Source: Chelatococcus reniformis (GTDB lineage Bacteria > Pseudomonadota > Alphaproteobacteria > Rhizobiales > Beijerinckiaceae). Taken from it: a DNA stretch of 64,000 nucleotides. Below are positions 1 through 64,000 of this stretch, piece by piece. Both the position numbers and the translations under genes were made by a program. The DNA is taken from the NCBI RefSeq assembly GCF_014640075.1, contig NZ_BMGG01000001.1, positions 372,001-436,000 on the forward strand, given 5' to 3'. Every line of letters starts with the position of its first letter. Within the stretch, counting starts at the first letter, position 1. The notes under the pieces are model-generated. The model ran no database searches. It was not told where the DNA came from and worked only from the letters and a program-made list of their open reading frames with translations.

Positions 1-30
1 CGGGTACGTTCCCCTATCACCCCGGCCTCA

Positions 31-60
31 GGGAAGGCAGTTATGACAACCTGCCTTCCC
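31..60. terminator. Perfect 10-bp stem hairpin, possible terminator
   Basis: GGGAAGGCAG and CTGCCTTCCC form a perfect 10-bp inverted repeat around a 10-base loop. The + strand stem is followed by AAAA rather than a T run, and the - strand stem has no T run, so it is at best a weak or factor-assisted terminator for a gene to the left of the window. Nothing else is recognisable in 1-234. Confidence 0.35.
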
Positions 61-234
61 AAAAGCGATCAGTCGCATTACCACCCAATTCCCGTCATCC
101 AGACCTAGTCACCCGCCCAGATCGTGCGGACTGAAATCCGTCTCATCGCCCGGATCGTCTGTTCTTGCCGACGACATGCGACATAATCCGGACCGCGGCA
201 TTAAGATGCAACTCGCGATAGGAATTCGAGACCT

Positions 235-705
235 ATGAACAGGCCGGCTCGCTATGCACTTTGGCTATTCGTGATCTTTCTGGGGTTGAGCGTTGGCGCG
301 GGTCTCTACGAGGCGCGAATAGTGGTGCCGATCTGGCAAGAGACGCCGCCGAAGACCTGGGTGAACACGGGCACGCAGTTTTGGGCCTTCATCACCAGCG
401 GCCCTCTCACGCTCATCATTATAGCCGGCGTGTTTCTCGCCTGGCGCAGTTCGGGCCCCTCGCGTCCGTGGTGGCTGGCGGCGCTGAGCGTATCAATCGT
501 CGAGCGGATCGCTACCTTTGGCTATTTCATCCCGACGATGTACTGGCTGCAGACCCAGACCGGAGGCGTCGACGGCACCGTTACGTCTACTCTCGCGACA
601 TGGGTGACGCTGAACCACGGGCGTCATGTCCTGTCGATCGCAGCTTGGCTGCTTAGCCTCAAGGCCTTCTCGCTGCTCGGGCCCGCGAGCGATCACCGGA
701 ATTGA
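235..705 (+). CDS. Small integral membrane protein, DUF1772-like
   Basis: A 156-residue protein with about four hydrophobic segments (roughly residues 8-28, 50-68, 80-100 and 128-148) and short loops. The start GAGLYEARIVVPIW and the conserved-looking Trp and Tyr residues resemble DUF1772-type small membrane proteins; that resemblance is from memory and no function follows from it. The ATG lies downstream of a GGAATTCGAG stretch that offers only a weak ribosome binding site. It appears to stand alone: the next intact gene on this strand starts nearly 700 bases downstream. Confidence 0.6.
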   Translation: MNRPARYALWLFVIFLGLSVGAGLYEARIVVPIWQETPPKTWVNTGTQFWAFITSGPLTLIIIAGVFLAWRSSGPSRPWWLAALSVSIVERIATFGYFIPTMYWLQTQTGGVDGTVTSTLATWVTLNHGRHVLSIAAWLLSLKAFSLLGPASDHRN

Positions 706-707
706 GT

Positions 708-1052
708 ATGCTGAAATCGGTGGCAGTTTAGCAAATTGAGGGCCCGATCGTCCTCGAGTCACCGCCGACGGAACTCGCCCGCCTCGCCGGCCTCGAGCTG
801 GTGTCTGGGGCGCGGGCGGAAGTGCACATTCGAAAGGGCGCACGGCTGGAGTTCTTCTCGGCGCGTGGAGATGGTTTGTCGACGCGCTCGAAGACAGGCC
901 AAAACTTCGATTCGGGCTGGTCCGCATGGCTGTCTTTCCGCGTGAACGGCAGGCATCGCTGGTGGACCGCTGCCGGACGGAAGCAGATATTCCTTACGAT
1001 CCTCACCGATGATCCCGGGCACGACGGCGCCGGACGACTTTATTCCACCTGA
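708..1052 (+). pseudogene. ORF interrupted by an in-frame TAG, unknown family
   Basis: An ATG at 708, two bases after the preceding stop, reads MLKSVAV and meets TAG at 729-731. The same frame then stays open for about 107 codons to 1052, with an ordinary-looking amino-acid mix (for example ELARLAGLELVSG and GWSAWLSFRVNG). This looks like a gene with one nonsense change, or a shorter gene starting at GTG 801. I do not recognise the family. The rest of the gap, 1053-1393, holds only short ORFs with no recognisable product. Confidence 0.25.
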
Positions 1053-1393
1053 ACCATCGACGATAGACTAGACTTGGCTCTTGATCAGGTCGAGCGGAGT
1101 AAGACCTCGTCGGATCTCATTCTTTTGTTTCGGTTGCAGCCGCCCGGGGCACTCCATCGTTTGACAGCCTGTCCGCTGTCCGATGGCCGCCTGCAATGGT
1201 GGGAAACAAATGGCGCCGATCGGCGAGCTGGGACTCATGACGAGCTCGTCGGCTGTTCGATGGCCCGCAACCTGAATGACAAGACCTATACCGTGGTATG
1301 GCTCGCCCTCTCCCTCGACCCAATCGACCGCACACACGCCTCAACATAGCGTCGTCGAAGCCTCGTGAAGGCGACGGTCGGCAGGAGACAAAG

Positions 1394-2311
1394 ATGAGCC
1401 TAGACACCACCACACACCCGGGCAGGCCGGGGCTCGACGAATTGGTTCCGTCGCGCTACGCGCTACAAGTGGGCGAAATCGAGGTGCTGGTCATCAGCGA
1501 TGGGGTGCTACCGCTTCCCACCGCGATGCTGGCCCACAATGCAGACCCGGCCGCGCGGGCGGCGTGGCTGAACGACATGTTCCTGCCGCCGGACGCTTTC
1601 GACTGGGCGCTGAACGCGGTCGTGGTGCGGAGCGGCGGGCAAACCATACTCATCGACGCTGGGCTGGGGCTCGATCCGGATCTGGCATTGCCACGGGCCG
1701 GGCAACTGGTCCAGCGGTTGGCAGCGGCCGGCATCGATCTCTCGTCGGTGACCGACGTGGTGCTGACGCACATGCACATGGACCACGTCGGCGGGCTGCT
1801 CGTCGACGGCGTCAAGGAGCGGCTGCGTCCGGACCTGCGGATCCACGTGGCGGCCGCCGAGGTCAAATTCTGGGAGTCACCCGATTTTTCCCGAACCTCC
1901 ATGCCGGCCGGCTTCCCGGACGCGCTGCGGGCGACCGCCAAGCAGTTCGTAAAGGAGTACCGCAGCCATTTGCGGACGTTCGAGGAGGAGCACGAGGTGG
2001 CGCCGGGTGTGGTCGCCCGTCGCACCGGCGGCCACACCCCCGGGCACTGCGTGGTCCGCCTGGCGTCCGGGGGCGAGCGGTTGACGTTCGCCGGCGACGC
2101 CGTGTTCGCGGTCGGGTTTGACCAACCCGACTGGTACAACGGCTTCGAGCACGACCCCGAGGAGGCGGCCCGCGTCCGTATCCGTCTTCTGCGGGAGCTG
2201 GCGGCGACGGGGGAGCAATTGGTGGCCACTCACCTGCCGTTCCCATCCATCGGCCGGGTGGCTGTCGCCGGCGACGCCTTTCGTTGGGTGCCGGCTCTTT
2301 GGGACTACTGA
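1394..2311 (+). CDS. Metallo-beta-lactamase-fold hydrolase
   Basis: A 305-residue MBL-fold protein. The first zinc motif is THMHMDHVGG (about residue 120); the second-site residues follow as GGHTPGH, then FAGDAVF, then ATHLPFPSIG near the C-terminus, so the metal ligands expected for the family (HxHxDH, H, D, H) all appear to be present. There is no signal peptide, which suggests a cytosolic hydrolase of the lactonase/glyoxalase-II-like group rather than a secreted beta-lactamase. I chose the ATG at 1394 because GGAGA lies 7 bases upstream; the frame is open further upstream but without comparable support. The substrate cannot be inferred and no functional partner is adjacent. Confidence 0.8.
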   Translation: MSLDTTTHPGRPGLDELVPSRYALQVGEIEVLVISDGVLPLPTAMLAHNADPAARAAWLNDMFLPPDAFDWALNAVVVRSGGQTILIDAGLGLDPDLALPRAGQLVQRLAAAGIDLSSVTDVVLTHMHMDHVGGLLVDGVKERLRPDLRIHVAAAEVKFWESPDFSRTSMPAGFPDALRATAKQFVKEYRSHLRTFEEEHEVAPGVVARRTGGHTPGHCVVRLASGGERLTFAGDAVFAVGFDQPDWYNGFEHDPEEAARVRIRLLRELAATGEQLVATHLPFPSIGRVAVAGDAFRWVPALWDY

Positions 2312-2387
2312 CCGCTCATGGGCTGAGGGTGGCACCAGGGCGCTATACTCAAGGCGCTTAACGAAGCTCACGCCCTCAAGCACCTCG

Positions 2388-2515
2388 CCATCGGACGATG
2401 ATCATCCGATGGCACAGAGATGCATATTGTCTAGTGAAGCTGGAACGGCTCCCGATTGGGTGGAAGTGCCCGATCGGAAGTCGCCGTTCCCAATTCAAAG
2501 ACGTGGAGCGCCCAT
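2388..2515. repeat. Degenerate intergenic hairpin repeat, family B
   Basis: CCATCGGA (2388-2395) pairs with TCCGATGG (2405-2412). It is followed by GGAACGGCTCCCGATTGGG ... GCCGTTCC and AATTCAAAGACGTGGAGCG. The second half aligns by eye with the repeat at 16746-16862 (shared ATTCAAAG...TGGAGC), and related sequence occurs at 13594-13705. It fills the gap between the convergent MBL gene and the response regulator. Confidence 0.5.
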
Positions 2516-2547
2516 GGCGAACCGGATGCGCGCCCCCCAGCGTTCGG

Positions 2548-3459
2548 CTACCCCAGCGTGCGCGTGGCCAGCGCCGCCGCGGCGGCCCGGTTCTCGACGC
2601 CGATCTTGGAGAAGATCTGCTCCAGGTGCTTGTTCACGGTGCGGGGGCTGAGGCCGAGGATCTCGGCGATATCCCGGTTCGGCTTACCGCGGGCCACCCA
2701 CGCCAGCACCTCCGCCTCGCGCGCCGTGAGCGGATAGCGCCCGCGCAGCGCCGCGATGTCGGCAGCCGCGTCGTCCTCGGACACGCGCAGCAGGATCTCC
2801 TCGCGGCTGAGCCGGCCGACGAAGGACAGGCGTAGCGTGCGACCTGCGTCGCCGCCGAGCTTGATCGACGGCGTCGCCAGGAAATCGGACGCCGCCTGCG
2901 CCCCGACCCAGGCCTGCGCCTCCGCCGGCAGCACCGGCTCGCCCGCGCCGCGGCCGGAGGGGCCCATCAGCCGGCTCGCCTGCGGTGTCGACCACAAGAG
3001 GCGCCCGCCGCTGTCGACCGCCAGCAGGTAGCGCCCGGCCGTGTCGAGGGCGGCACGCGCGCTCTTCGACAGGCGGGCATTGGCGAGATGTACGCGCATG
3101 CGCGCCAGGAGTTCGTCGATGACCAGCGGCTTGGTGACGTAGTCGACGCCGCCGGCCTCCAGCCCGCGCAGGATGTGCTCGGTCTCGCTGAGGCCGGTCA
3201 TGAAGATGACGGGCACGGGCGCGAGCGCCGCGATGCGCTTGAGCTCGCGGCAGGTCTGGAAGCCGTCGAGGCCGGGCATGACGGCATCGAGCAGGATGAT
3301 GTCGGGGGTGATGCGCTCGGCGATCTTCAGCGCCTCGGCGCCCTCCCGTGCCACCAGCACCATGGCCCCGGTTCCCTCCAGCGCGCTGGTCAGCATGCTC
3401 AGGGTCTCGGCCGAGTCGTCGACGACGAGCACGACGGGACGGGCGGCTGCATCACTCAT
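2548..3459 (-). CDS. Two-component response regulator, receiver plus LuxR-type HTH
   Basis: A 303-residue regulator. An N-terminal receiver (about residues 8-125) opens with VVLVVDDS and carries the phosphoacceptor Asp58 in LLDAVMPGLDG. A middle segment (about 130-235) resembles no domain I can name. The C-terminus (about 240-303) is a LuxR/NarL helix-turn-helix containing LTAREAEVLAWVARGK and SPRTVNKHLEQIFSKIGV. The start overlaps the end of the upstream kinase by 8 bases (ATGAGTGA), implying translational coupling and a cognate pair. Since the pair is divergent from urtABCDE-fmdAB, the likely target is that operon, possibly through the palindrome at 7002-7019. Confidence 0.85.
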   Translation of the reverse strand: MSDAAARPVVLVVDDSAETLSMLTSALEGTGAMVLVAREGAEALKIAERITPDIILLDAVMPGLDGFQTCRELKRIAALAPVPVIFMTGLSETEHILRGLEAGGVDYVTKPLVIDELLARMRVHLANARLSKSARAALDTAGRYLLAVDSGGRLLWSTPQASRLMGPSGRGAGEPVLPAEAQAWVGAQAASDFLATPSIKLGGDAGRTLRLSFVGRLSREEILLRVSEDDAAADIAALRGRYPLTAREAEVLAWVARGKPNRDIAEILGLSPRTVNKHLEQIFSKIGVENRAAAAALATRTLG

Positions 3460-6400
3460 GGGGCCGCCCGTCGTCGAGGGCGGCCATGTAGCCGCGGAGA
3501 TCGAACTCGCGGATTCGCGCACGCAGCGCCGCGACGAAAGGAGTGCTGCCACCGTATTCCCCATCGAGCTCGGAAAGCTTGGCCTCGATGCCGCGGATGT
3601 AGCCGATCTCACCCAAGCGCCTCAGGTCCTCCACATGGCGCTCGCTGGGGCGCAGCATGGCCGTTGCCGGCACAGCTGTGCCGGGCTCTCCGTCGGAGGT
3701 GATCCACTCGAGCTTCAGCAGAAGCTTCAGCCGATCGAGGAGGCGGTCGAGGTCGAAGGGCTTGGCGATCGCCTCGTCGTGCATGTCGTCCGGGCTGCGC
3801 GGCGCGTTGCCGTCGCCGATATTGGCCGACATCATGACGATCGGCGACACGTGCCCCTTCTCGCGCAGCCGCCGCGCCAGCTCCCAGCCGTCCATCCCCG
3901 GCATGGAGACGTCGAGCAGGAACACATCGGGGCTGCACTGGTCGGCAATGGTGAGGCAGGCCATGCCGTCCGGCGCGGTCATGACGACGAGGCCGAGCGG
4001 CTCCAGCGCCTCGCGCATCAGCTGGAGGTGGACGCTGTCGTCGTCGGCGACGAGCACCATGCGGCGCGGCCCGTCGTAGCCGACGACGCGCCGCGTCGGC
4101 CGCGCCGCCTGCTGCGCCTTCGGCACCGCCGAGAGCATCAGCCGGACGCGGAACGAGGTGCCGCGAGCGAGGCGGCTCGTCACCGTGATCTCGCCCCCCA
4201 TGATCTCGACCAGGAGCTTGGTGATGGTGAGGCCGAGCCCGGTGCCGGGCATGGTCTGCGCCTTGGTGAGCTCGCCGCGCTCGAACGGCTCGAAGACGCG
4301 GTCGATGTCCTCGCTGCGGATGCCGATGCCGCTGTCGGCGACCTCGAACTCCGCCACCTGGTTGCGGTAGCTGACGGCCAGCGAGACGAAGCCGCGGTCG
4401 GTGAACTTCACCGCGTTGGACAAGAGGTTGATGAGGATCTGCCGCAGCCGCTTGGCGTCGGTGAAGACCGATTCGGGCAGGCTGTCGGCGCCGGAAAAGC
4501 GGAACTCCAGCCCCTTGGCGCGGGTCTGCAAGCTGAACATGTCGACGAGCTGGGCCAGGAACTCCTGCACCCGCATCTCGCCGCGCGTCAGCTGCAGGCG
4601 ACCGGCCTCGATCTTGGAGATGTCGAGCAGACCGTCGATCAGGCCGGCGAGGTGCTCGGCGCTGCGGCGGATGACGCGAATGCCGTTGCGGCGATTGGGG
4701 ACAGCCGCATCCTCGCCGTCGAGCAACTGGGCGTAGCCGAGGACGGCATTGAGCGGCGTGCGCAGCTCGTGGCTGATGCCCACGACATAACGGCTCTTGG
4801 CGAGGTTGGCCGCCTCCGCCGCCTCCTTGGCGCGCTGCAAGGCGGCATCCGTGCGCTTGTGCGCCTCGATCTCCTGGAGCAGCAGTGAGGTCTGCCGGCC
4901 GGTCTCCTCCTGGGCGAACTTGCGGCTCTCCTGGGCCAACACGAACAGCCAGGCGGCGACACCGGCGATGATCATGAGCACGATGAACACCGCCCACAGC
5001 GTTCCCAGGACGACGCCACTTTCGGGGCTGCGGTAGATCGCCTGCATGTAGATCAGGCTCAGCACGAGCCCGAGCACGCCGGCGAACAGGGCGAGCACGC
5101 CGAGGTAGTGGCCGGTGCGGGTGTAGAGCATCTGCGTCGCCCAGCCCGGCAGCACCGCGGCGAGCACGCCGCGGATCTGGTCCTGGATGCGCGCGTCGCT
5201 CTTGCAGCTGTCGTGGCAGCGGGCATCGAGGGTGCAGCAGAGCGAGCAGATCGGCCCGGCGTAGATCGGGCAATGCGCCATGTCCTCCGGCTCGAAATCT
5301 CGCTCGCAGATGCAGCACTGGATCGCCGGCGTGTCGTGCCAGTCGCTGCGGGGCTTGCGGGCCAGATAGTAGCGGCCGCCGGTGGCCCAGGCGATCGCCG
5401 GGGCCGTGACGAAGGCCGTACCCAGCGCGATGAACGGCGCCAGCGCCTGGGCGGTGGCGCCGAAGCCGCCGCCGACGGCGATGCCCGCCAGCACCGTGGC
5501 GATGAACATCGAGCCGACCCCGACCGGATTGATGTCGTAGAGGTGGGCACGCTTGAACTCGATGTGGGGCGGGCTGAGGCCGAGCGGCTTGTTGACCACC
5601 AGGTCGGAGACCAGCGAGCCGACCCAGGCTACCGCCACGATGGAGTACAGGCCGAGCGTGTGCTCAAGCGTTTTGTAGATGCCGACCTCCATGAGGAGGA
5701 GCGCGATGGCGACGTTGAACACCAGCCAGACCACGCGGCCGGGGTGGCTGTGCGTCAGCCGCGAGAAGAAGTTCGACCAGGCGATCGAGCCGGCATAAGA
5801 GTTGGTGACGTTGATCTTGAGCTGCGAGACGACGACGAAGACGCCGGTGACGATGAGCGCCATCTGCGGCGAGAAGACGTAGCCGAAGGCGATGAGATAC
5901 ATCTGCGTGGGTTCGCTGGCCGTCACCGCCGGCACCCCGTGGCTCAGGGCCAGGTAGGCGAGAAAGCCGCCGGCGAGCATCTTGACGATGCCGGGCAGGA
6001 CCCAGCCCGGCCCCGCCGCCAGCAGCGAGGCCCACCAGCGCACGCGCGTGGCCGGCGTCGCCCGGGGCAGAAAGCGCAGGATGTCCACCTGCTCGCCGAT
6101 CTGAGCGATCAGCGCAAACAGCACGGACGAGGCTGCGCCAAACGCCAGGAGGTTGAAGGTGCCGTCGCCGTGCAGGCCCTGAAAGCTGGTCCAGCCGTGC
6201 CAGGTCGCCCCGCCGGCCATGGCGACGAAGGCGAAGGGCAAAAGCTGCAGCACGATCCACAGGGGCTGCGTCCACAGGTGGAAACGGCCGATCAGCGTAA
6301 TGCCGTGCACGACGATCGGGATGACGGCGCAGGCCGACAGGAAATAGCCGAGCGGCAGCGGCAGCCCGAAGCACAGCTCCAGCGCCAGCGCCATGATCAC

Positions 6401-6802
6401 CGCCTCGATGGCGAAGAAGATGAAGGTGAACGACGCATAGATCAGCGACGTGATGGTCGAACCGATGTAGCCGAAGCCAGCACCGCGCGCGAGCAGATCG
6501 ATGTCCACCCCGTAGCGCGCCGCGTAATAGCTGATCGGCAGGCTGGTCAGGAAGATCAGGGCGCTGACGCAGAGGATGGCGGCGAGCGCGTTGTCGAAGC
6601 CGTAGGCGAGCGTGATGGTACCGCCGATCGCCTCCAATGCCAGAAACGACACCGCGCCCAGCGCCGTGTTGGCGACCCGCGCCACCGTCCAGCGCCGGGC
6701 GCTCTTGGCCGTGAAGCGGAGCGCGAAATCCTCCAGCGTCTCGTCGGCGACCCACTGGTTGTACTGGCGCCGCACCGGGATGATCCGCTGCCGGGCGGTC
6801 AT
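3452..6802 (-). CDS. NCS1-permease/histidine kinase/receiver fusion sensor
   Basis: A 1116-residue hybrid sensor. Residues about 20-480 are a multi-pass domain resembling NCS1 cytosine/purine/allantoin permeases (LEAIGGTITLAYGFDNALAA near the start, then about 12 hydrophobic segments). A cysteine cluster follows at about 494-535 (CCIC, HCPIYAGPIC, SLCC, CHDSC), which looks like a metal site. Then come two or more membrane segments (about 555-625), a coiled-coil linker, a HisKA domain with His678 in GISHELRTPLN, a HATPase with NLLSNAVKFTD, DSGIGI and GTGLGLTITK, and a receiver (about 910-1030) with Asp964 in LLDVSMPGMDG. The C-terminal 85 residues are unassigned. It is coupled to the LuxR-type regulator and divergent from the urea/amide transporter, so the permease part is probably a sensor of a nitrogen compound; whether it still transports is unknown. 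Confidence 0.85.
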   Translation of the reverse strand: MTARQRIIPVRRQYNQWVADETLEDFALRFTAKSARRWTVARVANTALGAVSFLALEAIGGTITLAYGFDNALAAILCVSALIFLTSLPISYYAARYGVDIDLLARGAGFGYIGSTITSLIYASFTFIFFAIEAVIMALALELCFGLPLPLGYFLSACAVIPIVVHGITLIGRFHLWTQPLWIVLQLLPFAFVAMAGGATWHGWTSFQGLHGDGTFNLLAFGAASSVLFALIAQIGEQVDILRFLPRATPATRVRWWASLLAAGPGWVLPGIVKMLAGGFLAYLALSHGVPAVTASEPTQMYLIAFGYVFSPQMALIVTGVFVVVSQLKINVTNSYAGSIAWSNFFSRLTHSHPGRVVWLVFNVAIALLLMEVGIYKTLEHTLGLYSIVAVAWVGSLVSDLVVNKPLGLSPPHIEFKRAHLYDINPVGVGSMFIATVLAGIAVGGGFGATAQALAPFIALGTAFVTAPAIAWATGGRYYLARKPRSDWHDTPAIQCCICERDFEPEDMAHCPIYAGPICSLCCTLDARCHDSCKSDARIQDQIRGVLAAVLPGWATQMLYTRTGHYLGVLALFAGVLGLVLSLIYMQAIYRSPESGVVLGTLWAVFIVLMIIAGVAAWLFVLAQESRKFAQEETGRQTSLLLQEIEAHKRTDAALQRAKEAAEAANLAKSRYVVGISHELRTPLNAVLGYAQLLDGEDAAVPNRRNGIRVIRRSAEHLAGLIDGLLDISKIEAGRLQLTRGEMRVQEFLAQLVDMFSLQTRAKGLEFRFSGADSLPESVFTDAKRLRQILINLLSNAVKFTDRGFVSLAVSYRNQVAEFEVADSGIGIRSEDIDRVFEPFERGELTKAQTMPGTGLGLTITKLLVEIMGGEITVTSRLARGTSFRVRLMLSAVPKAQQAARPTRRVVGYDGPRRMVLVADDDSVHLQLMREALEPLGLVVMTAPDGMACLTIADQCSPDVFLLDVSMPGMDGWELARRLREKGHVSPIVMMSANIGDGNAPRSPDDMHDEAIAKPFDLDRLLDRLKLLLKLEWITSDGEPGTAVPATAMLRPSERHVEDLRRLGEIGYIRGIEAKLSELDGEYGGSTPFVAALRARIREFDLRGYMAALDDGRPHE

Positions 6803-7001
6803 GCCGGGGATCCGCGCAGTGCTGTGCCAGCGGCGGAGTGATCGATCGTGCGCCGCAGCTCAGGGCACAGCACCGGAACGGTCAGGAACGACGGCCCCCC
6901 AGACAGATTCGTGCCTCCTAAACGGGTCGAAGCAGACCGGGCTCGCCCCCACGCGCGTCCGCGAAGGCGCTCATAGTGGTCGGGATGGTCCGCCCGGGAG
7001 A

Positions 7002-7019
7002 ATACGTCAATTGACGTAT
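7002..7019. promoter_or_regulatory. 18-bp perfect palindrome, candidate operator for urt-fmd
   Basis: ATACGTCAATTGACGTAT is its own reverse complement over all 18 bases. It sits 77 bases upstream of the urtA start in the 293-base gap between the divergent sensor kinase and urtA. The position suits an activator or repressor site for the neighbouring LuxR-type response regulator. No sigma-54 consensus was found in this gap. Regulator assignment is inference. Confidence 0.5.
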
Positions 7020-7095
7020 ATGCTGCACTGCAAAAGTCTTCCAGCCTTGCCGTGAGCTGAGGCCGTGACGGCCGCCGCGCGCCAGGAGGGGTGGA

Positions 7096-8349
7096 ATGTC
7101 ATTGAGTGATGGTCCGATTTCGGATACGCGCCGCAGGTTGCTGATGGGCATGGCAATCCTGCCCTTCGCGGGCCTGCTGCCCCGAACCGCCTATGCCGCG
7201 GCGCCGCCGACCTCGGCCGTCAACACGACCGGCCTCGCCGTCACGGATACAGAGGTGACCGTCGGCATCCTGCATTCGGCGACCGGCACCATGGCGATCT
7301 CCGAGACCGGCTCGATCCAGGCCGAGAAGCTCGCCATCGAGCAGATCAATGCGGCCGGCGGCGTGCTCGGCCGCAAGATCAAGTTCATCCAGGAGGACGG
7401 CGCCAGCGACTGGCCGACCTTCGCCGAAAAGGCCAAAAAGCTGCTGGTCAACGACAAGGTCGCGTCGATCATGGGCTGCTGGACCTCCGCCTCGCGCAAG
7501 GCGGTGCTGCCGGTGGTCGAGCAATACAACGGCATGCTCTACTACCCCACCTTCTACGAGGGCCTCGAGCAGTCCAAGAACGTCATCTACACCGGCCAGG
7601 AGGCGACCCAGCAGATCCTCGCCGGCATCAACTGGATCACCAAGGAGAAGGGAGCCAAATCGTTCTACTTCATCGGGTCCGACTACATCTGGCCGCGCAC
7701 CTCGAACAAGATCGCGCGCAAGCACATTGAGAATTTTCTCAAGCTGAAGGTCGTCGGCGAGGAATACTTTCCGCTCGGCCACACCCAGTTCAACTCAGTG
7801 ATCAACAAGATCAAGCTGACCAAGCCCGACGTGATCTTCACCGACGTGGTCGGCGGCTCGAACGTCGCTTTCTACAAGCAGCTCAAGGCGGCGGGCATCG
7901 ACCTGTCGAAGCAGGCGCTGCTGACCATCTCGGTGACCGAGGACGAGATCGACGGCATCGGCGGCGAGAACATCGCCGGCGCCTACGCCTGCATGAAGTA
8001 CTTCCAGTCGCTGAAGAACGAGAACAACGTCAAGTTCGTCGACGCCTTCCACAAGATGTGGGGTGAGAAGACGGTGATCGGCGATGTGACCCAGGCCGCC
8101 TATCTCGGCCCCTGGCTGTGGAAGCTCACGGTGGAGAAGGCCGGCAGCTTCGACGTCGACAAGATCGCTGCCGCCTCGGCCGGCGTCGAGTTCCCCGGCG
8201 CGCCCGAAGGCTACGTGCGCATCCATCCCAACCACCATCTGTGGTCCAAGACCCGGGTCGGCCGGGCTCGCACCGACGGCCAGTTCGACGTGCTCTTCGA
8301 GACCGCGGACCTCGTCGAGCCCGATCCGTTCCCCAAGGGCTACCAGTAG
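7096..8349 (+). CDS. urtA: Urea/short-chain amide ABC transporter substrate-binding protein
   Basis: A 417-residue periplasmic binding protein of the UrtA/FmdD type. The N-terminus SDTRRRLLMGMAILPFAG resembles a twin-arginine signal followed by an Ala-rich cleavage region. The mature protein shows family features: VTVGILHSATGTMAISE, a Gly-Gly step INAAGGVLGRKI, and the ligand-pocket stretches GCWTSASRKAVLPV and YYPTFYEGLEQS. It would deliver urea or short-chain amides such as formamide to the UrtBC permease. AGGAGGGG lies 5-12 bases before the ATG. It is first in an operon with urtBCDE and formamidase, and a GC-rich hairpin separates it from urtB, which may allow the binding protein to be made in excess. 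Confidence 0.88.
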   Translation: MSLSDGPISDTRRRLLMGMAILPFAGLLPRTAYAAAPPTSAVNTTGLAVTDTEVTVGILHSATGTMAISETGSIQAEKLAIEQINAAGGVLGRKIKFIQEDGASDWPTFAEKAKKLLVNDKVASIMGCWTSASRKAVLPVVEQYNGMLYYPTFYEGLEQSKNVIYTGQEATQQILAGINWITKEKGAKSFYFIGSDYIWPRTSNKIARKHIENFLKLKVVGEEYFPLGHTQFNSVINKIKLTKPDVIFTDVVGGSNVAFYKQLKAAGIDLSKQALLTISVTEDEIDGIGGENIAGAYACMKYFQSLKNENNVKFVDAFHKMWGEKTVIGDVTQAAYLGPWLWKLTVEKAGSFDVDKIAAASAGVEFPGAPEGYVRIHPNHHLWSKTRVGRARTDGQFDVLFETADLVEPDPFPKGYQ

Positions 8350-8376
8350 GCCGGGGCGGCCTGCCCCCACCGTCAG

Positions 8377-8400
8377 GGCCGGGCCGGGCCCGGCCCGGCC
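8377..8400. repeat. 24-bp perfect GC palindrome between urtA and urtB
   Basis: A perfect 24-base palindrome built only of GGCC and GGGCC units, 28 bases after the urtA stop. RNA from it could form a very stable hairpin. It may protect the upstream urtA message or attenuate transcription into the permease genes. It also resembles the core of the GGCCGGGC-type repeats near 30.7 and 41.5 kb. Confidence 0.5.
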
Positions 8401-8523
8401 ATCCCTCCACGAACAACGCGCCATTCGGCCAGCCCTGACGGACTGACGTTTCTCGAGGCGAAGGATGGCCGGCTCCACCGGGCCATGACGCCGGAAGCCT
8501 TGGGGTCTTCACTGGAGACTGAC

Positions 8524-9450
8524 ATGTTCGGCGACTATACGCTCTCCCAGCTCGGCTCGATCTTCGTGATGCAGGGCTTTGCCGGGCTTATCCTGTTCTC
8601 CGTCTACGTGCTGATGGCGCTCGGGCTCGCCATCATCTTCGGCCAGATGGGCGTGATCAACATGGCGCACGGGGAGTTCATGATCCTCGGCGCCTACGTC
8701 ACCTACCTCACCGCCTCGTTCGTCCAGTCGCACCTGCCGGCGCTGTTCTCGGTCTACTTCTTCGTCGCCATGGCGCTGGCGTTCGTCGCCTCGGGCGCGC
8801 TGGGCATGCTGACGGAGTGGGCGCTGATCCGCCATCTCTACCGGCGCCCCCTCGATACGCTGCTCGCCACCTGGGGCCTGTCGCTGATTCTCCAGCAGGC
8901 CTTCCGCTCGATCTTCGGTGCGCGCGAGGTAGGGGTCGAGCTACCGCAGTGGATGCTCGGCTCGCTGCCGATCACCGACACCATCGAGGTGCCGATCAAC
9001 GGCATCTTCGTCATGGGGCTGACCGTGCTGATCACCGTGGCGGTGGCCTACATCATCTTCCGCTCGCGCTGGGGCCGCCAGGTTCGCGCCGTGGTGCAGA
9101 ACCGGGTCATGGCCGGTGCCGTCGGCATCAACACCGAACGGGTCGACCGCCTGACCTTCGGGCTCGGCTGCGGCATCGCCGGCGTCGCCGGCAGCGCCTT
9201 CACCATGGTCGGGTCCACCGGGCCGACCTCCGGCCAGCTCTACATCGTCGACACCTTTCTGGTGGTCGTCTTCGGCGGCGCCGCGAGCCTGCTCGGCACC
9301 ATCGCCTCGGCCTTCAGCATCTCGCAGACCCAGTCGACGCTCGAATTCTTCATGTCGGGCTCGATGGCCAAGGTCATCACGCTGCTCACCATCGTCGCGA
9401 TCCTGATGCTGCGGCCGCAGGGCCTGTTCGCCCTCAAGGTCCGCAAGTAG
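8524..9450 (+). CDS. urtB: Urea/amide ABC transporter permease UrtB
   Basis: A 308-residue LivH-type inner-membrane permease with about eight hydrophobic segments. Family hallmarks are LIFSVYVLMALGLAIIFGQM, GVINMAHGEFMILGAYV and the closing region TLLTIVAILMLRPQGLFALK. It pairs with UrtC to form the channel for urea or short-chain amides bound by UrtA. An in-frame ATG lies upstream at 8485, but GGAG at 8514-8517 is correctly spaced for the ATG at 8524, which I chose. It lies 174 bases after urtA and 15 bases before urtC. Confidence 0.87.
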   Translation: MFGDYTLSQLGSIFVMQGFAGLILFSVYVLMALGLAIIFGQMGVINMAHGEFMILGAYVTYLTASFVQSHLPALFSVYFFVAMALAFVASGALGMLTEWALIRHLYRRPLDTLLATWGLSLILQQAFRSIFGAREVGVELPQWMLGSLPITDTIEVPINGIFVMGLTVLITVAVAYIIFRSRWGRQVRAVVQNRVMAGAVGINTERVDRLTFGLGCGIAGVAGSAFTMVGSTGPTSGQLYIVDTFLVVVFGGAASLLGTIASAFSISQTQSTLEFFMSGSMAKVITLLTIVAILMLRPQGLFALKVRK

Positions 9451-9465
9451 GAAGGCGGAACGTCC

Positions 9466-10605
9466 ATGATCGAAAATACACGCTTCGCGAGCCGCTCCGA
9501 GCTCGTCGGCATCGCGGCGCTCGCCCTGCTGCTCGTCGTCGTGCTGCCCCTCACCCTCGACGTCTTCCGCCTCAACCTCGTCGGCAAGTATCTGACCTAT
9601 GCCTTCGTCGCGCTGGGCCTGGTGCTGTGCTGGGGCTACGGCGGCATCCTGAGCCTCGGCCAGGGTGTCTTCTTCGGCCTCGGCGGCTATTGCATGGCGA
9701 TGTTCCTCAAGCTCGAGGCGTCGAGCCCGGAGAATACCAAGATCCAGTCGACCCCCGGCATCCCCGACTTCATGGACTGGAATCAGATCACCGAGCTGCC
9801 CCTGTTCTGGCAGCCGTTCCACAGCCTGACGTTCACCATCGCCGCGATCATCCTGGTGCCCGGGGTGTTCGCCTTCATCATCGGCGCGGCGATGTTCAAG
9901 CGCCGGGTCGGCGGCACCTACTTCGCCATCATCACCCAGGCGATCGCCGCCATCCTCACCATCCTGATCGTGGGCCAGCAGGGCTACACCGGCGGCATCA
10001 ACGGCATGACCGACCTTCGCACGCTGAAGGGCTGGGACATCCGGCCCGACCACGCCAAGGTGGTGCTCTACTTCGTCTGTGTCGCCTGCCTGTTCGGCTG
10101 CATCTTCGTCGCCCAGCTCATCCGCCACTCCAAGCTCGGCCGCATCCTCGTCGCCATGCGCGACAAGGAGGACCGGGTGCGGTTCTCCGGCTACAGCGTC
10201 GCCAACTTCAAGATCTTCGCCTTCTGCGTCGCGGCGGTCTTCGCGGCGATCGGCGGCGCCATGTTCGCCTTGCAGGTCGGCTTCATGTCGCCGTCCTTCG
10301 TCGGCATCGTGCCGTCGATCGAGATGGTGATCTACGCGGCGGTGGGCGGCCGTCTGTCCATCCTCGGCGCTGTCTACGGCACGCTGCTCGTCAATTTCGC
10401 CAAGACCAGCTTCTCGGAATCGTTCCCCGAGCTGTGGCTGTTCGGCCTCGGCGGCCTGTTCATCGCCGTCGTCCTGGCGTTCCCCAACGGCGTGGCGGGG
10501 TTGTGGAGCGACTACGTGCAGCCGCGCCTCGTGCGATTGGTGACCCCGCGCAAGGCGGGCTGGTCGGCGCCCAACGCCGTTGCGGAAGGCGCTCCGGCGG
10601 AGTGA
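9466..10605 (+). CDS. urtC: Urea/amide ABC transporter permease UrtC
   Basis: A 379-residue LivM-type permease, the partner of UrtB. It has about nine to ten membrane segments. Typical stretches are LGLVLCWGYGGILSLGQGVFFGLGGYCMA near residue 50, GINGMTDL (about residue 178) and the permease loop VAMRDKEDRVRFSGYSV (about 230). The insertion between the second and fourth segments (SSPENTKIQSTPGIPDFMDW) is usual for UrtC and makes it longer than amino-acid LivM proteins. It begins 15 bases after urtB with GGCGGAA before the ATG and ends 10 bases before urtD. Confidence 0.87.
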   Translation: MIENTRFASRSELVGIAALALLLVVVLPLTLDVFRLNLVGKYLTYAFVALGLVLCWGYGGILSLGQGVFFGLGGYCMAMFLKLEASSPENTKIQSTPGIPDFMDWNQITELPLFWQPFHSLTFTIAAIILVPGVFAFIIGAAMFKRRVGGTYFAIITQAIAAILTILIVGQQGYTGGINGMTDLRTLKGWDIRPDHAKVVLYFVCVACLFGCIFVAQLIRHSKLGRILVAMRDKEDRVRFSGYSVANFKIFAFCVAAVFAAIGGAMFALQVGFMSPSFVGIVPSIEMVIYAAVGGRLSILGAVYGTLLVNFAKTSFSESFPELWLFGLGGLFIAVVLAFPNGVAGLWSDYVQPRLVRLVTPRKAGWSAPNAVAEGAPAE

Positions 10606-10615
10606 GGAGGCGAGC

Positions 10616-11371
10616 ATGTTGATAGGCCAGCAACCCAAGGATTTCCTGCTCTCCGTGGAAGGTCTCACCGTGTCGTTCGACGGCTTCAAGGCGGTCAACG
10701 ATCTGTCGTTCTATGTCGACGAGAACGAGATCCGCGTCATCATCGGGCCGAACGGCGCCGGCAAGACGACGGTGCTCGATCTGATCTGCGGCAAGACCAG
10801 GGCCACGTCCGGCTCGATCCACTTCCGCGACAGGGATCTCACCAAGATGCGCGAGAACGAGATCGTCCAGGCGGGCGTCGGCCGCAAGTTCCAGACGCCG
10901 TCCATCTACGACGACCTCACCGTGTTCGAGAACCTGGAGATCTCCTTCCCGCGCGGCCGCTCGGTGCTCGGCGCGCTGACCTTCAAGCGCGACGCCGAGG
11001 TGCGCGAGCGCGTGCACGAGGTGGCGGAGATGATCTTCCTGAAGGATCGCCTCGCCATGCGCGCCGACCTGCTCAGCCACGGCCAGAAGCAGTGGCTGGA
11101 GATCGGCATGCTGCTGATCCAGGACCCGGAGTTGCTGATGCTGGACGAGCCGGTGGCCGGCATGAGCGTCAGCGAGCGCGTCAAGACCGCCGAGCTGCTC
11201 CATCGCATCATCGAGGGCCGGTCGGTGCTGGTGATCGAGCACGACATGAAGTTCGTCGAGGACATCGCGCACAAGGTGACGGTGCTGCACCAGGGGCAGA
11301 TCCTGTCCGAGGGCACGATGGACAAGGTCAAGAACGACCCCAAGGTCATCGAAGTCTATCTGGGCCACTAG
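10616..11371 (+). CDS. urtD: Urea/amide ABC transporter ATPase UrtD
   Basis: A 251-residue LivG-type ATPase. Walker A is GPNGAGKTT (about residue 44), the Q-loop region has GVGRKFQTPSIYDD, the signature is a relaxed LSHGQKQWLEIGM (as usual in UrtD/LivG), Walker B is LLMLDEPVAGM, and the switch His lies in VIEHDMKF. The start at 10616 has GAGGAGG just upstream; the frame also opens at 10580 inside urtC but without support. The TAG stop codon at 11369-11371 is also the first three bases of an intergenic hairpin repeat. Confidence 0.88.
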   Translation: MLIGQQPKDFLLSVEGLTVSFDGFKAVNDLSFYVDENEIRVIIGPNGAGKTTVLDLICGKTRATSGSIHFRDRDLTKMRENEIVQAGVGRKFQTPSIYDDLTVFENLEISFPRGRSVLGALTFKRDAEVRERVHEVAEMIFLKDRLAMRADLLSHGQKQWLEIGMLLIQDPELLMLDEPVAGMSVSERVKTAELLHRIIEGRSVLVIEHDMKFVEDIAHKVTVLHQGQILSEGTMDKVKNDPKVIEVYLGH

Positions 11372-11472
11372 AGCGTTTTCGAGCGAAGTGACCGTCGGTT
11401 CGCGTGAAGAAAACGCGACAAAACAATCAGATAGAGCATTTCGGCGATTCGAAGAAACGCGGAAATGCTCTA
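11369..11472. repeat. Two-hairpin REP-like element, family A, copy 1
   Basis: A 104-base element with two hairpins: GCGTTTTC (11373-11380) with GAAAACGC (11409-11416), then TAGAGCATTTC (11432-11442) with GAAATGCTCTA (11462-11472). A second copy of the same length lies at 47375-47478. Both begin exactly on the TAG stop codon of the gene before them. The frame of urtE stays open through this copy, but the urtE start is downstream. Confidence 0.8.
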
Positions 11473-11529
11473 GGGCAGCGATTGGGCAAAAATCGCCGAA
11501 CCCAGAGAGTTTTATCAGGGGACCACGCG

Positions 11530-12219
11530 ATGTTGGCTATCTCCGATCTGCACGTCGCCTACGGCCAGAGCGAGGTGCTGCACGGCCTCAACCTGTCTGT
11601 CGCGCCCAACGAGATCGTCGCGATCATGGGCCGCAACGGCATGGGCAAGACCACGCTGATGAAGTCGATGATGGGCATCGTGCCCACCAAGAGCGGCTCG
11701 GTGACCATGGGCGGCGCCGAGCTCGCCCGGCTGAAGAGCTTCGAGCGCGTGGCCAAGGGCCTCGCCTACGTGCCGCAAGGCCGGATGATCTTCTCGACCA
11801 TGACGGTGAAGGAGAATATCGAGACCGGGCTCGCGGCCGCGGGCGAGCGCCACGTCCCGGCCGACATCTACGAGTTGTTCCCCGTGCTGCTGGAGATGAA
11901 GGGGCGCCGCGGCGGCAACCTCTCCGGCGGCCAGCAGCAGCAGCTCGCCATCGCCCGCGCGCTGGTGACCAAGCCCAAAGTGCTGCTGCTGGACGAGCCG
12001 ACGGAGGGCATCCAGCCGTCGATCATCCGCGATATAGCGCGCACGCTGAAGCGCATCCGCGACGAGCGCGGCCTGTCGATCCTCGTGTCGGAGCAGGTGC
12101 TGAGCTTTGCCCTGGATATCGCCGATCGCGTGCTCGTCATCGAGAACGGCGAGATCGTCCATGAAGATGCCCGCGCGACGGCCGACGAGGCGGCCATCGC
12201 CAGATTCCTGTCCGTCTAG
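11530..12219 (+). CDS. urtE: Urea/amide ABC transporter ATPase UrtE
   Basis: A 229-residue LivF-type ATPase: Walker A GRNGMGKTT (about residue 36), Q-loop region YVPQGRMIFSTMTV, signature LSGGQQQQLAIARAL, Walker B VLLLDEPTEGIQPS, and SEQ in place of the usual switch His motif (SILVSEQVLSF). It completes the UrtABCDE transporter. I chose the ATG at 11530, behind AGGGGA, where homology with LivF begins (MLAISDLHVAYG). It is separated from urtD by 158 bases filled with a hairpin repeat, which is unusual inside an urt operon and could lower or uncouple expression of this last subunit. Confidence 0.86.
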   Translation: MLAISDLHVAYGQSEVLHGLNLSVAPNEIVAIMGRNGMGKTTLMKSMMGIVPTKSGSVTMGGAELARLKSFERVAKGLAYVPQGRMIFSTMTVKENIETGLAAAGERHVPADIYELFPVLLEMKGRRGGNLSGGQQQQLAIARALVTKPKVLLLDEPTEGIQPSIIRDIARTLKRIRDERGLSILVSEQVLSFALDIADRVLVIENGEIVHEDARATADEAAIARFLSV

Positions 12220-12274
12220 AGAGCGGGACAACGGTTCGAACAATTGTCGGCCCGTTGCAAGTTGTTGTTTCGAA

Positions 12275-12305
12275 CACGACTTCCGCCGAAGAACCGGCGG
12301 TCGTG
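12275..12305 (+). other. Hairpin in the urtE-fmdA gap
   Basis: CACGA...CCGCCG (left arm from 12275) pairs with CGGCGG...TCGTG (ending at 12305), with a three-base bulge and a six-base loop, followed by TCTTA. It lies 45 bases before the fmdA start. It might be a weak terminator, a processing site or an mRNA stabiliser; no evidence separates these. Confidence 0.3.
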
Positions 12306-12349
12306 TCTTAGGATCAGCTTTAAGCAACGCCATTCCAAGGAGCCCAGTC

Positions 12350-13579
12350 ATGCCCGAGACGCTGATCAAGGTCGATCTCACCCAGTCGGCCTACGACAAC
12401 GAGATGGTCCACAACCGCTGGCATCCGGACATTCCGATGGTGGCGACGGTGAGCCCCGGCGACGATTTCATCATCGAGACCTACGACTGGACCGGGGGCT
12501 TCATCAAGAACAACGACGATGCCTCGGACGTACGCGACATCGACCTGTCGATCGTGCACTTCCTCAGCGGTCCGATCGGGGTGAAGGGCGCCGAGCCGGG
12601 TGACCTCCTGGTGGTCGACCTGCTCGACGTCGGCGCCAAGCCCGAGAGCCAGTGGGGCTTCAACGGCTTCTTCTCCAAGCAGAACGGCGGCGGCTTCCTC
12701 ACCGATCACTTTCCCCAGGCGCAGAAGTCGATCTGGGACTTCGAAGGCCTGTTCACCAAATCACGCCACATACCGGGTGTGCGCTTCGCCGGCCTGGTCC
12801 ATCCCGGCCTGATCGGCTGCCTGCCCGACAAGACGCTCCTCGACACCTGGAACACGCGTGAGACCGGGCTGATCGCCACCAACCCGACGCGTGTGCCTGG
12901 CCTTGCCAATCCGCCGTTCGGACCGACCGCCCACATGGGCAAGATGACGGCGGGCAAGGAGGGCGCGGCAGCCGAGGCGGCGCGGACGGTGCCCCCGCGC
13001 GAGCACGGGGGCAACTGCGACATCAAGGATCTGTCGCGGGGCTCCAAGATCTACTTCCCGGTCTACGTGCCGGGCGCCGGCCTTTCCATGGGCGACCTGC
13101 ACTTCAGCCAGGGCGACGGCGAGATCACGTTCTGCGGCGCCATCGAGATGGCGGGATGGCTGCACATCAAGGTGGATCTGATCAAGGACGGGATGGCCAA
13201 ATACGGCATCAGGAACCCGATCTTCAAGCCGAGCCCGATCACGCCCAACTACAACGACTATCTGATCTTCGAAGGCATTTCAGTCGACGAGCAGGGGGCG
13301 CAGCACTACCTGGACGTCACCGTGGCCTATCGCCAGGCCTGCCTCAACGCCATCGAATACCTGAAGAAGTTCGGTTATTCCGGCGCCCAGGCCTATTCCA
13401 TCCTCGGCACGGCGCCGGTACAGGGCCACGTCTCCGGCGTGGTCGACGTGCCCAATGCCTGTGCCACGCTCTGGCTGCCGACGCAGATCTTCGAGTTTGA
13501 CATCAACCCGAGCGCCGCCGGCCCGACCAGGTTCATCACCGGCGACGTCGACATGCCGCTGGCGCCGGATCTGGCTTAG
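12350..13579 (+). CDS. fmdA: Formamidase (acetamidase/formamidase family)
   Basis: A 409-residue cytosolic amidase of the FmdA/AmdA family, about the usual length. It hydrolyses formamide to formate and ammonia. Family features include NRWHPDIPMVATVSPGDDF near the N-terminus, a long middle region with NGGGFLTDHFP and RFAGLVHPGLIGC, and PREHGGNCDIKDL (about residue 217) with LHFSQGDGEITFCGAIE. The C-terminus has QAYSILGTAPVQGHVSGVVD. AAGGAG precedes the ATG by 7 bases. It follows urtABCDE and is followed by fmdB, the arrangement known from methylotroph fmd loci, so the transporter probably imports formamide or related amides as nitrogen source. Confidence 0.93.
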   Translation: MPETLIKVDLTQSAYDNEMVHNRWHPDIPMVATVSPGDDFIIETYDWTGGFIKNNDDASDVRDIDLSIVHFLSGPIGVKGAEPGDLLVVDLLDVGAKPESQWGFNGFFSKQNGGGFLTDHFPQAQKSIWDFEGLFTKSRHIPGVRFAGLVHPGLIGCLPDKTLLDTWNTRETGLIATNPTRVPGLANPPFGPTAHMGKMTAGKEGAAAEAARTVPPREHGGNCDIKDLSRGSKIYFPVYVPGAGLSMGDLHFSQGDGEITFCGAIEMAGWLHIKVDLIKDGMAKYGIRNPIFKPSPITPNYNDYLIFEGISVDEQGAQHYLDVTVAYRQACLNAIEYLKKFGYSGAQAYSILGTAPVQGHVSGVVDVPNACATLWLPTQIFEFDINPSAAGPTRFITGDVDMPLAPDLA

Positions 13580-13593
13580 CCCGGGACCGAGCC

Positions 13594-13705
13594 CGACCCG
13601 GAGCGTTTCGCGACTGGATGAACTCACCCAATCGCCAGAGCAGTGCCGGGCTTCAACACGTATGAGCATATCCGCGTCATTGGATGAGCCCATCCAATGG
13701 CGAAA
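13594..13705. repeat. Intergenic hairpin repeat, family B
   Basis: Between fmdA and fmdB: GGAGCGTTTCGCGACTGG starts the element, and ATTGGAT (13679-13685) pairs with ATCCAAT (13692-13698) around GAGCCC. The same GAGCCC loop with longer arms occurs at 16825-16855. The element resembles the copies at 2388-2515 and 16746-16862 but the left hairpin is poorly preserved. Confidence 0.45.
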
Positions 13706-13795
13706 CACTCTCGCCTCCCGTCGCGGCGGGAGGCTTCCGCCCTTCAACATTTTTGCCGGGCCTTCGCCCGGCTCGATCCTCGCAGGAGCCTGCCG

Positions 13796-14122
13796 ATGCC
13801 CGTCTACGACTACGAATGCCCCGACTGCGGCCCGTTCTCGGCGCTGCGGTCCATGGCGGACTACCAGGCGGCGGCGGATTGCCCAAGCTGCGCGAGTGCG
13901 GCGCCGCGCATCCTGCTGAGCGCGCCGGCCCTGGCACAGATGGAAGCCGGCCGACGCAGCGCCTTCACCACGAACGAACGGAGCCGTAACGAGCCACGTC
14001 GCTCGGGCGCCCATGCGCCGGGCTGCGGCTGCTGTAGCGGCAGGCCGCTGTCGCGCACACGCCAGAGCGCCACGGGCGCCAAGAGCTTTCCCAGCGCGCG
14101 GCCATGGATGATCAGCCACTGA
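13796..14122 (+). CDS. fmdB: FmdB-type zinc-ribbon protein
   Basis: A 108-residue protein whose first 40 residues are the FmdB zinc ribbon: MPVYDYEC (Cys8), CPDC (Cys11), CPSC (Cys29 and Cys32). The rest is basic and ends with a second Cys cluster (HAPGCGCCSG). FmdB was described as a putative regulator of formamidase; the molecular role of the family is not well established, and binding of nucleic acid or a metal is inferred from the ribbon. The ATG at 13796 is where homology starts and is preceded by CAGGAG. The 216-base gap after fmdA holds a hairpin repeat. Confidence 0.8.
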   Translation: MPVYDYECPDCGPFSALRSMADYQAAADCPSCASAAPRILLSAPALAQMEAGRRSAFTTNERSRNEPRRSGAHAPGCGCCSGRPLSRTRQSATGAKSFPSARPWMISH

Positions 14123-14155
14123 TACGGATGGACGTCCGGCCTGGAGCGGTTGCGC

Positions 14156-14389
14156 TCACATCCGGCGCTGGCTCTCCCGCCGGGTCGTAGCCACGTCATG
14201 CCAGTCGCCGCCGCGCCATCCCTGCACCAGAAATCCGAGCAGCAGCCCAGCCAGACCGCCAGGCCCAGCCCGGCCGAGCCGCGCGGCCAACAGGGCGAGA
14301 ATCGCCGAGGTCAGCCGCGAATGGCGGCCACTCGCCGAACGCGAGGCCAGGAACGCACCGAACAGAGGAAACAGAAGGCCACGGAGCAC
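14156..14389 (-). CDS. Small hydrophobic protein of unknown function
   Basis: A 77-residue ORF with a GTG start behind an excellent Shine-Dalgarno sequence (GGGAGG, 7 bases upstream), which is the main reason to think it is real. Residues about 1-16 and 26-55 are rich in Leu, Ala and Gly and could form one or two membrane helices; the tail is charged. I do not recognise the family. It lies between fmdB and a Pro/Ala/Glu-rich gene on the same strand. Confidence 0.45.
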   Translation of the reverse strand: MLRGLLFPLFGAFLASRSASGRHSRLTSAILALLAARLGRAGPGGLAGLLLGFLVQGWRGGDWHDVATTRRESQRRM

Positions 14390-14556
14390 GGCAACACCTC
14401 CCTACTGGCGGATCAAACCCCGGACGAGCGCCCCAGGTTCCCCCCTCATGTCGGGATTGCCGTCTCGGCCCGCCAGCTTAGCTCCGCCCGCTGCTGCCCG
14501 GACCACGTCCGGCCGAGCCGCGGCAGCCGGGACCGAGGCTGTGAGGTGCCGCCGGC

Positions 14557-15216
14557 TTACCAGGCCGCCGGGTGCAGCCGTCGCTTCCAGCGCTGCCCGA
14601 GCGGCAACTCGGCTCTGGCGAGTTGCCGGCGTCCGACGCGGCGCGAACGGAGGTCGGTGCGCGCGGGCGCCGCCATGCCGGTGGCGGACGCGTCGTCCAT
14701 GGCCTCGGCCGCTTCCGGCTCCAGGTCGGGTTCAAGCTCTGCCTCGGGCGCCTCGGCGGCCGCCGGCACCGCGCGGATATGCGGCTCCGCCGCCGCAGGC
14801 TCCGGAGATCGGGCGCGCGGCTGGCGCGGCCGTCGCGGGCGCGGGGCGGCGGGCGGCTCCACGAGAGGCTCTTCGGCCGCTTCGACCGCGGAAGTCTCAG
14901 CCGCCTCGGGCTCGGGCGGAGCGACGTCCCGGCTGAGATCGGGCAGCACCCGCGGCGCGTTGCTCGGCGCGGCCTTCTCGGCTGGTTTCGATCGGATGTC
15001 GGAGAAGACCTCGGCGGCCGTCAGCTCCGCCTTTTGCCGCGACGGCGACATGACCTGGCTATCCAACTCGGCGATCCAGGACCGCGGCTTCTTGCCTTGC
15101 TTCGTTTCGACCACGAATGGGCGCAACGTTCTCTTCACCAGCATTCTCCGACAGCGGGCTCGAATCACGGCGGCGTCGTACGCGCTATTGAGCCCGGGGC
15201 GCACTCTATAGTTCAT
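14557..15216 (-). CDS. Pro/Ala/Glu-rich protein with SyrB-like N-terminus
   Basis: A 219-residue ORF. The segment MLVKRTLRPFVVETKQGKK, starting at residue 25, resembles the first residues of short rhizobial SyrB-type proteins. The middle (about residues 75-180) is low-complexity, dominated by Pro, Ala and Glu with basic patches (PRPRRPRQPRARS), and the C-terminus is basic. The true start may be the ATG at 15144, directly before that segment, since neither candidate has a convincing ribosome binding site. Low-complexity composition makes the whole call uncertain. It is divergent from the MFS gene at 15398. Confidence 0.45.
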   Translation of the reverse strand: MNYRVRPGLNSAYDAAVIRARCRRMLVKRTLRPFVVETKQGKKPRSWIAELDSQVMSPSRQKAELTAAEVFSDIRSKPAEKAAPSNAPRVLPDLSRDVAPPEPEAAETSAVEAAEEPLVEPPAAPRPRRPRQPRARSPEPAAAEPHIRAVPAAAEAPEAELEPDLEPEAAEAMDDASATGMAAPARTDLRSRRVGRRQLARAELPLGQRWKRRLHPAAW

Positions 15217-15397
15217 CGCCCAACATTCAACTGCCGAACCACCATAATTGTGCGTAGAATGGTCGAGGTCTTCACACCCTCTCCGGTTGCGGCAGGCCGC
15301 GGCCGCGCCCCACGGAAGCGGCCCGCATGTGCGGCGCTCGGCCGCGCCATGCGCGCATCCCGGTTGATCTCGCGCCCCAAGTGCAGGCAGCCTAGCC

Positions 15398-16654
15398 ATG
15401 GCGCGTACGTCTTGCGCGCCACCGGCCGATGGATTGACGACACCGCAGTTGACGCCGCCAGCACCCACCCGGATCGCAGTCGGCACGGCAGCCTTCAGGC
15501 ACGCCAACGCGGCCCTGTTTGCGGCCGGCTTCGCCTCTTTTGCAATCCTGTACTGCGTGCAGCCGCTGCTGCCGGTGTTCGCCGCCGACTTCGGGGTCAG
15601 TGCGGCCGAAAGTTCGCTTGCCCTTTCCGTGAGCACGGCGGCGCTCGCCGTGTCGCTGCTGGTCGCCAGCTCGCTTTCGGAAGCACTCGGCCGCAAGCCG
15701 CTGATGGTCGCCTCACTGGCCGCATCGGCGGCCCTGACGCTGCTCTCGGCCGCGGCGCCGGACTGGACGAGCCTCCTCATTCTGCGCGTCCTGACGGGGC
15801 TGGCGCTGGGCGGCGTGCCGGCCGTGGCCATGGCCTACGCCGGCGAGGAGATGCACGCGCGCGGCATGCCCCTCTCCATGGGCCTCATCGTCGGCGGCAA
15901 CGCGCTCGGGGGCATGACCGGGCGGCTCGTCGCCGGCACCATCGCCGATTTCGCGCCCTGGCAGGCTGCCATGGCCGCAATCGCAGGGATTGCCGTGGTC
16001 GCCACGCTCCTGTTCTGGCGCAGCCTGCCGGCCTCGCGCCATTTCGTCCGTCAGCCGCTCGAGCTCACGGGCCTGGTGCGTTCGCTGCTGATGCATCGGC
16101 GCGACCTCGGGCTGGTGCTGCTGTTCGCCGAAGCCTTCCTGCTCATGGGCTCCTTCGTCACCATCTACAACTACGCCGCTTTCCGCCTGCTGGCCCCGCC
16201 CTTCGAGCTTTCCCAGGCGTTGGCCAGCACGATCTCGGTGATCTACCTCACCGGGATCGTCAGCTCGACCTGGGCCGGGGCATTGGCGGGGCGGCTCGGC
16301 CGCCGTCACCTCCTGTGGATCGGCATCGCCATCATGCTCGCGGGCCTGCTGCTGACGCTCGCCGACGATCTGGCCCTGTTCGTGTTCGGCGTCATCGCCA
16401 CCACCTGCGGCTTCTTCGCCGCCCACTCCGTCGCCAGCGGCTGGGTGGGCTACCGCGCCCGCAGCGCCAAGGCCCAGGCGGCCGCGCTCTACCTCTTCCT
16501 CTACTACTTGGGCTCCAGCATCGTCGGCACCAGCGGCGGCCTGTTCTACGCCCATGCCGGCTGGACGGGCGTCGTGGCCTTCACCAGCACGCTGACGTTC
16601 GTGGCGTTGCTGATCGCGCTCCGTTTGACGCGGATCGCGCCGCTGCCGCCCTGA
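15398..16654 (+). CDS. MFS transporter, YnfM-like
   Basis: A 418-residue major facilitator with 12 predicted helices. After a non-homologous leader of about 30 residues the first helix is FAAGFASFAILYCVQPLLPV. The loop 2-3 motif is SLSEALGRKPLMV, the equivalent loop in the second half is LAGRLGRRHLLW, and RVLTGLALGGVPAVAMAY marks helix 4. It matches the YnfM group of drug/arabinose exporters; the substrate cannot be told. It stands alone and faces the phosphodiester glycosidase gene across a repeat-filled gap. Confidence 0.85.
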   Translation: MARTSCAPPADGLTTPQLTPPAPTRIAVGTAAFRHANAALFAAGFASFAILYCVQPLLPVFAADFGVSAAESSLALSVSTAALAVSLLVASSLSEALGRKPLMVASLAASAALTLLSAAAPDWTSLLILRVLTGLALGGVPAVAMAYAGEEMHARGMPLSMGLIVGGNALGGMTGRLVAGTIADFAPWQAAMAAIAGIAVVATLLFWRSLPASRHFVRQPLELTGLVRSLLMHRRDLGLVLLFAEAFLLMGSFVTIYNYAAFRLLAPPFELSQALASTISVIYLTGIVSSTWAGALAGRLGRRHLLWIGIAIMLAGLLLTLADDLALFVFGVIATTCGFFAAHSVASGWVGYRARSAKAQAAALYLFLYYLGSSIVGTSGGLFYAHAGWTGVVAFTSTLTFVALLIALRLTRIAPLPP

Positions 16655-16745
16655 GCAGACGGGGGCGCCGCCGTTCGCGTTCCATTCCGGATCCACCCGG
16701 GAGACGCGATCGAGCGCATCGCGCCATCCGATCGGATAGAAATTC

Positions 16746-16862
16746 CCTAGAGCGCTTCTTGATCGGGTGGACTCAGCCGATCAGAGAGAAGCGCTCCAGA
16801 TTCAAAGGCTTGGAGCATTTCTAACCGATCAGATGAGCCCATCTGATCGGGAAATGCCCTAG
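16746..16862. repeat. Two-hairpin intergenic repeat, family B, best copy
   Basis: Starts CTAGAGCGCTTCT and pairs with AGAAGCGCT; a second hairpin has CCGATCAGAT (16825-16834) and ATCTGATCGG (16841-16850), and the element ends AATGCCCTAG (16853-16862). It lies between convergent genes. The terminal CTA (16859-16861), read on the - strand, is the TAG stop codon of the phosphodiester glycosidase gene. Confidence 0.75.
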
Positions 16863-17626
16863 CGCGGAACGGCACCGACGATCGGCCCGAGCGGCATCAG
16901 CCAGTCCATGCGGTGCAGGCCGGGCGCGTAGAGGCTCGACACCGAGCCGTCGAGGAACAGGGCATTGCGACAGCGCAGCTCGTCGCGGAACAGCCGCGCG
17001 AACTCACCGAAGCTGACCGGCCGTTCCGAGATGGCGAAGACCACGGTCTGGGCGTTGGCGACGCCGACGCCGTTGCGGATCTTGAGCGACGGGCCGTTGT
17101 CGGAGAACTTGGGGTGGATGCGTCCGTCGATGACGAGCATGGGCCCCGACTGGGTGGCGAAAGCGGCCCGCGGCTTCTGCGCCAGGTAGCGCCCGGTTTC
17201 CAGCACGCCGGCGGTCTTTCCGGCCACGTAGAAAACGCCATTCGGCTTGAGGTGGAAGTTGCCGTAACCCGCCTTGGTGTTGGCCGCGCGAAGCTGCTGG
17301 CCGTCCTCCACGTAAAGCCCCGCCGGCGAGCGGTCGTCCTTGTACATGCCGGCATTCATGGCGAACACCAGATCGCGCCCGGCCGGGCTGCGCATCAGCC
17401 GATCGAACGAGCCGAAGGCGGCGCCGTCCTCGCCGCGCCAGAACAGCTTGAGGGCATGGGTCCTCAGGTCGACGGTGCACACCGTGTAGTCGGCGCCGCC
17501 GTAGGCGAGCGGCCGGCAGGGGCCAACGGCAGCGGCGGGGGCCGCGCCGACGAGGAGGCCGAGGCCCAGGCCGGCCAGCCCCTTGACCAGATTGATAGCG
17601 CGCCCGCGACAGGCCGCGGGCCTCAA
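16859..17626 (-). CDS. Exported phosphodiester glycosidase (NAGPA/DUF2233) family protein
   Basis: A 255-residue protein with an N-terminal signal or anchor (residues about 10-34, LVKGLAGLGLGLLVGAAPAAA). Family hallmarks follow: FAMNAGMYKDDRSPAGLYVEDG (about residues 87-108), a Gly-rich KPNGVFYV, ATQSGPMLVIDGRIH, RNGVGVANAQTVVFAIS and ALFLDGSVSSLY near the end. It probably acts on a phosphodiester-linked sugar in the periplasm; the substrate is unknown. Its ATG overlaps the polA stop by four bases (ATGA), so it is coupled to DNA polymerase I, probably without functional meaning. Its stop codon lies inside a repeat element. Confidence 0.82.
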   Translation of the reverse strand: MRPAACRGRAINLVKGLAGLGLGLLVGAAPAAAVGPCRPLAYGGADYTVCTVDLRTHALKLFWRGEDGAAFGSFDRLMRSPAGRDLVFAMNAGMYKDDRSPAGLYVEDGQQLRAANTKAGYGNFHLKPNGVFYVAGKTAGVLETGRYLAQKPRAAFATQSGPMLVIDGRIHPKFSDNGPSLKIRNGVGVANAQTVVFAISERPVSFGEFARLFRDELRCRNALFLDGSVSSLYAPGLHRMDWLMPLGPIVGAVPR

Positions 17627-20600
17627 TGGGCTTCGTCCCAGTTATGAGCGGCGCGAGCATCCACCTGCAGCGGCACCGACAGCGTCACGGCCGGATGCGG
17701 CGCCTCGATCATCACGTGCTTCACCACCGCGATGGTGGCGTCGATCTCGTCGTCCGGCACCTCGAAGACGAGTTCGTCGTGCACCTGCAGCAGCATGCGC
17801 GCGGCGAGCCTCTCGGCGCCGAGCGCCGCGTCCATGCGGGCCATGGCCCGCCGGATGATATCGGCCGCACTGCCCTGGATCGGGGCATTGATCGCCTGGC
17901 GCTCCACCGCGGCGCGCTGCGAATAGTTCGAGGTGGTGATGTCCGGATAGTGGCAGACGCGGCCGAACAGGGTGGTGACGTAGCCCTGCTCGCGGCAGCG
18001 CCGCTTGGTCTCGTCCATGTAGGTGCGGATACCGGGAAAGCGCTCGAAATAGCGCTTGATGTAGGCACCCGCCTCCTCGCGCGGGATGGCCAGCTGCTCG
18101 GCGAGGCCGAAGGCCGAGATGCCGTAGACGATGCCGAAGTTGATCGCCTTGGCCCGGCGGCGGATCATCGGGTCCATCCCCTCCACGTCGACGCCGAACA
18201 TCTCGGAGGCGGTCAGCGCGTGAATGTCTACCCCCTCGGCGAACGCCTTCTTCAGCTGCGGCACGTCTGCGATATGGGCGAGCAGGCGCAGCTCGATCTG
18301 CGAATAGTCGGCCGAGATCAGCTTGTGACCGGGCGTGGCGACGAAGGCAGAGCGGATCTTGCGGCCCTCGTCGGTGCGCACCGGTATGTTCTGCAGGTTG
18401 GGCTCGGATGACGACAGCCGGCCGGTCGTCGTCGCCGCGAGGGCGAGGCAGGTGTGAACACGCTGGGTGTGTGCGTTGACATAGCCCGGCAGCAGGTCGG
18501 TGTAGGTGGACTTCAGCTTGGCGAGCTGGCGCCAATCCAGGATGCGGCGCGGCAGCTCATGGCCTTCTGCCGCGAGCTCCTCCAGGAAGCGGGCGCCGGT
18601 CGCCCACTGGCCGGTCGCGGTCTTCTTGGCGCCGGCGAGGCCCAGCTTGCCGAACAGGATGTCCCCCAGCTGCTTGGGCGAGCCGATGGTGAAACGCTCC
18701 CCGGCCAGCGCGAAGACCTCGTCCTCGAGCCGCGCCAGGGTCTGCGAGAAGTCGCCCGAAAGACGCGACAGGATCTGCCGGTCAATGGCGATGCCGCGCC
18801 GCTCCATGCGCGCCAGCGCCTCGACCAGGGGGCGCTCCAGCGTCTCATAGACGTTGGCCTTGCCCTCGGCGGCAAGCCGCGGCTTCAGCGCGCGCCAGAG
18901 CCGGAGAGTCACGTCGGCGTCCTCGGAGGCGTATTCCGCCGCCTTGTCGAGCGGCACCAGATCGAAGGTGACGGCGCTCTTGCCGCTGCCGGCGACCTCC
19001 TTGTAGGGGATGCAGCGGTGGTTGAGGAAGGCGAGCGCCAGCGCGTCCATGCCATGGCCGGCGAGCCCCATGCGGCCCGCATCGAGCACATAGGAGAGCA
19101 GCATGGTGTCGTCGTAGGCGGCGACCTCGATGCCGTAGCGCGACAGCACCAGCCAGTCGAACTTGAAGTTCTGCCCGACCTTGAGCACCGTCGGGTTTTC
19201 CAACAGCGGCTTTAGCCGGCTTATCGCCTCGGCGAAGGCGATCTGCCCCGGCAGCAGGCCGCCGCCGAAGAGGTCGGCGCCGCCGCGATGGGCGAGCGGG
19301 ATGTAGCAGGCGAGGCCCGGCTCGACGGCGAGCGATACGCCGACCAGGTCGCAGGCCATGGCGTCGACCGAGGTGGTCTCGGTGTCGAGCGCCACGACGC
19401 CGACATCATAGGCAGCGGCGATCCAGCGATCGAGGTCCTCGATCGTCGTTACGGTCTCGTAGCGGGAGCGGTCGCAGGGTGCTGCCTTTGCCTCGGCCAG
19501 GCGCTTGTCGGCCAGTTGCACCGGCGTCATCGCGGCGGCCGACGGGGCCGGGGTCGCGCCGTTCGGCGCGCCGGGTGCCGCCTCGGCCGGCGGCTCGTCC
19601 GCCGCCCGGACCGCGGGCTGGCCGGCGAGCAGCGGGCTCGCCGGAACCTGCCAGTCGAGGCCGGCCCCCGGCGCGGCCAAGGCTGGATCGGCCTCCACCT
19701 GGGCCGCATCGACCCCGTAGCCGTCCGCCACGCGCTTGACCAACTGGCTGAGCTCGAGCGCCTTGAGGAAGGCGATCAACCGCCGGGCGTCGATGGCCTC
19801 GACCCGGTGGTCGGCGAGCGGCACCGGCACCGGCGTCTCGCAGTCGAGCGTCACCAGCTTGAACGACAGCCGGGCACGCTCGGCGTGCTCGATCAGCATC
19901 TCGCGCCGCTTGGGCTGCTTGATCTCGGAGGAACGGGCGAGCAGCGTCTCCAGGTCACCATAGTCGTTGATGAGCTGGGCGGCCGTCTTGATGCCGATGC
20001 CCGGGATGCCCGGCACGTTGTCGGTGGGATCGCCGACCAGCGCCTGCACGTCGGGCACGCGCTCGGGCGCCACGCCGAACTTCTCGATCACGCCATCGCG
20101 ATCGAGGCGTCGCTCGGGCCGGTAGCCCGGCTTGCCTTTGATGCCGGATTCGAAGTCGTAGAAGGTGACCCCGTCGCGCACGAGCTGCATCAGGTCCTTG
20201 TCGGCCGAGACGATGAGCACGTCGGCGCCGGCCGCCGCCGCCTCGCATGCATAGGTGGCGATGATGTCGTCGGCCTCGTAGCGCTCCTGCTCCACCGGGA
20301 TCAGGCCGAAGGCGCGCACCGCCTCGCGCATAAGCGGGAACTGCGGGATCAGTTCCGGCGGCGGATCGGGCCGATGCGCCTTGTAGTCGGGAAAGATCTC
20401 GCGGCGGAACGAATCCTCCGACTTGTCGAACATGATGGCGAGGTGCGTCGGCTTGATGCCGACGGCGCCCTCGCGAACGAACTGGAACAGCTTGGCGCAA
20501 AACAGGCGGACGGCGCCCGTCGGAAGCCCGTCGGACGGCCGCGTGTTGTAGCGGCGATCCTGGTTCATGGATTGGAAATAGGCGCGAAACACGAAGGAGG

Positions 20601-20673
20601 AGCCGTCGACCAGGAGCACCTGGTCACCGGCCTTCAACGGGGCGGGCGCAGCCTTGAGAGCGGGAGCGGTCAT
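17623..20673 (-). CDS. polA: DNA polymerase I
   Basis: A 1016-residue family A polymerase. The 5'-3' exonuclease spans about residues 12-320 (LLVDGSSFVFRAYF, VSADKDLMQLV, GDPTDNVPGIPGIG). An Ala/Pro-rich linker follows (about 355-400). The 3'-5' exonuclease (about 410-590) keeps its acidic residues: ALDTETTSVD, VGQNFKFDW and YASEDADVTL, so proofreading should be active. The polymerase domain has motif A ISADYSQIELRLL, the O helix RRAKAINFGIVYGISAFG and motif C LLQVHDELVFEV. I chose the ATG at 20673 because homology begins there; the frame is open about 37 codons further. Cytosolic replication and repair enzyme, most likely essential for normal excision repair. Confidence 0.95.
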   Translation of the reverse strand: MTAPALKAAPAPLKAGDQVLLVDGSSFVFRAYFQSMNQDRRYNTRPSDGLPTGAVRLFCAKLFQFVREGAVGIKPTHLAIMFDKSEDSFRREIFPDYKAHRPDPPPELIPQFPLMREAVRAFGLIPVEQERYEADDIIATYACEAAAAGADVLIVSADKDLMQLVRDGVTFYDFESGIKGKPGYRPERRLDRDGVIEKFGVAPERVPDVQALVGDPTDNVPGIPGIGIKTAAQLINDYGDLETLLARSSEIKQPKRREMLIEHAERARLSFKLVTLDCETPVPVPLADHRVEAIDARRLIAFLKALELSQLVKRVADGYGVDAAQVEADPALAAPGAGLDWQVPASPLLAGQPAVRAADEPPAEAAPGAPNGATPAPSAAAMTPVQLADKRLAEAKAAPCDRSRYETVTTIEDLDRWIAAAYDVGVVALDTETTSVDAMACDLVGVSLAVEPGLACYIPLAHRGGADLFGGGLLPGQIAFAEAISRLKPLLENPTVLKVGQNFKFDWLVLSRYGIEVAAYDDTMLLSYVLDAGRMGLAGHGMDALALAFLNHRCIPYKEVAGSGKSAVTFDLVPLDKAAEYASEDADVTLRLWRALKPRLAAEGKANVYETLERPLVEALARMERRGIAIDRQILSRLSGDFSQTLARLEDEVFALAGERFTIGSPKQLGDILFGKLGLAGAKKTATGQWATGARFLEELAAEGHELPRRILDWRQLAKLKSTYTDLLPGYVNAHTQRVHTCLALAATTTGRLSSSEPNLQNIPVRTDEGRKIRSAFVATPGHKLISADYSQIELRLLAHIADVPQLKKAFAEGVDIHALTASEMFGVDVEGMDPMIRRRAKAINFGIVYGISAFGLAEQLAIPREEAGAYIKRYFERFPGIRTYMDETKRRCREQGYVTTLFGRVCHYPDITTSNYSQRAAVERQAINAPIQGSAADIIRRAMARMDAALGAERLAARMLLQVHDELVFEVPDDEIDATIAVVKHVMIEAPHPAVTLSVPLQVDARAAHNWDEAH

Positions 20674-20856
20674 GCCCCGTAGATAGCAAGTGCGGACGGC
20701 GACAGCTACTCGGGCGACGGGGCACGAAGAGGCGTGGCCGGGGCTGCCCGCCGCGGCGCGCCGGTGCAGCGTGCGCCAGCGCACGCCACATCCCCTTCGG
20801 GCCTAGGCGCGGCGGCAGGCGGCCCCAACATAGGGGCGATATTTCGGAGCCGAATC

Positions 20857-21135
20857 ATGTCTCATCGTGCGCCCACGAAGATCATTGCGCTGGCCGCTGC
20901 CGCAGCCTCGCTGATCGCCCTGGCCGAGCCGGCGGCGGCCCAATACCGCCGGCCGTATCGTGCGCCGCCGCAGCCGAGCGTGCAGCAGGCGCCGCCGGGC
21001 ATGGTGAACATCGGCGGACGCTGGGTCAGCTCGGCGTGGTGCGACGCCACGGTTCCTTCGGGCGGCGGCTCCGGCGGCCCGGCCGGACCGGGGTCCGGCC
21101 TGTGCAGCCCCGGCTGGCAGCAGCGGGGGCGCTGA
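20857..21135 (+). CDS. Small secreted Pro/Gly-rich protein
   Basis: A 92-residue protein with a clear Sec signal (IIALAAAAASLIALAEPAAAQ, cleavage near residue 29). The mature part of about 63 residues is rich in Pro, Gln, Gly and Ser and has two Cys residues (SSAWCDATV and GLCSPGWQQ) that could form a disulphide. CGGAG precedes the ATG by 6 bases. Function unknown; it is probably periplasmic. It ends 4 bases from the convergent pstS-like gene. Confidence 0.6.
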   Translation: MSHRAPTKIIALAAAAASLIALAEPAAAQYRRPYRAPPQPSVQQAPPGMVNIGGRWVSSAWCDATVPSGGGSGGPAGPGSGLCSPGWQQRGR

Positions 21136-21139
21136 GGCC

Positions 21140-22198
21140 TCAGCGCGCGTCCGACAATACGGTCGGCCAGTAGGCCCGCACCTGCGCCGCCACGGAGGCC
21201 GGCAGCGGCACGTAGCCGAGCTCGGCGGCGACGCCGCCCCCATGATCCAGGGCCCAGCTGAAGAAGGCGAGCGCCGCCCGGCGCCCCGCGGCAGCGCCGC
21301 CCTCGCGCGGCATGATCGCATAGGTCGTCGCCACCAGCGGATAAGCGGCCTCCCCCGGGACATCCACGAGCCTCACGACGAAATCGCGGGCGCTGCTCCA
21401 GTCGGCGGCCGCGGCGGCGGCCTGGAAGCTCGCAGGCCCGGGCGCGACGAACTGGCCGTCGCGATTGCGCAGGCCGGCCGCGGCGAGGCCGGCCCGGCGG
21501 GCCGACGCGTAGTCCATGTAACCGATGGCATTGGGCGTCCGGCGCACGGCCTCGGCCACGCCCTCGTTGCCCTTGGCTGCCATGCCCGTCGGCCAGGCGA
21601 CGGTGAGGCCCTCACCGACCGCCTTCCTCCAGGTGCTGCTGTGCTGGGAGAGGTAGGCGGTGACGATCGCCGTGGTGCCGGACCCATCGGAGCGGTGCAC
21701 GGTGGTAATCGGCGCCGCCGGAAGCCGCAGCTGTGGATTGAGCGCGGCGATCGCCGGGTCGTTCCAGGCGCTTACTTTGCCGCCGTAGATGTCGGCCAGC
21801 AGCTCTCCCGTCAGCCGCAGCTGGCTCGCCTCGACGCCCTCGAGGTTCACCGCCGCGACGATGCCGCCGACGGCGATCGGGAACTGGATGACCCCGTAGC
21901 GCGCGATCTCCTCGCCGGACAGCGGCTGCTCCGTCGCGCCGAAATCCACGCCGCGCTCGCGCACGCGCATCATGCCCGCCTGCGAACCGATGGGCTCGTA
22001 GTCGAGGCCGGCCGCGACCGGCTGATACTCGGCGTCGCGCTGGGAGCGCAGATAGGCTTGAGACCAGCGAGCGAGCAGGGGCTGGGCCAGAGTGGAGCCC
22101 GCACCGGTGACGACCTGGGCCGTCGCCGGTGTCGCGGGAACCAGGGCGGACCATGCGACGATGGCCGCCAGCACGAGTAAGCGCGTCATGCCCATCAA
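21140..22198 (-). CDS. pstS: PstS-like phosphate-binding periplasmic protein
   Basis: A 352-residue periplasmic protein: signal peptide to about residue 28 (ending PATPATAQ), then VVTGAGSTLAQPLLARW, the FGATEQPLSGEEI loop, and HRSDGSGTTAIVTAYLSQH, which forms the phosphate pocket in PstS. Its start overlaps the stop of the upstream Na/Pi cotransporter by four bases. No pstC, pstA or pstB is nearby, so this PstS either serves a transporter encoded elsewhere, or supplies phosphate to the cotransporter or to a sensor. ATGs at 22198, 22195 and 22189 are all possible starts. Confidence 0.82.
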   Translation of the reverse strand: MMGMTRLLVLAAIVAWSALVPATPATAQVVTGAGSTLAQPLLARWSQAYLRSQRDAEYQPVAAGLDYEPIGSQAGMMRVRERGVDFGATEQPLSGEEIARYGVIQFPIAVGGIVAAVNLEGVEASQLRLTGELLADIYGGKVSAWNDPAIAALNPQLRLPAAPITTVHRSDGSGTTAIVTAYLSQHSSTWRKAVGEGLTVAWPTGMAAKGNEGVAEAVRRTPNAIGYMDYASARRAGLAAAGLRNRDGQFVAPGPASFQAAAAAADWSSARDFVVRLVDVPGEAAYPLVATTYAIMPREGGAAAGRRAALAFFSWALDHGGGVAAELGYVPLPASVAAQVRAYWPTVLSDAR

Positions 22199-23910
22199 CC
22201 CGCCGTCTGAACCGCCGGCACCAGCGCGCCCGGCTGCGGCGCACCGGCCTCGGCGGGGGCCGGCACGGCCCGCGACACCGACCGGCGCTCCGCGTCGATG
22301 CGCTCGATCAGGAAGTAGGCGCGCTCGGCGCTGCCGAGCAGGGCGAGGATGGCTCCGCGCTCGACCCAGGGCAGATCGGCGCCGAGCCGCAGCGCCTGGG
22401 CGCGCAGCTCTGCCAGTTCCGGCAAGCGGGGCGCAGCCGCCGCCATCACCGGCGGGCTCACCTGGTCGATCGGCACGACGGCGCGCATGGCGTCGGCCAC
22501 CTGATCGAGCATGGTATCGACCAGGGCGCGGCCGGCCGGCCCGAACGGCTGGCGCTCGACCCGCCGGGCGATCTGATACAGCGCCTCGCCCAGGCTCGCG
22601 GTGAAGTCCTCTTCCTCGATCAGGCTGGCGACCAGGTCGGCGCGGGCATACGGCAGGTCCGCCTTGAACAAACCGGCAGTGTAGCCGCGGATCTCGCGAT
22701 TGAGCACGTCCATGGCCGCGTAGTGCTCCTCGACCTTGTCAGGGGCGTCGGGCTTGCCGCGGGCGATGTCGAGGAACTTCAACGACGCCTCGAGATAACG
22801 GCCGGTCTCCCGCAGCACGGCGGGAACCGCGGTGGCCGGCTCCTTGGCCGCCGCCGGCGTGAGGAATTTGGGCTGGGAATAGTCCTCGACGTCGTCGATG
22901 GCTGACGCGCCGACCTTCATCAGCACACGCTCGAACACGCCGACGAAGGGGAACAGCAGCACCGTGTTGAAGATGTTGAAGAAGGTCGAGTAGAGGCCGA
23001 CGGCCACCGGCACCAGCGGGAAGGTCTCCTTGCCGTTGACCATCACCGGGACGCCCGGGTCGCCGCCGAACCACTGCATCACCCAGGTCAGGACGTTCAT
23101 GGAGACGAAGAACAGCGGGATGGTAATCATCACCCCGATGATGTTGAACGATATGTGGGCGTAAGCGGCGCGCTTGGCGTTCTTCGACAGGTTGAGCGAC
23201 GCCAGCCACGAGGTGACCGTGGTGCCGAGGTCGGCGCCCAGCGAGAAGGCGACGGCGGTCTTCCAGTCGAGGACGCCGGCGGCGCCCAGGCCCATGACGA
23301 TGCCGATGGTGGCAGACGAGGAGTGGATCATCGCCGTGATGCCGGCCGCGATCAGCACGCAATAGATCAAGCCGAGGTAATTGTCGGCCCTGAGCGAGGA
23401 GATCACGCTCATGACCTCGGGCATGCTGCGCAGTGGGCGAAGGCCGCCGGTCATGAGGTTGAGGCCGTAGAAGATCAGCGCGAAGCCCATGCAGGCGAGC
23501 GCGATGCTCTTCACCTTGTCGGTCTTGGCGAAGATGTAGACGAGCGCGAAGATGCCGGCGAGCAGCAGGCCGAGCGGCCCGAGCGGCAGGGCGATGAGGC
23601 CGTTGCCGAGCGTGGTGCCGATGTTGGCGCCCATGATCACGGAAATGGCCGGCCGCAGGCCGACGACGCCGGCATTGACGAGGCCGACCACCATCACCGT
23701 CATAGCCGTGGACGACTGGATGATGCCGGTGATGAAGGTGCCCGCCATCACGCCCTTGACCGGCGTGCCGGCGACCTGGCCGAGGAAGGCACGCATCTTG
23801 TTGACGGCGAGCGACTGGATGCCGTTCGACATGAACTCGAGGCCGAGCATGAAGATGCCCAGCCCTCCGATCACCGGAACGATGACCTGCGTGAAGATAT
23901 CGACCTGCAT
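22195..23910 (-). CDS. Na+/phosphate cotransporter with PhoU-like C-terminus
   Basis: A 571-residue NptA/YjbB-type protein. Residues about 1-325 hold two repeated membrane units with QSSTAMTVMVVGLVNAGVVG and HSSSATIGIVMGLGAAGV, the QSS/HSS helices that line the ion path, plus ANIGTTLGNGLIALPLGPLG and SLGADLGTTVTSWLASLN. Residues about 360-540 are a soluble helical PhoU-like region. It would import (or export) phosphate with sodium. The ATG at 23910 is where homology begins. Coupled downstream to pstS by a 4-base overlap. The 337-base gap upstream (23911-24247) has no gene; it contains the inverted repeat CCGTGAC-GTC-GTCACGG (24035-24051). Confidence 0.87.
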   Translation of the reverse strand: MQVDIFTQVIVPVIGGLGIFMLGLEFMSNGIQSLAVNKMRAFLGQVAGTPVKGVMAGTFITGIIQSSTAMTVMVVGLVNAGVVGLRPAISVIMGANIGTTLGNGLIALPLGPLGLLLAGIFALVYIFAKTDKVKSIALACMGFALIFYGLNLMTGGLRPLRSMPEVMSVISSLRADNYLGLIYCVLIAAGITAMIHSSSATIGIVMGLGAAGVLDWKTAVAFSLGADLGTTVTSWLASLNLSKNAKRAAYAHISFNIIGVMITIPLFFVSMNVLTWVMQWFGGDPGVPVMVNGKETFPLVPVAVGLYSTFFNIFNTVLLFPFVGVFERVLMKVGASAIDDVEDYSQPKFLTPAAAKEPATAVPAVLRETGRYLEASLKFLDIARGKPDAPDKVEEHYAAMDVLNREIRGYTAGLFKADLPYARADLVASLIEEEDFTASLGEALYQIARRVERQPFGPAGRALVDTMLDQVADAMRAVVPIDQVSPPVMAAAAPRLPELAELRAQALRLGADLPWVERGAILALLGSAERAYFLIERIDAERRSVSRAVPAPAEAGAPQPGALVPAVQTAG

Positions 23911-24185
23911 CTGCCCCTGGTCCCCGGAAGCTGGCGCCCACACGCCCGTCGGCCGGAGCGCGGATCGAGCCGCGCCACGGCCGAGCGGCCGAGCCTCTAC
24001 TTTGGGAAGACCGTAGGGGCATCGTGCGACGGCGCCGTGACGTCGTCACGGGCGGCAACGGCTCCGATCGGGCCCCGCCGGCCCCCGCGTCGGTGCGACG
24101 GGTCCGCACGGGCCCGCCGGAGGACGATCTGAATGCCCCATGGCCCCGAGGGGCGATGTGCTGCTTCTCAGAAGCTGCGGAGTGG

Positions 24186-24211
24186 CGAACAATGCCGACA
24201 CCTGAGACGTT
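24186..24211 (+). promoter_or_regulatory. Possible EcfG-type (general stress) promoter
   Basis: CGAAC, 17 bases, CGTT. This is one base off the alphaproteobacterial sigma-EcfG pattern GGAAC-N16/17-CGTT and lies about 37 bases before the ATG of a HisKA_2-type kinase, a class often tied to the general stress response. A single weak match could be chance. Confidence 0.25.
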
Positions 24212-24247
24212 GGGGTCGAAGCCGTCGGCACGGATTGCGGGGCCGCA

Positions 24248-25420
24248 ATGAACGAGAGCAAGTCGTCAGGTTCTGCTGTCACGAATGAGGGCCTGCTTCA
24301 ATACCAGCGGGCGCTCGCATCCTTCAGCCGGGTTGCGTCCGAGGCAATCAGTCCGGAACGCCTCGCGCAACACGCCTGCGCTCAGATTTCGAGCGTCACC
24401 CGCATAAGGCATGTCAAGGTTTTGAAGTACCGGCCCGATGCCGGGGACCTTCTTGTCGTCGCCGGGGTAGGATGGAAGCCTGGAGTCGTTGGCACGGCAA
24501 CGTTCCCCATCGACCGCTCCTCGCCGCCGGGCCGCTCGATTCAAACGGCAGCCCCCGTGGTGTCGGAGGATTTACCCAACGACCCCGAATTCACCATCTC
24601 TCCGGTCTTAGCCGCGCACGGGATTGTCTCGCTACTCAATGTGCCGGTCATGATTGACGGCAAGAACTGGGGCGTGCTTGAGGTCGACTCGGAGGCAAAG
24701 CGACATTTCGGAGAATCGGACATCGGGTTTCTAACGGCCTTTGCCAATATGACCGGTGCGGCACTTGCGCGGTACGATGCCGATCAAAAGGCCCTTGCCG
24801 CCGCGCAAGCGCAGGTCGAGGCGGATGTCCTTTGGAAGGCTCGCGTTCGCGAGCTTCAGCATCGGGTTAAGAACAATCTTCAGACTGTCGTGTCTTTCCT
24901 TTCTCAGCAGCGGCGGCAAACCAGTTCCCCCGAGACGCGCATCGGGCTCGCAAGCCTGATGGATCGCGTGCAAGCTATCGCGCTGGCACATGACCAACTC
25001 TCCCATCGCGAGGGCGCCTCTCAGGTAGAATTTGCCGATTACCTGCACTCCCTTTGCGCCAATATCGACCCGCACCGGGAGACAGTGTCGGTCCAGGTCG
25101 ACGCCGATGAGGCTCTCATTCCGCTTGATAGAGCCGTTCCGGCGGGTTTGATCATAAATGAATTGGTAACGAACGCGTTTAAGTACGCTTTTGATGAAGC
25201 GGAGTCCGGCAGCGTTCGCATCGAGTTTCGGACAAATCAGGAGCGCGGTGAGGGATGCATCGTCGTCGAGGACAATGGTAAGGGCATGGAGCACTCAAGC
25301 AGCGGCGGTGTCGGGATCAAACTTGTTAACGCCTTCGCGCAGCAATTAGGGGCTCGGCCGGAGTATGAAACCAATAGCAGCGGTACCCGCTGGCGCATCT
25401 GCTTTCCCCTTGTGATATGA
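24248..25420 (+). CDS. GAF-domain sensor histidine kinase, HisKA_2/HWE type
   Basis: A 390-residue soluble kinase. A GAF domain (about residues 20-175) senses an unknown ligand. The phosphoacceptor is His205 in LQHRVKNNLQ, characteristic of HisKA_2 kinases. The ATPase part has GLIINELVTNAFKYAF (N box), VEDNGKGM and GGVGIKLVNAF. No membrane segment, so it acts in the cytosol. A response-regulator fragment about 150 bases downstream suggests the original partner gene was lost. AT content is higher here than in neighbouring genes, consistent with, but not proof of, later acquisition. Confidence 0.87.
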   Translation: MNESKSSGSAVTNEGLLQYQRALASFSRVASEAISPERLAQHACAQISSVTRIRHVKVLKYRPDAGDLLVVAGVGWKPGVVGTATFPIDRSSPPGRSIQTAAPVVSEDLPNDPEFTISPVLAAHGIVSLLNVPVMIDGKNWGVLEVDSEAKRHFGESDIGFLTAFANMTGAALARYDADQKALAAAQAQVEADVLWKARVRELQHRVKNNLQTVVSFLSQQRRQTSSPETRIGLASLMDRVQAIALAHDQLSHREGASQVEFADYLHSLCANIDPHRETVSVQVDADEALIPLDRAVPAGLIINELVTNAFKYAFDEAESGSVRIEFRTNQERGEGCIVVEDNGKGMEHSSSGGVGIKLVNAFAQQLGARPEYETNSSGTRWRICFPLVI

Positions 25421-25573
25421 GCAATGGTCGAAATTCTGGCGAGCGCGGGTTCGCTGGTCGCCTTTTGGGGGTGGCTGCGCCTCCGCTAGTCACTCGATCG
25501 AGACCTTCGATTGAGCGAAGCCGCTCTGGTCAGAAATTCTGTCGAGACGGCCTCGTTGAGCGGGATGGGGGGC

Positions 25574-25700
25574 GCAAAACCGTTGTGATTGTGGAGGACG
25601 ACCCGCTGGTCTACCGCGTCTGCGTGGAAGCAGCGACGGAAGCGCAGCTCAGGCCGGATGCGGGCATCATGAGCATAACACCTCAGCAATGCAGAGACCC
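25574..25700 (+). pseudogene. Remnant of a response-regulator receiver
   Basis: The frame reads KTVVIVEDDPLVYRVCVEA, the first strand and acidic pair of a receiver domain, then loses homology after about 25 residues. The phosphoacceptor and the rest of the domain are absent. It follows the HisKA_2 kinase, where a partner regulator would be expected. Likely a deletion remnant. Confidence 0.5.
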
Positions 25701-25869
25701 CCCGCGCCCTGATGGACATGGACCAGCCTCGCGGCGTCCGTCTCTCGGCACACCATTGAATTCCAGAAGGGAAAGCGTGCGCCAAATACGAACAGCCTCA
25801 CCGCCATTGCCCTTAGAGGGCTCGCCGCTCTCAGCAGGGGAGAAGGTCGCGCGGACGCGCAAACTCACG

Positions 25870-26260
25870 AAGCTATGGCGGCAAGAAATCGCTCGTCCAA
25901 CGTCAGCCTTGGCCGACCGAGCCCCGGCCGCGTGCGGCACATACTCGCGGCTGTAGCGCACGAACGGCAGCGCCTGGCCAGCGCGCACCACGTCGGGACC
26001 GATATCGCGTCCGTTGAGCTCGAAATGCGCCAGGGTGCGCCAGTAGCAGTCGCGGCCAATCCTCTGCTGCAATAGGCCGTATTCCTGCCTATCAGATCCG
26101 ACGGGAAGAAGGCCGTTTGGACCCGCACGGCGGAGCCCGCCTGGCCACGACGCACACCAGACCGCTCTGGGGCGCATCGGCCGGTGAGCCGGATACGCGT
26201 GCCGTGGAGTTCCATCGTGTCGCCGTCGATGGCGCTGGCCTGGCCTGGCCCACAATGGGA
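25870..26260 (-). pseudogene. Frameshifted staphylococcal-nuclease-like gene
   Basis: Reading leftwards, one frame gives GQASAIDGDTMELHGTRIRL then FFPSDLIGR, the N-terminal half of an SNase-fold thermonuclease. A different frame continues with YWRTLAHFELNGRDIG and VVRAGQALPFVRYSREYV, matching the C-terminal half. The switch lies near 26050-26090. The gene is therefore broken by at least one frameshift, and the Asp/Arg active-site region in the first half also looks degraded (TGRCAPERSG). The gap 25421-26489 contains only this and the receiver remnant. Confidence 0.6.
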
Positions 26261-26489
26261 CCGTGCTCGGCGCGGGTCGGCGGACAAGCGGCACGCCGCC
26301 GGCGACAATCAGCGCGGAGGTGCGGTGGGACGTCTCGACTCTTATTCTCTCACGAGCATAGGCTGCGCGCCGCCAAGCGCCAGCTGGGGCCACGCCCAGA
26401 CATGCGTTAGGGCAATGTTGGGGTAGCGCCGATTCCGATAGAAAAATCATTCCTTTCAGTCTTTTAGACTGCATGTATGGAGGACGCCC

Positions 26490-27503
26490 GTGCCGACCAA
26501 CCACCAGATCCAGCTCGCCGCCCGTCCGGTGGGCGAGCCCAAACCCAGCGATTTCCGACTCGTCGAGACCGAAGCGCCCACCCCCGGGCCGGGGCAGGTG
26601 CTGCTCAAAACCCTGTGGCTGTCGCTCGATCCCTATATGCGCGGCCGCATGAGCGACGCCAAATCCTACGCCAAGTCGCTCGAGCCTGGCGACGTCATCG
26701 TCGGCGGCACCGTCAACGAGGTGGTCGCCTCCAATAATCCCAAGTTTGCCGCGGGTGACGTGGTGCTGGGCTACGAGGGCTGGCAAAGCTACTCGCTGTC
26801 CGACGGCACCGGCCTGCGCAAGCTCGACCCTGCCCGGGCTCCGATCCAGACCGCGCTCGGCGTGCTCGGCATGCCGGGCATGACCGCCTACACCGGCCTA
26901 CTCAACATCGGCCAGCCCAAGGCGGGCGAGACGGTGGTGGTCGCGGCCGCTTCGGGCGCGGTGGGCTCCATCGTCGGGCAGATCGCCAGGATCAAGGGCG
27001 CCCGTGCCGTCGGCATCGCCGGCGGCGCCGACAAATGCCGCTACATCGTCGACGAGCTCGGCTTCGATGCCGCGGTGGATCACCGCGATCCCGACCTGCG
27101 CCGCAAGCTCGCCGAGGCATGCCCCGACGGCATCGACGTCTATTTCGAGAACGTCGGCGGCGCCGTGTGGGACGCGGTCTTCCCGCGGCTCAACAACTTC
27201 GCCCGCATCCCGCTGTGCGGGCTGATCGCCCATTACAACGACACCGAGACGCCAAAGGGCCCAGACCGCCTGCCGGGCTTCATGCGCCAAGCGCTGACCA
27301 AGCGGCTGGCGCTGCGCGGGTTCATCGTCTCCGACTTCGCCTCCGACGGGCCGGCGTTCGAGCGCGACGTCAGCCAGTGGATCCGCGAGGGCAAGATCAA
27401 GCACCGCGAGGACATCGTGGAGGGGCTGGACAAGGCGCCGGAAGCCTTCATCGGCCTGCTCAAAGGAGCCAACCTCGGCAAGCTGCTGGTGAAGGTGGCC
27501 TGA
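26490..27503 (+). CDS. NADP-dependent MDR-family oxidoreductase (CurA/leukotriene B4 dehydrogenase type)
   Basis: A 337-residue zinc-free medium-chain reductase. The substrate part has TLWLSLDPYMRGRMSD (residues about 42-58), typical of the CurA/PTGR group, and the cofactor part has VVVAAASGAVGSIVGQIA and FENVGGAVWDAV. It likely reduces the double bond of enones or related alkenals with NADPH in the cytosol. The start is GTG at 26490, chosen because GGAGG (26479-26483) lies 6 bases upstream and homology begins immediately. It appears to be monocistronic, with 152 bases before the next gene. Confidence 0.88.
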   Translation: MPTNHQIQLAARPVGEPKPSDFRLVETEAPTPGPGQVLLKTLWLSLDPYMRGRMSDAKSYAKSLEPGDVIVGGTVNEVVASNNPKFAAGDVVLGYEGWQSYSLSDGTGLRKLDPARAPIQTALGVLGMPGMTAYTGLLNIGQPKAGETVVVAAASGAVGSIVGQIARIKGARAVGIAGGADKCRYIVDELGFDAAVDHRDPDLRRKLAEACPDGIDVYFENVGGAVWDAVFPRLNNFARIPLCGLIAHYNDTETPKGPDRLPGFMRQALTKRLALRGFIVSDFASDGPAFERDVSQWIREGKIKHREDIVEGLDKAPEAFIGLLKGANLGKLLVKVA

Positions 27504-27655
27504 CAGGCCGCACCACGCATACGGCCGGGCCCGCCCCGTGGCGGTGGGCTCGGAGGCAGCCGGATGCGAGCCGGGTCGCGCCGGCGGGGGGAAAATGGCA
27601 TGGTGCCGCACGCCCACCCCGATTCAGCCGGCCGTCCCGGGGGCGTCGGGACGCG

Positions 27656-29218
27656 ATGGAGAGCGACCAGCGGATGCAGGTGACGAGACGCGGAACGCTG
27701 CGCCTGGCGGCAGCGGCCTTGGCAGCCGGTGTGGTGGAGCCCCGGATCGCCCGGGCAGACCCTGCCGCCTTCAGCCCCGCGACCGTCGTGGAGGCCGCAC
27801 GGGAACGCGCCGCCCGGGACTACGTGGCGCCCGACAGATCCCTGCCCGGCGCGCTCGAGCGCCTCAGCTACGACGATCTCCGCCGCATCAATTTCCGCCG
27901 CGACAGCACGCTGCTGCGCAGCCCCGGATCGCATTTCGGGCTCCAGCTGTTCCACCGCGGCGGCATCTTCAGGAACAAGGTCCGCGTGCACGTGGTGGAC
28001 CAGGGCACGGCCACCGAGCTCACCTATGGGCCGGGCCTGTTCGACTTCGGTGCGGCGGGCGCACCGGGCGGGCTGCGCGCCGATCTCGGTTTTGCCGGCT
28101 TTCGCCTGCTGTTTCCGCTCAATCGGCCCGACAAGCTGGATGAGCTCGTCTCCTTCCTCGGCGCGAGCTATTTCCGGGTGCTCGGCCCCGGCCAGCACTA
28201 CGGCCTGTCGGCGCGCGGTCTGGCCTTGGGATCAGGCAGCCCGCACGAGGAGTTCCCCGATTTCGTCGCATTCTGGATCGAGGCGCCGCGCCCGCTCGTG
28301 CCGAGCATCACGGTGCACGCCCTGCTGGACAGCCGATCGGTGGCGGGAGCCTATCGCTTCGTGTTCGCCCCGCAGGCCGACGCAGACGTCCAGGTCGAGG
28401 CGACCCTGTTCCCGCGCCGGGAACTGCGGGGCCTGGGGCTTGCCCCGCTCACCTCGATGTTCCTGTTCGGCGAGAATACCGTCGGCAAGCCCGCCGACTT
28501 CCGGCCCGAGGTGCACGATTCCGACGGGCTGGCCATCCGCAGCACCGCCGGGGAGTGGATCTGGCGGCCGCTCCGCAACCCGGCCAAGCCGGCCACGTCG
28601 GCGTTTCTGGACGCGGCCCCGTCGGCCTTCGGGCTGATCCAGCGCGACCGCCATTTCCGCAGCTATCAGGATCTGGAGGCGCAGTACCACCTCCGGCCAA
28701 GCTATTGGATCGAGCCGAAGGCCCTGGGCGGCGCCGGCTCTGTCGCCCTGACCGAGCTGACGGCCACCAAGGAGGCGGAGGACAACATCGTCGCGTGCTG
28801 GATGCCGGACCGGGCGCCCCGGGCGGGCGAGGAGCTCAGCATCGCCTACGCCATCCGCTCGGCTACCCCGCCCTTGCATGGGGGCGGCCGGGCCGTCGCG
28901 ACCTTCGAGACGCACGCCGGCGCCGCCACCAGCAGCGAGCCGTCGGGGCTGAGGCGCTTCGTCATCGACTTCGCTGGCGGCCGGCTCGGCTCCAGCCGCG
29001 TCAACCTGGCGAGCCTGGCACTCGTGGCGACGTCATCGGCCGGCGCCATCTCGGGCGCGACCCTGGTCCGCAACCGTGCCATCGACGGCGTCCGCGCCTC
29101 GTTCGACGTGGACCTGCCGACCGAGCAGGACGTCGATCTGCGCGCCTACATCCGGATGGGCCACGAAGCGGTATCGGAGACCTGGACCTACCGCTACGAC
29201 GTCGAGCCGCCGGCGTAA
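27656..29218 (+). CDS. Periplasmic glucan biosynthesis protein, OpgG/OpgD (MdoG/MdoD) family
   Basis: A 520-residue exported protein. The N-terminus VTRRGTLRLAAAALAAG is a twin-arginine-type signal, which favours the OpgD subtype. Family stretches include LSYDDLRRINFRRDSTL, GAAGAPGGLRADLGFAGFRLL, FLGASYFRVLGPGQHYGLSARGLA (about residues 165-188), TSMFLFGEN and GEWIWRPLRNP. It acts in the periplasm on the backbone of osmoregulated glucans. The ATG at 27674, nearer the twin arginines, is an alternative start. The frame is open for 600 bases upstream inside another gene, without meaning. It ends 5 bases from the convergent ampG. Confidence 0.9.
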   Translation: MESDQRMQVTRRGTLRLAAAALAAGVVEPRIARADPAAFSPATVVEAARERAARDYVAPDRSLPGALERLSYDDLRRINFRRDSTLLRSPGSHFGLQLFHRGGIFRNKVRVHVVDQGTATELTYGPGLFDFGAAGAPGGLRADLGFAGFRLLFPLNRPDKLDELVSFLGASYFRVLGPGQHYGLSARGLALGSGSPHEEFPDFVAFWIEAPRPLVPSITVHALLDSRSVAGAYRFVFAPQADADVQVEATLFPRRELRGLGLAPLTSMFLFGENTVGKPADFRPEVHDSDGLAIRSTAGEWIWRPLRNPAKPATSAFLDAAPSAFGLIQRDRHFRSYQDLEAQYHLRPSYWIEPKALGGAGSVALTELTATKEAEDNIVACWMPDRAPRAGEELSIAYAIRSATPPLHGGGRAVATFETHAGAATSSEPSGLRRFVIDFAGGRLGSSRVNLASLALVATSSAGAISGATLVRNRAIDGVRASFDVDLPTEQDVDLRAYIRMGHEAVSETWTYRYDVEPPA

Positions 29219-29223
29219 CCGCC

Positions 29224-30579
29224 TCAGGCCGGTGCGGAACGCTCCTTCAACGGCTCCGTCTCCTCAGCTTCGACCGGCCTCCTGCCCGTCTGCGCCGACT
29301 CGCGATCGAAGCGCCAGATGAGCAGCGACAGGACGGCAACGGGCACGCCGACCAGCGCGGTCAGCACGAAGAACGTCGGGTAGCCGAACTGGTCGACCAT
29401 GACGCCGGAGAGCCCCCCCACGAACTTGCCGGGCAGCGCATAGAGCGAGCTCAGCAGCGCGTATTGCGTCGCCGCCATGGCCGGCGACGTCAGCCCCGAC
29501 ATGTAGGCGATCAGGGCCGTGCCGGCGAAGCCGCTGGCGAAGTTGTCGAGGCTGATCGACAGGGTCAGCAGATCGAGGCGGTGGCCGGCGGTGGCGAGCC
29601 AGGCGAACATCAAATTGGACGCCGCGCCGGCGATGCCGCCGACGACGAGGCACGGCATGAGGCCGGCACGGGCGATGGCGATGCCGCCCGCGAAGGCGCC
29701 GAGGATGCCGATCCACACGCCGTAGAGCTTGGAGACGCTGGCGATCTCGGACTTGGAGAAGCCGAGGTCGATGTAGAGCGGGTTGGCCATGATGCCGGAA
29801 ACGAAATCCGGCAGGCGGTAGATGGAGATCATCGCCAGGATCAGCACCACCAGCGTGCCCTTGCGCCGGACGAGCTCGGTGAACGGCTCCAGCACGGCGG
29901 AGGCGAAGGAGAAGCCGGGCCTGACCGCGGGCGCGGGCGCGCCTGCCCTATCGGCCGGACGGGCCACCGGGGCGAGCAGCGTGGCGATGATGCCGACGAG
30001 GGTCATCGCCGCCATGGCGAAATAGGCCGTGCGCCAGTCGACGAACTCGGCCAGATAGAGAGCGCCGGCGCCTGAACAGATCAGCGCCAGCCGGTAGCCG
30101 AGCTGATAGACGGCCGACAGCATGCCCTGCTCTTCCGTCGGCGCCGCGTCGATGCGCCAGCCGTCGATGGCCACGTCCTGCGTCGCCCCGGCGAAGGCCA
30201 CCAGCAACGCCATCGCCACCGTGCCGAGCAGAAAGTGAGCGGGATCGGCGATGGCGAGACCGGCAAGGCCGACTGCCACCAGGAGCTGCGCCGCCAGCAT
30301 CCAGGCACGCCGGCGGCCGAGCAGCCGCGCCAGCACGGGAAGGTCGATCCGGTCGATGGCGGGAGCCCAGATGAACTTGAGCGAATAGGCGAGCGCCACC
30401 CAGCTCAGCATGCCGATCTCGGTACGCGACACGCCCGCCTCGCGCAGCCACGCCGACAGCGTGCCGAACACCAGCAGGAACGGCAGGCCGGAGCTGAAGC
30501 CCAGCGCCAGCATGATCGCCAGCCTGGGCTCGGTGAAGGCGCGGGCGATCTGGGTCCGGCGGTCGCGAATCGAAGGCAT
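29224..30579 (-). CDS. ampG: AmpG-type muropeptide MFS permease
   Basis: A 451-residue MFS protein with 12 helices. AmpG features: ALGFSSGLPFLLVFGTLSAWLREAGVSRTEIG at the first helix and loop, YSLKFIWAPAIDRI, and FAGATQDVAIDGWRIDA (about residues 130-146), which is diagnostic. It would import anhydro-muropeptides for cell-wall recycling. It stands alone; the upstream gap (30580-30725) holds a GGCCGGGC-type repeat. Confidence 0.9.
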   Translation of the reverse strand: MPSIRDRRTQIARAFTEPRLAIMLALGFSSGLPFLLVFGTLSAWLREAGVSRTEIGMLSWVALAYSLKFIWAPAIDRIDLPVLARLLGRRRAWMLAAQLLVAVGLAGLAIADPAHFLLGTVAMALLVAFAGATQDVAIDGWRIDAAPTEEQGMLSAVYQLGYRLALICSGAGALYLAEFVDWRTAYFAMAAMTLVGIIATLLAPVARPADRAGAPAPAVRPGFSFASAVLEPFTELVRRKGTLVVLILAMISIYRLPDFVSGIMANPLYIDLGFSKSEIASVSKLYGVWIGILGAFAGGIAIARAGLMPCLVVGGIAGAASNLMFAWLATAGHRLDLLTLSISLDNFASGFAGTALIAYMSGLTSPAMAATQYALLSSLYALPGKFVGGLSGVMVDQFGYPTFFVLTALVGVPVAVLSLLIWRFDRESAQTGRRPVEAEETEPLKERSAPA

Positions 30580-30625
30580 CGCTCATCTTGCCATGAGAAG
30601 GGTGCGCGGGCTTAGCCGGCCCCAC

Positions 30626-30748
30626 GCGTCATGGCCGGGCCCGACCTGGCCATCCCATCTACCTGGAACGCCGCGCGTAGCCCGTCCTCTCGGGCCAGAG
30701 TTTGTCAAACCGATGGATGGCCCGGTCAAGCCCGGCCAGGACGACTGG
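30626..30748. repeat. GGCCGGGC-type intergenic repeat, family C, copy 1
   Basis: Contains GCGTCATGGCCGGGC...CTGGCCATCC (30626-30652) and GATGGATGGCCCGGTCAAG followed by CCCGGCCAGGACGAC (30712-30744). The same GATGGATGGCCCG.TCAAG motif and a CGTCATGGCCGG arm recur at 41500-41583. The right part runs into the 3' end of the TetR gene and supplies its last codons and TGA stop. Confidence 0.55.
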
Positions 30749-31415
30749 AGCGGACGAGCGTCGGGAGGACCCCGCTATCGGGCGTTTGTTCCCCCGGCAC
30801 CACCATGCGCAGGATCAGGTCGCCATAGTGGTCGCCGAGCTGTTCCGGACTCATCGGCCCGCTGGCCGAGAACCAGGTCGCCACCGAAATGCACAGCGAC
30901 ATGATGGTCAGGCGGATGAGCTGCACGTTCTCGAAGGTGAACTGGCCGGCGGCCCGGCCGCTCAGCAGACAGCTCACGAACACCTCGTTCACCTGGTGGC
31001 GGAGCGTCACGATGCTGGCCCGCTGCTCCGGGCTCAGCACATCGAACTCGAAGGTGGCGACATGCACCGCCGTGTGCATGCGTGCATTGCACCGAGCGTA
31101 GCTGGAGACCAGCGCGTGGAGCTGCCGCAAGGGGTCGGCCTCGCGCGCCTGGGCGCGCCGCAGATCCTCCAGCATGGCCGTCGCCATGACCACGGTCAGC
31201 TTATAGAGAAGATCCCGCTTGCTGGCGAAGTGAACGTAGAGGGCGGCGGGCGACATCTCGGCCGATTTGGCGATGTCGCGGGTGGTCGTGCCGTGGTAGC
31301 CCTTGGCGGCGAAGCTTTCGATGGCGGAAACGAGCAGCTTCTTTACCGAATTGCGCTTTTGCTCGCCCGGGAACTCCGACGAGAACCCCTGGTTGATCGA
31401 CTCGGTGAAGGACAT
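30726..31415 (-). CDS. TetR/AcrR-family transcriptional regulator
   Basis: A 229-residue regulator. The DNA-binding part (about residues 22-70) shows the family pattern KKLLVSAIESFAAKGYHGTT, TRDIAKSAEMSPAALYVHF and SKRDLLYKL; the rest is the helical ligand domain. The frame is open to 31583, but the ATG at 31415 has GAGGA upstream and gives a usual length. It is divergent from the first acyl-CoA synthetase/Liv module and so probably controls it, likely in response to an acyl-CoA, as many TetR regulators of ligase genes do (inference). Its final residues SSRPGRA and stop codon come from an intergenic repeat. Confidence 0.85.
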   Translation of the reverse strand: MSFTESINQGFSSEFPGEQKRNSVKKLLVSAIESFAAKGYHGTTTRDIAKSAEMSPAALYVHFASKRDLLYKLTVVMATAMLEDLRRAQAREADPLRQLHALVSSYARCNARMHTAVHVATFEFDVLSPEQRASIVTLRHQVNEVFVSCLLSGRAAGQFTFENVQLIRLTIMSLCISVATWFSASGPMSPEQLGDHYGDLILRMVVPGEQTPDSGVLPTLVRSSRPGRA

Positions 31416-31609
31416 GATGTCCTCGCCGGAGATGCGGCTCAGCTTGACGCCGGGGACGGGCGGCGCGGCGAGCGCCAGGCTGCGCGCGTTCGCCGCAGGC
31501 AACGGGCCGTCGACGATGTCTGCGGCGCTGGCGCGCCGGGCGGGTGTTCGCTGTCGCAAAGTTCGTTGGTCCAGGCTTGACACGGCGGCTGCGGGAACTC
31601 ACGCTGAAC

Positions 31610-31628
31610 TAAGCAAGCGCTCAGTCAC
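31610..31628. promoter_or_regulatory. Possible TetR operator in the divergent gap
   Basis: TAAGCAAGCGCTCAGTCA contains one good half of the AAGCAAGCGCTTGCTT-like palindromes bound by several TetR regulators of acyl-CoA metabolism; the other half is imperfect. It lies between the TetR gene and the acyl-CoA synthetase. Weak evidence. Confidence 0.3.
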
Positions 31629-31750
31629 AAGAGCGCGCCGATCTTACCGCCTCGAGGGGCGGCGACAAAGGGCAGGAGCGCAAGGATGAACAACGGCGAC
31701 GTTCGATCGCTGGCCGGCCGGGGGATGGGGTGCACGCGGAGTGGCGGCCG

Positions 31751-33343
31751 ATGACCGTCGCCGCCTGGATCAGGCGCAACGCCCACTGGCGTCGGGACAA
31801 GCTCGCCCTCGTCTCCGGCGACCGCCGTTACACCTATGGCGAATTCAACGAGCGCGTGAACCGCCAGGCCAACGGCCTCCTGGCCGAGGGCCTCGTGCGT
31901 GGCGACCGCGTCGCCGTGATCGCCAACAACACGAGCGAGGCGGTGGAGGCGCTGGGCGCGGCTGCCAAGGCCGGCCTGGTGCACGTGCCGATCAACTTCC
32001 GACTGTCGCCCCGCGAGGTCGAGCAGATCCTCACGCACAGCGGCGCCCGCATCGTCCTGGCCGAGCAGGAGTTCGCCGGACTGCTCGACGGTATCGGGCC
32101 CTGCCCCGATCTCAAGCGGATCATCCGGCACGACCCGCGCGACCAGGGCGGATCCGAGCATGAGGCCTGGCTCGCAGGTCAGCCTGATGCCGAGCCGCCC
32201 GTGGACGTAACCGGCGAGGACGACCTCCTCATCGTCTACACCAGCGGCACCACCGGCTCGGCCAAGGGTGCCTTCTTCAAACAGAAGCACTGCGTCGCGC
32301 ATGCCCCGGTACCCGCGCTGGTGTACGACATCCGCGAGGATAGCCGGCTGCTGATGGTCTATCCGCACAACTCCATCGCGTCGATGAACATGTACTACAT
32401 CCCGGCCTGGATGCAGGGGGCGACGGTGGTGCTGGCGGACGCCCGCGGCTTCTCGGCCGAGCGCTGGCTCGGCCAGGTGGAGAGGGAGCGCATCACCCAC
32501 TGCCACCTGGTGCCGACCATGCTGATCCGCGTGCTGGACAGCGGCGCCGTGGGCCAGTTCGACGTCTCGTCGCTCCAGACCGTCGGCTATGGCTCGGCGC
32601 CGATGCCCAAGCACCGCGTCGAGGAGCTCAGCGCCACCTTCGGCAACATCCTGGTGCAGGGCTACGGCATGACCGAGACGTCGTCGATCGCGGCGGCGCT
32701 CGACAAGGCCGAGCATCGCCGTGCGCTGGCGGGTGACGGACGCCGGCTCGCCTCGTGCGGGCGCCCGGTGTTCGGCTGCGAGCTGCGCGTCGTCGGCGAG
32801 GACGGCCACGATGTGAAGCCGGGCGAACTCGGCGAGATCATCTTCCGCGGCCCCTACATCGCGCCGGCCTACTTCAAGGACCCCGAACGCACGGCCCAGA
32901 CCATCGTGGACGGGTGGCTGCACTCGGGCGATCTTGCGGAGCTCGACGAGGACGGCTTCATCTACATCGTCGACCGCAAGAACGACATCATCATCTCCGG
33001 CGGCTTCAACGTGGCGAGCAAGGAGGTGGAAGAGGTCCTCTGCTGGCACGACGCGGTGCGCGAGGCGGCGGTGGTGTCGCGGCCCGATCCGGAGTGGGGC
33101 GAGCGCGTCCATGCCTTCGTCGCGCTGCGCGAGGGTGCTGCGGCGGATGCGGCGGAGCTCATCGCCTTCTGCCGCGACCGGCTGTCCCGCATCAAATGCC
33201 CGGACCGCATCGAATTCGTCGAGGAGCTGCCGCGCAATGCGCTGGGCAAGCTCGTCAAGGGCGACCTGCGCGCCCGCGCCCGCGCCCGCGCCCAAACGGA
33301 ATCGCAAGCCCAGGCCCGCCAGCCGGTCCGCGGCGACGCCTGA
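31751..33343 (+). CDS. Acyl-CoA synthetase (AMP-forming), module 1
   Basis: A 530-residue ANL-superfamily ligase. Motifs: LLIVYTSGTTGSAKGAFFKQ (P-loop, about residues 160-178), QGYGMTETS, GWLHSGDLAELDEDGFIY and DRKNDIIISGGFNVASKEVE, and the catalytic Lys in PRNALGKLVKGDL near the end. It activates a carboxylic acid to its CoA thioester; the substrate is unknown. The last 25 residues are a repetitive Arg/Ala and Gln tail. GTG at 31730 is an alternative start; GGAG supports the ATG at 31751. It heads a + strand module with a Liv-type transporter and a ketosynthase, suggesting the acid is imported and then activated. Confidence 0.87.
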   Translation: MTVAAWIRRNAHWRRDKLALVSGDRRYTYGEFNERVNRQANGLLAEGLVRGDRVAVIANNTSEAVEALGAAAKAGLVHVPINFRLSPREVEQILTHSGARIVLAEQEFAGLLDGIGPCPDLKRIIRHDPRDQGGSEHEAWLAGQPDAEPPVDVTGEDDLLIVYTSGTTGSAKGAFFKQKHCVAHAPVPALVYDIREDSRLLMVYPHNSIASMNMYYIPAWMQGATVVLADARGFSAERWLGQVERERITHCHLVPTMLIRVLDSGAVGQFDVSSLQTVGYGSAPMPKHRVEELSATFGNILVQGYGMTETSSIAAALDKAEHRRALAGDGRRLASCGRPVFGCELRVVGEDGHDVKPGELGEIIFRGPYIAPAYFKDPERTAQTIVDGWLHSGDLAELDEDGFIYIVDRKNDIIISGGFNVASKEVEEVLCWHDAVREAAVVSRPDPEWGERVHAFVALREGAAADAAELIAFCRDRLSRIKCPDRIEFVEELPRNALGKLVKGDLRARARARAQTESQAQARQPVRGDA

Positions 33344-33417
33344 AGCCCGCGTCTAGACGGGCCGGACCCTGACGCAGATCGGGGCGAAGGCCAAACACAG
33401 AGGGGAGGATGAGGCTG

Positions 33418-34572
33418 ATGATCAAGTCGATCACACGACGTGTGGTGCTCGCCGCCGCAGTGGCCGGGCTGGCGGCTCCGGCCCTGGCGCAAGGGGCTGA
33501 CCGAGGGCCGGTCAAACTGGGGGCGGTGCTGAGCCTCAGCGGGCCGGCCGCGGTGTTCGGCATTCCCGAGCGCGATGCGATCCAGGCGGTGCTCAAGCAG
33601 ATGCACTCCACCACGCCGGACGGGCGCCGCATCGATCTCGTGCTGGTGGACGACAAGAGCAACCCGACCGAGGCTGCCCGCGCCGTCTCGCAGGTCATCA
33701 ACAACGACCAGGTGGTGGCGATCATCGGTCCGAGCACCGGATCGGGCATCCTGGCCGCCGGGCCGATCGCCCAGCGCCTCAAGGTGCCGCTGCTCGGCCC
33801 CGCGGGCACGCTCGCCATCACCGATCCCAAGAACGAGTTCTATCCCTGGGTGTTTCGTGTCGCTCCCAGCGACATCGTCGATATCCGCGTGATCCTGCGC
33901 GACATGGCCAAGAGCAAGACCAAGAAGGTCGGCATCTTCTATCAGGAGGATGCCTATGGGAAGACCGGCGTCGACGAGGCCAAGATCTTCGGACCGACGA
34001 TCGGGCTCAATGTGGTCGATACGGTGAGCGCCCCTTATACGGCGACCGACCTGACGGCACAGGCCACCAAGCTGCGCAACGCCGGCGTCGAAGCCGTCTT
34101 CCTGCAGGTGTCGATCTCGGCGCTGGGCAGCTCCTTCCTCAAGGCGGCGCGGCAGGTGGGGCTCGACGTCCCGATCTACGCCAATGCGGGCCTCGCCCAG
34201 CGTTCGTTCGCCGAGAACACCGGGCCGGAGGCGGAAGGCCTGCGGGTGCTCAGCATCGGCAACATCCCCTTCGACCCGGTCGGCGGTGAAGTGGAACTCG
34301 CCAAGATGCTGCAAGCCGAGGGCAAGGTGCCCCAGGGCTGGGGCGAGCTCGTCGGCACCAATGCGCTGATGGCCGCCGTCGCCGCCATCGACGCGCAGAA
34401 GGGCAAGGAGATCACCGGCGAAAGCATGCGCGACACGCTCGAGACGCTCTGCAACTTCAAGGCCTACGCGCGCGGCAAGGCCTGCTTCGCCAAGGACAAG
34501 CACGACGGCTGGGGCGAGGACGCGCTGGTCATCACCGAGCTGCGTAACAAGCAGCTCAAGACCCTGGACTGA
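33418..34572 (+). CDS. Liv-type ABC transporter substrate-binding protein, module 1
   Basis: A 384-residue periplasmic protein: Sec signal (VVLAAAVAGLAAPALAQ), then VKLGAVLSLSGPAAVFGIPE and the Venus-flytrap fold with IIGPSTGSGILAAGPIAQ and VGIFYQEDAYGKTGVDE. This subfamily of leucine-binding-like proteins often binds aromatic or other carboxylates rather than amino acids when next to a CoA ligase. An ATG at 33409 touches the GGGGAGG sequence, so the ATG at 33418, 9 bases after it, is the better start. First gene of the Liv part of module 1. Confidence 0.85.
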   Translation: MIKSITRRVVLAAAVAGLAAPALAQGADRGPVKLGAVLSLSGPAAVFGIPERDAIQAVLKQMHSTTPDGRRIDLVLVDDKSNPTEAARAVSQVINNDQVVAIIGPSTGSGILAAGPIAQRLKVPLLGPAGTLAITDPKNEFYPWVFRVAPSDIVDIRVILRDMAKSKTKKVGIFYQEDAYGKTGVDEAKIFGPTIGLNVVDTVSAPYTATDLTAQATKLRNAGVEAVFLQVSISALGSSFLKAARQVGLDVPIYANAGLAQRSFAENTGPEAEGLRVLSIGNIPFDPVGGEVELAKMLQAEGKVPQGWGELVGTNALMAAVAAIDAQKGKEITGESMRDTLETLCNFKAYARGKACFAKDKHDGWGEDALVITELRNKQLKTLD

Positions 34573-34582
34573 CGAGGGCGCC

Positions 34583-35437
34583 GTGCTGGCGATCGCCGAA
34601 TACGTCGTGCGCGGCGCCCTCTCGGGCGCCATCTACGCCCTCCTCGCCGTGCCGATGAGCCTCATGTTCGTCACCGTGCGGACGATCGACTTCGCCGTCG
34701 GCGCCTATGCGCTGATCGCCGCCGCGGTGTGCTGGAGCGTCGGCGGCGCGCTCGGCCTCGCCGCGGGCCTCGGTGCGGCGATGGCCTGCGCCGCTTTCAT
34801 GGCGATCATCTTCCTCGCTTTGAAGCGGCTGGGCTGCGAGGACCACATCATCTACGCCCTGGCGAGCTTCGGGCTCGCCACGGCGCTCGCCTCGCTGGTG
34901 CTGTGGTGGTGGGGCACCCAGGCCTTCGTGCGCGACGCCTTCTCCGATCCCTGGTCGGTGGGCGGCATCCGCCTGGCGCCACAGGGCGTGATCAACTTCG
35001 CGCTGATCCTGCTGCTGGTAGGCGCGCTCCACCTGCTGATCCAGCACACCAGCCTCGGCCGCATGATGCGGGCCGCCGCCGCCAACCAGACCGGCGCGGC
35101 CCTGGCGTCGATCCCCGTCCAGGGCATCCAGGTGGGCACCTACCTGGCCGGCGGCCTGCTCGGCGGCCTCGCCGGCCTCCTGGTGCTGTATTCGGCGGGC
35201 CTCGACTTCACCGCCCCGCTCGGTCTGACCCTGAGCGGTTTCGGCGCCGCCATCATCTTCGGCATCGGCAGCCCGCTGCGTGGCTTCTTCGGCGGCCTGG
35301 CCATGGGCATCGCCCAGGCGCTGGCAGCCGGCTACGCCTCGGCCATGGTGGCTGGCATGGTGCCGTTCCTGTTCGTGCTCCTGGTGTTGACCACCAGCCG
35401 CTTCGGCGAAGAGGCGCTGGCGGGAGGGCGGCCATGA
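34583..35437 (+). CDS. Liv-type ABC permease LivH, module 1
   Basis: A 284-residue inner-membrane permease with GTG start 10 bases after the binding-protein gene. It has about eight hydrophobic segments; LSGAIYALLAVPMSLMFVTV at the first and GLTLSGFGAAIIFGIGSPLRG near the end match LivH proteins. The usual G-x-L-N-F-A-H-G stretch reads RTIDFAVGAYALIAAAV here. It overlaps livM by four bases (ATGA). Confidence 0.83.
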   Translation: MLAIAEYVVRGALSGAIYALLAVPMSLMFVTVRTIDFAVGAYALIAAAVCWSVGGALGLAAGLGAAMACAAFMAIIFLALKRLGCEDHIIYALASFGLATALASLVLWWWGTQAFVRDAFSDPWSVGGIRLAPQGVINFALILLLVGALHLLIQHTSLGRMMRAAAANQTGAALASIPVQGIQVGTYLAGGLLGGLAGLLVLYSAGLDFTAPLGLTLSGFGAAIIFGIGSPLRGFFGGLAMGIAQALAAGYASAMVAGMVPFLFVLLVLTTSRFGEEALAGGRP

Positions 35438-36435
35438 GCTTCCCCGGCCAGCGCTATCTGGGCCCGCGCCCCAACACGCTGATCATCGCCGTCTGCGTGC
35501 TCGTCGCCCTGCCGGTGGTGCTGACGCGCCCGGTGTGGACCGACAGCGCCGTCGTGCTCGGCGTCTATGCGCTGCTCGGCCTCTCGGTCGGCATCAGCTA
35601 CGGCCAGGCCGGGATCCTCACCATGTCGCAGGGGGCCTTCGCCGCCATCGGCGGCTATGCCGCGGCCATCCTGACCACGCGCTTTGGCTGGCCGCCTTAC
35701 GCCGACCTTCTCGTCGCGATGGCGCTGCCGGCCGCGCTCGCCTACGGCGTCGCGCGTCTGGTGACGCGGCTGTCGCCGCTGGCGACGGCGCTCGCCACGC
35801 TCGCGCTGGGCTCGGTGATCGAGATCCTCATCCGCAACGCCGACGCGCTCACCGGCGGCTATATCGGGCTCGCCGGCATTCCCTCCGTCGGCGCCATCAA
35901 CACGCCGGCCGGCTACGCCTGCCTGGCGTGGGGCATGATCGTCGTCACCGTCTTCCTCTACGAGAACCTGATGTGCTCGGCCTACGGGCGCGCCCTCAAC
36001 GTGCTGCGGGTCGACCAGGCGCGGGCCCGCGCCGACGGCATCGACGTGCCGGCCCTGATGAGTGCGGGCTTTGCCGTCTCGGCCGCGGTGGCGGGCGCCG
36101 CCGGCTGGCTCTACGCCCATTACATCAGCTTCCTGAGCCCGGAATCGCTCGACACTCACATTTCGATCTCCGCCCTCTTGATGGCCGTCATCGGCGGCGC
36201 CGGCTACATCCTCGGCCCGATCGTCGGCACGCTGCTGTTCGACGGCCTGACGCGGCTGATGCCGGCGGCGGAGCTGCAGGGCTTCTTCTATGGTGCCGCC
36301 CTCATCATCATCCTGCTCGCCGCCCGCACCGGCATCCTGGGCCTGCTGGCCGGTCTCGCCCGCCGCTTGCGCCGGCCGGACGCCACGCCGGCGCCGCGCG
36401 CCGCCAACCTGAGCCCGCAGGAGTCGCTGCCATGA
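35434..36435 (+). CDS. Liv-type ABC permease LivM, module 1
   Basis: A 333-residue permease, partner of the LivH above. Typical stretches are GISYGQAGILTMSQGAFAAIGGYAAAI (about residues 50-76), GGYIGLAGIPSVG and the cytoplasmic loop ALNVLRVDQARARADGID (about 190-207). It overlaps livH upstream and livG downstream by four bases each, so the block is translationally coupled. Confidence 0.84.
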   Translation: MSFPGQRYLGPRPNTLIIAVCVLVALPVVLTRPVWTDSAVVLGVYALLGLSVGISYGQAGILTMSQGAFAAIGGYAAAILTTRFGWPPYADLLVAMALPAALAYGVARLVTRLSPLATALATLALGSVIEILIRNADALTGGYIGLAGIPSVGAINTPAGYACLAWGMIVVTVFLYENLMCSAYGRALNVLRVDQARARADGIDVPALMSAGFAVSAAVAGAAGWLYAHYISFLSPESLDTHISISALLMAVIGGAGYILGPIVGTLLFDGLTRLMPAAELQGFFYGAALIIILLAARTGILGLLAGLARRLRRPDATPAPRAANLSPQESLP

Positions 36436-37223
36436 GCCGCGGGCTCACCGCCACCGGCATCGAGGTGGCCTTCGGCGGCGTGCACGCCCTCAGGGGCGTC
36501 GACGTTGCGGTCGAGCCCGGCAAAGTCGCCGGACTCATCGGCCGCAACGGCTCGGGCAAGACGACGCTGTTCAACTGCATCACCGGCTTCGTGCGGCCGA
36601 CCGCCGGCCGCACCACCGTCGACGGCGTCGACGTCACCAGCCTGCCGCCGGACCGGGTGGTGAAGCACGGCATCGCCCGTACCTTCCAAACGCCGCGCGT
36701 CGACCCGCGCGCCACCGTGCTGTCGGCCGTGCTATGCGGCTTCTACAGCCGCGTCGGCGCCTCCTTCGTCGGCTCGCTGCTCGGTGTGCCCGGCGCATGG
36801 CGCGAGGAGCAGCGCCTGCACCGGCGGGCCGAGCCCATCCTGGAGCGGCTGGGGCTGGCCGAGTTGCGCGGCCGCGAGGTTGGCCAGTTGTCCATGGGGC
36901 TGATCCGGCTGGTCGAGGTGGCGCGTTGCCTCGCCTCGGGCGCCCGCTTCGTGCTGCTGGACGAGCCGGCCGCGGGACTGACGGCGGCCGAGCAGGAGCG
37001 ATTGGCGGAGCAGGTTCGCGCCGTCGCCGCCAGCGGCGTCGGCGTACTGATCGTCGAGCACAACATCGGGCTGGTGCGCAGCCTTTGCGACACCGCGACC
37101 GCGCTTGAGACCGGCCGCGTGCTCTGTGCGGGCACGCCGGAGGCGGTGGTGCGCGACGAACGGGTGATGCGCTCCTATCTCGGCGCCATCGGCGACCTCG
37201 CCGCAACGGAAGCTGCCGCATGA
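36432..37223 (+). CDS. Liv-type ABC ATPase LivG, module 1
   Basis: A 263-residue ATPase with Walker A GRNGSGKTT (about residue 38), Q-loop region GIARTFQTPRVDPRA, a relaxed signature LSMGLIRLVEVARCLASGA, Walker B FVLLDEPAAGL and switch His in LIVEHNIGLV. The Asn/Ser of the usual GPNGAGKTT is changed slightly but the catalytic residues are intact. Four-base overlaps with the genes on both sides. Confidence 0.85.
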   Translation: MSRGLTATGIEVAFGGVHALRGVDVAVEPGKVAGLIGRNGSGKTTLFNCITGFVRPTAGRTTVDGVDVTSLPPDRVVKHGIARTFQTPRVDPRATVLSAVLCGFYSRVGASFVGSLLGVPGAWREEQRLHRRAEPILERLGLAELRGREVGQLSMGLIRLVEVARCLASGARFVLLDEPAAGLTAAEQERLAEQVRAVAASGVGVLIVEHNIGLVRSLCDTATALETGRVLCAGTPEAVVRDERVMRSYLGAIGDLAATEAAA

Positions 37224-37990
37224 CGCTCGTCCAGACAGCCTCCGCGCCAGCCGTCTCGGCCCGCGCCACGGGGCCCGCCGCGCTGGCCGCCGCCGGCCTC
37301 AGCGCCCGCTACGGCCGCATCGAGGTCTGCCGCGACATCTCGTTCGAGGTGGCTCCGGGCGAATTCCTGATCCTGCTCGGCGCCAACGGCGCGGGCAAGA
37401 GCAGCCTGCTCGGCGCGCTCGCCGGCATCGTCGCGTCGGCCGGGACAGTCACCGTCGGCGGCCGCCGCATCGACGGCGTGAGCCCGCAGCGGCGCGCCCA
37501 CGCGGGCCTCGCGCTGGTGCCCGAGGGACGCGGCAACCTGTTTGGCCCGCTGACCGTGGACGAGAATCTCGACCTCGGCCTGCGCCACCTCAGGTCCGAC
37601 GAGCGGGCCGGCATGCGCGCCGACCTCAACCGGCTGTTCCCGGTGCTGGCCGAGCGCGGCCGGCAGGCCGCGGCGATGCTGAGCGGCGGCGAGCAGCAGA
37701 TGCTGGCCCTGGCGCTCGCTATCGCACGGCGGCCCACGGTGCTCCTGCTCGACGAGCCCTCCCAAGGGCTGGCGCCGGTGGTGCTCGACGAAATCGTCGC
37801 GGCGGTGAATCGCCTGCGCACCTTCGGCATGGCGCTGATCATCGCCGAGCAGAACGTCCGCTTCGCCGCCGCCCTCGGCGACCGCTTCATCGCGCTGCGC
37901 GGCGGCGAGGTCGTCGACGAGGGGCATCCGTCGGAGCTCGCCAACCATTCGGGGACAGCTGCCCGCCTGCTTGGCGCCGCCCCCCATTAA
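37220..37990 (+). CDS. Liv-type ABC ATPase LivF, module 1
   Basis: A 256-residue ATPase with a non-homologous Ala/Ser/Thr-rich leader of about 24 residues. Walker A is GANGAGKSS, signature MLSGGEQQMLALALAIARRP, Walker B VLLLDEPSQGLAP, and IIAEQNVRFA in the switch region. The C-terminus carries the usual LivF extension. It overlaps livG by four bases and is followed after 21 bases by the ketosynthase gene, so transporter and enzyme are probably one transcript. Confidence 0.85.
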   Translation: MTLVQTASAPAVSARATGPAALAAAGLSARYGRIEVCRDISFEVAPGEFLILLGANGAGKSSLLGALAGIVASAGTVTVGGRRIDGVSPQRRAHAGLALVPEGRGNLFGPLTVDENLDLGLRHLRSDERAGMRADLNRLFPVLAERGRQAAAMLSGGEQQMLALALAIARRPTVLLLDEPSQGLAPVVLDEIVAAVNRLRTFGMALIIAEQNVRFAAALGDRFIALRGGEVVDEGHPSELANHSGTAARLLGAAPH

Positions 37991-38011
37991 CTCGATCCGC
38001 AGGAGGCCCAC

Positions 38012-39268
38012 ATGCTCGACGTCGCGATCACAGGCACGGGAATCGTCTCCGCCGTGGGCTGCAACACGCGCACCTACCACCAGAACCTGATGGCGGGGGA
38101 GACGGCGATCCGGCAGGCGCCGTGGGCGGACGGCCAGGCCGACCGGCCGAGCTGGTGGGCCATCATCCGCGACTTCGAGCCCCGCGACTGGATGGACGAC
38201 AAGGTCGAGAGCGGCACCGACATGTTCGCGCAGTTCGCCCTGGCGGCCTCGCGCCAGGCGATCGACCAGGCCGGGCTGGGCCAGATCGAATCGGAGCGCA
38301 CCGGTGTCGTGCACGGCACCAGCATGGGCGGCACGCGGGCCCTCATGCGAGCGCAGCACCTGCTCGACGCGCGGGGCCCGACGGCGATCCCGCGCAAGAC
38401 CGAGATCCAGATCTATCCCAACATGGCGGCGTCGCAGATCGCGATGGAATACGGCATCCACGGCCCGAGCCTGACGGTGACCACCGCCTGTGCCTCCTCG
38501 CTCGATGCCATCGGCACCGCCGCCCACATGATCGCCAGCGGCCGGGCCGACGTGATCATCGCCGGCGGCACCGACGGCGGTCTCGCCCAGCCCGGCGGCA
38601 CGGCGGAGAAGGGTTTCGTGCCGGCGCTCTACTATTCCAGCACGCTCTACGGCATGGTCGCCCCGTCGAACGATCCCAGGCGCGCGATGATGCCGTTCGA
38701 CGTGAAGCGAAGCGGCATCGTCGTCGGCGAAGGCTCGGCCATGTTCGTGCTGGAGCGCGGCGACCGGGCGCGGGCCCGCGGCGCCGACATCCTGGGCTAT
38801 GTGCGCGGCTACGGCTCGCTCGCCGACGCCTATCACCCCTCCTCGCCCGAGCCGAGCGGCCGCTGGGAGGCGCGGGCCATGCAGTTGGCGCTGGCCGATG
38901 CCGGCATGGAAGCCGGGCAGGTCGATGCCCTGATCGCCCATGCGACCGGCACCCCGAAGGGCGACACGGCCGAGATCCTGGCGATCAACGCCGTTCACGG
39001 GCGGCGGCCGACGCCGCTGCCGGTCGCCTCCGTCAAGGGCCACGTCGGCCACAGCGGCGCCTCGTCGGGCGGGATGGCCGTCGTCACCGGCCTGCTCGGC
39101 ATGCGGGAGGACCGCTTCCTGTTCACCGCCAACACCGACGAGCCCGATCCGGCGGCCGAGTTCGACGTGGTGATCAAGGAGCCGAGGCGACTCGCCTACG
39201 GGACGCTCCAGGTGAATGCCTTCGGCTTCGGCGGCCAGAACGCGTCGATCGTGGTGACCCGCAACTGA
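38012..39268 (+). CDS. Stand-alone beta-ketoacyl synthase, copy 1
   Basis: A 418-residue FabF-like condensing enzyme. The catalytic residues are all in place: Cys160 in TTACASSLDAIGTA, His310 in AHATGTPKGD and His347 in KGHVGHSGASSG. The N-terminal VAITGTGIVSAVG and C-terminal NAFGFGGQNAS are usual. No acyl carrier protein, ketoreductase or acyltransferase gene is near, so it may act on CoA thioesters or on the housekeeping carrier protein. AGGAGG precedes the ATG. It closely resembles the gene at 46121 (about 4 differences in the 65 residues around Cys160, counted by eye). Product unknown. Confidence 0.85.
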   Translation: MLDVAITGTGIVSAVGCNTRTYHQNLMAGETAIRQAPWADGQADRPSWWAIIRDFEPRDWMDDKVESGTDMFAQFALAASRQAIDQAGLGQIESERTGVVHGTSMGGTRALMRAQHLLDARGPTAIPRKTEIQIYPNMAASQIAMEYGIHGPSLTVTTACASSLDAIGTAAHMIASGRADVIIAGGTDGGLAQPGGTAEKGFVPALYYSSTLYGMVAPSNDPRRAMMPFDVKRSGIVVGEGSAMFVLERGDRARARGADILGYVRGYGSLADAYHPSSPEPSGRWEARAMQLALADAGMEAGQVDALIAHATGTPKGDTAEILAINAVHGRRPTPLPVASVKGHVGHSGASSGGMAVVTGLLGMREDRFLFTANTDEPDPAAEFDVVIKEPRRLAYGTLQVNAFGFGGQNASIVVTRN

Positions 39269-39314
39269 CGCCTTGTACGGCGTTGCGAGACGGCCGGTGC
39301 GCCGCCGAGTGGCG

Positions 39315-39331
39315 TAACATAAATTATGTTA
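39315..39331. promoter_or_regulatory. Operator-like palindrome upstream of maoC
   Basis: TAACATA-AAT-TATGTTA has perfect 7-base arms around three bases, in an AT-rich patch between ketosynthase 1 and the MaoC gene, 43 bases before its ATG. The size suits a TetR-type site. It suggests that maoC and module 2 have their own promoter. Confidence 0.4.
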
Positions 39332-39374
39332 GTGTCCGACTGAGAAGCGAATAAGCGCAAGGGAGACAGACATC

Positions 39375-39878
39375 ATGGGGGCAGCCGCTGCCGACGCCGC
39401 CACATCCGGGGCCGAGCTCACGCTGAACGAGCTCAAGGAGCAGGTCGGGCGTGAGCTCGGTGTGTCACGCTGGATCGTGGTCGATCAGGCCCGCATCGAC
39501 GCCTTCGCCGCCGTCAGCGGCGACCACCAGTTCATCCACGTGGACCCGGTGCGTGCCGCCCAGACGCCGTTCGGCGGCACCATCGCCCACGGCCTGCTGA
39601 CGCTGTCGCTGATGGGCGAGATGGGGCACATGTTCCCACGCATCGCCGGCCAGACCATGGGCGTCAATTACGGCTTCGACCGCATCCGCTTCCTGGCGCC
39701 GGTCCCCTCCGGGTCCGCCATCCGCGCCCGCTGCACGCTGGCGGAGCTGAGCGAGCGGTCTCCCGGCAACTGGCTGTTCCGCTACCTCATCACCGTCGAG
39801 ATCAAGGACCGGAGCCAGCCGGCCATGGTCGCGGACTGGCTCATCCTCAACGCCATCACTGACAGCGCCGCTGCCTGA
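39375..39878 (+). CDS. MaoC-like (R)-specific dehydratase/hydratase
   Basis: A 167-residue single hot-dog-fold protein. The catalytic signature is FAAVSGDHQFIHVDPVRA (about residues 46-63), with the Asp and His of the hydratase pair, followed by PFGGTIAHGLLTLSLMGEM. It would add or remove water on an enoyl/3-hydroxyacyl thioester, a step that would follow reduction of a ketosynthase product. GGGAGA lies upstream of the ATG. It sits alone between the two modules, 106 bases after ketosynthase 1 and 43 before the second ligase. Confidence 0.86.
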   Translation: MGAAAADAATSGAELTLNELKEQVGRELGVSRWIVVDQARIDAFAAVSGDHQFIHVDPVRAAQTPFGGTIAHGLLTLSLMGEMGHMFPRIAGQTMGVNYGFDRIRFLAPVPSGSAIRARCTLAELSERSPGNWLFRYLITVEIKDRSQPAMVADWLILNAITDSAAA

Positions 39879-39921
39879 CCGGCCGGGCCGCCCGACATCA
39901 AGTCCAATCAGGGAGGAACCG

Positions 39922-41487
39922 ATGGAGCAGGGGGAATCGCTTCGGCCGAACGTGTCGCGCTTCGCCGATCTGATCCGGATCGCCGCGCGTGCGGCCCCGC
40001 AGGCCGCCGCGCTCGTCTGCGACGGGCGCACGTGGACCTATGGCGAGCTGATGGAGCGCGCGCGCCGGCTCGCCGCCGGCCTGCCCGCGCTCGGGCTGAA
40101 ACCGGGCGACGCGGTGGGGATCCTCTCCACGAACCGGCCCGAATACCTCGAGGCCTACATCGGCTTGCAGCTCGCCGGCCTGGTGGCGGTGCCGGTGAAC
40201 TTCCGCCTGGCGCCGGCCGAGGTGCAGTACGTCCTGGGCAACTGCGAGGCGCGCGGTCTCATCGTCGAAGACCAGTATTCGGAGGCCGTCGAGGGGCTCC
40301 TGGCCGAGCTGCCCGGCCTGTCCGGCGACGCCATCGTCGCCATCGGCGAGGCTGCCGGAGGGCGCCTGCGCTATGAGGAGCTGCTGGCGCGCAGCACCCC
40401 GCTCGCGGAGGCCGCGCCGCTGCCGCCGCTCGCGCCGGCCGTCATCTTCTACACCTCGGGCACGACGGGCTTCCCCAAGGGCGCCACGATGAGCCACCTC
40501 AACATGCTGACGCGCCTGTCGTCGTGGGGCTGGGAGTTCGGGCTCAATCGCGAGGACGTCGTCCTCGTTCCAGGCCCGGTCTTCCACGGCTCGTTCTCCG
40601 GCATCGCCCTGACCACGCTCGCCGTCGGCGGCACCGTCATCCTCGCGCGCGACTTCGACGCGGCGGGCGCGGTGGAGCTGATCGAGGGCCACGGGATCAC
40701 CTGGAGCTTCCTGGTGCCCAAGATGATCGAGCTCCTGACGGAGGCACTGCCGCCTGGCGCAGGCCGGTCCCTGCGCGGCCTCCTGAGCTCGGGCTCGCCG
40801 CTGCCCCAGCCGCTGCTCGACACCATCCTCGCCAAGCTGCCGCACGTGCGCCTCGCCGACGCCTACGGCTGGACCGAGACCGGCTGGCTGACGATCTGCC
40901 GCCACGCCGATCTTGCCCGCGGCAAGCGCTCGGTCGGCCGCCCGGGCTTCGGCTGCGAGGTCGCCATCCTGGGCCCCGACGGCAAGGAGCTCGGCCCCGG
41001 CGAAGTGGGCGAGATCCATGCCGCCAACCCCGTCGGCTTCCTCGGCTACCACAACAATCCCGAGGCCACGAAAGCCGCCCGCAAAGGCAAGTGGGAGAGC
41101 GGCGGCGACCTCGGCTTCATGGACGAGGACGGCTACCTCTGCCTCGTCGACCGCAAGAACGACATGATCATCAGCGGCGGAGAAAACATCTACCCCGCCG
41201 AGATCGAGCGGGTGCTGGCCCAGCACCCCGGGATCATGGAGGTCACGGTCGTCGGCGTGCCGGACGAAAAGTGGGGCGAGTCGCCGCGCGCCTGCGTCGT
41301 GCTGCACCCGGGCGAAGAGGCGAACGCCCATGACATCCAGTCGTTCTGCAACGGCCGGCTCGCCCGCTACAAGCATCCACGCTCGGTGATCTTTCTCGAG
41401 GCGCTGCCCCGCAATGCCATGGGCAAGGTGCTGCGCCGCGAGCTGCGCCAGCGCTATGCCGGCGAGCCGCGGACCACGGCGGCGTAA
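39922..41487 (+). CDS. Acyl-CoA synthetase (AMP-forming), module 2
   Basis: A 521-residue ANL ligase. Motifs: VIFYTSGTTGFPKGATMSH (about residues 175-193), DAYGWTETGW, GKWESGGDLGFMDEDGYLCL, DRKNDMIISGGENIYPAEIE and the catalytic Lys in PRNAMGKVLRRELR. It shares general architecture with the ligase at 31751 but is clearly diverged outside the motifs, so the two probably take different acids. GGAGG precedes the ATG. It begins the second module and is followed after 123 bases, including a family C repeat, by a Liv binding protein. Confidence 0.87.
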   Translation: MEQGESLRPNVSRFADLIRIAARAAPQAAALVCDGRTWTYGELMERARRLAAGLPALGLKPGDAVGILSTNRPEYLEAYIGLQLAGLVAVPVNFRLAPAEVQYVLGNCEARGLIVEDQYSEAVEGLLAELPGLSGDAIVAIGEAAGGRLRYEELLARSTPLAEAAPLPPLAPAVIFYTSGTTGFPKGATMSHLNMLTRLSSWGWEFGLNREDVVLVPGPVFHGSFSGIALTTLAVGGTVILARDFDAAGAVELIEGHGITWSFLVPKMIELLTEALPPGAGRSLRGLLSSGSPLPQPLLDTILAKLPHVRLADAYGWTETGWLTICRHADLARGKRSVGRPGFGCEVAILGPDGKELGPGEVGEIHAANPVGFLGYHNNPEATKAARKGKWESGGDLGFMDEDGYLCLVDRKNDMIISGGENIYPAEIERVLAQHPGIMEVTVVGVPDEKWGESPRACVVLHPGEEANAHDIQSFCNGRLARYKHPRSVIFLEALPRNAMGKVLRRELRQRYAGEPRTTAA

Positions 41488-41499
41488 GAGGTCGAAGGC

Positions 41500-41583
41500 G
41501 GATGGATGGCCCGCTCAAGCCCGGCCATGGCGAAGAGTGAACCCTGCAAGCGTCATGGCCGGACTTGTTCCGGCCGTCTATCA
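41500..41583. repeat. GGCCGGGC-type intergenic repeat, family C, copy 2
   Basis: GATGGATGGCCCGCTCAAG followed by CCCGGCCATGGCGA (41501-41533), then CGTCATGGCCGGACTTG and TTCCGGCCGTCTATC (41551-41583). It corresponds to the copy at 30626-30748, with the order of the two parts changed. It lies between the second ligase and the second Liv binding protein. Confidence 0.55.
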
Positions 41584-41610
41584 ACCAAAGAAAAACTTCG
41601 GGAGGATACA

Positions 41611-42768
41611 ATGAATATCGGTCGATTACTTTCGATCATCGCCTCGGCATCCCTGGCGCTGTGGGCTCCAGGGGCCCTCGCACAGACCGACACGGTCAAG
41701 CTCGGCGTCATCGGCAGCCTCACCGGCCCGCACTCCGGCTGGGACGTGCCGGCAAGCGACGGCGTCCAGATGGCGGTGAGCGAGATCAATGCCGCCGGCG
41801 GCTTCAAGGTCGGCGACAAGACCTACAAGTTCTCCGTGGTGCAGGAGGACACCCAGTCCAAGCCCGACATCGCCGCCACGGCGGCGCAGAAACTGCTGAG
41901 CGATGAAGACATCCGCTTCGTCATGGGCGTGCTGACGAGCACGCCCGGTGTGCCGGTGGCCAACCAGATGGCGCGCGCCAAGGTCCTCTACGTCGGCGGC
42001 TTCACCGCCATGGACGGGCTGGTCGGCACCAAGGGCAAGGAGCTGCTGCTCCGCGCCCTCGATACCGATGAGACCGCGGCCAAAGGCTTCGTGCCCGCAG
42101 CAGCCAAGGAACTCGGGCTGAAGCGCGTCGGCATGCTGCTGCCCAACGACGACGTCAGCAAGTCGATCGTCAAGATCTACGAGCCGTTGTTCAAGCAGAA
42201 TGGCATCGAAGTCGGCCTGGTCGAGCTGTTCCAGCCGGGCACCACGGATTTCGCGCCGGTCCTGCGCAAGTTCCAGAACCAGGGCCTCGACGGCCTCTTC
42301 ATCGGCTATTCCGATCCGGACGCCGAGGCCATCATCCGCCAGAGCCTCGAGATCGGCGGGCTCCCCACGAAGTTCGTCTATCGCGGGGGCTCCAGCCAGC
42401 CGGCGGCGAAATACGCCGACAAGATCGACGGCTTCCTCTGGCAGATCCTGACACGCGATCTCGCCAACCCCAGCGACGACAAGGTCAAGGACTGGATCCT
42501 CCGCTACAAGGCCTTCACCAAGAAGGAGGTCACGCCGCAGACGTATTGGGCGCTCACCTTCTACGACACCGTCTTCATGCTGGTGAAGGCGATGCAGGAG
42601 GCCGGCACCGTCACCGATCCGGCGGCCGTCGCCGCCAAGCTCAAGGGCATGGCCTACGACGGCGTGCGGCGCATGAGCTACAACGGCGAGGGCCGGGCCA
42701 TCACCGATATCGACATCGGCGTGCTCAAGGGCGGCAAGGTCTATTCCATTCCGCAGAAGATCCTCTGA
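41611..42768 (+). CDS. Liv-type ABC transporter substrate-binding protein, module 2
   Basis: A 385-residue periplasmic protein: Sec signal (LLSIIASASLALWAPGALAQ), then VKLGVIGSLTGPHSGWDVPA and a Venus-flytrap fold with AVSEINAAGGFKVGDK, VMGVLTSTPGVPVANQ and FIGYSDPDAEAIIRQ. GGAGG lies 7 bases upstream. It differs strongly from the module 1 binding protein, so the ligands probably differ. First gene of the Liv block of module 2. Confidence 0.86.
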   Translation: MNIGRLLSIIASASLALWAPGALAQTDTVKLGVIGSLTGPHSGWDVPASDGVQMAVSEINAAGGFKVGDKTYKFSVVQEDTQSKPDIAATAAQKLLSDEDIRFVMGVLTSTPGVPVANQMARAKVLYVGGFTAMDGLVGTKGKELLLRALDTDETAAKGFVPAAAKELGLKRVGMLLPNDDVSKSIVKIYEPLFKQNGIEVGLVELFQPGTTDFAPVLRKFQNQGLDGLFIGYSDPDAEAIIRQSLEIGGLPTKFVYRGGSSQPAAKYADKIDGFLWQILTRDLANPSDDKVKDWILRYKAFTKKEVTPQTYWALTFYDTVFMLVKAMQEAGTVTDPAAVAAKLKGMAYDGVRRMSYNGEGRAITDIDIGVLKGGKVYSIPQKIL

Positions 42769-42780
42769 GGGGACCGCGCC

Positions 42781-43647
42781 ATGGGACTGGACATCGCTCA
42801 GACTTTGATCGACGGGCTGATGGTCGGCGGCCTCTACGCCACCGTCGCCCTCGGCATCACGCTCGTCTTCGGGCTGGTCGGCATCCTGAACTTCGCCCAT
42901 GGCCAGAGCGTCATGCTCGGCGCCTATGTGACGTTCTTCGGCGTCCAGGCCGGACTCGGCTTCTGGCTGAGCGCGGCACTGGCGGTGCTCGCCATGGCCG
43001 CGTTCGGGGCCATCCTGGAGCAGTTGGTCTTCCGACGCACGTTGGGCGACCACATGGCGGGCCTCGCCGTTTCGCTCGGGCTGATCATGGTGATCGAGAA
43101 CCTGGCGGCGGCGACCTTCTCGCCCGATCCGCGCTTCGTCGATCCGCCGGTATCGGGAAGCATCATGGTGGGGCCTTTGCAGCTGTCCTCCCAGCGGCTC
43201 CTGGTACTCGCCATCTCCACCGCACTCATCGGCGGCTTCTACCTGTTCCTGCAGCGGGCAACGCTCGGCAAGGCGATCCGCGCCATGGCGCAGAACCGCC
43301 AAGGCGCCGCGCTGGTGGGCGTGCGCGTCTCGCTGGTCAGCCGCACCATCTTCACCATCGGCAGCGCACTCGCAGGCGCGGCCGGCGCCCTCTATGCCAG
43401 TCTCTTCGCCGTCACCCCCTACATGGGCAACACGCCGCTGACCAAGGGCTTCATCCTGGCGGCGCTGGGCGGTCTCGGCAGCGTGCCGGGCGCCATCGCC
43501 GCGGGCTTCCTGCTCGGCATCGCCGAGAGCTTCGGCTCCCGCTACCTCTCGGCCTCGTTCCGTGACGGCTACGGCTTCATCCTGCTCATCCTGGCGCTCC
43601 TGTTCCTGCCCACGGGGCTGTTCGGCGCCGGCAAGGCGCGCGTATGA
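42781..43647 (+). CDS. Liv-type ABC permease LivH, module 2
   Basis: A 288-residue inner-membrane permease. It keeps the classical LivH stretches GLYATVALGITLVFGLVGILNFAHGQSVMLGAYV (split here: residues about 17-50) and AALGGLGSVPGAIAAGFLLG near the end. About eight hydrophobic segments. It starts 12 bases after the binding-protein gene and overlaps livM by four bases. It is closer to textbook LivH than the module 1 copy, which lacks the NFAHG motif. Confidence 0.86.
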   Translation: MGLDIAQTLIDGLMVGGLYATVALGITLVFGLVGILNFAHGQSVMLGAYVTFFGVQAGLGFWLSAALAVLAMAAFGAILEQLVFRRTLGDHMAGLAVSLGLIMVIENLAAATFSPDPRFVDPPVSGSIMVGPLQLSSQRLLVLAISTALIGGFYLFLQRATLGKAIRAMAQNRQGAALVGVRVSLVSRTIFTIGSALAGAAGALYASLFAVTPYMGNTPLTKGFILAALGGLGSVPGAIAAGFLLGIAESFGSRYLSASFRDGYGFILLILALLFLPTGLFGAGKARV

Positions 43648-44687
43648 CCGACATGCCCGACCTCGCCACCGCGTCCGTTCCGCCGGCCAAGGCGCCCACC
43701 GCCTGGCGAGGCTGGCTCGGCAGCCTCGCCGGCCGCCGCACCCTTCTCGCCGTGCTCGGCATCGCCGCGTTGGCTGTGCTGCTCGCGGTGCCGGCCACGG
43801 CGAGCTCACGCTACATCGTCTACCTCGGCACGCTGCTCGCGCTGCATGGCGTGCTGGCCGTTTCGCTCAATATCATCATGGGCTTCGCCGGCCAGTTCGC
43901 CCTGGCCCATGCCGCATTCTACGGGCTCGGCGCCTATACCTCGGCGATCCTCATCCGCGACTTCGACCTGAGCTTCTGGGCCTCACTGCCGCCCACGGCC
44001 GCCGCCGCAGCCCTGCTCGCGGCAGCCATCGGCTATCCCTCCCTGCGCTTCACCGGCGGCATCCACTTCGCCCTGATCACCTTCGCCTTCGGCGAGCTCA
44101 TCCGCCTGGTCACGGCGAACTGGCACGATCTCACCGGCGGCCCGCAGGGCATGCAGCTCGGCTTCAGTCCCGAGCCGCTGCTCGGCATCGACTTCGGTTC
44201 GACCCGCGGCATCTACGCGCTGGCGGCGGGGCTGCTGGTGATCTCGCTCGCCATCGCCGCCGCCATCCGCTTCAGCCGCTTCGGCCGCTCCCTGGTGGCC
44301 ATCCGCGAGGACGAGGTGCTGGCCTCCTCGCTCGGCATCAACGTCACGGCCAACAAGATGGCGGCCTTCGTCATCACCTCCGTGCTCGCGGCACTCGCCG
44401 GCACCATCTACGGACCCTTCGTCGGCTTCATCTCGCCGGAGATGATGAGCGCCTCCGACTCCATTTCCGTCGTCGGCATGCTCATCGTCGGCGGTCTCGG
44501 CACGCTGGCGGGCCCGATCTTCGGCACCTTGATCTTCATGGGCCTGCCGGAGCTGCTGCGCGTCGCCAAGCTCTACCGGCTGGTGATCCTCGGGCTCATC
44601 ATCATCGCCGTCGTCCTGTTCGCCCCCAAGGGTGTCGCCGGCGTCATCGACCGGCTCATCAGGCCCAAACGCGGGGGGGCTCGCTGA
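43644..44687 (+). CDS. Liv-type ABC permease LivM, module 2
   Basis: A 347-residue permease. A 30-residue leader precedes the first helix; then SLNIIMGFAGQFALAHAAFYGLGAYTSA (about residues 73-100), TGGPQGMQLG and the loop VAIREDEVLASSLGIN (about 217-232) match LivM. Its stop overlaps the livG start (TGATG). Translationally coupled on both sides. Confidence 0.86.
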   Translation: MTDMPDLATASVPPAKAPTAWRGWLGSLAGRRTLLAVLGIAALAVLLAVPATASSRYIVYLGTLLALHGVLAVSLNIIMGFAGQFALAHAAFYGLGAYTSAILIRDFDLSFWASLPPTAAAAALLAAAIGYPSLRFTGGIHFALITFAFGELIRLVTANWHDLTGGPQGMQLGFSPEPLLGIDFGSTRGIYALAAGLLVISLAIAAAIRFSRFGRSLVAIREDEVLASSLGINVTANKMAAFVITSVLAALAGTIYGPFVGFISPEMMSASDSISVVGMLIVGGLGTLAGPIFGTLIFMGLPELLRVAKLYRLVILGLIIIAVVLFAPKGVAGVIDRLIRPKRGGAR

Positions 44688-45412
44688 TGCTGCGGCTGGA
44701 GGGCATCGGCCATCGCTTCGGCGGCCTGGAGGTGCTGCGCCGGATCGACACCTCGGTCGCTGCCGGCGAACTCGTCGGCCTGATCGGGCCCAACGGCGCG
44801 GGCAAGACCACCCTGTTCAACATCATCAGCGGCTTCGTGCGGCCGGCCACCGGCCGGGTCTTCTTCGAAGGCCGGGACGTCACCGGCTGGAAGCCCAACG
44901 TGCTGGCGGCGCTCGGGTTGGTGCGCACCTTCCAGGGCGCGCGGGTCTTCCCCAATCTCACGGTGAAAGAGAGCCTCGCGATCGCCCGCCGTCCGGTGAA
45001 GGGCCGTCAGGGCGATGCCGCCGCGCGGGTCATTGCCACGGCGCAGCAGCTGTTCGACCTCGACGCCCACGCGGGCGAGGAAGCGGGCTCGCTGCCGAGT
45101 GGATTGATGCGCGTGCTGGGTATCGCCATGGCGTTGTCGACCGGCGCCCACGTGCTGTTGCTGGACGAGCCCGCCGCCGGGCTGAGCGGCGAGGAGATGG
45201 AGCATCTCCAGGAGGTGATCCGGCAGTTGCACCAGGCCGGCACGACGATCGTGGTCGTCGATCATAACCTGCACTTCCTCATGGGGCTGGTGACCCGCGC
45301 CATCGTCCTCGATTCCGGCATGCTGATCGCCGACGGCCCGCCCGAGGCGGTTACCGCCGATCCCCGCGTCGTCGAAGCCTATCTGGGAGCCGCCGACCTT
45401 GCTGACGGTTGA
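44687..45412 (+). CDS. Liv-type ABC ATPase LivG, module 2
   Basis: A 241-residue ATPase: Walker A GPNGAGKTT (about residue 37), Q-loop region LVRTFQGARVFPNLTV, relaxed signature LPSGLMRVLGIAMALSTGA, Walker B VLLLDEPAAGLSG and switch His in VVVDHNLHFL. The Leu-Pro-Ser-Gly signature departs from LSGGQ, as in other LivG proteins. Its last 14 bases overlap the livF gene. Confidence 0.86.
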   Translation: MLRLEGIGHRFGGLEVLRRIDTSVAAGELVGLIGPNGAGKTTLFNIISGFVRPATGRVFFEGRDVTGWKPNVLAALGLVRTFQGARVFPNLTVKESLAIARRPVKGRQGDAAARVIATAQQLFDLDAHAGEEAGSLPSGLMRVLGIAMALSTGAHVLLLDEPAAGLSGEEMEHLQEVIRQLHQAGTTIVVVDHNLHFLMGLVTRAIVLDSGMLIADGPPEAVTADPRVVEAYLGAADLADG

Positions 45413-46097
45413 GAACCTGAAGGTCGCCTACGGGCGCGTCGAAGCCGTCCGCGGCGTCTCCTTCGCTGTCCCGGCGGGGCAGATCGCGGCGCTGATCGGA
45501 GCCAACGGCGCGGGCAAGAGCAGCACGCTCAACGCGCTCACCGGGCTGGTGCGCTGCCGCGGCAAGATCGCCGAGGGGGACATCCGCTTCGATGGGCTGG
45601 CGACCGACGCCATCGTGCGCCACGGCGTCGTACAGGTGGCGCAGGGCCGCCAGCTGTTTCCGCTGATGAGCGTGCGCGAGAACCTGGAGCTCGGGGCCTT
45701 CCTGCGCTCGGCGGCGGACAAGCGGCGGCGGCTCGACGAATTGATGGCGCGCTTTCCGCTGCTCGCCGAACGGGCCGAGCAGGCCGCCGGCACCCTGAGC
45801 GGCGGCGAGCAGCAGCTCGTGGCCATCGCCCGCGCGCTGATGGCGGAGCCGCGCATCCTGCTCATCGACGAGCCTTGCCTGGGGCTGGCGCCGATCATGA
45901 TCCGCCGCGTGGCCGCGGTGCTGCGCGACCTTCACGCCGCGGGCCTCACCATCCTGATCGCCGAGCAGAACGCCTCGTTCGCGACCGCCATCGCCGAGCA
46001 CCTGCTCGTCATGGAGAACGGCCGCATCACCCAGGCCGGGCCGCCGGCCGCGGTGATGGCGCACGCGGACGTGCGCCGCGCCTACCTCGGTATCTGA
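45399..46097 (+). CDS. Liv-type ABC ATPase LivF, module 2, TTG start
   Basis: A 232-residue ATPase: Walker A GANGAGKSS (about residue 36), VAQGRQLFPLMSV, signature LSGGEQQLVAIARAL, Walker B ILLIDEPCLGLAP and LIAEQNASFA. The only start that keeps the LivF N-terminus (MLTVENLKVAYG) is TTG at 45399, with GGGAG about 10 bases upstream; this rare start and the 14-base overlap with livG suggest coupled, possibly reduced, translation. It is followed after 23 bases by ketosynthase 2. Confidence 0.85.
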   Translation: MLTVENLKVAYGRVEAVRGVSFAVPAGQIAALIGANGAGKSSTLNALTGLVRCRGKIAEGDIRFDGLATDAIVRHGVVQVAQGRQLFPLMSVRENLELGAFLRSAADKRRRLDELMARFPLLAERAEQAAGTLSGGEQQLVAIARALMAEPRILLIDEPCLGLAPIMIRRVAAVLRDLHAAGLTILIAEQNASFATAIAEHLLVMENGRITQAGPPAAVMAHADVRRAYLGI

Positions 46098-46120
46098 GCC
46101 CGTACGAAGGAGACCCTGAC

Positions 46121-47377
46121 ATGCACGACGTCGCCATCACCGGAACCGGTGTCGTCTCCGCCCTCGGCGTCGGCTCCCGCACCTTCCACAACCAGCTCAT
46201 GGCCGGCGCCAGCGCCATCCGCGAGGCGCCCTGGCACAGGAAGGAGAGCCGCGAGCCGTCGTGGTGGGCAATCGTGCGCGACTTCCGCCCGTCCGACTGG
46301 ATGAGCGACCGGGTCGTGGACGGCACTGACCTGTTCGCCCAGTTCGCCCTCGCCGCCGCCAAGCAGGCCATGGATGAAGCGGGCCTCGGCGCGCTCGATC
46401 CGCTGCGCACCGGCGTGGTGCACGGCACCAGCATCGGCGGGGCCCGCGCCCTTATGAAGGCGCAATACGCCCTCGACACCGAAGGGCCGCAGGCGGTGCC
46501 GCGCAAGACCGAGATCCAGATCTACCCCAACATGGCGGCGTCGCAGATCGCCATGGCCTACGGCCTGCACGGGCCGAGCCTGACGGTGACCACCGCATGC
46601 GCCTCCTCCCTCGACGCCATCGGCACGGCCGCGCACATGATCTCGAGCGGCCGCGCCGACGTGATCATCGCCGGCGGCACCGAAGGCGGCCTCGCCGGCG
46701 CCGACGGCCGGCCGGAGAACGGGTTCGTGCCGGCGCTCTACTACACCAGCACGCTCTACGGCATGGTGGCGCCGCGCGACGAGCCGCGGCTCGCGATGAT
46801 GCCGTTCGACCTCAAGCGCAAGGGCATCGTCGTCGGCGAAGGGTCGGCCATGCTGGTGCTGGAACGCGGCGAACACGCCCGTGCCCGCGGCGCCCCCATC
46901 CTGGGCTACGTGCGCGGCTACGGCTCGCTCGCCGACGCCTACCACCCCTCCTCGCCCGATCCGAGCGGCATCTGGGAGGCGCGGGCCATGGAACTGGCGC
47001 TCGCCGACGCCGGCATCCCCGCTGAGGACGTCGATGCGCTGATCGCCCACGCCACCGGCACGCCGAAGGGCGACGAAGCGGAGATCCTCGCCATCAACAA
47101 GGTGCACGGCGACCGCAAGCAGCCGCTGCCGGTGGCCTCGATCAAGGGCCACCTCGGCCACAGCGGCGCCTCCTCGGGCTGCATGGGCCTGATCACCGGC
47201 CTCATCGGCATGGACGAGGGCCGCTTCGTCTACACCGGCAACACCGACGAGCCCGACCGCGAAGCGCGCTTCGACATCGTCATCCGCGCGCCGCGGGCCA
47301 CCAAAGTGAGGACGTTGCAGGCCAACTCTTTCGGCTTCGGCGGCCAGAATGCCTCCGTGGTGGTGACGCGGGATTAG
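46121..47377 (+). CDS. Stand-alone beta-ketoacyl synthase, copy 2
   Basis: A 418-residue FabF-like enzyme, the same length as copy 1. Cys160 in TTACASSLDAIGTA and the two catalytic His residues (AHATGTPKGD, KGHLGHSGASSG) are conserved. It differs from copy 1 mainly in the N-terminal 60 residues and the region after residue 190. AAGGAG precedes the ATG by 8 bases. It closes the second module. The TAG stop (47375-47377) is part of a family A hairpin repeat. Role as for copy 1: likely condensation or cleavage of an acyl thioester formed by the module ligase; unproven. Confidence 0.85.
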   Translation: MHDVAITGTGVVSALGVGSRTFHNQLMAGASAIREAPWHRKESREPSWWAIVRDFRPSDWMSDRVVDGTDLFAQFALAAAKQAMDEAGLGALDPLRTGVVHGTSIGGARALMKAQYALDTEGPQAVPRKTEIQIYPNMAASQIAMAYGLHGPSLTVTTACASSLDAIGTAAHMISSGRADVIIAGGTEGGLAGADGRPENGFVPALYYTSTLYGMVAPRDEPRLAMMPFDLKRKGIVVGEGSAMLVLERGEHARARGAPILGYVRGYGSLADAYHPSSPDPSGIWEARAMELALADAGIPAEDVDALIAHATGTPKGDEAEILAINKVHGDRKQPLPVASIKGHLGHSGASSGCMGLITGLIGMDEGRFVYTGNTDEPDREARFDIVIRAPRATKVRTLQANSFGFGGQNASVVVTRD

Positions 47378-47478
47378 AGCGTTTTCGAGCGAAGTGGCCG
47401 CCGGTTCGCGTGATGAAGACGCTATAAATTAAACACATAGAGCATTTCGAAGATTCGAAGAAACTCAGAAATGCTCTA
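47375..47478. repeat. Two-hairpin REP-like element, family A, copy 2
   Basis: A 104-base element that matches the one at 11369-11472 with scattered changes: TAGAGCGTTTTCGAGCGAAG at the left and TAGAGCATTTC pairing with GAAATGCTCTA at the right. The first hairpin is partly decayed (GAAGACGC instead of GAAAACGC). It starts on the stop codon of ketosynthase 2. Confidence 0.8.
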
Positions 47479-47576
47479 AGCATCGAGCCAGACAAGCGGC
47501 CAGACGGCGGACCGTTTGCTGGGCCAGCCCTGGCCGTGCCATGGTCGCCTCCCGCCCAGCAATGCCACGACCTTCG

Positions 47577-48132
47577 ATGACGACGCAGGCAAGCAAGCAG
47601 GATCCGCGCCTCGAATCGGCGTTTTGCGCCATCCAGGCGATCGACTATACGGTCATTTTCACCCGCGACATGGCGGCGATGCGCCGCTTCTACGAGGACA
47701 CCATCGGCTTTTCGATCATACGAGAGCTCTCACCGGCTGGATCGATTATCGAGTACGAGGCAACACCTGGCGTTGGCCAAGCCAAGCCTCACCGCGGCGG
47801 ACACGCAGGCGCCCCTGGGCAGCGCCTCCCTTCAGCTGGCATTCAAGGTCGCCGCGCCTCAGGTCGATCAATGTGCCGCCGAGCTTGTCCGCCACGGCGT
47901 CGAGTTGGTTACGCCGCCCGCCGACCGAGCCTTTGGCCATCGCACGCTGTACTTCCGCGATCCGGACGCAAATCTGTTGGAAGTGTTTGCCGATATTAAG
48001 CCAAGGCCTGAACTGCCCTCGGCCAATGTCCGCGACCGTGACGCCAAGCGCGACACCGGGAACGGGCTGTCTTTGCCATCCGCGCCCGGCCGCGCAAGGG
48101 CTCGTACGAGCTTGACCGGGATGATAGGGTAA
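47577..48132 (+). pseudogene. VOC/glyoxalase-family gene with two frameshifts
   Basis: The frame from ATG 47577 gives AIDYTVIFTRDMAAMRRFYE and GFSIIREL; a second frame gives GWIDYRVRGNT; a third gives LAKPSLTAADTQAPLGSAS through FGHRTLYFRDPDANLLEVFA. Joined, these make one vicinal-oxygen-chelate domain. Two one-base deletions, near 47735 and 47768, would explain it. Either a recent pseudogene or sequencing error; the remaining sequence is well preserved, which points to a very recent event. The gap 47479-47576 holds nothing else. Confidence 0.7.
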
Positions 48133-48203
48133 AGCATCGCTTTCGCGCAGTGCTCCAAGTGTTGAGCGGCAATTCCTATGACGGGAATGAAGCTGGATCG
48201 AAC

Positions 48204-51158
48204 ATGAAAGATCGTTCTGTCATCTCGACTGCACGGTCGTACGCCTTCGGCGCGTTTGTCGTCGTTCCCGAGCAGCAACTCCTTTTGCAGAATGGGACGG
48301 CAGTTCGCATCGGAGGCCGCGCGCTGGACATTCTGACGACCTTGGTCGAGCAGGCGGGAGAGCTGGTGAGCAAGGACGATCTGCTGTCCCGCGTCTGGCC
48401 CGCCACCGTCGTCGACGAAAGCAACTTGAAGGTCAATGTCGCCGCGCTTCGGCGAACCCTCGGGGAGGGATCGGCCGGTGCGCGCTACATCGCGACGGTG
48501 AGCGGCAGGGGCTATCGGTTCGTCGCCCCTGTCCGAGCCTCGGGTCAACGCGCTCCATTGCGTGACATCGTTCGCCCACCGCCACGCACCCACAATCTAC
48601 CGGCGCCAGCGACGCGGATCATCGGACGAGACGACACGGTCGACATCATCGACCGCCAGCTGGAGGAAACTCGACTGCTGACGATCGTCGGTGACGGCGG
48701 CATCGGCAAGACCACGGTTGCGCTCGCGCTCGCCGAGCGTGCAATCGTGTCTTTCGAACACGGCGTCTGGTTCGTCGATCTCGCCTCCGTGGGCGATCCG
48801 ATGCTCGTGCCGGCCACGATCGCGGGCACCATCGGGCTCACGGTGCATTCAGCAGAGGTGCATACCGCACTGCGCGCCTTTCTGCGCGAGCGAGAGCTCA
48901 TGCTCGTCCTCGACAATTGCGAGCACCTCGTCGCCGCAGTGGCTGTATCCGTCGAAAGGATACTTGCTGACGCGGCGCGGGTGCGTGTCCTCGCGACGAG
49001 CCGCGAGCCGCTCCGGGCGAGAGGGGAAAGAATCTTTCGCCTCTCGCCTCTTGCGACGCCGCCGAACGCTCCGGGCCTCACGGCAGCCGACGCCATGGCC
49101 TTCCCGGCGATCGAGCTGTTCGTCGAGCGTGCCGCCGCGAGCGCGGGCGGCTTCACATTGACCGACACGGATGCACCGGTCGTCGCCGAGATCTGCGGTC
49201 GGCTCGATGGAATGGCGCTCGCCATCGAACTTGCGGCTACACGTCTCGATACTTTTCGGGTTCGCGAGCTGCTGGACTTGCTCGACGACCGATTTCGTCT
49301 CTTGAGGGGGTGGCGCACTGCCCCGGAACGCCATCAAACTCTGACCGCCACACTGGACTGGAGCTACAATCTCCTGCCCGACAGCGAGAAGACCATCCTG
49401 CGGCGACTGTCGGTATTCGCAGGCCCTTTCAGTCTTGAATCCGCCTGTGCCGTGTCTGCTGTCGACGACGGATCACGTGTCGCGCCGGTTGCGGACGTGG
49501 CAAATCTCGTAGCCAAATCGCTCGTGGCGGCTGACACCGTGCCTGTCGCAACCCGCTATCGTCTGCTCGACACGACCCGCGGCTACGCTCGGCGAAAGCT
49601 GTCGGAAAGTGGCGAGCTCGACGCCATTCGCCAACGTTACGCGGAGCACCTTCGCGACCGGGCCGAGCGGGCCGAAGCGGAGTGGGAGACACGACCGACC
49701 GCGGAGTGGCTTGCCCTCTACGGGCGCGACGTCGACGACATTCGCAGCGCACTGAATTGGGCCTTCGGATCCTGCAGCATCTCCGTCGGCGTCGCGCTAA
49801 CCGTGGCTGCCATTCCGTTCTGGGAGCATTTGTCGCTCGTCGACGAGTGTCGCACGAGCGTTGAACGCGCGCTCGCATCCATCCCGGGTGGATCGCGGCA
49901 CAATCGCGATCGGATGAAACTTCTCACGGCGCTCGGCACCACGCTCTTACATACGCGAGGTCCGCTGCCCGACGTAAAGGACGCCTGGACGACGGCGCTC
50001 CGGCTCGCGGAGCAGCTCGGCGACCACGCGTATCAGCTGCGGTGCCTCTGGGGGCTCTGCGACTACCATACTTGGACCGGCGCCCACCAATCGGCGCTGA
50101 CGATCGCGCATAGGATCCGCGCCATCGCGAACGAGCGGAAGGATTTGGCCGCCAGCACCAATGTCGAGAGGCAGACGGGAACCGCCCTGCGCTATCTGGG
50201 GGAAACGGCCGATGCGCGCCGAAGCCTGGAGCGCATGATCAGTCGATATGTTCCGCCGGTCGCGCGGTCGGACATCGCTCGGTTCCAGCTCGACCCGCGG
50301 TCGGCGGCCCGGGGCACCCTGGCCAACGTTCTATGGCTCCAAGGCCATCCCGATCAGGCGATCGCGATGGCACGGCGGCAACTGGAGGAGGCGCGAGCCG
50401 CGGACCATGCTTTGGCACTGTGCAATGCGCTCGTGCACGCCGCATGTCCCATCGCACTCCTGGTTGGCGATCTGAGCGACGCGGAACGGCTTCTGGCAAT
50501 GATCGAGAGCCATGTGGCCAAGCATGCCATGACCGTTTGGAGCGCCATGGGACTGTGCCTGCGCGGCGAGTGGCTCCTCAAATCCGGCGACGCGGCCGGA
50601 CTGGCCGCGCTTCGCCGTGCGCTCGACCAGCTCTGCCAGACGGGATTTCGCATGCGCTATCCCGCCCACCTCGGTGCTTTGGCCGAAGGGCTCGCCGCTC
50701 ACGGCGACGTCGGCGCCGCACACGCCGCAATCGATGACGCCATCGCCCTGTCGGCGGACAGCGGTGAAGTCTGGTGCATGGCAGAATTGCTGCGCATCAA
50801 AGGCAATATTCTGTATTTGGAGGACGGCACGCGAACGACCCGGGCCGCGGCGGATCAGTACCTGCAGGCCCTCGAATGGGCGCGCCGTCAAGGTGCGCTG
50901 TCGTGGGAGCTACGCGGGGCCATCAGCCTCGCCGAGCTCTGGCATCGATCGGGCGCGAGCGAGCAAGCGCGAAACCTGCTGTCGTCGACATATGTCCGCT
51001 TCGAGGAAGGATTTGGGACCCGCGATGTGCTGAGGGCGCGCGCGCTCCTCGACGAATTGCGCAAAGCTGGCGACGGCCGGCCCAGGGCCGATTCACCGAA
51101 TTTTACCGCCATTAACGAGCGGCGGGGCCCCGACCTAACTAAGCTTGGACGTGCCTGA
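48204..51158 (+). CDS. Winged-helix, NB-ARC-type ATPase and TPR regulator
   Basis: A 984-residue SARP/AfsR-like regulator. Residues about 8-105 are an OmpR/PhoB-type winged helix (ALDILTTLVEQAGELVSKDDL, SGRGYRFVAPV). An NTPase follows, with Walker A VGDGGIGKTTVALALA (Lys near 169), Walker B LMLVLDNCEHLV, VLATSREPLRARGE and GRLDGMALAIELAATRL, typical of STAND/NB-ARC proteins. The second half (about 480-960) is helical repeat, probably TPR. It would act as a large DNA-binding switch in the cytosol. ATG at 48204 matches the homology; 48150 is a GTG alternative. The neighbouring VOC and ABM genes are candidate targets. Confidence 0.87.
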   Translation: MKDRSVISTARSYAFGAFVVVPEQQLLLQNGTAVRIGGRALDILTTLVEQAGELVSKDDLLSRVWPATVVDESNLKVNVAALRRTLGEGSAGARYIATVSGRGYRFVAPVRASGQRAPLRDIVRPPPRTHNLPAPATRIIGRDDTVDIIDRQLEETRLLTIVGDGGIGKTTVALALAERAIVSFEHGVWFVDLASVGDPMLVPATIAGTIGLTVHSAEVHTALRAFLRERELMLVLDNCEHLVAAVAVSVERILADAARVRVLATSREPLRARGERIFRLSPLATPPNAPGLTAADAMAFPAIELFVERAAASAGGFTLTDTDAPVVAEICGRLDGMALAIELAATRLDTFRVRELLDLLDDRFRLLRGWRTAPERHQTLTATLDWSYNLLPDSEKTILRRLSVFAGPFSLESACAVSAVDDGSRVAPVADVANLVAKSLVAADTVPVATRYRLLDTTRGYARRKLSESGELDAIRQRYAEHLRDRAERAEAEWETRPTAEWLALYGRDVDDIRSALNWAFGSCSISVGVALTVAAIPFWEHLSLVDECRTSVERALASIPGGSRHNRDRMKLLTALGTTLLHTRGPLPDVKDAWTTALRLAEQLGDHAYQLRCLWGLCDYHTWTGAHQSALTIAHRIRAIANERKDLAASTNVERQTGTALRYLGETADARRSLERMISRYVPPVARSDIARFQLDPRSAARGTLANVLWLQGHPDQAIAMARRQLEEARAADHALALCNALVHAACPIALLVGDLSDAERLLAMIESHVAKHAMTVWSAMGLCLRGEWLLKSGDAAGLAALRRALDQLCQTGFRMRYPAHLGALAEGLAAHGDVGAAHAAIDDAIALSADSGEVWCMAELLRIKGNILYLEDGTRTTRAAADQYLQALEWARRQGALSWELRGAISLAELWHRSGASEQARNLLSSTYVRFEEGFGTRDVLRARALLDELRKAGDGRPRADSPNFTAINERRGPDLTKLGRA

Positions 51159-51192
51159 ACCAGCGGCGGCGCCGCGGAACGCGGGAGATGAC

Positions 51193-52173
51193 ATGTCCGA
51201 CGAGCGGAGCGATGCCGATGATCCGTTGCATGACCCCAAAGAGTGTGCACCGCTGCATCGGCAAGATCATTCTCAAGACAAAGTCTTGAATCGGGATGAT
51301 GATTCCAGGGAAGAGGATGCCGTTCCGGCAAGGCCTGATCGCCGGGCGATCCTGCGGGCCGCGGGCGCCGCAGCCATCGGCGGCGTAGCCGTCACGGCCC
51401 CGGCAATGCCTCGTCCCGCCGCCGCCCAGCCTGCGCCGAGCCCGAGCAACGCCTTGGGAGCCCGCAACAATGCGCCGCTCGGCGCCCGGCTCCAAGGGGT
51501 CCAGCATTTCGGCCTGACGGTCCAGAACATGGACCGGGCGTTCGCATTTTACACCGAAGTGCTCGGCGGCAACGAGGTGATGCGCGATGGCGACTTTCAT
51601 GGCGAGAAAATCCACAACACGTTGCTGACCGATCAGGAGATCCTCGCGCGCGAGCGGAAGGTCAATCCGCGAACGATCGGCGTGCCGGACCTGAAGGGCG
51701 GGGGGCAGCGCCTCGACGTGCGCTTCGTGCAGTTCGACAATGTCGTGATCGAACTTCTGCAATATCGCGATGCCCGGCAGCCCATGGGGAGCGGCGACAG
51801 CTTTGCCGAGCCGCGAGACCATATGAGCCCGGCGTATCCGCGGTCGATGCACATCTGCTTCTACATTCGCGACGATGTGGACTTCAACAAGTTCATCCAC
51901 GACCTTGAGGTGGAATCGGCGCGGCGCGGCATGACACAAGTGAAAGCCAACCGCGTGATCACAGTGACGTCCGAGAGGGAGCGGCAAGCCGCGCCGATCG
52001 ACGCCAATACCAACAAGATCACCGAGGGCCAATCGAACGGCTGGTCGCTCATCTACTGCAAGGGGCCGGAGGGCGAGCAACTCGAGTTCGTTCAGGCGCT
52101 CGGGCCCGTAAAGAAGACGTTCGAGGATGCCATCGAAGCCCGTCGGCGTCTCGTGGCAGCGAGCGGGGGCTGA
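51193..52173 (+). CDS. Exported VOC-family (glyoxalase/dioxygenase-like) protein
   Basis: A 326-residue protein. An unusually long acidic leader (about 50 residues) precedes a twin-arginine-like signal (PDRRAILRAAGAAAIGGVAV). The mature part has VOC features: LQGVQHFGLTVQNMDRAFAFYTEVLGG (about residues 100-126) and QLEFVQALG near the end. Metal ligands would be the His of QHFGL, the acidic residue of FVQ-type strands and a Glu near the C-terminus; they are only partly convincing. Ends with a charged tail. It follows the large regulator by 34 bases. Confidence 0.7.
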   Translation: MSDERSDADDPLHDPKECAPLHRQDHSQDKVLNRDDDSREEDAVPARPDRRAILRAAGAAAIGGVAVTAPAMPRPAAAQPAPSPSNALGARNNAPLGARLQGVQHFGLTVQNMDRAFAFYTEVLGGNEVMRDGDFHGEKIHNTLLTDQEILARERKVNPRTIGVPDLKGGGQRLDVRFVQFDNVVIELLQYRDARQPMGSGDSFAEPRDHMSPAYPRSMHICFYIRDDVDFNKFIHDLEVESARRGMTQVKANRVITVTSERERQAAPIDANTNKITEGQSNGWSLIYCKGPEGEQLEFVQALGPVKKTFEDAIEARRRLVAASGG

Positions 52174-52356
52174 CGACGCGCGGGCCGGCGGCCGGCGGGC
52201 AGGAGGCCAAGGGTAAGCCAGGTCTTCGTCTTACTCGGACCTTTCCGTCAATTACGATCTGTCGAGGAACCGCCAAGTCTTATTTTGCAACACGTCCCGA
52301 CGTGCACCGGCCGGTGAACGCTCGTGCGTCCCCGAGAACTTGAGGAGTGATCACTC

Positions 52357-52776
52357 ATGGCGAAGGCGAGGTGCGAGCTTGCCTGGCGTTTCATGCTTGC
52401 GGGCATTGCATGCATCGCAGGTGCAGGCTCACCGATGGCTCAGGATGGACCTGGGAGTGGCTATTCACGCGTGCAGCAGGGCACCTATTCGGTCGTCGCC
52501 GAGGTGCGGGCTAAGCCCGGCAAGGAAGCCGAACTGCGTGCCGCCACACTGCCGCTCGTCGCGCTCGTCCGCAGTGACCCGAAAAACCTCGTCTACTTCC
52601 TTCAGGAGAATCGCGACAGCCCCGGACACTTCATATTCTATGAAATATTTGCCGATCGGATTGATTTTGAGGCTCACAACACGATGCCCTACGTGAGGGA
52701 CTGGTTCGCCAAGCTGCCCGAACTCGCCGACGGCGGCGTCAAGATCATGCGGATGGAGATCCTCGGTCCGCGCTGA
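52357..52776 (+). CDS. Secreted antibiotic-biosynthesis-monooxygenase (ABM) domain protein
   Basis: A 139-residue protein with a signal peptide (FMLAGIACIAGAGSPMAQ) and one ABM domain (about residues 42-135): TYSVVAEVRAKPGKEAELRA, DPKNLVYFLQENRDSPGHF, IFYEIFADRIDFEAHNTMPY. Cofactor-free quinol or polyketide oxygenases of this fold are usually cytosolic, so the predicted export is unusual. GAGGAGTG lies upstream of the ATG. Function unknown. Confidence 0.75.
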   Translation: MAKARCELAWRFMLAGIACIAGAGSPMAQDGPGSGYSRVQQGTYSVVAEVRAKPGKEAELRAATLPLVALVRSDPKNLVYFLQENRDSPGHFIFYEIFADRIDFEAHNTMPYVRDWFAKLPELADGGVKIMRMEILGPR

Positions 52777-52925
52777 TGCTCGTTGGATACGCCCGGCGCG
52801 GGCAAGGTGACGGGGATATTGTGGCTTGGCGCGTCATGACGCCGGCATAAGGCTGGCGCTTGTTGCGGCCATGATGTGCGGTAGGGCTCGGCCGAACGGT
52901 GGAAGGAGCGATTCACGTTGCCCGG

Positions 52926-53489
52926 TCACATGGCGCCGATGCTTCGGCACCAGTCTGCAAGTGCAGTCTCGACCGAGGCCTCCGGATCACGGTCGCGTTT
53001 GAACGCCCACCAGATGAGGGCTCCCTGCCACACGCTGGCCATCTGCCATCCAAGCCGCTCGGCAAGTTCGGCTTGGTTCGTCAGCCGCCGGCCCAGGGAC
53101 TTAGCGAGATAGGTGCCCCAGGCCGATCCGCGCGCCCGAAGCACCGGATTTCGCAGATCCTCCCGCAATAGGAGCAGCCCGTCGGCGAGGCCGTACGCGG
53201 CCGCGTCGCCGGGCATGAGCCGCATCAGCATCGAGATGGCCCCCGCCGGGCTGGATGGAGCGTCCGCGTCGGCGGCGGCAGTATCCGCGTCGAGGCGATC
53301 CCAGGCGTGCAGGAGAACCGCCTCGATCAGTGCCTCGCGCGTGCCGAACCGTTGTACGAGCGTTGCGGCGGACAACCCCGCCGCCTTCGAAGCCTGGGAA
53401 AAAGTCAGCCCCTCCGGCCCCGTCATCTCCAGAACGGCCAACAGTCTGCCGAGGACAGCGTCATCCGAAATCGTCTTGCTTCGACCCAT
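52926..53489 (-). CDS. TetR-family transcriptional regulator
   Basis: A 187-residue regulator. The helix-turn-helix part is GLTFSQASKAAGLSAATLVQRFGTREALIEAVL (residues about 27-59); the C-terminal domain is helical and rich in Ala and Leu. It is divergent from the dihydrofolate-reductase-like gene, and the 50-base gap carries a strong palindrome, so it very probably represses itself and that gene. Confidence 0.85.
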   Translation of the reverse strand: MGRSKTISDDAVLGRLLAVLEMTGPEGLTFSQASKAAGLSAATLVQRFGTREALIEAVLLHAWDRLDADTAAADADAPSSPAGAISMLMRLMPGDAAAYGLADGLLLLREDLRNPVLRARGSAWGTYLAKSLGRRLTNQAELAERLGWQMASVWQGALIWWAFKRDRDPEASVETALADWCRSIGAM

Positions 53490-53496
53490 GACAGCA

Positions 53497-53522
53497 TTTA
53501 TAAACGATCATTCGTTTATAAA
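53497..53522. promoter_or_regulatory. 26-bp TetR operator-like palindrome
   Basis: TTTATAAACGA and TCGTTTATAAA are exact reverse complements separated by TCAT. The palindrome lies 7 bases from the tetR start and 17 from the start of the divergent gene, so a bound dimer would block both. AT richness in a GC-rich surrounding also fits overlapping promoter elements. Confidence 0.75.
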
Positions 53523-53539
53523 CAACGGCACCGAAGCGC

Positions 53540-54088
53540 ATGGCCACGATTCACGGGTATATCGCAACCAGCCTCGATGGCTTCATCGCCACCGGAGAGG
53601 ACAGCCTGGATTGGCTGTTCGCGTACAACGATCTCGATCTCGGCGAGCACGACTACCGCAAGTTCATCAAGCGCATCAGGACGGTCGTCATGGGGCGAGG
53701 AACCTATGACTTCCTCGCAAAAGACGACTCTCCTTGGACCTACGACGAACAGCGCGTTTTGGTTGTCACCTCGAGGCCAATTCCGACACCAAAGGGACGC
53801 CTGGAGACGCGCAGCGACGTCGACGATCTCGTCACGGAGTTGCGAGGCCTCAGCGATGGAGATGTCTGGCTTCTCGGTGGAGGGAAACTGCAGATGGCCT
53901 TCATCGAGCGATGCGCGCTGGACGAAATCGAGATCTATGTGATGCCGGAGCTCATCGGCGGCGGAAGACCGCTCTTTCCCCCTGCGGGCTTTCGAGCGGG
54001 TCTACGCTTGCTTCAGGCCAGCGCGCTCGGCCAGGGCTGCGTCCGCCTTCACTACGCCTTCGACCGCTCGCCCCAGCGTATGGATTAG
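53540..54088 (+). CDS. Dihydrofolate-reductase-like protein (RibD C-terminal/DHFR fold)
   Basis: A 182-residue protein of the RibD_C/DHFR-like group: IHGYIATSLDGFIATGEDS at the start, VVMGRGTYDFL (about residue 50), RVLVVTSRPIP, DVWLLGGGKLQMAFIE and IYVMPELIGGGRPLFP. It would bind NADPH, but this group rarely reduces dihydrofolate itself; substrates are mostly unknown. Its only visible partner is the divergent TetR regulator. After its end, 54089-54302 contains no gene I can recognise. Confidence 0.85.
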   Translation: MATIHGYIATSLDGFIATGEDSLDWLFAYNDLDLGEHDYRKFIKRIRTVVMGRGTYDFLAKDDSPWTYDEQRVLVVTSRPIPTPKGRLETRSDVDDLVTELRGLSDGDVWLLGGGKLQMAFIERCALDEIEIYVMPELIGGGRPLFPPAGFRAGLRLLQASALGQGCVRLHYAFDRSPQRMD

Positions 54089-54302
54089 GCCCGCGCACGC
54101 AAACTCCCCGCGTGCGGCTTTGCCCGTGATGGGCCGAACGACTTTTTTCCTCATCGGCCAGACGTAGCATGGGCTCTTTGCGGTCGGCCGGCAGGATGCG
54201 GCGGGCGATGTCGTCGTGCGCGGCGGTGGACAGATGGCGGCGCTTCTGATGGCGTTGTCCGGCAGGCGACGATTGTCGCAAGCATCCGACAATTCGATCG
54301 CC

Positions 54303-55580
54303 TCATACCGCCAGCCGCAGCGCCCGCGCCCCACCAGCCTGCCCCGCCCGCGCCTCGATGCGGCGTGCGAGATGCTCGGCGTCGCGGGCGATGCCGGAGA
54401 AGCGGCCGGAGCCCCAGGTGTGCAGCCAGGGCAGGCCGAGGAAATACAGGCCGTCCTGGGCGGTCACGCCGCGCACGTGCTTGGGATGGCCCTGTCCGTT
54501 GAACACCGGCGCGTCCAGCCAGCGGAAATCCGGCATGAAGCCGATGCACCAGATGATCGTGGTAATGCCGGCCGCGGCGAGGTCGAGTGTCGCCGGCTCG
54601 CCGCCCGGCTGCCACACCGGCTCGTAGACGCTCGCCGGCGGGGCGGCGATGGCGTTGTCGGCGATGTATTTGTCGATCGCCGCGTTGATCCCGTTATAGG
54701 TCTTGTCGGCCTGATCGAGCGCCGCGGCGAGCGTCGGGCGGAAGCTGACACGTGTGCCGTCGATGTCGTCGAGCAGGCCGTAGAGGCGCATGCCCTCCAG
54801 CGCGAAGCGCCGCAGGTCGATGTCGCGGCCGCCGTCGCGGCCGGTCACGTAGTGATTGGTGTTGTCGCGGACGCCCTCGCGCAGCGGATGGGCGGTCACC
54901 GGCATGTCGTAATAGCCCATGTCGGCGAGCCAGGCGACGACGTCGCGGCCGCGGTAGAAACGGGCGCAGCGGGGCGCGTCGCCCACCGCCAGGTGCACCT
55001 GCCGGCCGGCGAGGTGCAGGTCTTCGGCGATCTGCGCGCCCGACTGCCCGGAGCCGACCACCAGCACCGCTCCGGGAGGCAGTGCGTCCGCGTTGCGAAA
55101 CTGCTCGGAGTGAACCTGTGTGATACCGGGCGGTAGCCGCTCGGCGGCGCGCGGGATGATCGGCGTCTGGTAGCCGCCGGCGGCGACGACCACCTGGCCG
55201 GCGCTGTAGTCGCCCGCCGAGGTGGTGAGGCAATAGCCGCCCGCCTCGCGCGGCGTCACGCGCTCGACCGCGACGCCCTCGTGCAGGGGCGCATCGACGG
55301 CGGCCTTGAAGCGGGCGAGATAGGCCAGGATCTCGTCGCGTTTCATGAAGCCGTGCGGATCGGCGCCATCGTAGGGCAGGCCCGGCAGCTGGCACTGCCA
55401 GTTCGGCGTCACCAGGCAGAAGCTGTCCCACCGCTGGCTCGCCCAGGCGTGCATGGCGGTGCGCCGCTCGAAGACGGCGTGGTCGATCCCCGCCTGCTTC
55501 AGGAAATAGCTCATCGACAGGCCGGCCTGGCCGCCACCGATCACCGCGACCGGGACATGGGGCTTCGCACGGTTGGGCAT
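54303..55580 (-). CDS. MSMEG_0569-type flavin-dependent oxidoreductase, Nit1C cluster
   Basis: A 425-residue FAD/NADPH monooxygenase-like protein. FAD site [18 protein letters not shown] (residues about 10-27), NADPH site [19 protein letters not shown] (about 170), and [13 protein letters not shown] with [17 protein letters not shown] at the end. It is the last gene of the nitrilase cluster, 16 bases after the small MSMEG_0570-type gene. In this cluster type it is thought to oxidise an unidentified intermediate; the substrate is unknown. The frame is open upstream through the next genes, but homology starts at the ATG at 55580. Confidence 0.88.
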
Positions 55581-55596
55581 GGCGAGTTCTCCAGGC

Positions 55597-55884
55597 TTAT
55601 TCGTCGAACGCAACGACGGTGACGCGGGCGTCGGGGTGATCGAGGAAGGGCGTGGAAGCCGCCTCGATGCGGGCGAGCTGCGCCCTGGCACGCGCACACG
55701 GCATGCCGTAGCGGGCCTGGACGCGATCGCTGGCGATCGCGAGCGCCGTGCGGCTGCGCTCCAGGAAGTCGGCGACCGGATAGGCTTCGCCGGGAGCGAA
55801 AAAGTCCTTGATGACGAGCGAGGGCGAATAGCAGGCCTCGCCGCGGCCGTCGGGCCAGCGCAGGTGGAAGAGCATCTCAGGCAT
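55597..55884 (-). CDS. MSMEG_0570-type small nitrogen-starvation protein
   Basis: A 95-residue protein: [20 protein letters not shown], then [20 protein letters not shown] and a C-terminal VTVVAFDE. This matches the short conserved protein found in Nit1C clusters (MSMEG_0570 type); its role is unknown. It starts 8 bases inside the end of the glycosyltransferase gene, so it is translationally coupled. Cytosolic, no Cys cluster or membrane segment. Confidence 0.82.
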
Positions 55885-57031
55885 AGGCAGGCTCCCGCAG
55901 GCTGGCGTAGACGGGCAGGTGTGCGTGGGCGACGGCAGCCCAGTCGAAGCGCCGGGCGGCGGCGAGGCCGCGGGCCACGACGTGGCCCCGCAGCGGATCG
56001 CGCAGCGCGCTGAGCAGGGCGTTGGCGATCGAGCCTGCGCTCGCCGGATCGCACCAGACCGGCTCGTCGTCGGTGAAATGCTCGGTGAACGGCGCGGTCC
56101 GCGGCACCACGACCGGCACGCCGCTCGCCATGGCCTCGAGCGCCACGAGGCCGAAGCCCTCGTTGAGCGAGGGGAAGGCCAGCACGTCGGCGAGGCGGTA
56201 GAGCGCCGGCATGTCCGCATCGGCGATGGCGCCGGCTTCCACCACCGCAGCGGGCGGCAGGCCGCTCCCGGCGAGGGCTTCGGCAAAGCGCTGCCGGTAG
56301 GCGCCATGGTCGAGCAGCGAGACGCCGCCGGCGATGACGAGCACCGCCTCCGGCCGCACGGCCCTGAGCTGGGCGAAGGCCTCCAGGATGCGCACCGTGT
56401 TCTTGCGCGGCTCGACGCCGCCGACCGCCAGGATGACCGGCCCGGGCCCCGGGTGGAGGGTGGCGCCCAGCGCCGCCTCGCGGCCGTCGGTGTCCGGACG
56501 AAAACGGTCGAGGTCGACGCCGTTGCCGACGACGACCGCTTCGAGCCCGAAGCGCTGCGCCAGGGTCTCGCGCCACAGGCGGCTGACCACCAGGTGGCGA
56601 TCGGCCGCCAGGATCGAGCGCGTCTGCAGCGCGGCGAGGCGCGGGTCGGCGAAGCTGTCGATGTGGTGCACGGTGCGGGCGAACCGGCGGATCAGCCCCC
56701 GCTCCTTCAGCGTCGCCAGCGCGTTGCCGGAGATGCCGTCCTGGGCGTGAAAGACATCGAAGCGCCGGTGCGCCGGATCGCCGAAGTGCCTGACGTAGTC
56801 GCCCGCTCGCGTCTCCACCATGGCGGTCATGTCGCTGGCGACGGGCGAGGCCGGCACGCACACCGTCGCGGCCACGGTGGGGCGGAAGAAGCCGGCGTGG
56901 CGGGCATCGGGCGCATGCACGACGGGCTCGTGGCCGAGGCGGACGAGCGCCTCGGCCAGCTCGAGAGCGTGCACGACGCCGCCGCGCGGGTTGGCGGAAT
57001 GGGCGAGGATGGCGATCCGCAGAGCACGCAT
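55877..57031 (-). CDS. MSMEG_0565-type glycosyltransferase (GT4), Nit1C cluster
   Basis: A 384-residue GT4 glycosyltransferase. The N-terminal domain begins [25 protein letters not shown]; the C-terminal domain has [21 protein letters not shown] and the donor-site signature [30 protein letters not shown] (about residues 293-322; read as two pieces around Glu299 and Glu307). It likely transfers a sugar from a nucleotide donor to a small molecule made by the cluster. One-base overlap with the AIR-synthase-like gene. Confidence 0.87.
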
Positions 57032-58014
57032 CAGGCCGCCTCCCGCCGCGGGTGACAGCCGAGCAGGGGCTCGGCTTTAACGTTCCAGATCGTCTCACAG
57101 GCGCCGTCGTGGACGACGGCGACGAGCCCGCTCGCATCGATGGTGCCGATATCCCCGGCCACGATGCCCCGCGCCGTGAAGCGACCGAGGATCTCCGGCA
57201 CGTCCGCCGGCGCCGCGGCCAACAGGTAGCCGTAACTCGGGAAGCTCATCAGCCAGCGGGCCGGGTCGACGCCGGCCGGCGCCGGCACCGCGGCAAGATC
57301 GATGGCGACGCCGACGCCCGAGCATTCGGCCAGCATCGCCGCCGTGCCGACGAGGCCCGCCTGGCTGATGTCCTTGCCGGCGCGGGCAAGGCCCGCCTCG
57401 GCGATCTCCGGCAGCAGCGCCAGATCGGCGCGCAGGCGCTCGCCCGGCGCATCGGTCGCGGCCTCCCAGTTGGCGAAGGGCTCGCGATAGCGGCCGCGCA
57501 GGTCGACGGCCGCGATCAGCCGTTCGCCCGGCCGGGCCGCGAAGCTGGTGAGCAGGCGCCTGGCCCGGCCAAGCACGGCGACCGAGAGCTGGCGCCGGTC
57601 GGCGCGCACGTTGGTGTGGCCGCCGACGATCGGCACGCCGTAGCGCTCCGCTGCGGCCCGCAGGCCCTGCAACACGGGCGTGGCCTCATCGGCGCCGTTG
57701 GCCCAGAGCGCATCGACGACGGCGACCGGGCGGCCACCCATTGCGGCGATGTCCGACAGGTTCACCATCACCCCGCACCAGCCGGCGAACCACGGGTCGG
57801 CAGCGACGAACTCGTTCATGAAGCCTTCGATGGCGAACAGCAGGAAGCCGTCGCCGTCGGGGATCGCCGCGCAGTCGTCGCCAACCGGCACGGCGCCGGC
57901 GCCGGAGAGCCCGAGGGCGGCAGCGGCAGCGCCGATATCAGCCTTGGCCGCCAAGCCGCGGCCGGCCCGCACGGCGGCAGCGATGGCTGGGAAGGAGGAG
58001 GCGCCGATCATCAT
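57031..58014 (-). CDS. Sll0787-type AIR-synthase-like protein, Nit1C cluster
   Basis: A 327-residue PurM/SelD-fold protein: [19 protein letters not shown] (about residues 42-60), [23 protein letters not shown] and [20 protein letters not shown] mark the ATP-binding N-terminal domain; [20 protein letters not shown] the C-terminal domain. Members of this superfamily phosphorylate or cyclise carbonyl oxygens using ATP. The actual reaction in nitrilase clusters is not known. Four-base overlap with the N-acetyltransferase upstream. Confidence 0.87.
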
Positions 58015-58553
58015 GCCGCCCGCCTCGCGAGCGTGTGAAGGCCGGTCTCGACCGCGCTGAACGGTGGGTAGTGGGCGAGATCGGCCTCCATGTGGGCGTG
58101 CCTATGGCCATGCAGGTCGACGTGCCCGAGGGTGCGCCAGGCGAGACGGTGAAACAGCGCTTCGTTCCGGCTCTGGACGTGGGCCAGGAAGCGCCGGCAG
58201 CCCCGCGCGTGCGCCGAGCACACGGCCAGGCGGATCAAGGTCGCCCCGAGCGCGCCGACGCGGCGGTAGTCGCTGTCGACGGCGAGGCGCGAGCCCCACC
58301 ACACGCCTGCTTCCGCCTCGTGGATACGCACGGTTCCCACCACGTCGTTGGCAGCCACGCCCATGAGCGACAGCGCCACCAGGGGGATCGCCACATCGTC
58401 GACAGCGTCGCGATCGTCACCCGAGAAGATGCGCTGTTCGATGCAGAAGACCTGGCGGCGCAGGCGCGCGGCGGCCCGCCGTTCCCAGGCTTCGGTGGCG
58501 TACTTCACCTGGAACTCGGCGGCGAGGAAGCGTTCGAACGGCTCGAAGATCAT
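58011..58553 (-). CDS. MSMEG_0567/Sll0786-type N-acetyltransferase, Nit1C cluster
   Basis: A 180-residue GNAT protein: FQVKYATEAWERRAAARLRRQVF near the start, VVGTVRIHEAEAGVWWGSRLAVDSDYRRVGALGATL (acetyl-CoA site in the VDSDYRRVGALGATL part, about residues 92-106), and FHRLAWRTLGHVDLHGHRHAHME near the end. In some species this domain is fused to the AIR-synthase-like protein; here they are separate but coupled by a 4-base overlap. Acceptor unknown. Confidence 0.85.
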   Translation of the reverse strand: MIFEPFERFLAAEFQVKYATEAWERRAAARLRRQVFCIEQRIFSGDDRDAVDDVAIPLVALSLMGVAANDVVGTVRIHEAEAGVWWGSRLAVDSDYRRVGALGATLIRLAVCSAHARGCRRFLAHVQSRNEALFHRLAWRTLGHVDLHGHRHAHMEADLAHYPPFSAVETGLHTLARRAA

Positions 58554-59686
58554 GCGCAGGCCCTCCGCTCGTAGGCGGAGAGCGCCGAGCAGGCGCCGCA
58601 TTTGGCGCAGCCGGCCTTGACGTCCGCCGCCCTGAGGCCGCTCTCGACCAGGAGCCGCGACAGCGGCCCCAGGATCGCGTGCATGAAAGCGGGCGGCGGC
58701 GTGGGGTGGCTCTCCAGCGGCGTGCCGGAGATCGGCACGAACGGCACCACGAAGGGGTAGACGCCGATCGCCGTCAGCTGCCGGCAGACGGCCAGAATCT
58801 CGTCGGCGGTGTCGCCGAGGCCGGCCAGGATGTAGGTGGAGACCTGGCCGCGGCCGAACACCGGCACGGCCGCCTCGAACGCCTGGAAGTAGCGCTCGAC
58901 CGGCACCTGCGCCTTGCCCGGCATGATGCGGCCCCGCAGCGCCTCGCCGACCGCCTCCAGGTGCATGCCGATCGCGTCGACCCCGGCCGCTTTCAGGCGT
59001 CCGAACCAGGCATCGTCGTCGGGGGGCTCGCACTGCACCTGGATCGGCAGATCGACGGCCGCCTTCACCGCGGCGGCGCTGTCGGCGAGCACTGCCGCGC
59101 CGCGATCGGCGCCGGGCGGCGTGCCCGTCGTCATCACCATGTGCTTGACGCCATCGAGCTCGACCGCCGCCTTGGCCACCTCGGCGAGTTGCGCCGGGCT
59201 CTTGTGCGCGACGGTGCGGCCGGCCGCCAGCGACTGGCCGATGGCGCAAAACTGGCAGGTCCTGGTGCGGCTCTGGTAGCGGATGCAGGTCTGCAGCACC
59301 GTCGTGGCCAGCACGTCCCGCCCGTGCAGCACGGCGATCTTGCCATAGGGAATGCCGTCGGCGGTGGTGAGGCCGTAGAACTTCGGCTGCGCCGGGAAGC
59401 TCACCTGGCCGATGGGCAGCCCCTCGCGGCTGATGCGGCTGACACCCCCGGCATCGGGGGCCTCGACGAGATAGGGGCTCTCGAACGCCGGCGCCGTATG
59501 CACCGGCACCATCACCGTGACGCCGTCGATGGTGATCGCCTTGTGGTCGGAGGGGCCGGCGCCGCCGCGCCGGCTCGCCGCCCCCGCCTTCGGGTCAGCC
59601 AGCCGCACTCCGAAGGACTGCAACTCGTTGATCAGGGTCTCCGTCGGCAGCGGCTTGAGATCGGTGCGCGGACTGATCGCCTTCAT
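58550..59686 (-). CDS. MSMEG_0568-type radical SAM protein, Nit1C cluster
   Basis: A 378-residue radical SAM enzyme. The cluster cysteines appear to be Cys134, Cys144 and Cys147 ([19 protein letters not shown]), a CX9CX2C spacing unlike the usual CX3CX2[27 protein letters not shown] and [13 protein letters not shown] follow the barrel strands as in biotin-synthase-like enzymes. The C-terminus has a further CAKCGAC cluster that could bind an auxiliary Fe-S centre. Chosen ATG 59686 begins the homology; it overlaps the end of the nitrilase gene by 92 bases and the acetyltransferase by 4. Confidence 0.87.
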
Positions 59687-60665
59687 CGGAACGACTCCCG
59701 GAGCTGGCAGGGAAGGGACTGGCTTCGAAAGAGGCGGCGGCGCGCATCGGCGCGGCCGGCCGGTTGTCGAGCGCAAGGCTCATGAGCTCGGGACGGGCGT
59801 AGTGGCCGACCGAGTCCATCATCCGCTTGCGCTTGGTGATCACGGCGAGGTCGATATCGGCGATGAGGATGCCCTCGCCTTGGGTCAGGGGCGGCACCAC
59901 GTGGCTGCCCTCGGGTGAGACGATGGCCGTCATGCAGCCGCCGGTGAGCGCCCTGCGCAGCGCCTCCTGCGGGGCGATGCGGGCGATCTGCTCCTCGGTG
60001 AGCCAGCCGGTGGCGTTGACCACGAAGCAGCCGGCTTCCAGCGCATGGTGACGGATCGTCACCTCGATCTGGTCGGCGAAGATCGGCCCGACCAGCGAGC
60101 CCGGGAACTGGGCGGCGTGGATCTCCTCGTGCTGGGCCATGAGGGCATAGCGGGCGAGCGGGTTGTAGTGCTCCCAGCAGGCGAGCGCGCCGACCCGGCC
60201 GACGGCGGTGGGCACCACGCGCAGGCCCGCGCCGTCGCCCTGCCCCCAGATCATGCGCTCGTGGAAGGTCGGCGTGAGCTTGCGTCGCTTGAGCCGCAGG
60301 CTGCCATCGGCGTCGAACACCAGCTGGGCGTTGTAGAGCGAGCCGTGGTCGCGCTCGTTGACACCGAGCACCACGACCGTGCCGAGCCGCCGGGCAGCGG
60401 CGGCAACGGCCTCCGTCACCGGCCCCGGCACCACGACGGCGTGCTCGTAGAGCCGCAGGTGCTCGGCGCCGGTGAGGACCGGCGCCGAGACGAAGGAGAA
60501 GTAGGGATACCAAGGCAGGAATGTCTCGGGGAAGACCACGAGCCTCGCGCCCTTGGCAGCCGCCTCATCGAGCGCCCGAAGAACGCGCTCCAGCGTGCCG
60601 GCGCCGCTGTCCAGATCGGGCGCGATCTGGACAGCCGCGACGCGGACCATTGTCGTCTCCGCCAT
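59595..60665 (-). CDS. Nit6803/Nit1C-type nitrilase
   Basis: A 356-residue nitrilase-superfamily enzyme. The catalytic triad is Glu47 ([12 protein letters not shown]), Lys129 ([15 protein letters not shown]) and Cys163 ([12 protein letters not shown]), with the second Glu136. [13 protein letters not shown] is typical of true nitrilases, which turn nitriles into acid and ammonia; this cluster has also been tied to growth on cyanide. The C-terminal 35 residues are not conserved and overlap the radical SAM gene. Second gene of the operon, 47 bases after the MSMEG_0572-type gene. Confidence 0.92.
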
Positions 60666-60712
60666 CTCAGGCCTCCCTCAGGGCGTGCAGGTCGCCTCGG
60701 CGATGGGAGGCT

Positions 60713-61195
60713 TCAGAGCGTCCACGTGTGGAGCATGAAGGCGTCGTCCTTCCGGTGCAGAAGGATCAGATCGAGCACGTCGAGAGGGCTGATCGGCGTG
60801 ATGCCCGGGATGAGCGATCGCTCGCCGTGGCCATACAGCGCCTGCAGGGCGAAGCGGCAGGCATAGACCTTGCCTCCCTCGTCCATGAACTTGAGGATCT
60901 GGTTGTTGAAGTTCTGGTGCCCGGGGAAGGCCTCGTCGCCGATCTTGGGAAAGCCGCGCTGCACGCCGAGCGTGACGCCGGGGCCATAGAGCAGCACCGA
61001 GGTCTCGAAGCCCTTGCGCTGGAGCCGCAGCGCCTGCAGCAGGTTGACCAGGCCGATGGAGCCTTCGAAGGCCACGGTGTGGAAGGTGACGAGAGCCTTC
61101 TCGCCGGGGCCGGCCTTCACGTCCTCGAACTTCTTGTCCTCGTAGTCGACGAGGAAGTCGCCTTTCTCAACGGGCGGCAGCGTAACGGCGGGCAT
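60713..61195 (-). CDS. MSMEG_0572/Sll0783-type nitrogen-starvation protein
   Basis: A 160-residue DsrE-like protein: [46 protein letters not shown] and [20 protein letters not shown] (the first stretch spans residues about 35-63). It has a single Cys in KVYACRFAL. It is the first gene of the nitrilase cluster, with AAGGAG 7 bases upstream, and lies about 45 bases from the transcription start predicted by the sigma-54 promoter. Its exact role is unknown; homologues rise during nitrogen starvation in cyanobacteria. Confidence 0.87.
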
Positions 61196-61251
61196 GGGGC
61201 GCTCCTTGAAACCTGGTTGGCCGACGACGGTCGGTCCCACGCTCAAGGCAT

Positions 61252-61267
61252 TGCAACAGGCGTGCCA
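61252..61267 (-). promoter_or_regulatory. Sigma-54 promoter of the nitrilase cluster
   Basis: Read on the - strand the sequence is TGGCACGCCTGTTGCA, an exact fit to the sigma-54 consensus TGGCACG-N4-TTGCW with the GG and GC in the required 10-base spacing. Transcription would start near 61241, about 46 bases before the first cluster gene. This fits control by nitrogen starvation through an NtrC-type activator; no clear NtrC site was seen. Confidence 0.85.
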
Positions 61268-61268
61268 G

Positions 61269-61318
61269 ATTGATCGCAATCGAACAAACATCAGTGAATG
61301 TATATGATTGCCATCAAT
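61269..61318. promoter_or_regulatory. Inverted 12-mers, candidate MocR binding sites
   Basis: ATTGATCGCAAT (61269-61280) on the + strand and ATTGATGGCAAT on the - strand (61307-61318) differ at one base and face each other. They lie directly upstream of the sigma-54 promoter and about 245 bases before the divergent MocR gene. An additional TGAATG/CATTCA pair (61295-61300 and 61323-61328) surrounds the second copy. The gap 61196-61561 has no gene. Confidence 0.45.
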
Positions 61319-61561
61319 ATCGCATTCAAATGGAGCACGACCACTCCCCATCGGTCTGCCCACAACGACTCCAGTTGCCCAAGCCGGCGCCGGCCAATTG
61401 CCCCTGATTCGCGCATCATTGACTGGATCCGCGCGCTTCATCCGCGTCGGGGCGACGACGATGCGTCACAGCACTCCAGATGCCGGCAGGCGTGACAAGT
61501 CGACTGCGCAACATTATACAGTCAATCGCCGCCGCCCGGGCGGTGCACCTCGATCCTCACC

Positions 61562-62944
61562 ATGCTCGACTGGACGCCGGACCTCGCCCGCAGCAACAAG
61601 CCGCGCTACCTCGCCATCGCCGACCTGATCGCCGAGGACATCGCCAACGGGCGCCTGGCCGTCGGCGACCGGCTGCCGCCGCAGCGGGCCCTCGCCAAGC
61701 GGCTCGCGGTGGACTTCACCACCGTGGCGCGCGGCTATGTGGAGGCGCAGAAGCGCGGCCTGGTTGAATCGCACGTGGGCCAGGGCACCTTCGTCAAGGC
61801 GCCGGCCCGCGCCCCCGTGAGCGCCAAGCCGGGACGCCTGCTGCCCGTCGACCTCACGATGAACCTGCCGCCCGAGCCCGACGATGCCGCACTCGTCGAG
61901 CGCATGCGGGAGGGACTGGCCGAGGTCGGCGCCGACCTGGTGTCCCTGCTACGCTACCAGGGCTTCGGCGGCTCGCCCGCCGACAAGGACGCGGCCTCGG
62001 CCTGGCTCGGGCGCCGCGCCCTGGTCCCGGCACAGGAGCGCATCTTCGTCACCCCCGGCGCCCATCCGGCCCTGGTCGGCATCCTCTCGACCCTGGCGCG
62101 CCCGGGCGACACGGTGCTCAGCGAAGGCATCACCTATCCCGGCGCCCGCGCCATTGCCGCGCAGCTCGGCCTCAAGCTGGTCGGGCTGCCGATGGACGCC
62201 GACGGCATCGACCCGGATGCCTTCGCCGACGCCTGCCGCACGGCCCGGCCCAAGGCGCTCTACCTCAACCCGACGCTGCAGAACCCGACGACTCTGACCA
62301 TTCCGGAGGCCCGGCGCAGCGCGATCGCGGCGGTCGCGCGCCGCTTTGGCTGCCCCATCGTCGAGGACGACGCCTACGGTTTCATCCCCGCGCACGGCCC
62401 GCCGCCCTTCGCCGCCATCGCCCCGGATCTCACCTGGCATGTGGCGGGCCTCTCCAAATGCATCGGCGCGGGTCTGCGCGCCGCTTACGTGGTCGCGCCC
62501 GACGCGCGCTCGGGCTGGCCCTTCGCCGCCGCTCTGAGGGCCACCAACGTCATGGCCTCGCCGCTGACGGCGGCGCTCGCCACCCGCTGGATCGAGGACG
62601 GCACCGCCGACACCATCCTGCGCTTCATCCGTACCGAATCCATGGCCCGCCAGGCGCTGGCCACGGAGCTACTGCCGGCCGGCAGCTACCGCGCCGACCC
62701 GCTGAGCTTCAACCTGTGGGTGGAGTTGCCCACGCCGTGGACACGCTCCGCCTTCGTCGGCCACCTCGGCTCGACCCGCATCGGCGTCGTGGCGAGCGAT
62801 GCCTTCACCGTCGGCGGCCAGCCGCAGGAGGCGGTGCGGGTCTGTCTGGGCGGCCCGTCCTGCCGTGCCGAGATCCGCTCGGCGCTGGAATTCATGGCCC
62901 ACGCGCTCGCAGGCCAGCCGGAGATGGCGCTCAACGTCTTGTAG
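61562..62944 (+). CDS. MocR-type regulator (GntR HTH plus aminotransferase fold)
   Basis: A 460-residue protein. The GntR winged helix is at about residues 12-78 (LIAEDIANGRLAVGDRLPPQ, LAVDFTTVARGYVEAQKRGLV, GQGTFVK). The fold-I aminotransferase-like domain (about 100-455) has the PLP Lys299 in GLSKCIGAGLRAAYV and a conserved NPTLQNPTT loop. MocR proteins sense amino-acid-like or PLP-linked ligands. It is divergent from the nitrilase cluster, so that operon and itself are probable targets. Convergent with the AmiR-like gene, 6 bases apart. Confidence 0.88.
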   Translation: MLDWTPDLARSNKPRYLAIADLIAEDIANGRLAVGDRLPPQRALAKRLAVDFTTVARGYVEAQKRGLVESHVGQGTFVKAPARAPVSAKPGRLLPVDLTMNLPPEPDDAALVERMREGLAEVGADLVSLLRYQGFGGSPADKDAASAWLGRRALVPAQERIFVTPGAHPALVGILSTLARPGDTVLSEGITYPGARAIAAQLGLKLVGLPMDADGIDPDAFADACRTARPKALYLNPTLQNPTTLTIPEARRSAIAAVARRFGCPIVEDDAYGFIPAHGPPPFAAIAPDLTWHVAGLSKCIGAGLRAAYVVAPDARSGWPFAAALRATNVMASPLTAALATRWIEDGTADTILRFIRTESMARQALATELLPAGSYRADPLSFNLWVELPTPWTRSAFVGHLGSTRIGVVASDAFTVGGQPQEAVRVCLGGPSCRAEIRSALEFMAHALAGQPEMALNVL

Positions 62945-62950
62945 ATCGCG

Positions 62951-63550
62951 TCAACCCACGCCGGCCCGCAGCGGCAGTTCGCCGTCGCCTGCGATCTCGG
63001 CGCAGACATGCTCGAGAGTGGTGCGCCGCTGCATGGCGGCGCGCCGCACCAGCGCGAAGGCATCAGGCTCGGTCAGGCCATAGCGGGTCATCACGCGGAC
63101 GATCGCCGACGACACCGTGCGGCGCGAACGCACCCGCCCCTCCAGCTTCTCGATGCGCGCGTCGGTCTCGCGCCGCCGCTGGCCCTGGTGCAGCGCCACC
63201 ACCACGGCCGTGTAGAGGCCGGCCGAGCGCAGCGGCTTGATCAGCACGGCCGCCGGCTCCCGGTCGAGCATCCACTTGAGCCGGCTTGGCGTCTCCGTGC
63301 CGACCACCGCGACGATCGGCGCGCACTCGCCGAGGGACCAGCCCCCCCCGACCTCCGGCGCCGCGTCCACGTCGAGGAAGACGAGATCGATCCCGGCCCC
63401 GTCCGCCTCGGCCTCGCCGGGCCGGCGGACGGTGACGCCCATGCCGAGCCGGTCGAGTTGCCGGCGCACCACGGCGATGTCGGGCTCGTCCCGCAGCAGC
63501 ACCAGCGCGTGGCGGCCGCGGACGGTGGGAACGGTAGTGCCCCGGTTCAT
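62951..63550 (-). CDS. AmiR-like ANTAR-domain antitermination regulator
   Basis: A 199-residue protein. A receiver-like N-terminal domain (about residues 10-125; LVFLDVDAA, PAAVLIKPL) lacks a convincing full phosphorylation site. A coiled-coil stretch (about 130-145) leads to the C-terminal ANTAR domain (RRTVSSAIVRVMTRYGLTEP, DAFALVRRAAMQRRTTLEHV), which binds RNA to prevent termination. As in AmiR, it is probably controlled by the AmiC-like sensor encoded directly upstream, which it overlaps by 4 bases. The target leader RNA is outside this window. Confidence 0.86.
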   Translation of the reverse strand: MNRGTTVPTVRGRHALVLLRDEPDIAVVRRQLDRLGMGVTVRRPGEAEADGAGIDLVFLDVDAAPEVGGGWSLGECAPIVAVVGTETPSRLKWMLDREPAAVLIKPLRSAGLYTAVVVALHQGQRRRETDARIEKLEGRVRSRRTVSSAIVRVMTRYGLTEPDAFALVRRAAMQRRTTLEHVCAEIAGDGELPLRAGVG

Positions 63551-64000
63551 TTCACGACCCGCAGGTAGCTCGGTCGCCGCATCGTCGCTGTCCTCTGGCT
63601 CGAGGCCGGCACACGGTCGAGGGCCGACAGATCGAGATCGGAGAGGTAGGGATCGGCGCGCTCCGGCTGGGCGGCCTCCCAGAAGATCTCGAACCGAAAA
63701 CCTTGCACGGAGCGTGCCAGACGCGGGGTAGCGACGCAATGATTGTTGCCGGGGTCGACCCACACGGCGCCTTGCGGCGCCTCGTAGCGCAGGTTGCCGG
63801 CGGCGCTGCGCACCGAGGCCACGTCGGCGGCGCCGCCGCGGCGGATGGCGCGGGCCAGCAGCATGACGGCGACGTAGCTGTACTGGCCATCGACCGAGGG
63901 GCTGCTGTCGGCGCCGTAGCGCGCTTTCCAGCGGGCGACGAAGGCATGGTTCTCCGGCCGGTCGATGCTGGCGAAATAGCCGGACGAGGTGATGCAGCCG
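63547..64000 (-). CDS. AmiC-like amide-binding sensor, partial (C-terminal 150 residues)
   Basis: The frame is open to the window edge, so only the C-terminal part is present. SVDGQYSYVAVMLLARAIRRGG and YEAPQGAVWVDPGNNHCV, then TPRLARSVQGFRFEIFWEA, match the C-terminal lobe of AmiC/FmdD-type amide-binding proteins. In the AmiC/AmiR pair the sensor stays in the cytoplasm and releases the antiterminator when amide binds. Whether it has a signal peptide cannot be seen. It overlaps the ANTAR gene by 4 bases. Confidence 0.8.
   Translation of the reverse strand, partial: GCITSSGYFASIDRPENHAFVARWKARYGADSSPSVDGQYSYVAVMLLARAIRRGGAADVASVRSAAGNLRYEAPQGAVWVDPGNNHCVATPRLARSVQGFRFEIFWEAAQPERADPYLSDLDLSALDRVPASSQRTATMRRPSYLRVVK

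Follow-up and report, generated by a model that had tools for sequence, protein, structure and literature searches.

The usual reading of a stand-alone FabF-type enzyme is that it serves fatty-acid or polyketide synthesis and needs an acyl carrier protein (ACP). Type II fatty-acid and polyketide synthase clusters include an ACP gene, while thiolase-dependent beta-oxidation operons carry a thiolase within the cluster. As given in an extract of PMC7138838, the charged contacts of FabF (KAS II) with AcpP are K65, R68, K69, R127, K128 and R206. Operons that combine a Liv (HAAT) importer, with its periplasmic binding protein (SBP) and LivHMGF, with CoA ligases for aromatic acids include CouPSTU of Rhodopseudomonas palustris (PMC3610893).

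The locus of Chelatococcus reniformis described here has the same arrangement, and its importer and ligase part is of a known kind. To our knowledge, Liv and CoA-ligase operons such as CouPSTU are not known to close with a ketosynthase (KS). The initial annotation likewise knew of no described pathway with a dedicated ketosynthase, and a literature search for such a module, covering open-licence papers, found nothing. The KS subfamily and its place in an importer-ligase operon look new.

Layout of the gene run and relationship of its two halves

The window (the whole stretch of 64,000 nucleotides analysed) contains one tight run of 15 genes at 31751-47377, all on the + strand (Table 1). As the initial annotation had described, the order ligase, SBP, LivHMGF, KS is present twice and a single MaoC gene separates the halves; the gene positions and the matching lengths of the KSs and SBPs were also as claimed, SBP1 having 384 residues when counted from an internal Met. 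A single operon is plausible because the genes are spaced by only -14 to +123 bp and none of six terminator-like matches lies inside the + strand intergenic gaps. We infer that the 15 genes are co-transcribed and controlled by the TetR-family regulator. The latter is annotated from its first possible start, with homology beginning near residue 60-80. It has counterparts in equivalent position at loci L026 and L027 (59-69% identity); its nearest PDB chains are weak matches, with KstR2 lower in the list. The operon itself includes neither an SDR gene nor a carboxylase gene.

Table 1. Genes of the run and its divergent regulator (window coordinates)
Feature	Position	Strand	Basis and remarks
TetR-family regulator	30726..31583	-	PF00440 + PF17932; divergent from operon
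lig1, AMP-forming acyl-CoA ligase	31751-33343	+	PF00501/PF13193
SBP1, Liv-type periplasmic binding protein	33409-34572	+	PF13458; 387 aa
LivH1 permease	34583-35437	+	PF02653 place C1:406604-407389; BLAST
LivM1 permease	35434-36435	+	PF02653 place C1:407545-408315; BLAST
LivG1 ATPase	36432-37223	+	BLAST only: LivG2 and annotated ATPase of L060
LivF1 ATPase	37220-37990	+	BLAST only: LivF2 and annotated ATPase of L060
KS1, FabF-fold ketosynthase, predicted CoA-type subfamily	38012-39268	+	PF00109/PF02801; 418 aa
MaoC-like hydratase/dehydratase	39375-39878	+	PF01575
lig2, AMP-forming acyl-CoA ligase	39922-41487	+	PF00501/PF13193
SBP2, Liv-type periplasmic binding protein	41611-42768	+	PF13458; 385 aa; 74% in L027
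LivH2 permease	42781-43647	+	PF02653 place C1:414805-415596; 81% in L027
LivM2 permease	43644-44687	+	PF02653 place C1:415815-416612; 63% in L027
LivG2 ATPase	44687-45412	+	BLAST only; 66% in L027
LivF2 ATPase	45399-46097	+	BLAST only; 66% in L027
KS2, second ketosynthase, same subfamily as KS1	46121-47377	+	PF00109/PF02801; 418 aa

The two halves had been called 'tandem', which implies duplication, and this wording has to be dropped. Their ligases (35-36% identity), SBPs (24-25%), LivH (31%), LivM (32%), LivG (39%) and LivF (41-42%) are only approximately 24-42% identical, whereas the KSs share 75% (78% at the DNA level). In a KS tree, KS2 falls outside a group formed by KS1 and the KSs of L026 and L027, with moderate support (83/74). 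Since similarity is confined to the KSs and KS2 is placed in this way, a recent tandem duplication of the module is ruled out.

The module 1 ligase shares 66-77% identity with its counterparts in L026 and L027 and reaches 482.5 bits with the PRK06187 subfamily model (cut-off 476). lig2 groups with KS-adjacent ligases (a clade of 10, support 99/98, in a tree of a 17-row sample) and, judged by sequence, is the ligase type that adjoins the KS in relatives. The ligase of L060 resembles lig1 and lig2 equally (34-35%). The window MaoC has a 66% match in L027, placed after the KS of that locus, and a 39% match in L060.

All parts of a Liv (HAAT) importer, that is, an SBP, two permeases and two ATPases, are present in each half (PF13458 and PF02653; ATPases by BLAST). 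The window SBPs reach only 57 and 96 bits with a LivJ-type model whose cut-off is 477 bits; therefore, branched-chain amino acid binding should not be assumed. The PDB chains nearest to SBP1 are 4q6w, 3sg0 and 4dqd; several Rhodopseudomonas-type receptors are among its nearest chains. SBP1 is 35.5% identical to a KS-linked SBP of Rhodococcus and, when the latter was used as query, the two KS-linked module-1 SBPs ranked first and second among 85 SBP matches in the genome (216 and 214 bits), some 100 bits above the third (117 bits). For SBP2, plasmids gave only a 32% match in Hydrogenophaga, where the feature table lists no KS.

Recurrence of the ketosynthase with ligase and importer genes

A third gene of the KS subfamily occurs in the genome at C4:422459-423697, directly after livF in a ligase-SBP-LivHMGF-KS run of module-1 type plus KS, so that all three subfamily KSs directly follow livF. 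The four other short stand-alone KS places (L012-L015) do not adjoin permease places, the nearest being approximately 7 kb away, on C3. For these two reasons the adjacency of KS and Liv genes exceeds chance.

Elsewhere, both Liv halves occur together with a single KS in Bradyrhizobium jicamae, and a Rhodococcus plasmid carries TetR-KS-ligase-SBP-Liv with FabG and MaoC. Among the 15 family genes examined, an AMP-ligase accompanies the KS in 13 and Liv genes do so in six (four of nine genera, two phyla), which argues that the association is not a local accident. The ligase is the steadier partner. The expectation raised by the initial annotation, that such KSs sit beside both ligase and Liv genes, was thus borne out for the ligase and only in part for Liv, whose operon is absent from the KS run in nine cases; a fixed KS-Liv bond as a family trait is ruled out. 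Transporters at L046, L047 and L051 (ABC ATPase genes 3-7 kb from the KS and, at L046, also a BPD_transp_2 permease) were left out of the Liv count, as they match the window Liv proteins at only about 30%. The contig scan of genomes was narrow, using one protein and short patterns, and gave four loci, including L030 (a 37% match in Oscillospiraceae). Searches of sampled genomes scored few candidates per genome (4, 6, up to 27-30), so that absences there are not strict.

Several neighbourhoods look catabolic, with CaiB, ECH and acyl-CoA dehydrogenases. L060 includes a ligase, acyl-CoA dehydrogenase, ECH, MaoC, FabG and a biotin-carrier/carboxyltransferase, with no thiolase listed; a carboxyltransferase is also found near the L042 KS. 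L069 has an SBP1-type Liv run with a ligase, SDRs and MaoC but no KS. This KS-less run, the catabolic-looking neighbourhoods, the nine cases without Liv, the two of 15 without a ligase, the even resemblance of the L060 ligase to lig1 and lig2 and the absence of SDR and carboxylase genes from the window operon speak against the main reading proposed below, CoA-level condensation in an import-fed pathway.

An HpaB/AbfD-type flavoprotein gene (Pfam HpaB_N/HpaB) lies near the KS in seven of the 15 loci, though not in the window. These proteins belong to the family of 4-hydroxybutyryl-CoA dehydratase (AbfD) and 4-hydroxyphenylacetate 3-hydroxylase (HpaB). The best PDB matches are 6vjr and 1u8v for the intact homologue of the genome (L056) and HpaB 2yyg for that of L042; a search of plasmids gave no match at E <= 1e-80. 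In alignments, these homologues lack the Cys and His that coordinate the Fe-S cluster in AbfD and have other residues at the phenol-binding positions of HpaB, and both an ordinary phenol hydroxylase and an Fe-S dehydratase are doubtful on these grounds.

Ketosynthase residues and ACP docking

Both KSs score above the cut-offs of PF00109 and PF02801 and have FabFs as best PDB matches, but miss the cut-off of the fabF equivalog TIGR03150 (326.9 and 332.2 against 493.75 bits). They share with FabF the fold families, the catalytic Cys, His, Lys and His and the gating Phe: Cys163, His303, Lys335, His340 and Phe400 (E. coli FabF numbering) are kept in all 15 family members. The equivalents in KS1 are C160, H310, K342, H347 and F406, and KS2 has the same pattern. 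The Asp and Asn of the FabF gate network are also kept.

The docking surface is different. At the six contact sites given in the extract cited above, the family is basic at K65 (15/15), almost never at R127 (1/15) and never at 68, 69, 128 or 206; five of the six charged contacts are therefore lacking. Tyr replaces R206, and an invariant R-K (R128 and K129 in KS1), a putative phosphate-binding pair, replaces P131-F132 of FabF. The FabF-like L012 and L013 of the same genome keep these AcpP contacts. Unlike FabF, the KSs stand beside CoA ligases and not fab genes. No plausible ACP gene was found near the KS in 14 stretches using one motif rule, which recovered E. coli acpP as a control; three ORFs at L050/L051 matched but were un-ACP-like by eye. 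The KSs thus appear, from these residues, to be rebuilt to act without the usual carrier protein.

Proposed pathway and alternative readings

Kept catalytic residues and lost ACP-docking residues fit a CoA-level condensing or cleaving enzyme. Our main reading, to which we give a probability of about one half, is that these FabF-fold KSs would act on CoA esters and carry out C-C bond chemistry in an import-fed pathway, with condensation slightly favoured over cleavage. Two dedicated Liv importers, encoded with the rest in a TetR-controlled single operon, would bring in two different carboxylic acids, each converted to its CoA ester by its own ligase and handed to KSs without the usual ACP-docking surface. 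The acyl group would move from CoA onto Cys160; a malonyl-type CoA would be decarboxylated with the help of two histidines, and a 3-oxoacyl-CoA would form by condensation of the two units. An SDR and MaoC would next reduce and dehydrate this product, giving a CoA-level counterpart of fatty-acid elongation. The malonyl-type donor is suggested by the carboxyltransferases of L060 and L042. CoA as carrier and this direction of reaction are presumed, and the substrates may be aromatic or hydroaromatic. The import, activation and condensation (or cleavage) route of the initial annotation is compatible with the KS residues and the recurrence of ligase and Liv genes, once the idea of a recently repeated module is set aside.

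The KS could also run in reverse as a thiolase substitute: once imported and activated, acids would undergo oxidation by enzymes of a beta-oxidation-like set, and retro-Claisen attack by the KS would then split the 3-oxoacyl-CoA and transfer the shortened acyl group to CoA. With two thiolase queries at E <= 1e-4, tblastn gave no match in 17 stretches, among them the entire window. This search found the control locus L061 and was used instead of an earlier motif scan, which had found only one of two thiolases in the control locus. The gene set of L060 and the catabolic neighbours elsewhere point the same way. We nevertheless consider this rather unlikely: cleavage would not require the FabF gate and the complete set of decarboxylating residues, both kept in all 15 members, the carboxyltransferases suggest a malonyl-type donor, and these genomes may carry a thiolase gene at another place. 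Also tentative, although we rate it somewhat higher, is a broader proposal: a rare, patchy FabF-derived subfamily that switched from ACP to CoA esters would carry out the C-C bond step of a pathway coupled to import, in two phyla, the window importers and ligases supplying both reaction partners or the KS replacing thiolase in a beta-oxidation-like route.

Pairs of KS and ligase are common in biosynthesis and the KS chemistry is kept, as expected if the operon took up acids from the environment for use as starter units of a small secreted compound (a signal, a pyrone or part of a siderophore), an ACP being supplied in trans. The loss of ACP contacts, the lack of a plausible ACP nearby by motif and of any multi-domain synthase seen in the operon, and the better fit of high-affinity dual import and catabolic neighbours to uptake make this improbable. 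KS-like acyltransferases exist, and the window KSs match the AmcF acyltransferase model, although at 158 and 164 bits they are far below its cut-off of 325; a role of the fold as a thioesterase, or in acyl transfer that forms esters or amides, with no C-C bond, is equally improbable, given that the His-His-Lys and gating Phe of decarboxylative condensation are kept throughout the family. Finally, with 114 permease-family matches in the genome and nine relatives without Liv in the run, the KS might be a hitch-hiker in an incidental neighbourhood. We give this very little credence, given the position of all three KSs after livF (in related modules, not as three independent events) and the recurrence of the link, together with the SBP type that matches, in Bradyrhizobium and Rhodococcus.

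The gene run seems to hint at an uncharacterised pathway in which two kinds of carboxylic acid are imported and activated. If the CoA-level reading is true, this subfamily, with its chemistry kept, its ACP surface lost and CoA ligases and importers as companions, would provide an enzyme that condenses (or cleaves) at the CoA level, useful for reverse-beta-oxidation engineering, and genes annotated as fatty-acid synthesis would become a testable pathway of uptake and assimilation.

Operon layout and divergence of the two modules

Gene calls, family matches and BLAST bore out the gene list of the initial annotation. Fifteen genes lie downstream of a divergent TetR gene: an AMP-forming acyl-CoA ligase (lig1), a binding protein (SBP1), LivHMGF and a ketosynthase (KS1) make up module 1; a MaoC gene follows and then module 2, from lig2 to KS2. 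Intergenic gaps are 65, 10, -4, -4, -4 and 21 bp from lig1 to KS1, 106 bp between KS1 and MaoC, 43 bp between MaoC and lig2, 123 bp between lig2 and SBP2, and 12, -4, -1, -14 and 23 bp from SBP2 to KS2. Terminator-like matches numbered 6 (6.5 expected in shuffles), with none (0/6) in the + strand gaps, and a search for sigma-70-like promoters found none (1.1 expected). On sequence grounds, a single transcript for the whole run is plausible.

Coordinates of the operon and of other features in the window and in related loci
Stretch	Positions	Strand	Feature
Window	31751-47377	+	Operon, lig1 to KS2
Window	38012-39268	+	KS1
Window	46121-47377	+	KS2
Window	48150-51158		Large regulator just 3' of the operon (Trans_reg_C winged-helix domain and AAA ATPase part)
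Window	7096-13579		Second Liv-like importer type (Peripla_BP_5 type binding protein, two permeases, ATPase)
L044 (one alphaproteobacterial-class relative)	5649-7550		Aldehyde ferredoxin oxidoreductase gene directly 3' of a ketosynthase-ligase pair
L049 (relative)	1788-10499		Co-directional ketosynthase run
L057 (this genome, G000:C6)	8435-9842		HpaB-type gene
L062 (Rhodococcus NJ-530 plasmid)	6987-8203		Ketosynthase annotated as two adjoining pieces

The modules had initially been called tandem, a term that suggests duplication. Identity between them is only 35-36% for the ligases, 24-25% for the binding proteins, 31% for LivH, 32% for LivM, 39% for LivG and 41-42% for LivF, and these low values outside the ketosynthases (24-42%) rule out a recent tandem duplication of the modules. 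KS1 and KS2 are 75% identical. Because only this pair is highly alike, the operon reads as one ketosynthase type common to two anciently diverged importer-ligase sets. In a tree with long branches in several outgroup rows, KS1, KS2, a third copy from this genome (KS3, locus L026) and the Bradyrhizobium ketosynthase fall into one clade (100/100), in which KS2 branches outside the other three (83/74). At this moderate support, the KS2 split may predate the divergence of the window and Bradyrhizobium copies.

Liv importers are very strongly expanded in this genome (6.8 Mb), with 114 Liv-type permease family matches and 85 Liv-type binding-protein matches. In the window, the second importer type is followed by an FmdA_AmdA gene (acetamidase/formamidase), a pairing that points to the uptake and hydrolysis of amides.

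The ketosynthase family and its neighbours

KS1 matches 17 places in this genome at E <= 1e-8. Three are subfamily members (100, 75 and 69% identity), each with livF immediately 5'; the next best reach 35 and 39%. In genome surveys that scored part of the candidates in each genome, the ketosynthase was found at E <= 1e-100 in 1 of 60 relatives (its own genome) and at E <= 1e-90 in 9/385 genomes of the class sample (own included), 2/65 of the genus set of a Reyranella MAG, 1/265 of the Bradyrhizobium set and 1/398 of the phylum sample (again its own). The plasmid collection held it in two records, both Rhodococcus. This patchy distribution suggests horizontal transfer.

The neighbourhoods of 15 family genes (KS1, KS2, L026, L027 of Bradyrhizobium jicamae, L042-L051 of other relatives and L060 on a Rhodococcus qingshengii plasmid) were rechecked by tblastn (E <= 1e-6). 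An AMP-ligase adjoins the ketosynthase or lies in the same run in 13/15, the exceptions being L048 and L049; the L049 stretch stops at a contig end. Liv genes occur in six runs (KS1, KS2, L026, L027, L049, L060). The proposed ligase link therefore stands and the Liv genes recur, but they are not a fixed partner, nine runs being without them. An HpaB/AbfD-type flavoprotein gene is near seven (L027, L042-L045, L050, L051). Counted per genus (n=9; L043-L045, L046-L047 and L050-L051 each one genus), the figures are ligase 7, Liv 4 and HpaB 4.

L027 carries TetR, lig1, SBP1, LivHMGF1, ketosynthase, MaoC, another ligase, SBP2 and LivHMGF2; KS2 is absent from this run. L060, whose record names crude oil as source, starts with TetR, ketosynthase (45%), ligase, binding protein, ECH, LivH, LivM and LivGF and continues with CaiB, ECH, carboxyltransferase, FabG, an APH-type kinase, acyl-CoA dehydrogenase and MaoC. 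Its ligase prefers neither lig1 nor lig2. By sequence comparison, its transport proteins are of the module 1 and not the module 2 type (binding protein 36 versus 28%, LivH 40 versus 30%, LivM 41 versus 28%, LivF 50 versus 39%). Searched against this genome, its binding protein matched 85 places at E <= 1e-10 (150/178 candidates scored), the top two being both ketosynthase-linked module 1 binding proteins (216 and 214 bits; third, 117). The near-identical NJ-530 plasmid, with the same cluster, was excluded from the family count; its ketosynthase, annotated there in two pieces, is whole in the R. qingshengii plasmid.

At E <= 1e-55, SBP1 was found in 2/385 class-sample genomes, its own and G351 (43%). 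The G351 run (L069) contains a ligase, LivHMGF1-type genes, two SDRs and MaoC, and its 19.5 kb stretch has no ketosynthase match. This rarity and the ketosynthase-less run count against a fixed Liv-ketosynthase link. L049 shows a different arrangement, without ligase: a more distant ketosynthase (46%) with 2-hydroxyacid dehydrogenase, binding protein, LivHMGF, a weak MaoC match and a TPP-enzyme gene.

In a tree of 17 sampled ligases without a broad outgroup, lig2 groups with the second L027 ligase and with the ketosynthase-adjacent ligases from L042-L047, L050 and L051 in a single clade (99/98), outside which the lig1-type ligases fall. Our reading is that a lig2-type ligase plus ketosynthase is the usual core in Pseudomonadota, with importers added in some lineages. 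This genome has two HpaB homologues outside the window, which share 75-83% identity with their counterparts in L042, L050 and L051. One (L056) is intact; the other (L057), matched in two different frames, may be broken, and adjoins FMN-reductase and TetR genes resembling those of the same three loci. A fused PimC/PimD-like acyl-CoA dehydrogenase pair lies beside it.

Predicted carrier, reaction and substrates

The nearest PDB match of KS1 is FabF (1j3n), although its score is far below the fabF cut-off (327 versus 494 bits). Aligned to E. coli FabF (numbering omits the first residue), C160, H310, K342, H347 and F406 correspond to FabF C163, H303, K335, H340 and F400 and are kept in 15/15; the gate-network residues D265 and N404 are also kept. 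PMC7138838 gives FabF K65, R68, K69, R127, K128 and R206 as charged AcpP contacts and I129, S130, P131, F132, A205 and R206 as a hydrophobic patch. In the family, site 65 is K or R throughout, 68 is D, E, S or G, 69 is always G, 127 is basic in 1/15, 128 is A, S or G, 206 is always Y and 131/132 are always R/K; in two FabF-like ketosynthases of this genome (L012, L013) all six contact sites are basic. The family thus keeps the FabF chemistry residues while the ACP surface is lost, which we read as a switch from ACP to CoA esters, with R128-K129 of KS1 a candidate phosphate-binding pair.

We lean slightly towards condensation. The decarboxylative residue set is complete in the family, L060 holds FabG, MaoC and biotin-carrier/carboxyltransferase genes (mmdA score 432, below the cut-off of 999), and a carboxyltransferase near the L042 ketosynthase is 35% identical to that of L060. 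Cleavage, slightly less favoured, has in its support an uptake system alongside, catabolic neighbours (CaiB, ECH, acyl-CoA dehydrogenases, a methylisocitrate-lyase-like gene and an AFOR gene) and the lack of a thiolase match in the 17 stretches searched.

The PDB chains closest to SBP1 are 4q6w, 3sg0 and 4dqd, some of them reportedly solved with aromatic acids. Those closest to lig1 are 8weu and a chain named feruloyl-CoA synthetase, 8wev; lig2 is closest to FadD5 (8r2q), with 4-chlorobenzoate and 4-coumarate ligases lower. KS3 is followed by a TetR-like gene and a molybdenum-hydroxylase pair, whose scores against models of 4-hydroxybenzoyl-CoA reductase rank first or fourth but stay below the cut-offs. 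For the substrates, aromatic or hydroaromatic acids are no more than a lead.

The operon is real and recurrent, and it is probably functional. Its general kind, a Liv importer with a CoA ligase, is already known. The FabF-derived ketosynthase subfamily, of which no description was found in the open-licence literature searched, is what sets it apart from ordinary Liv-ligase operons.
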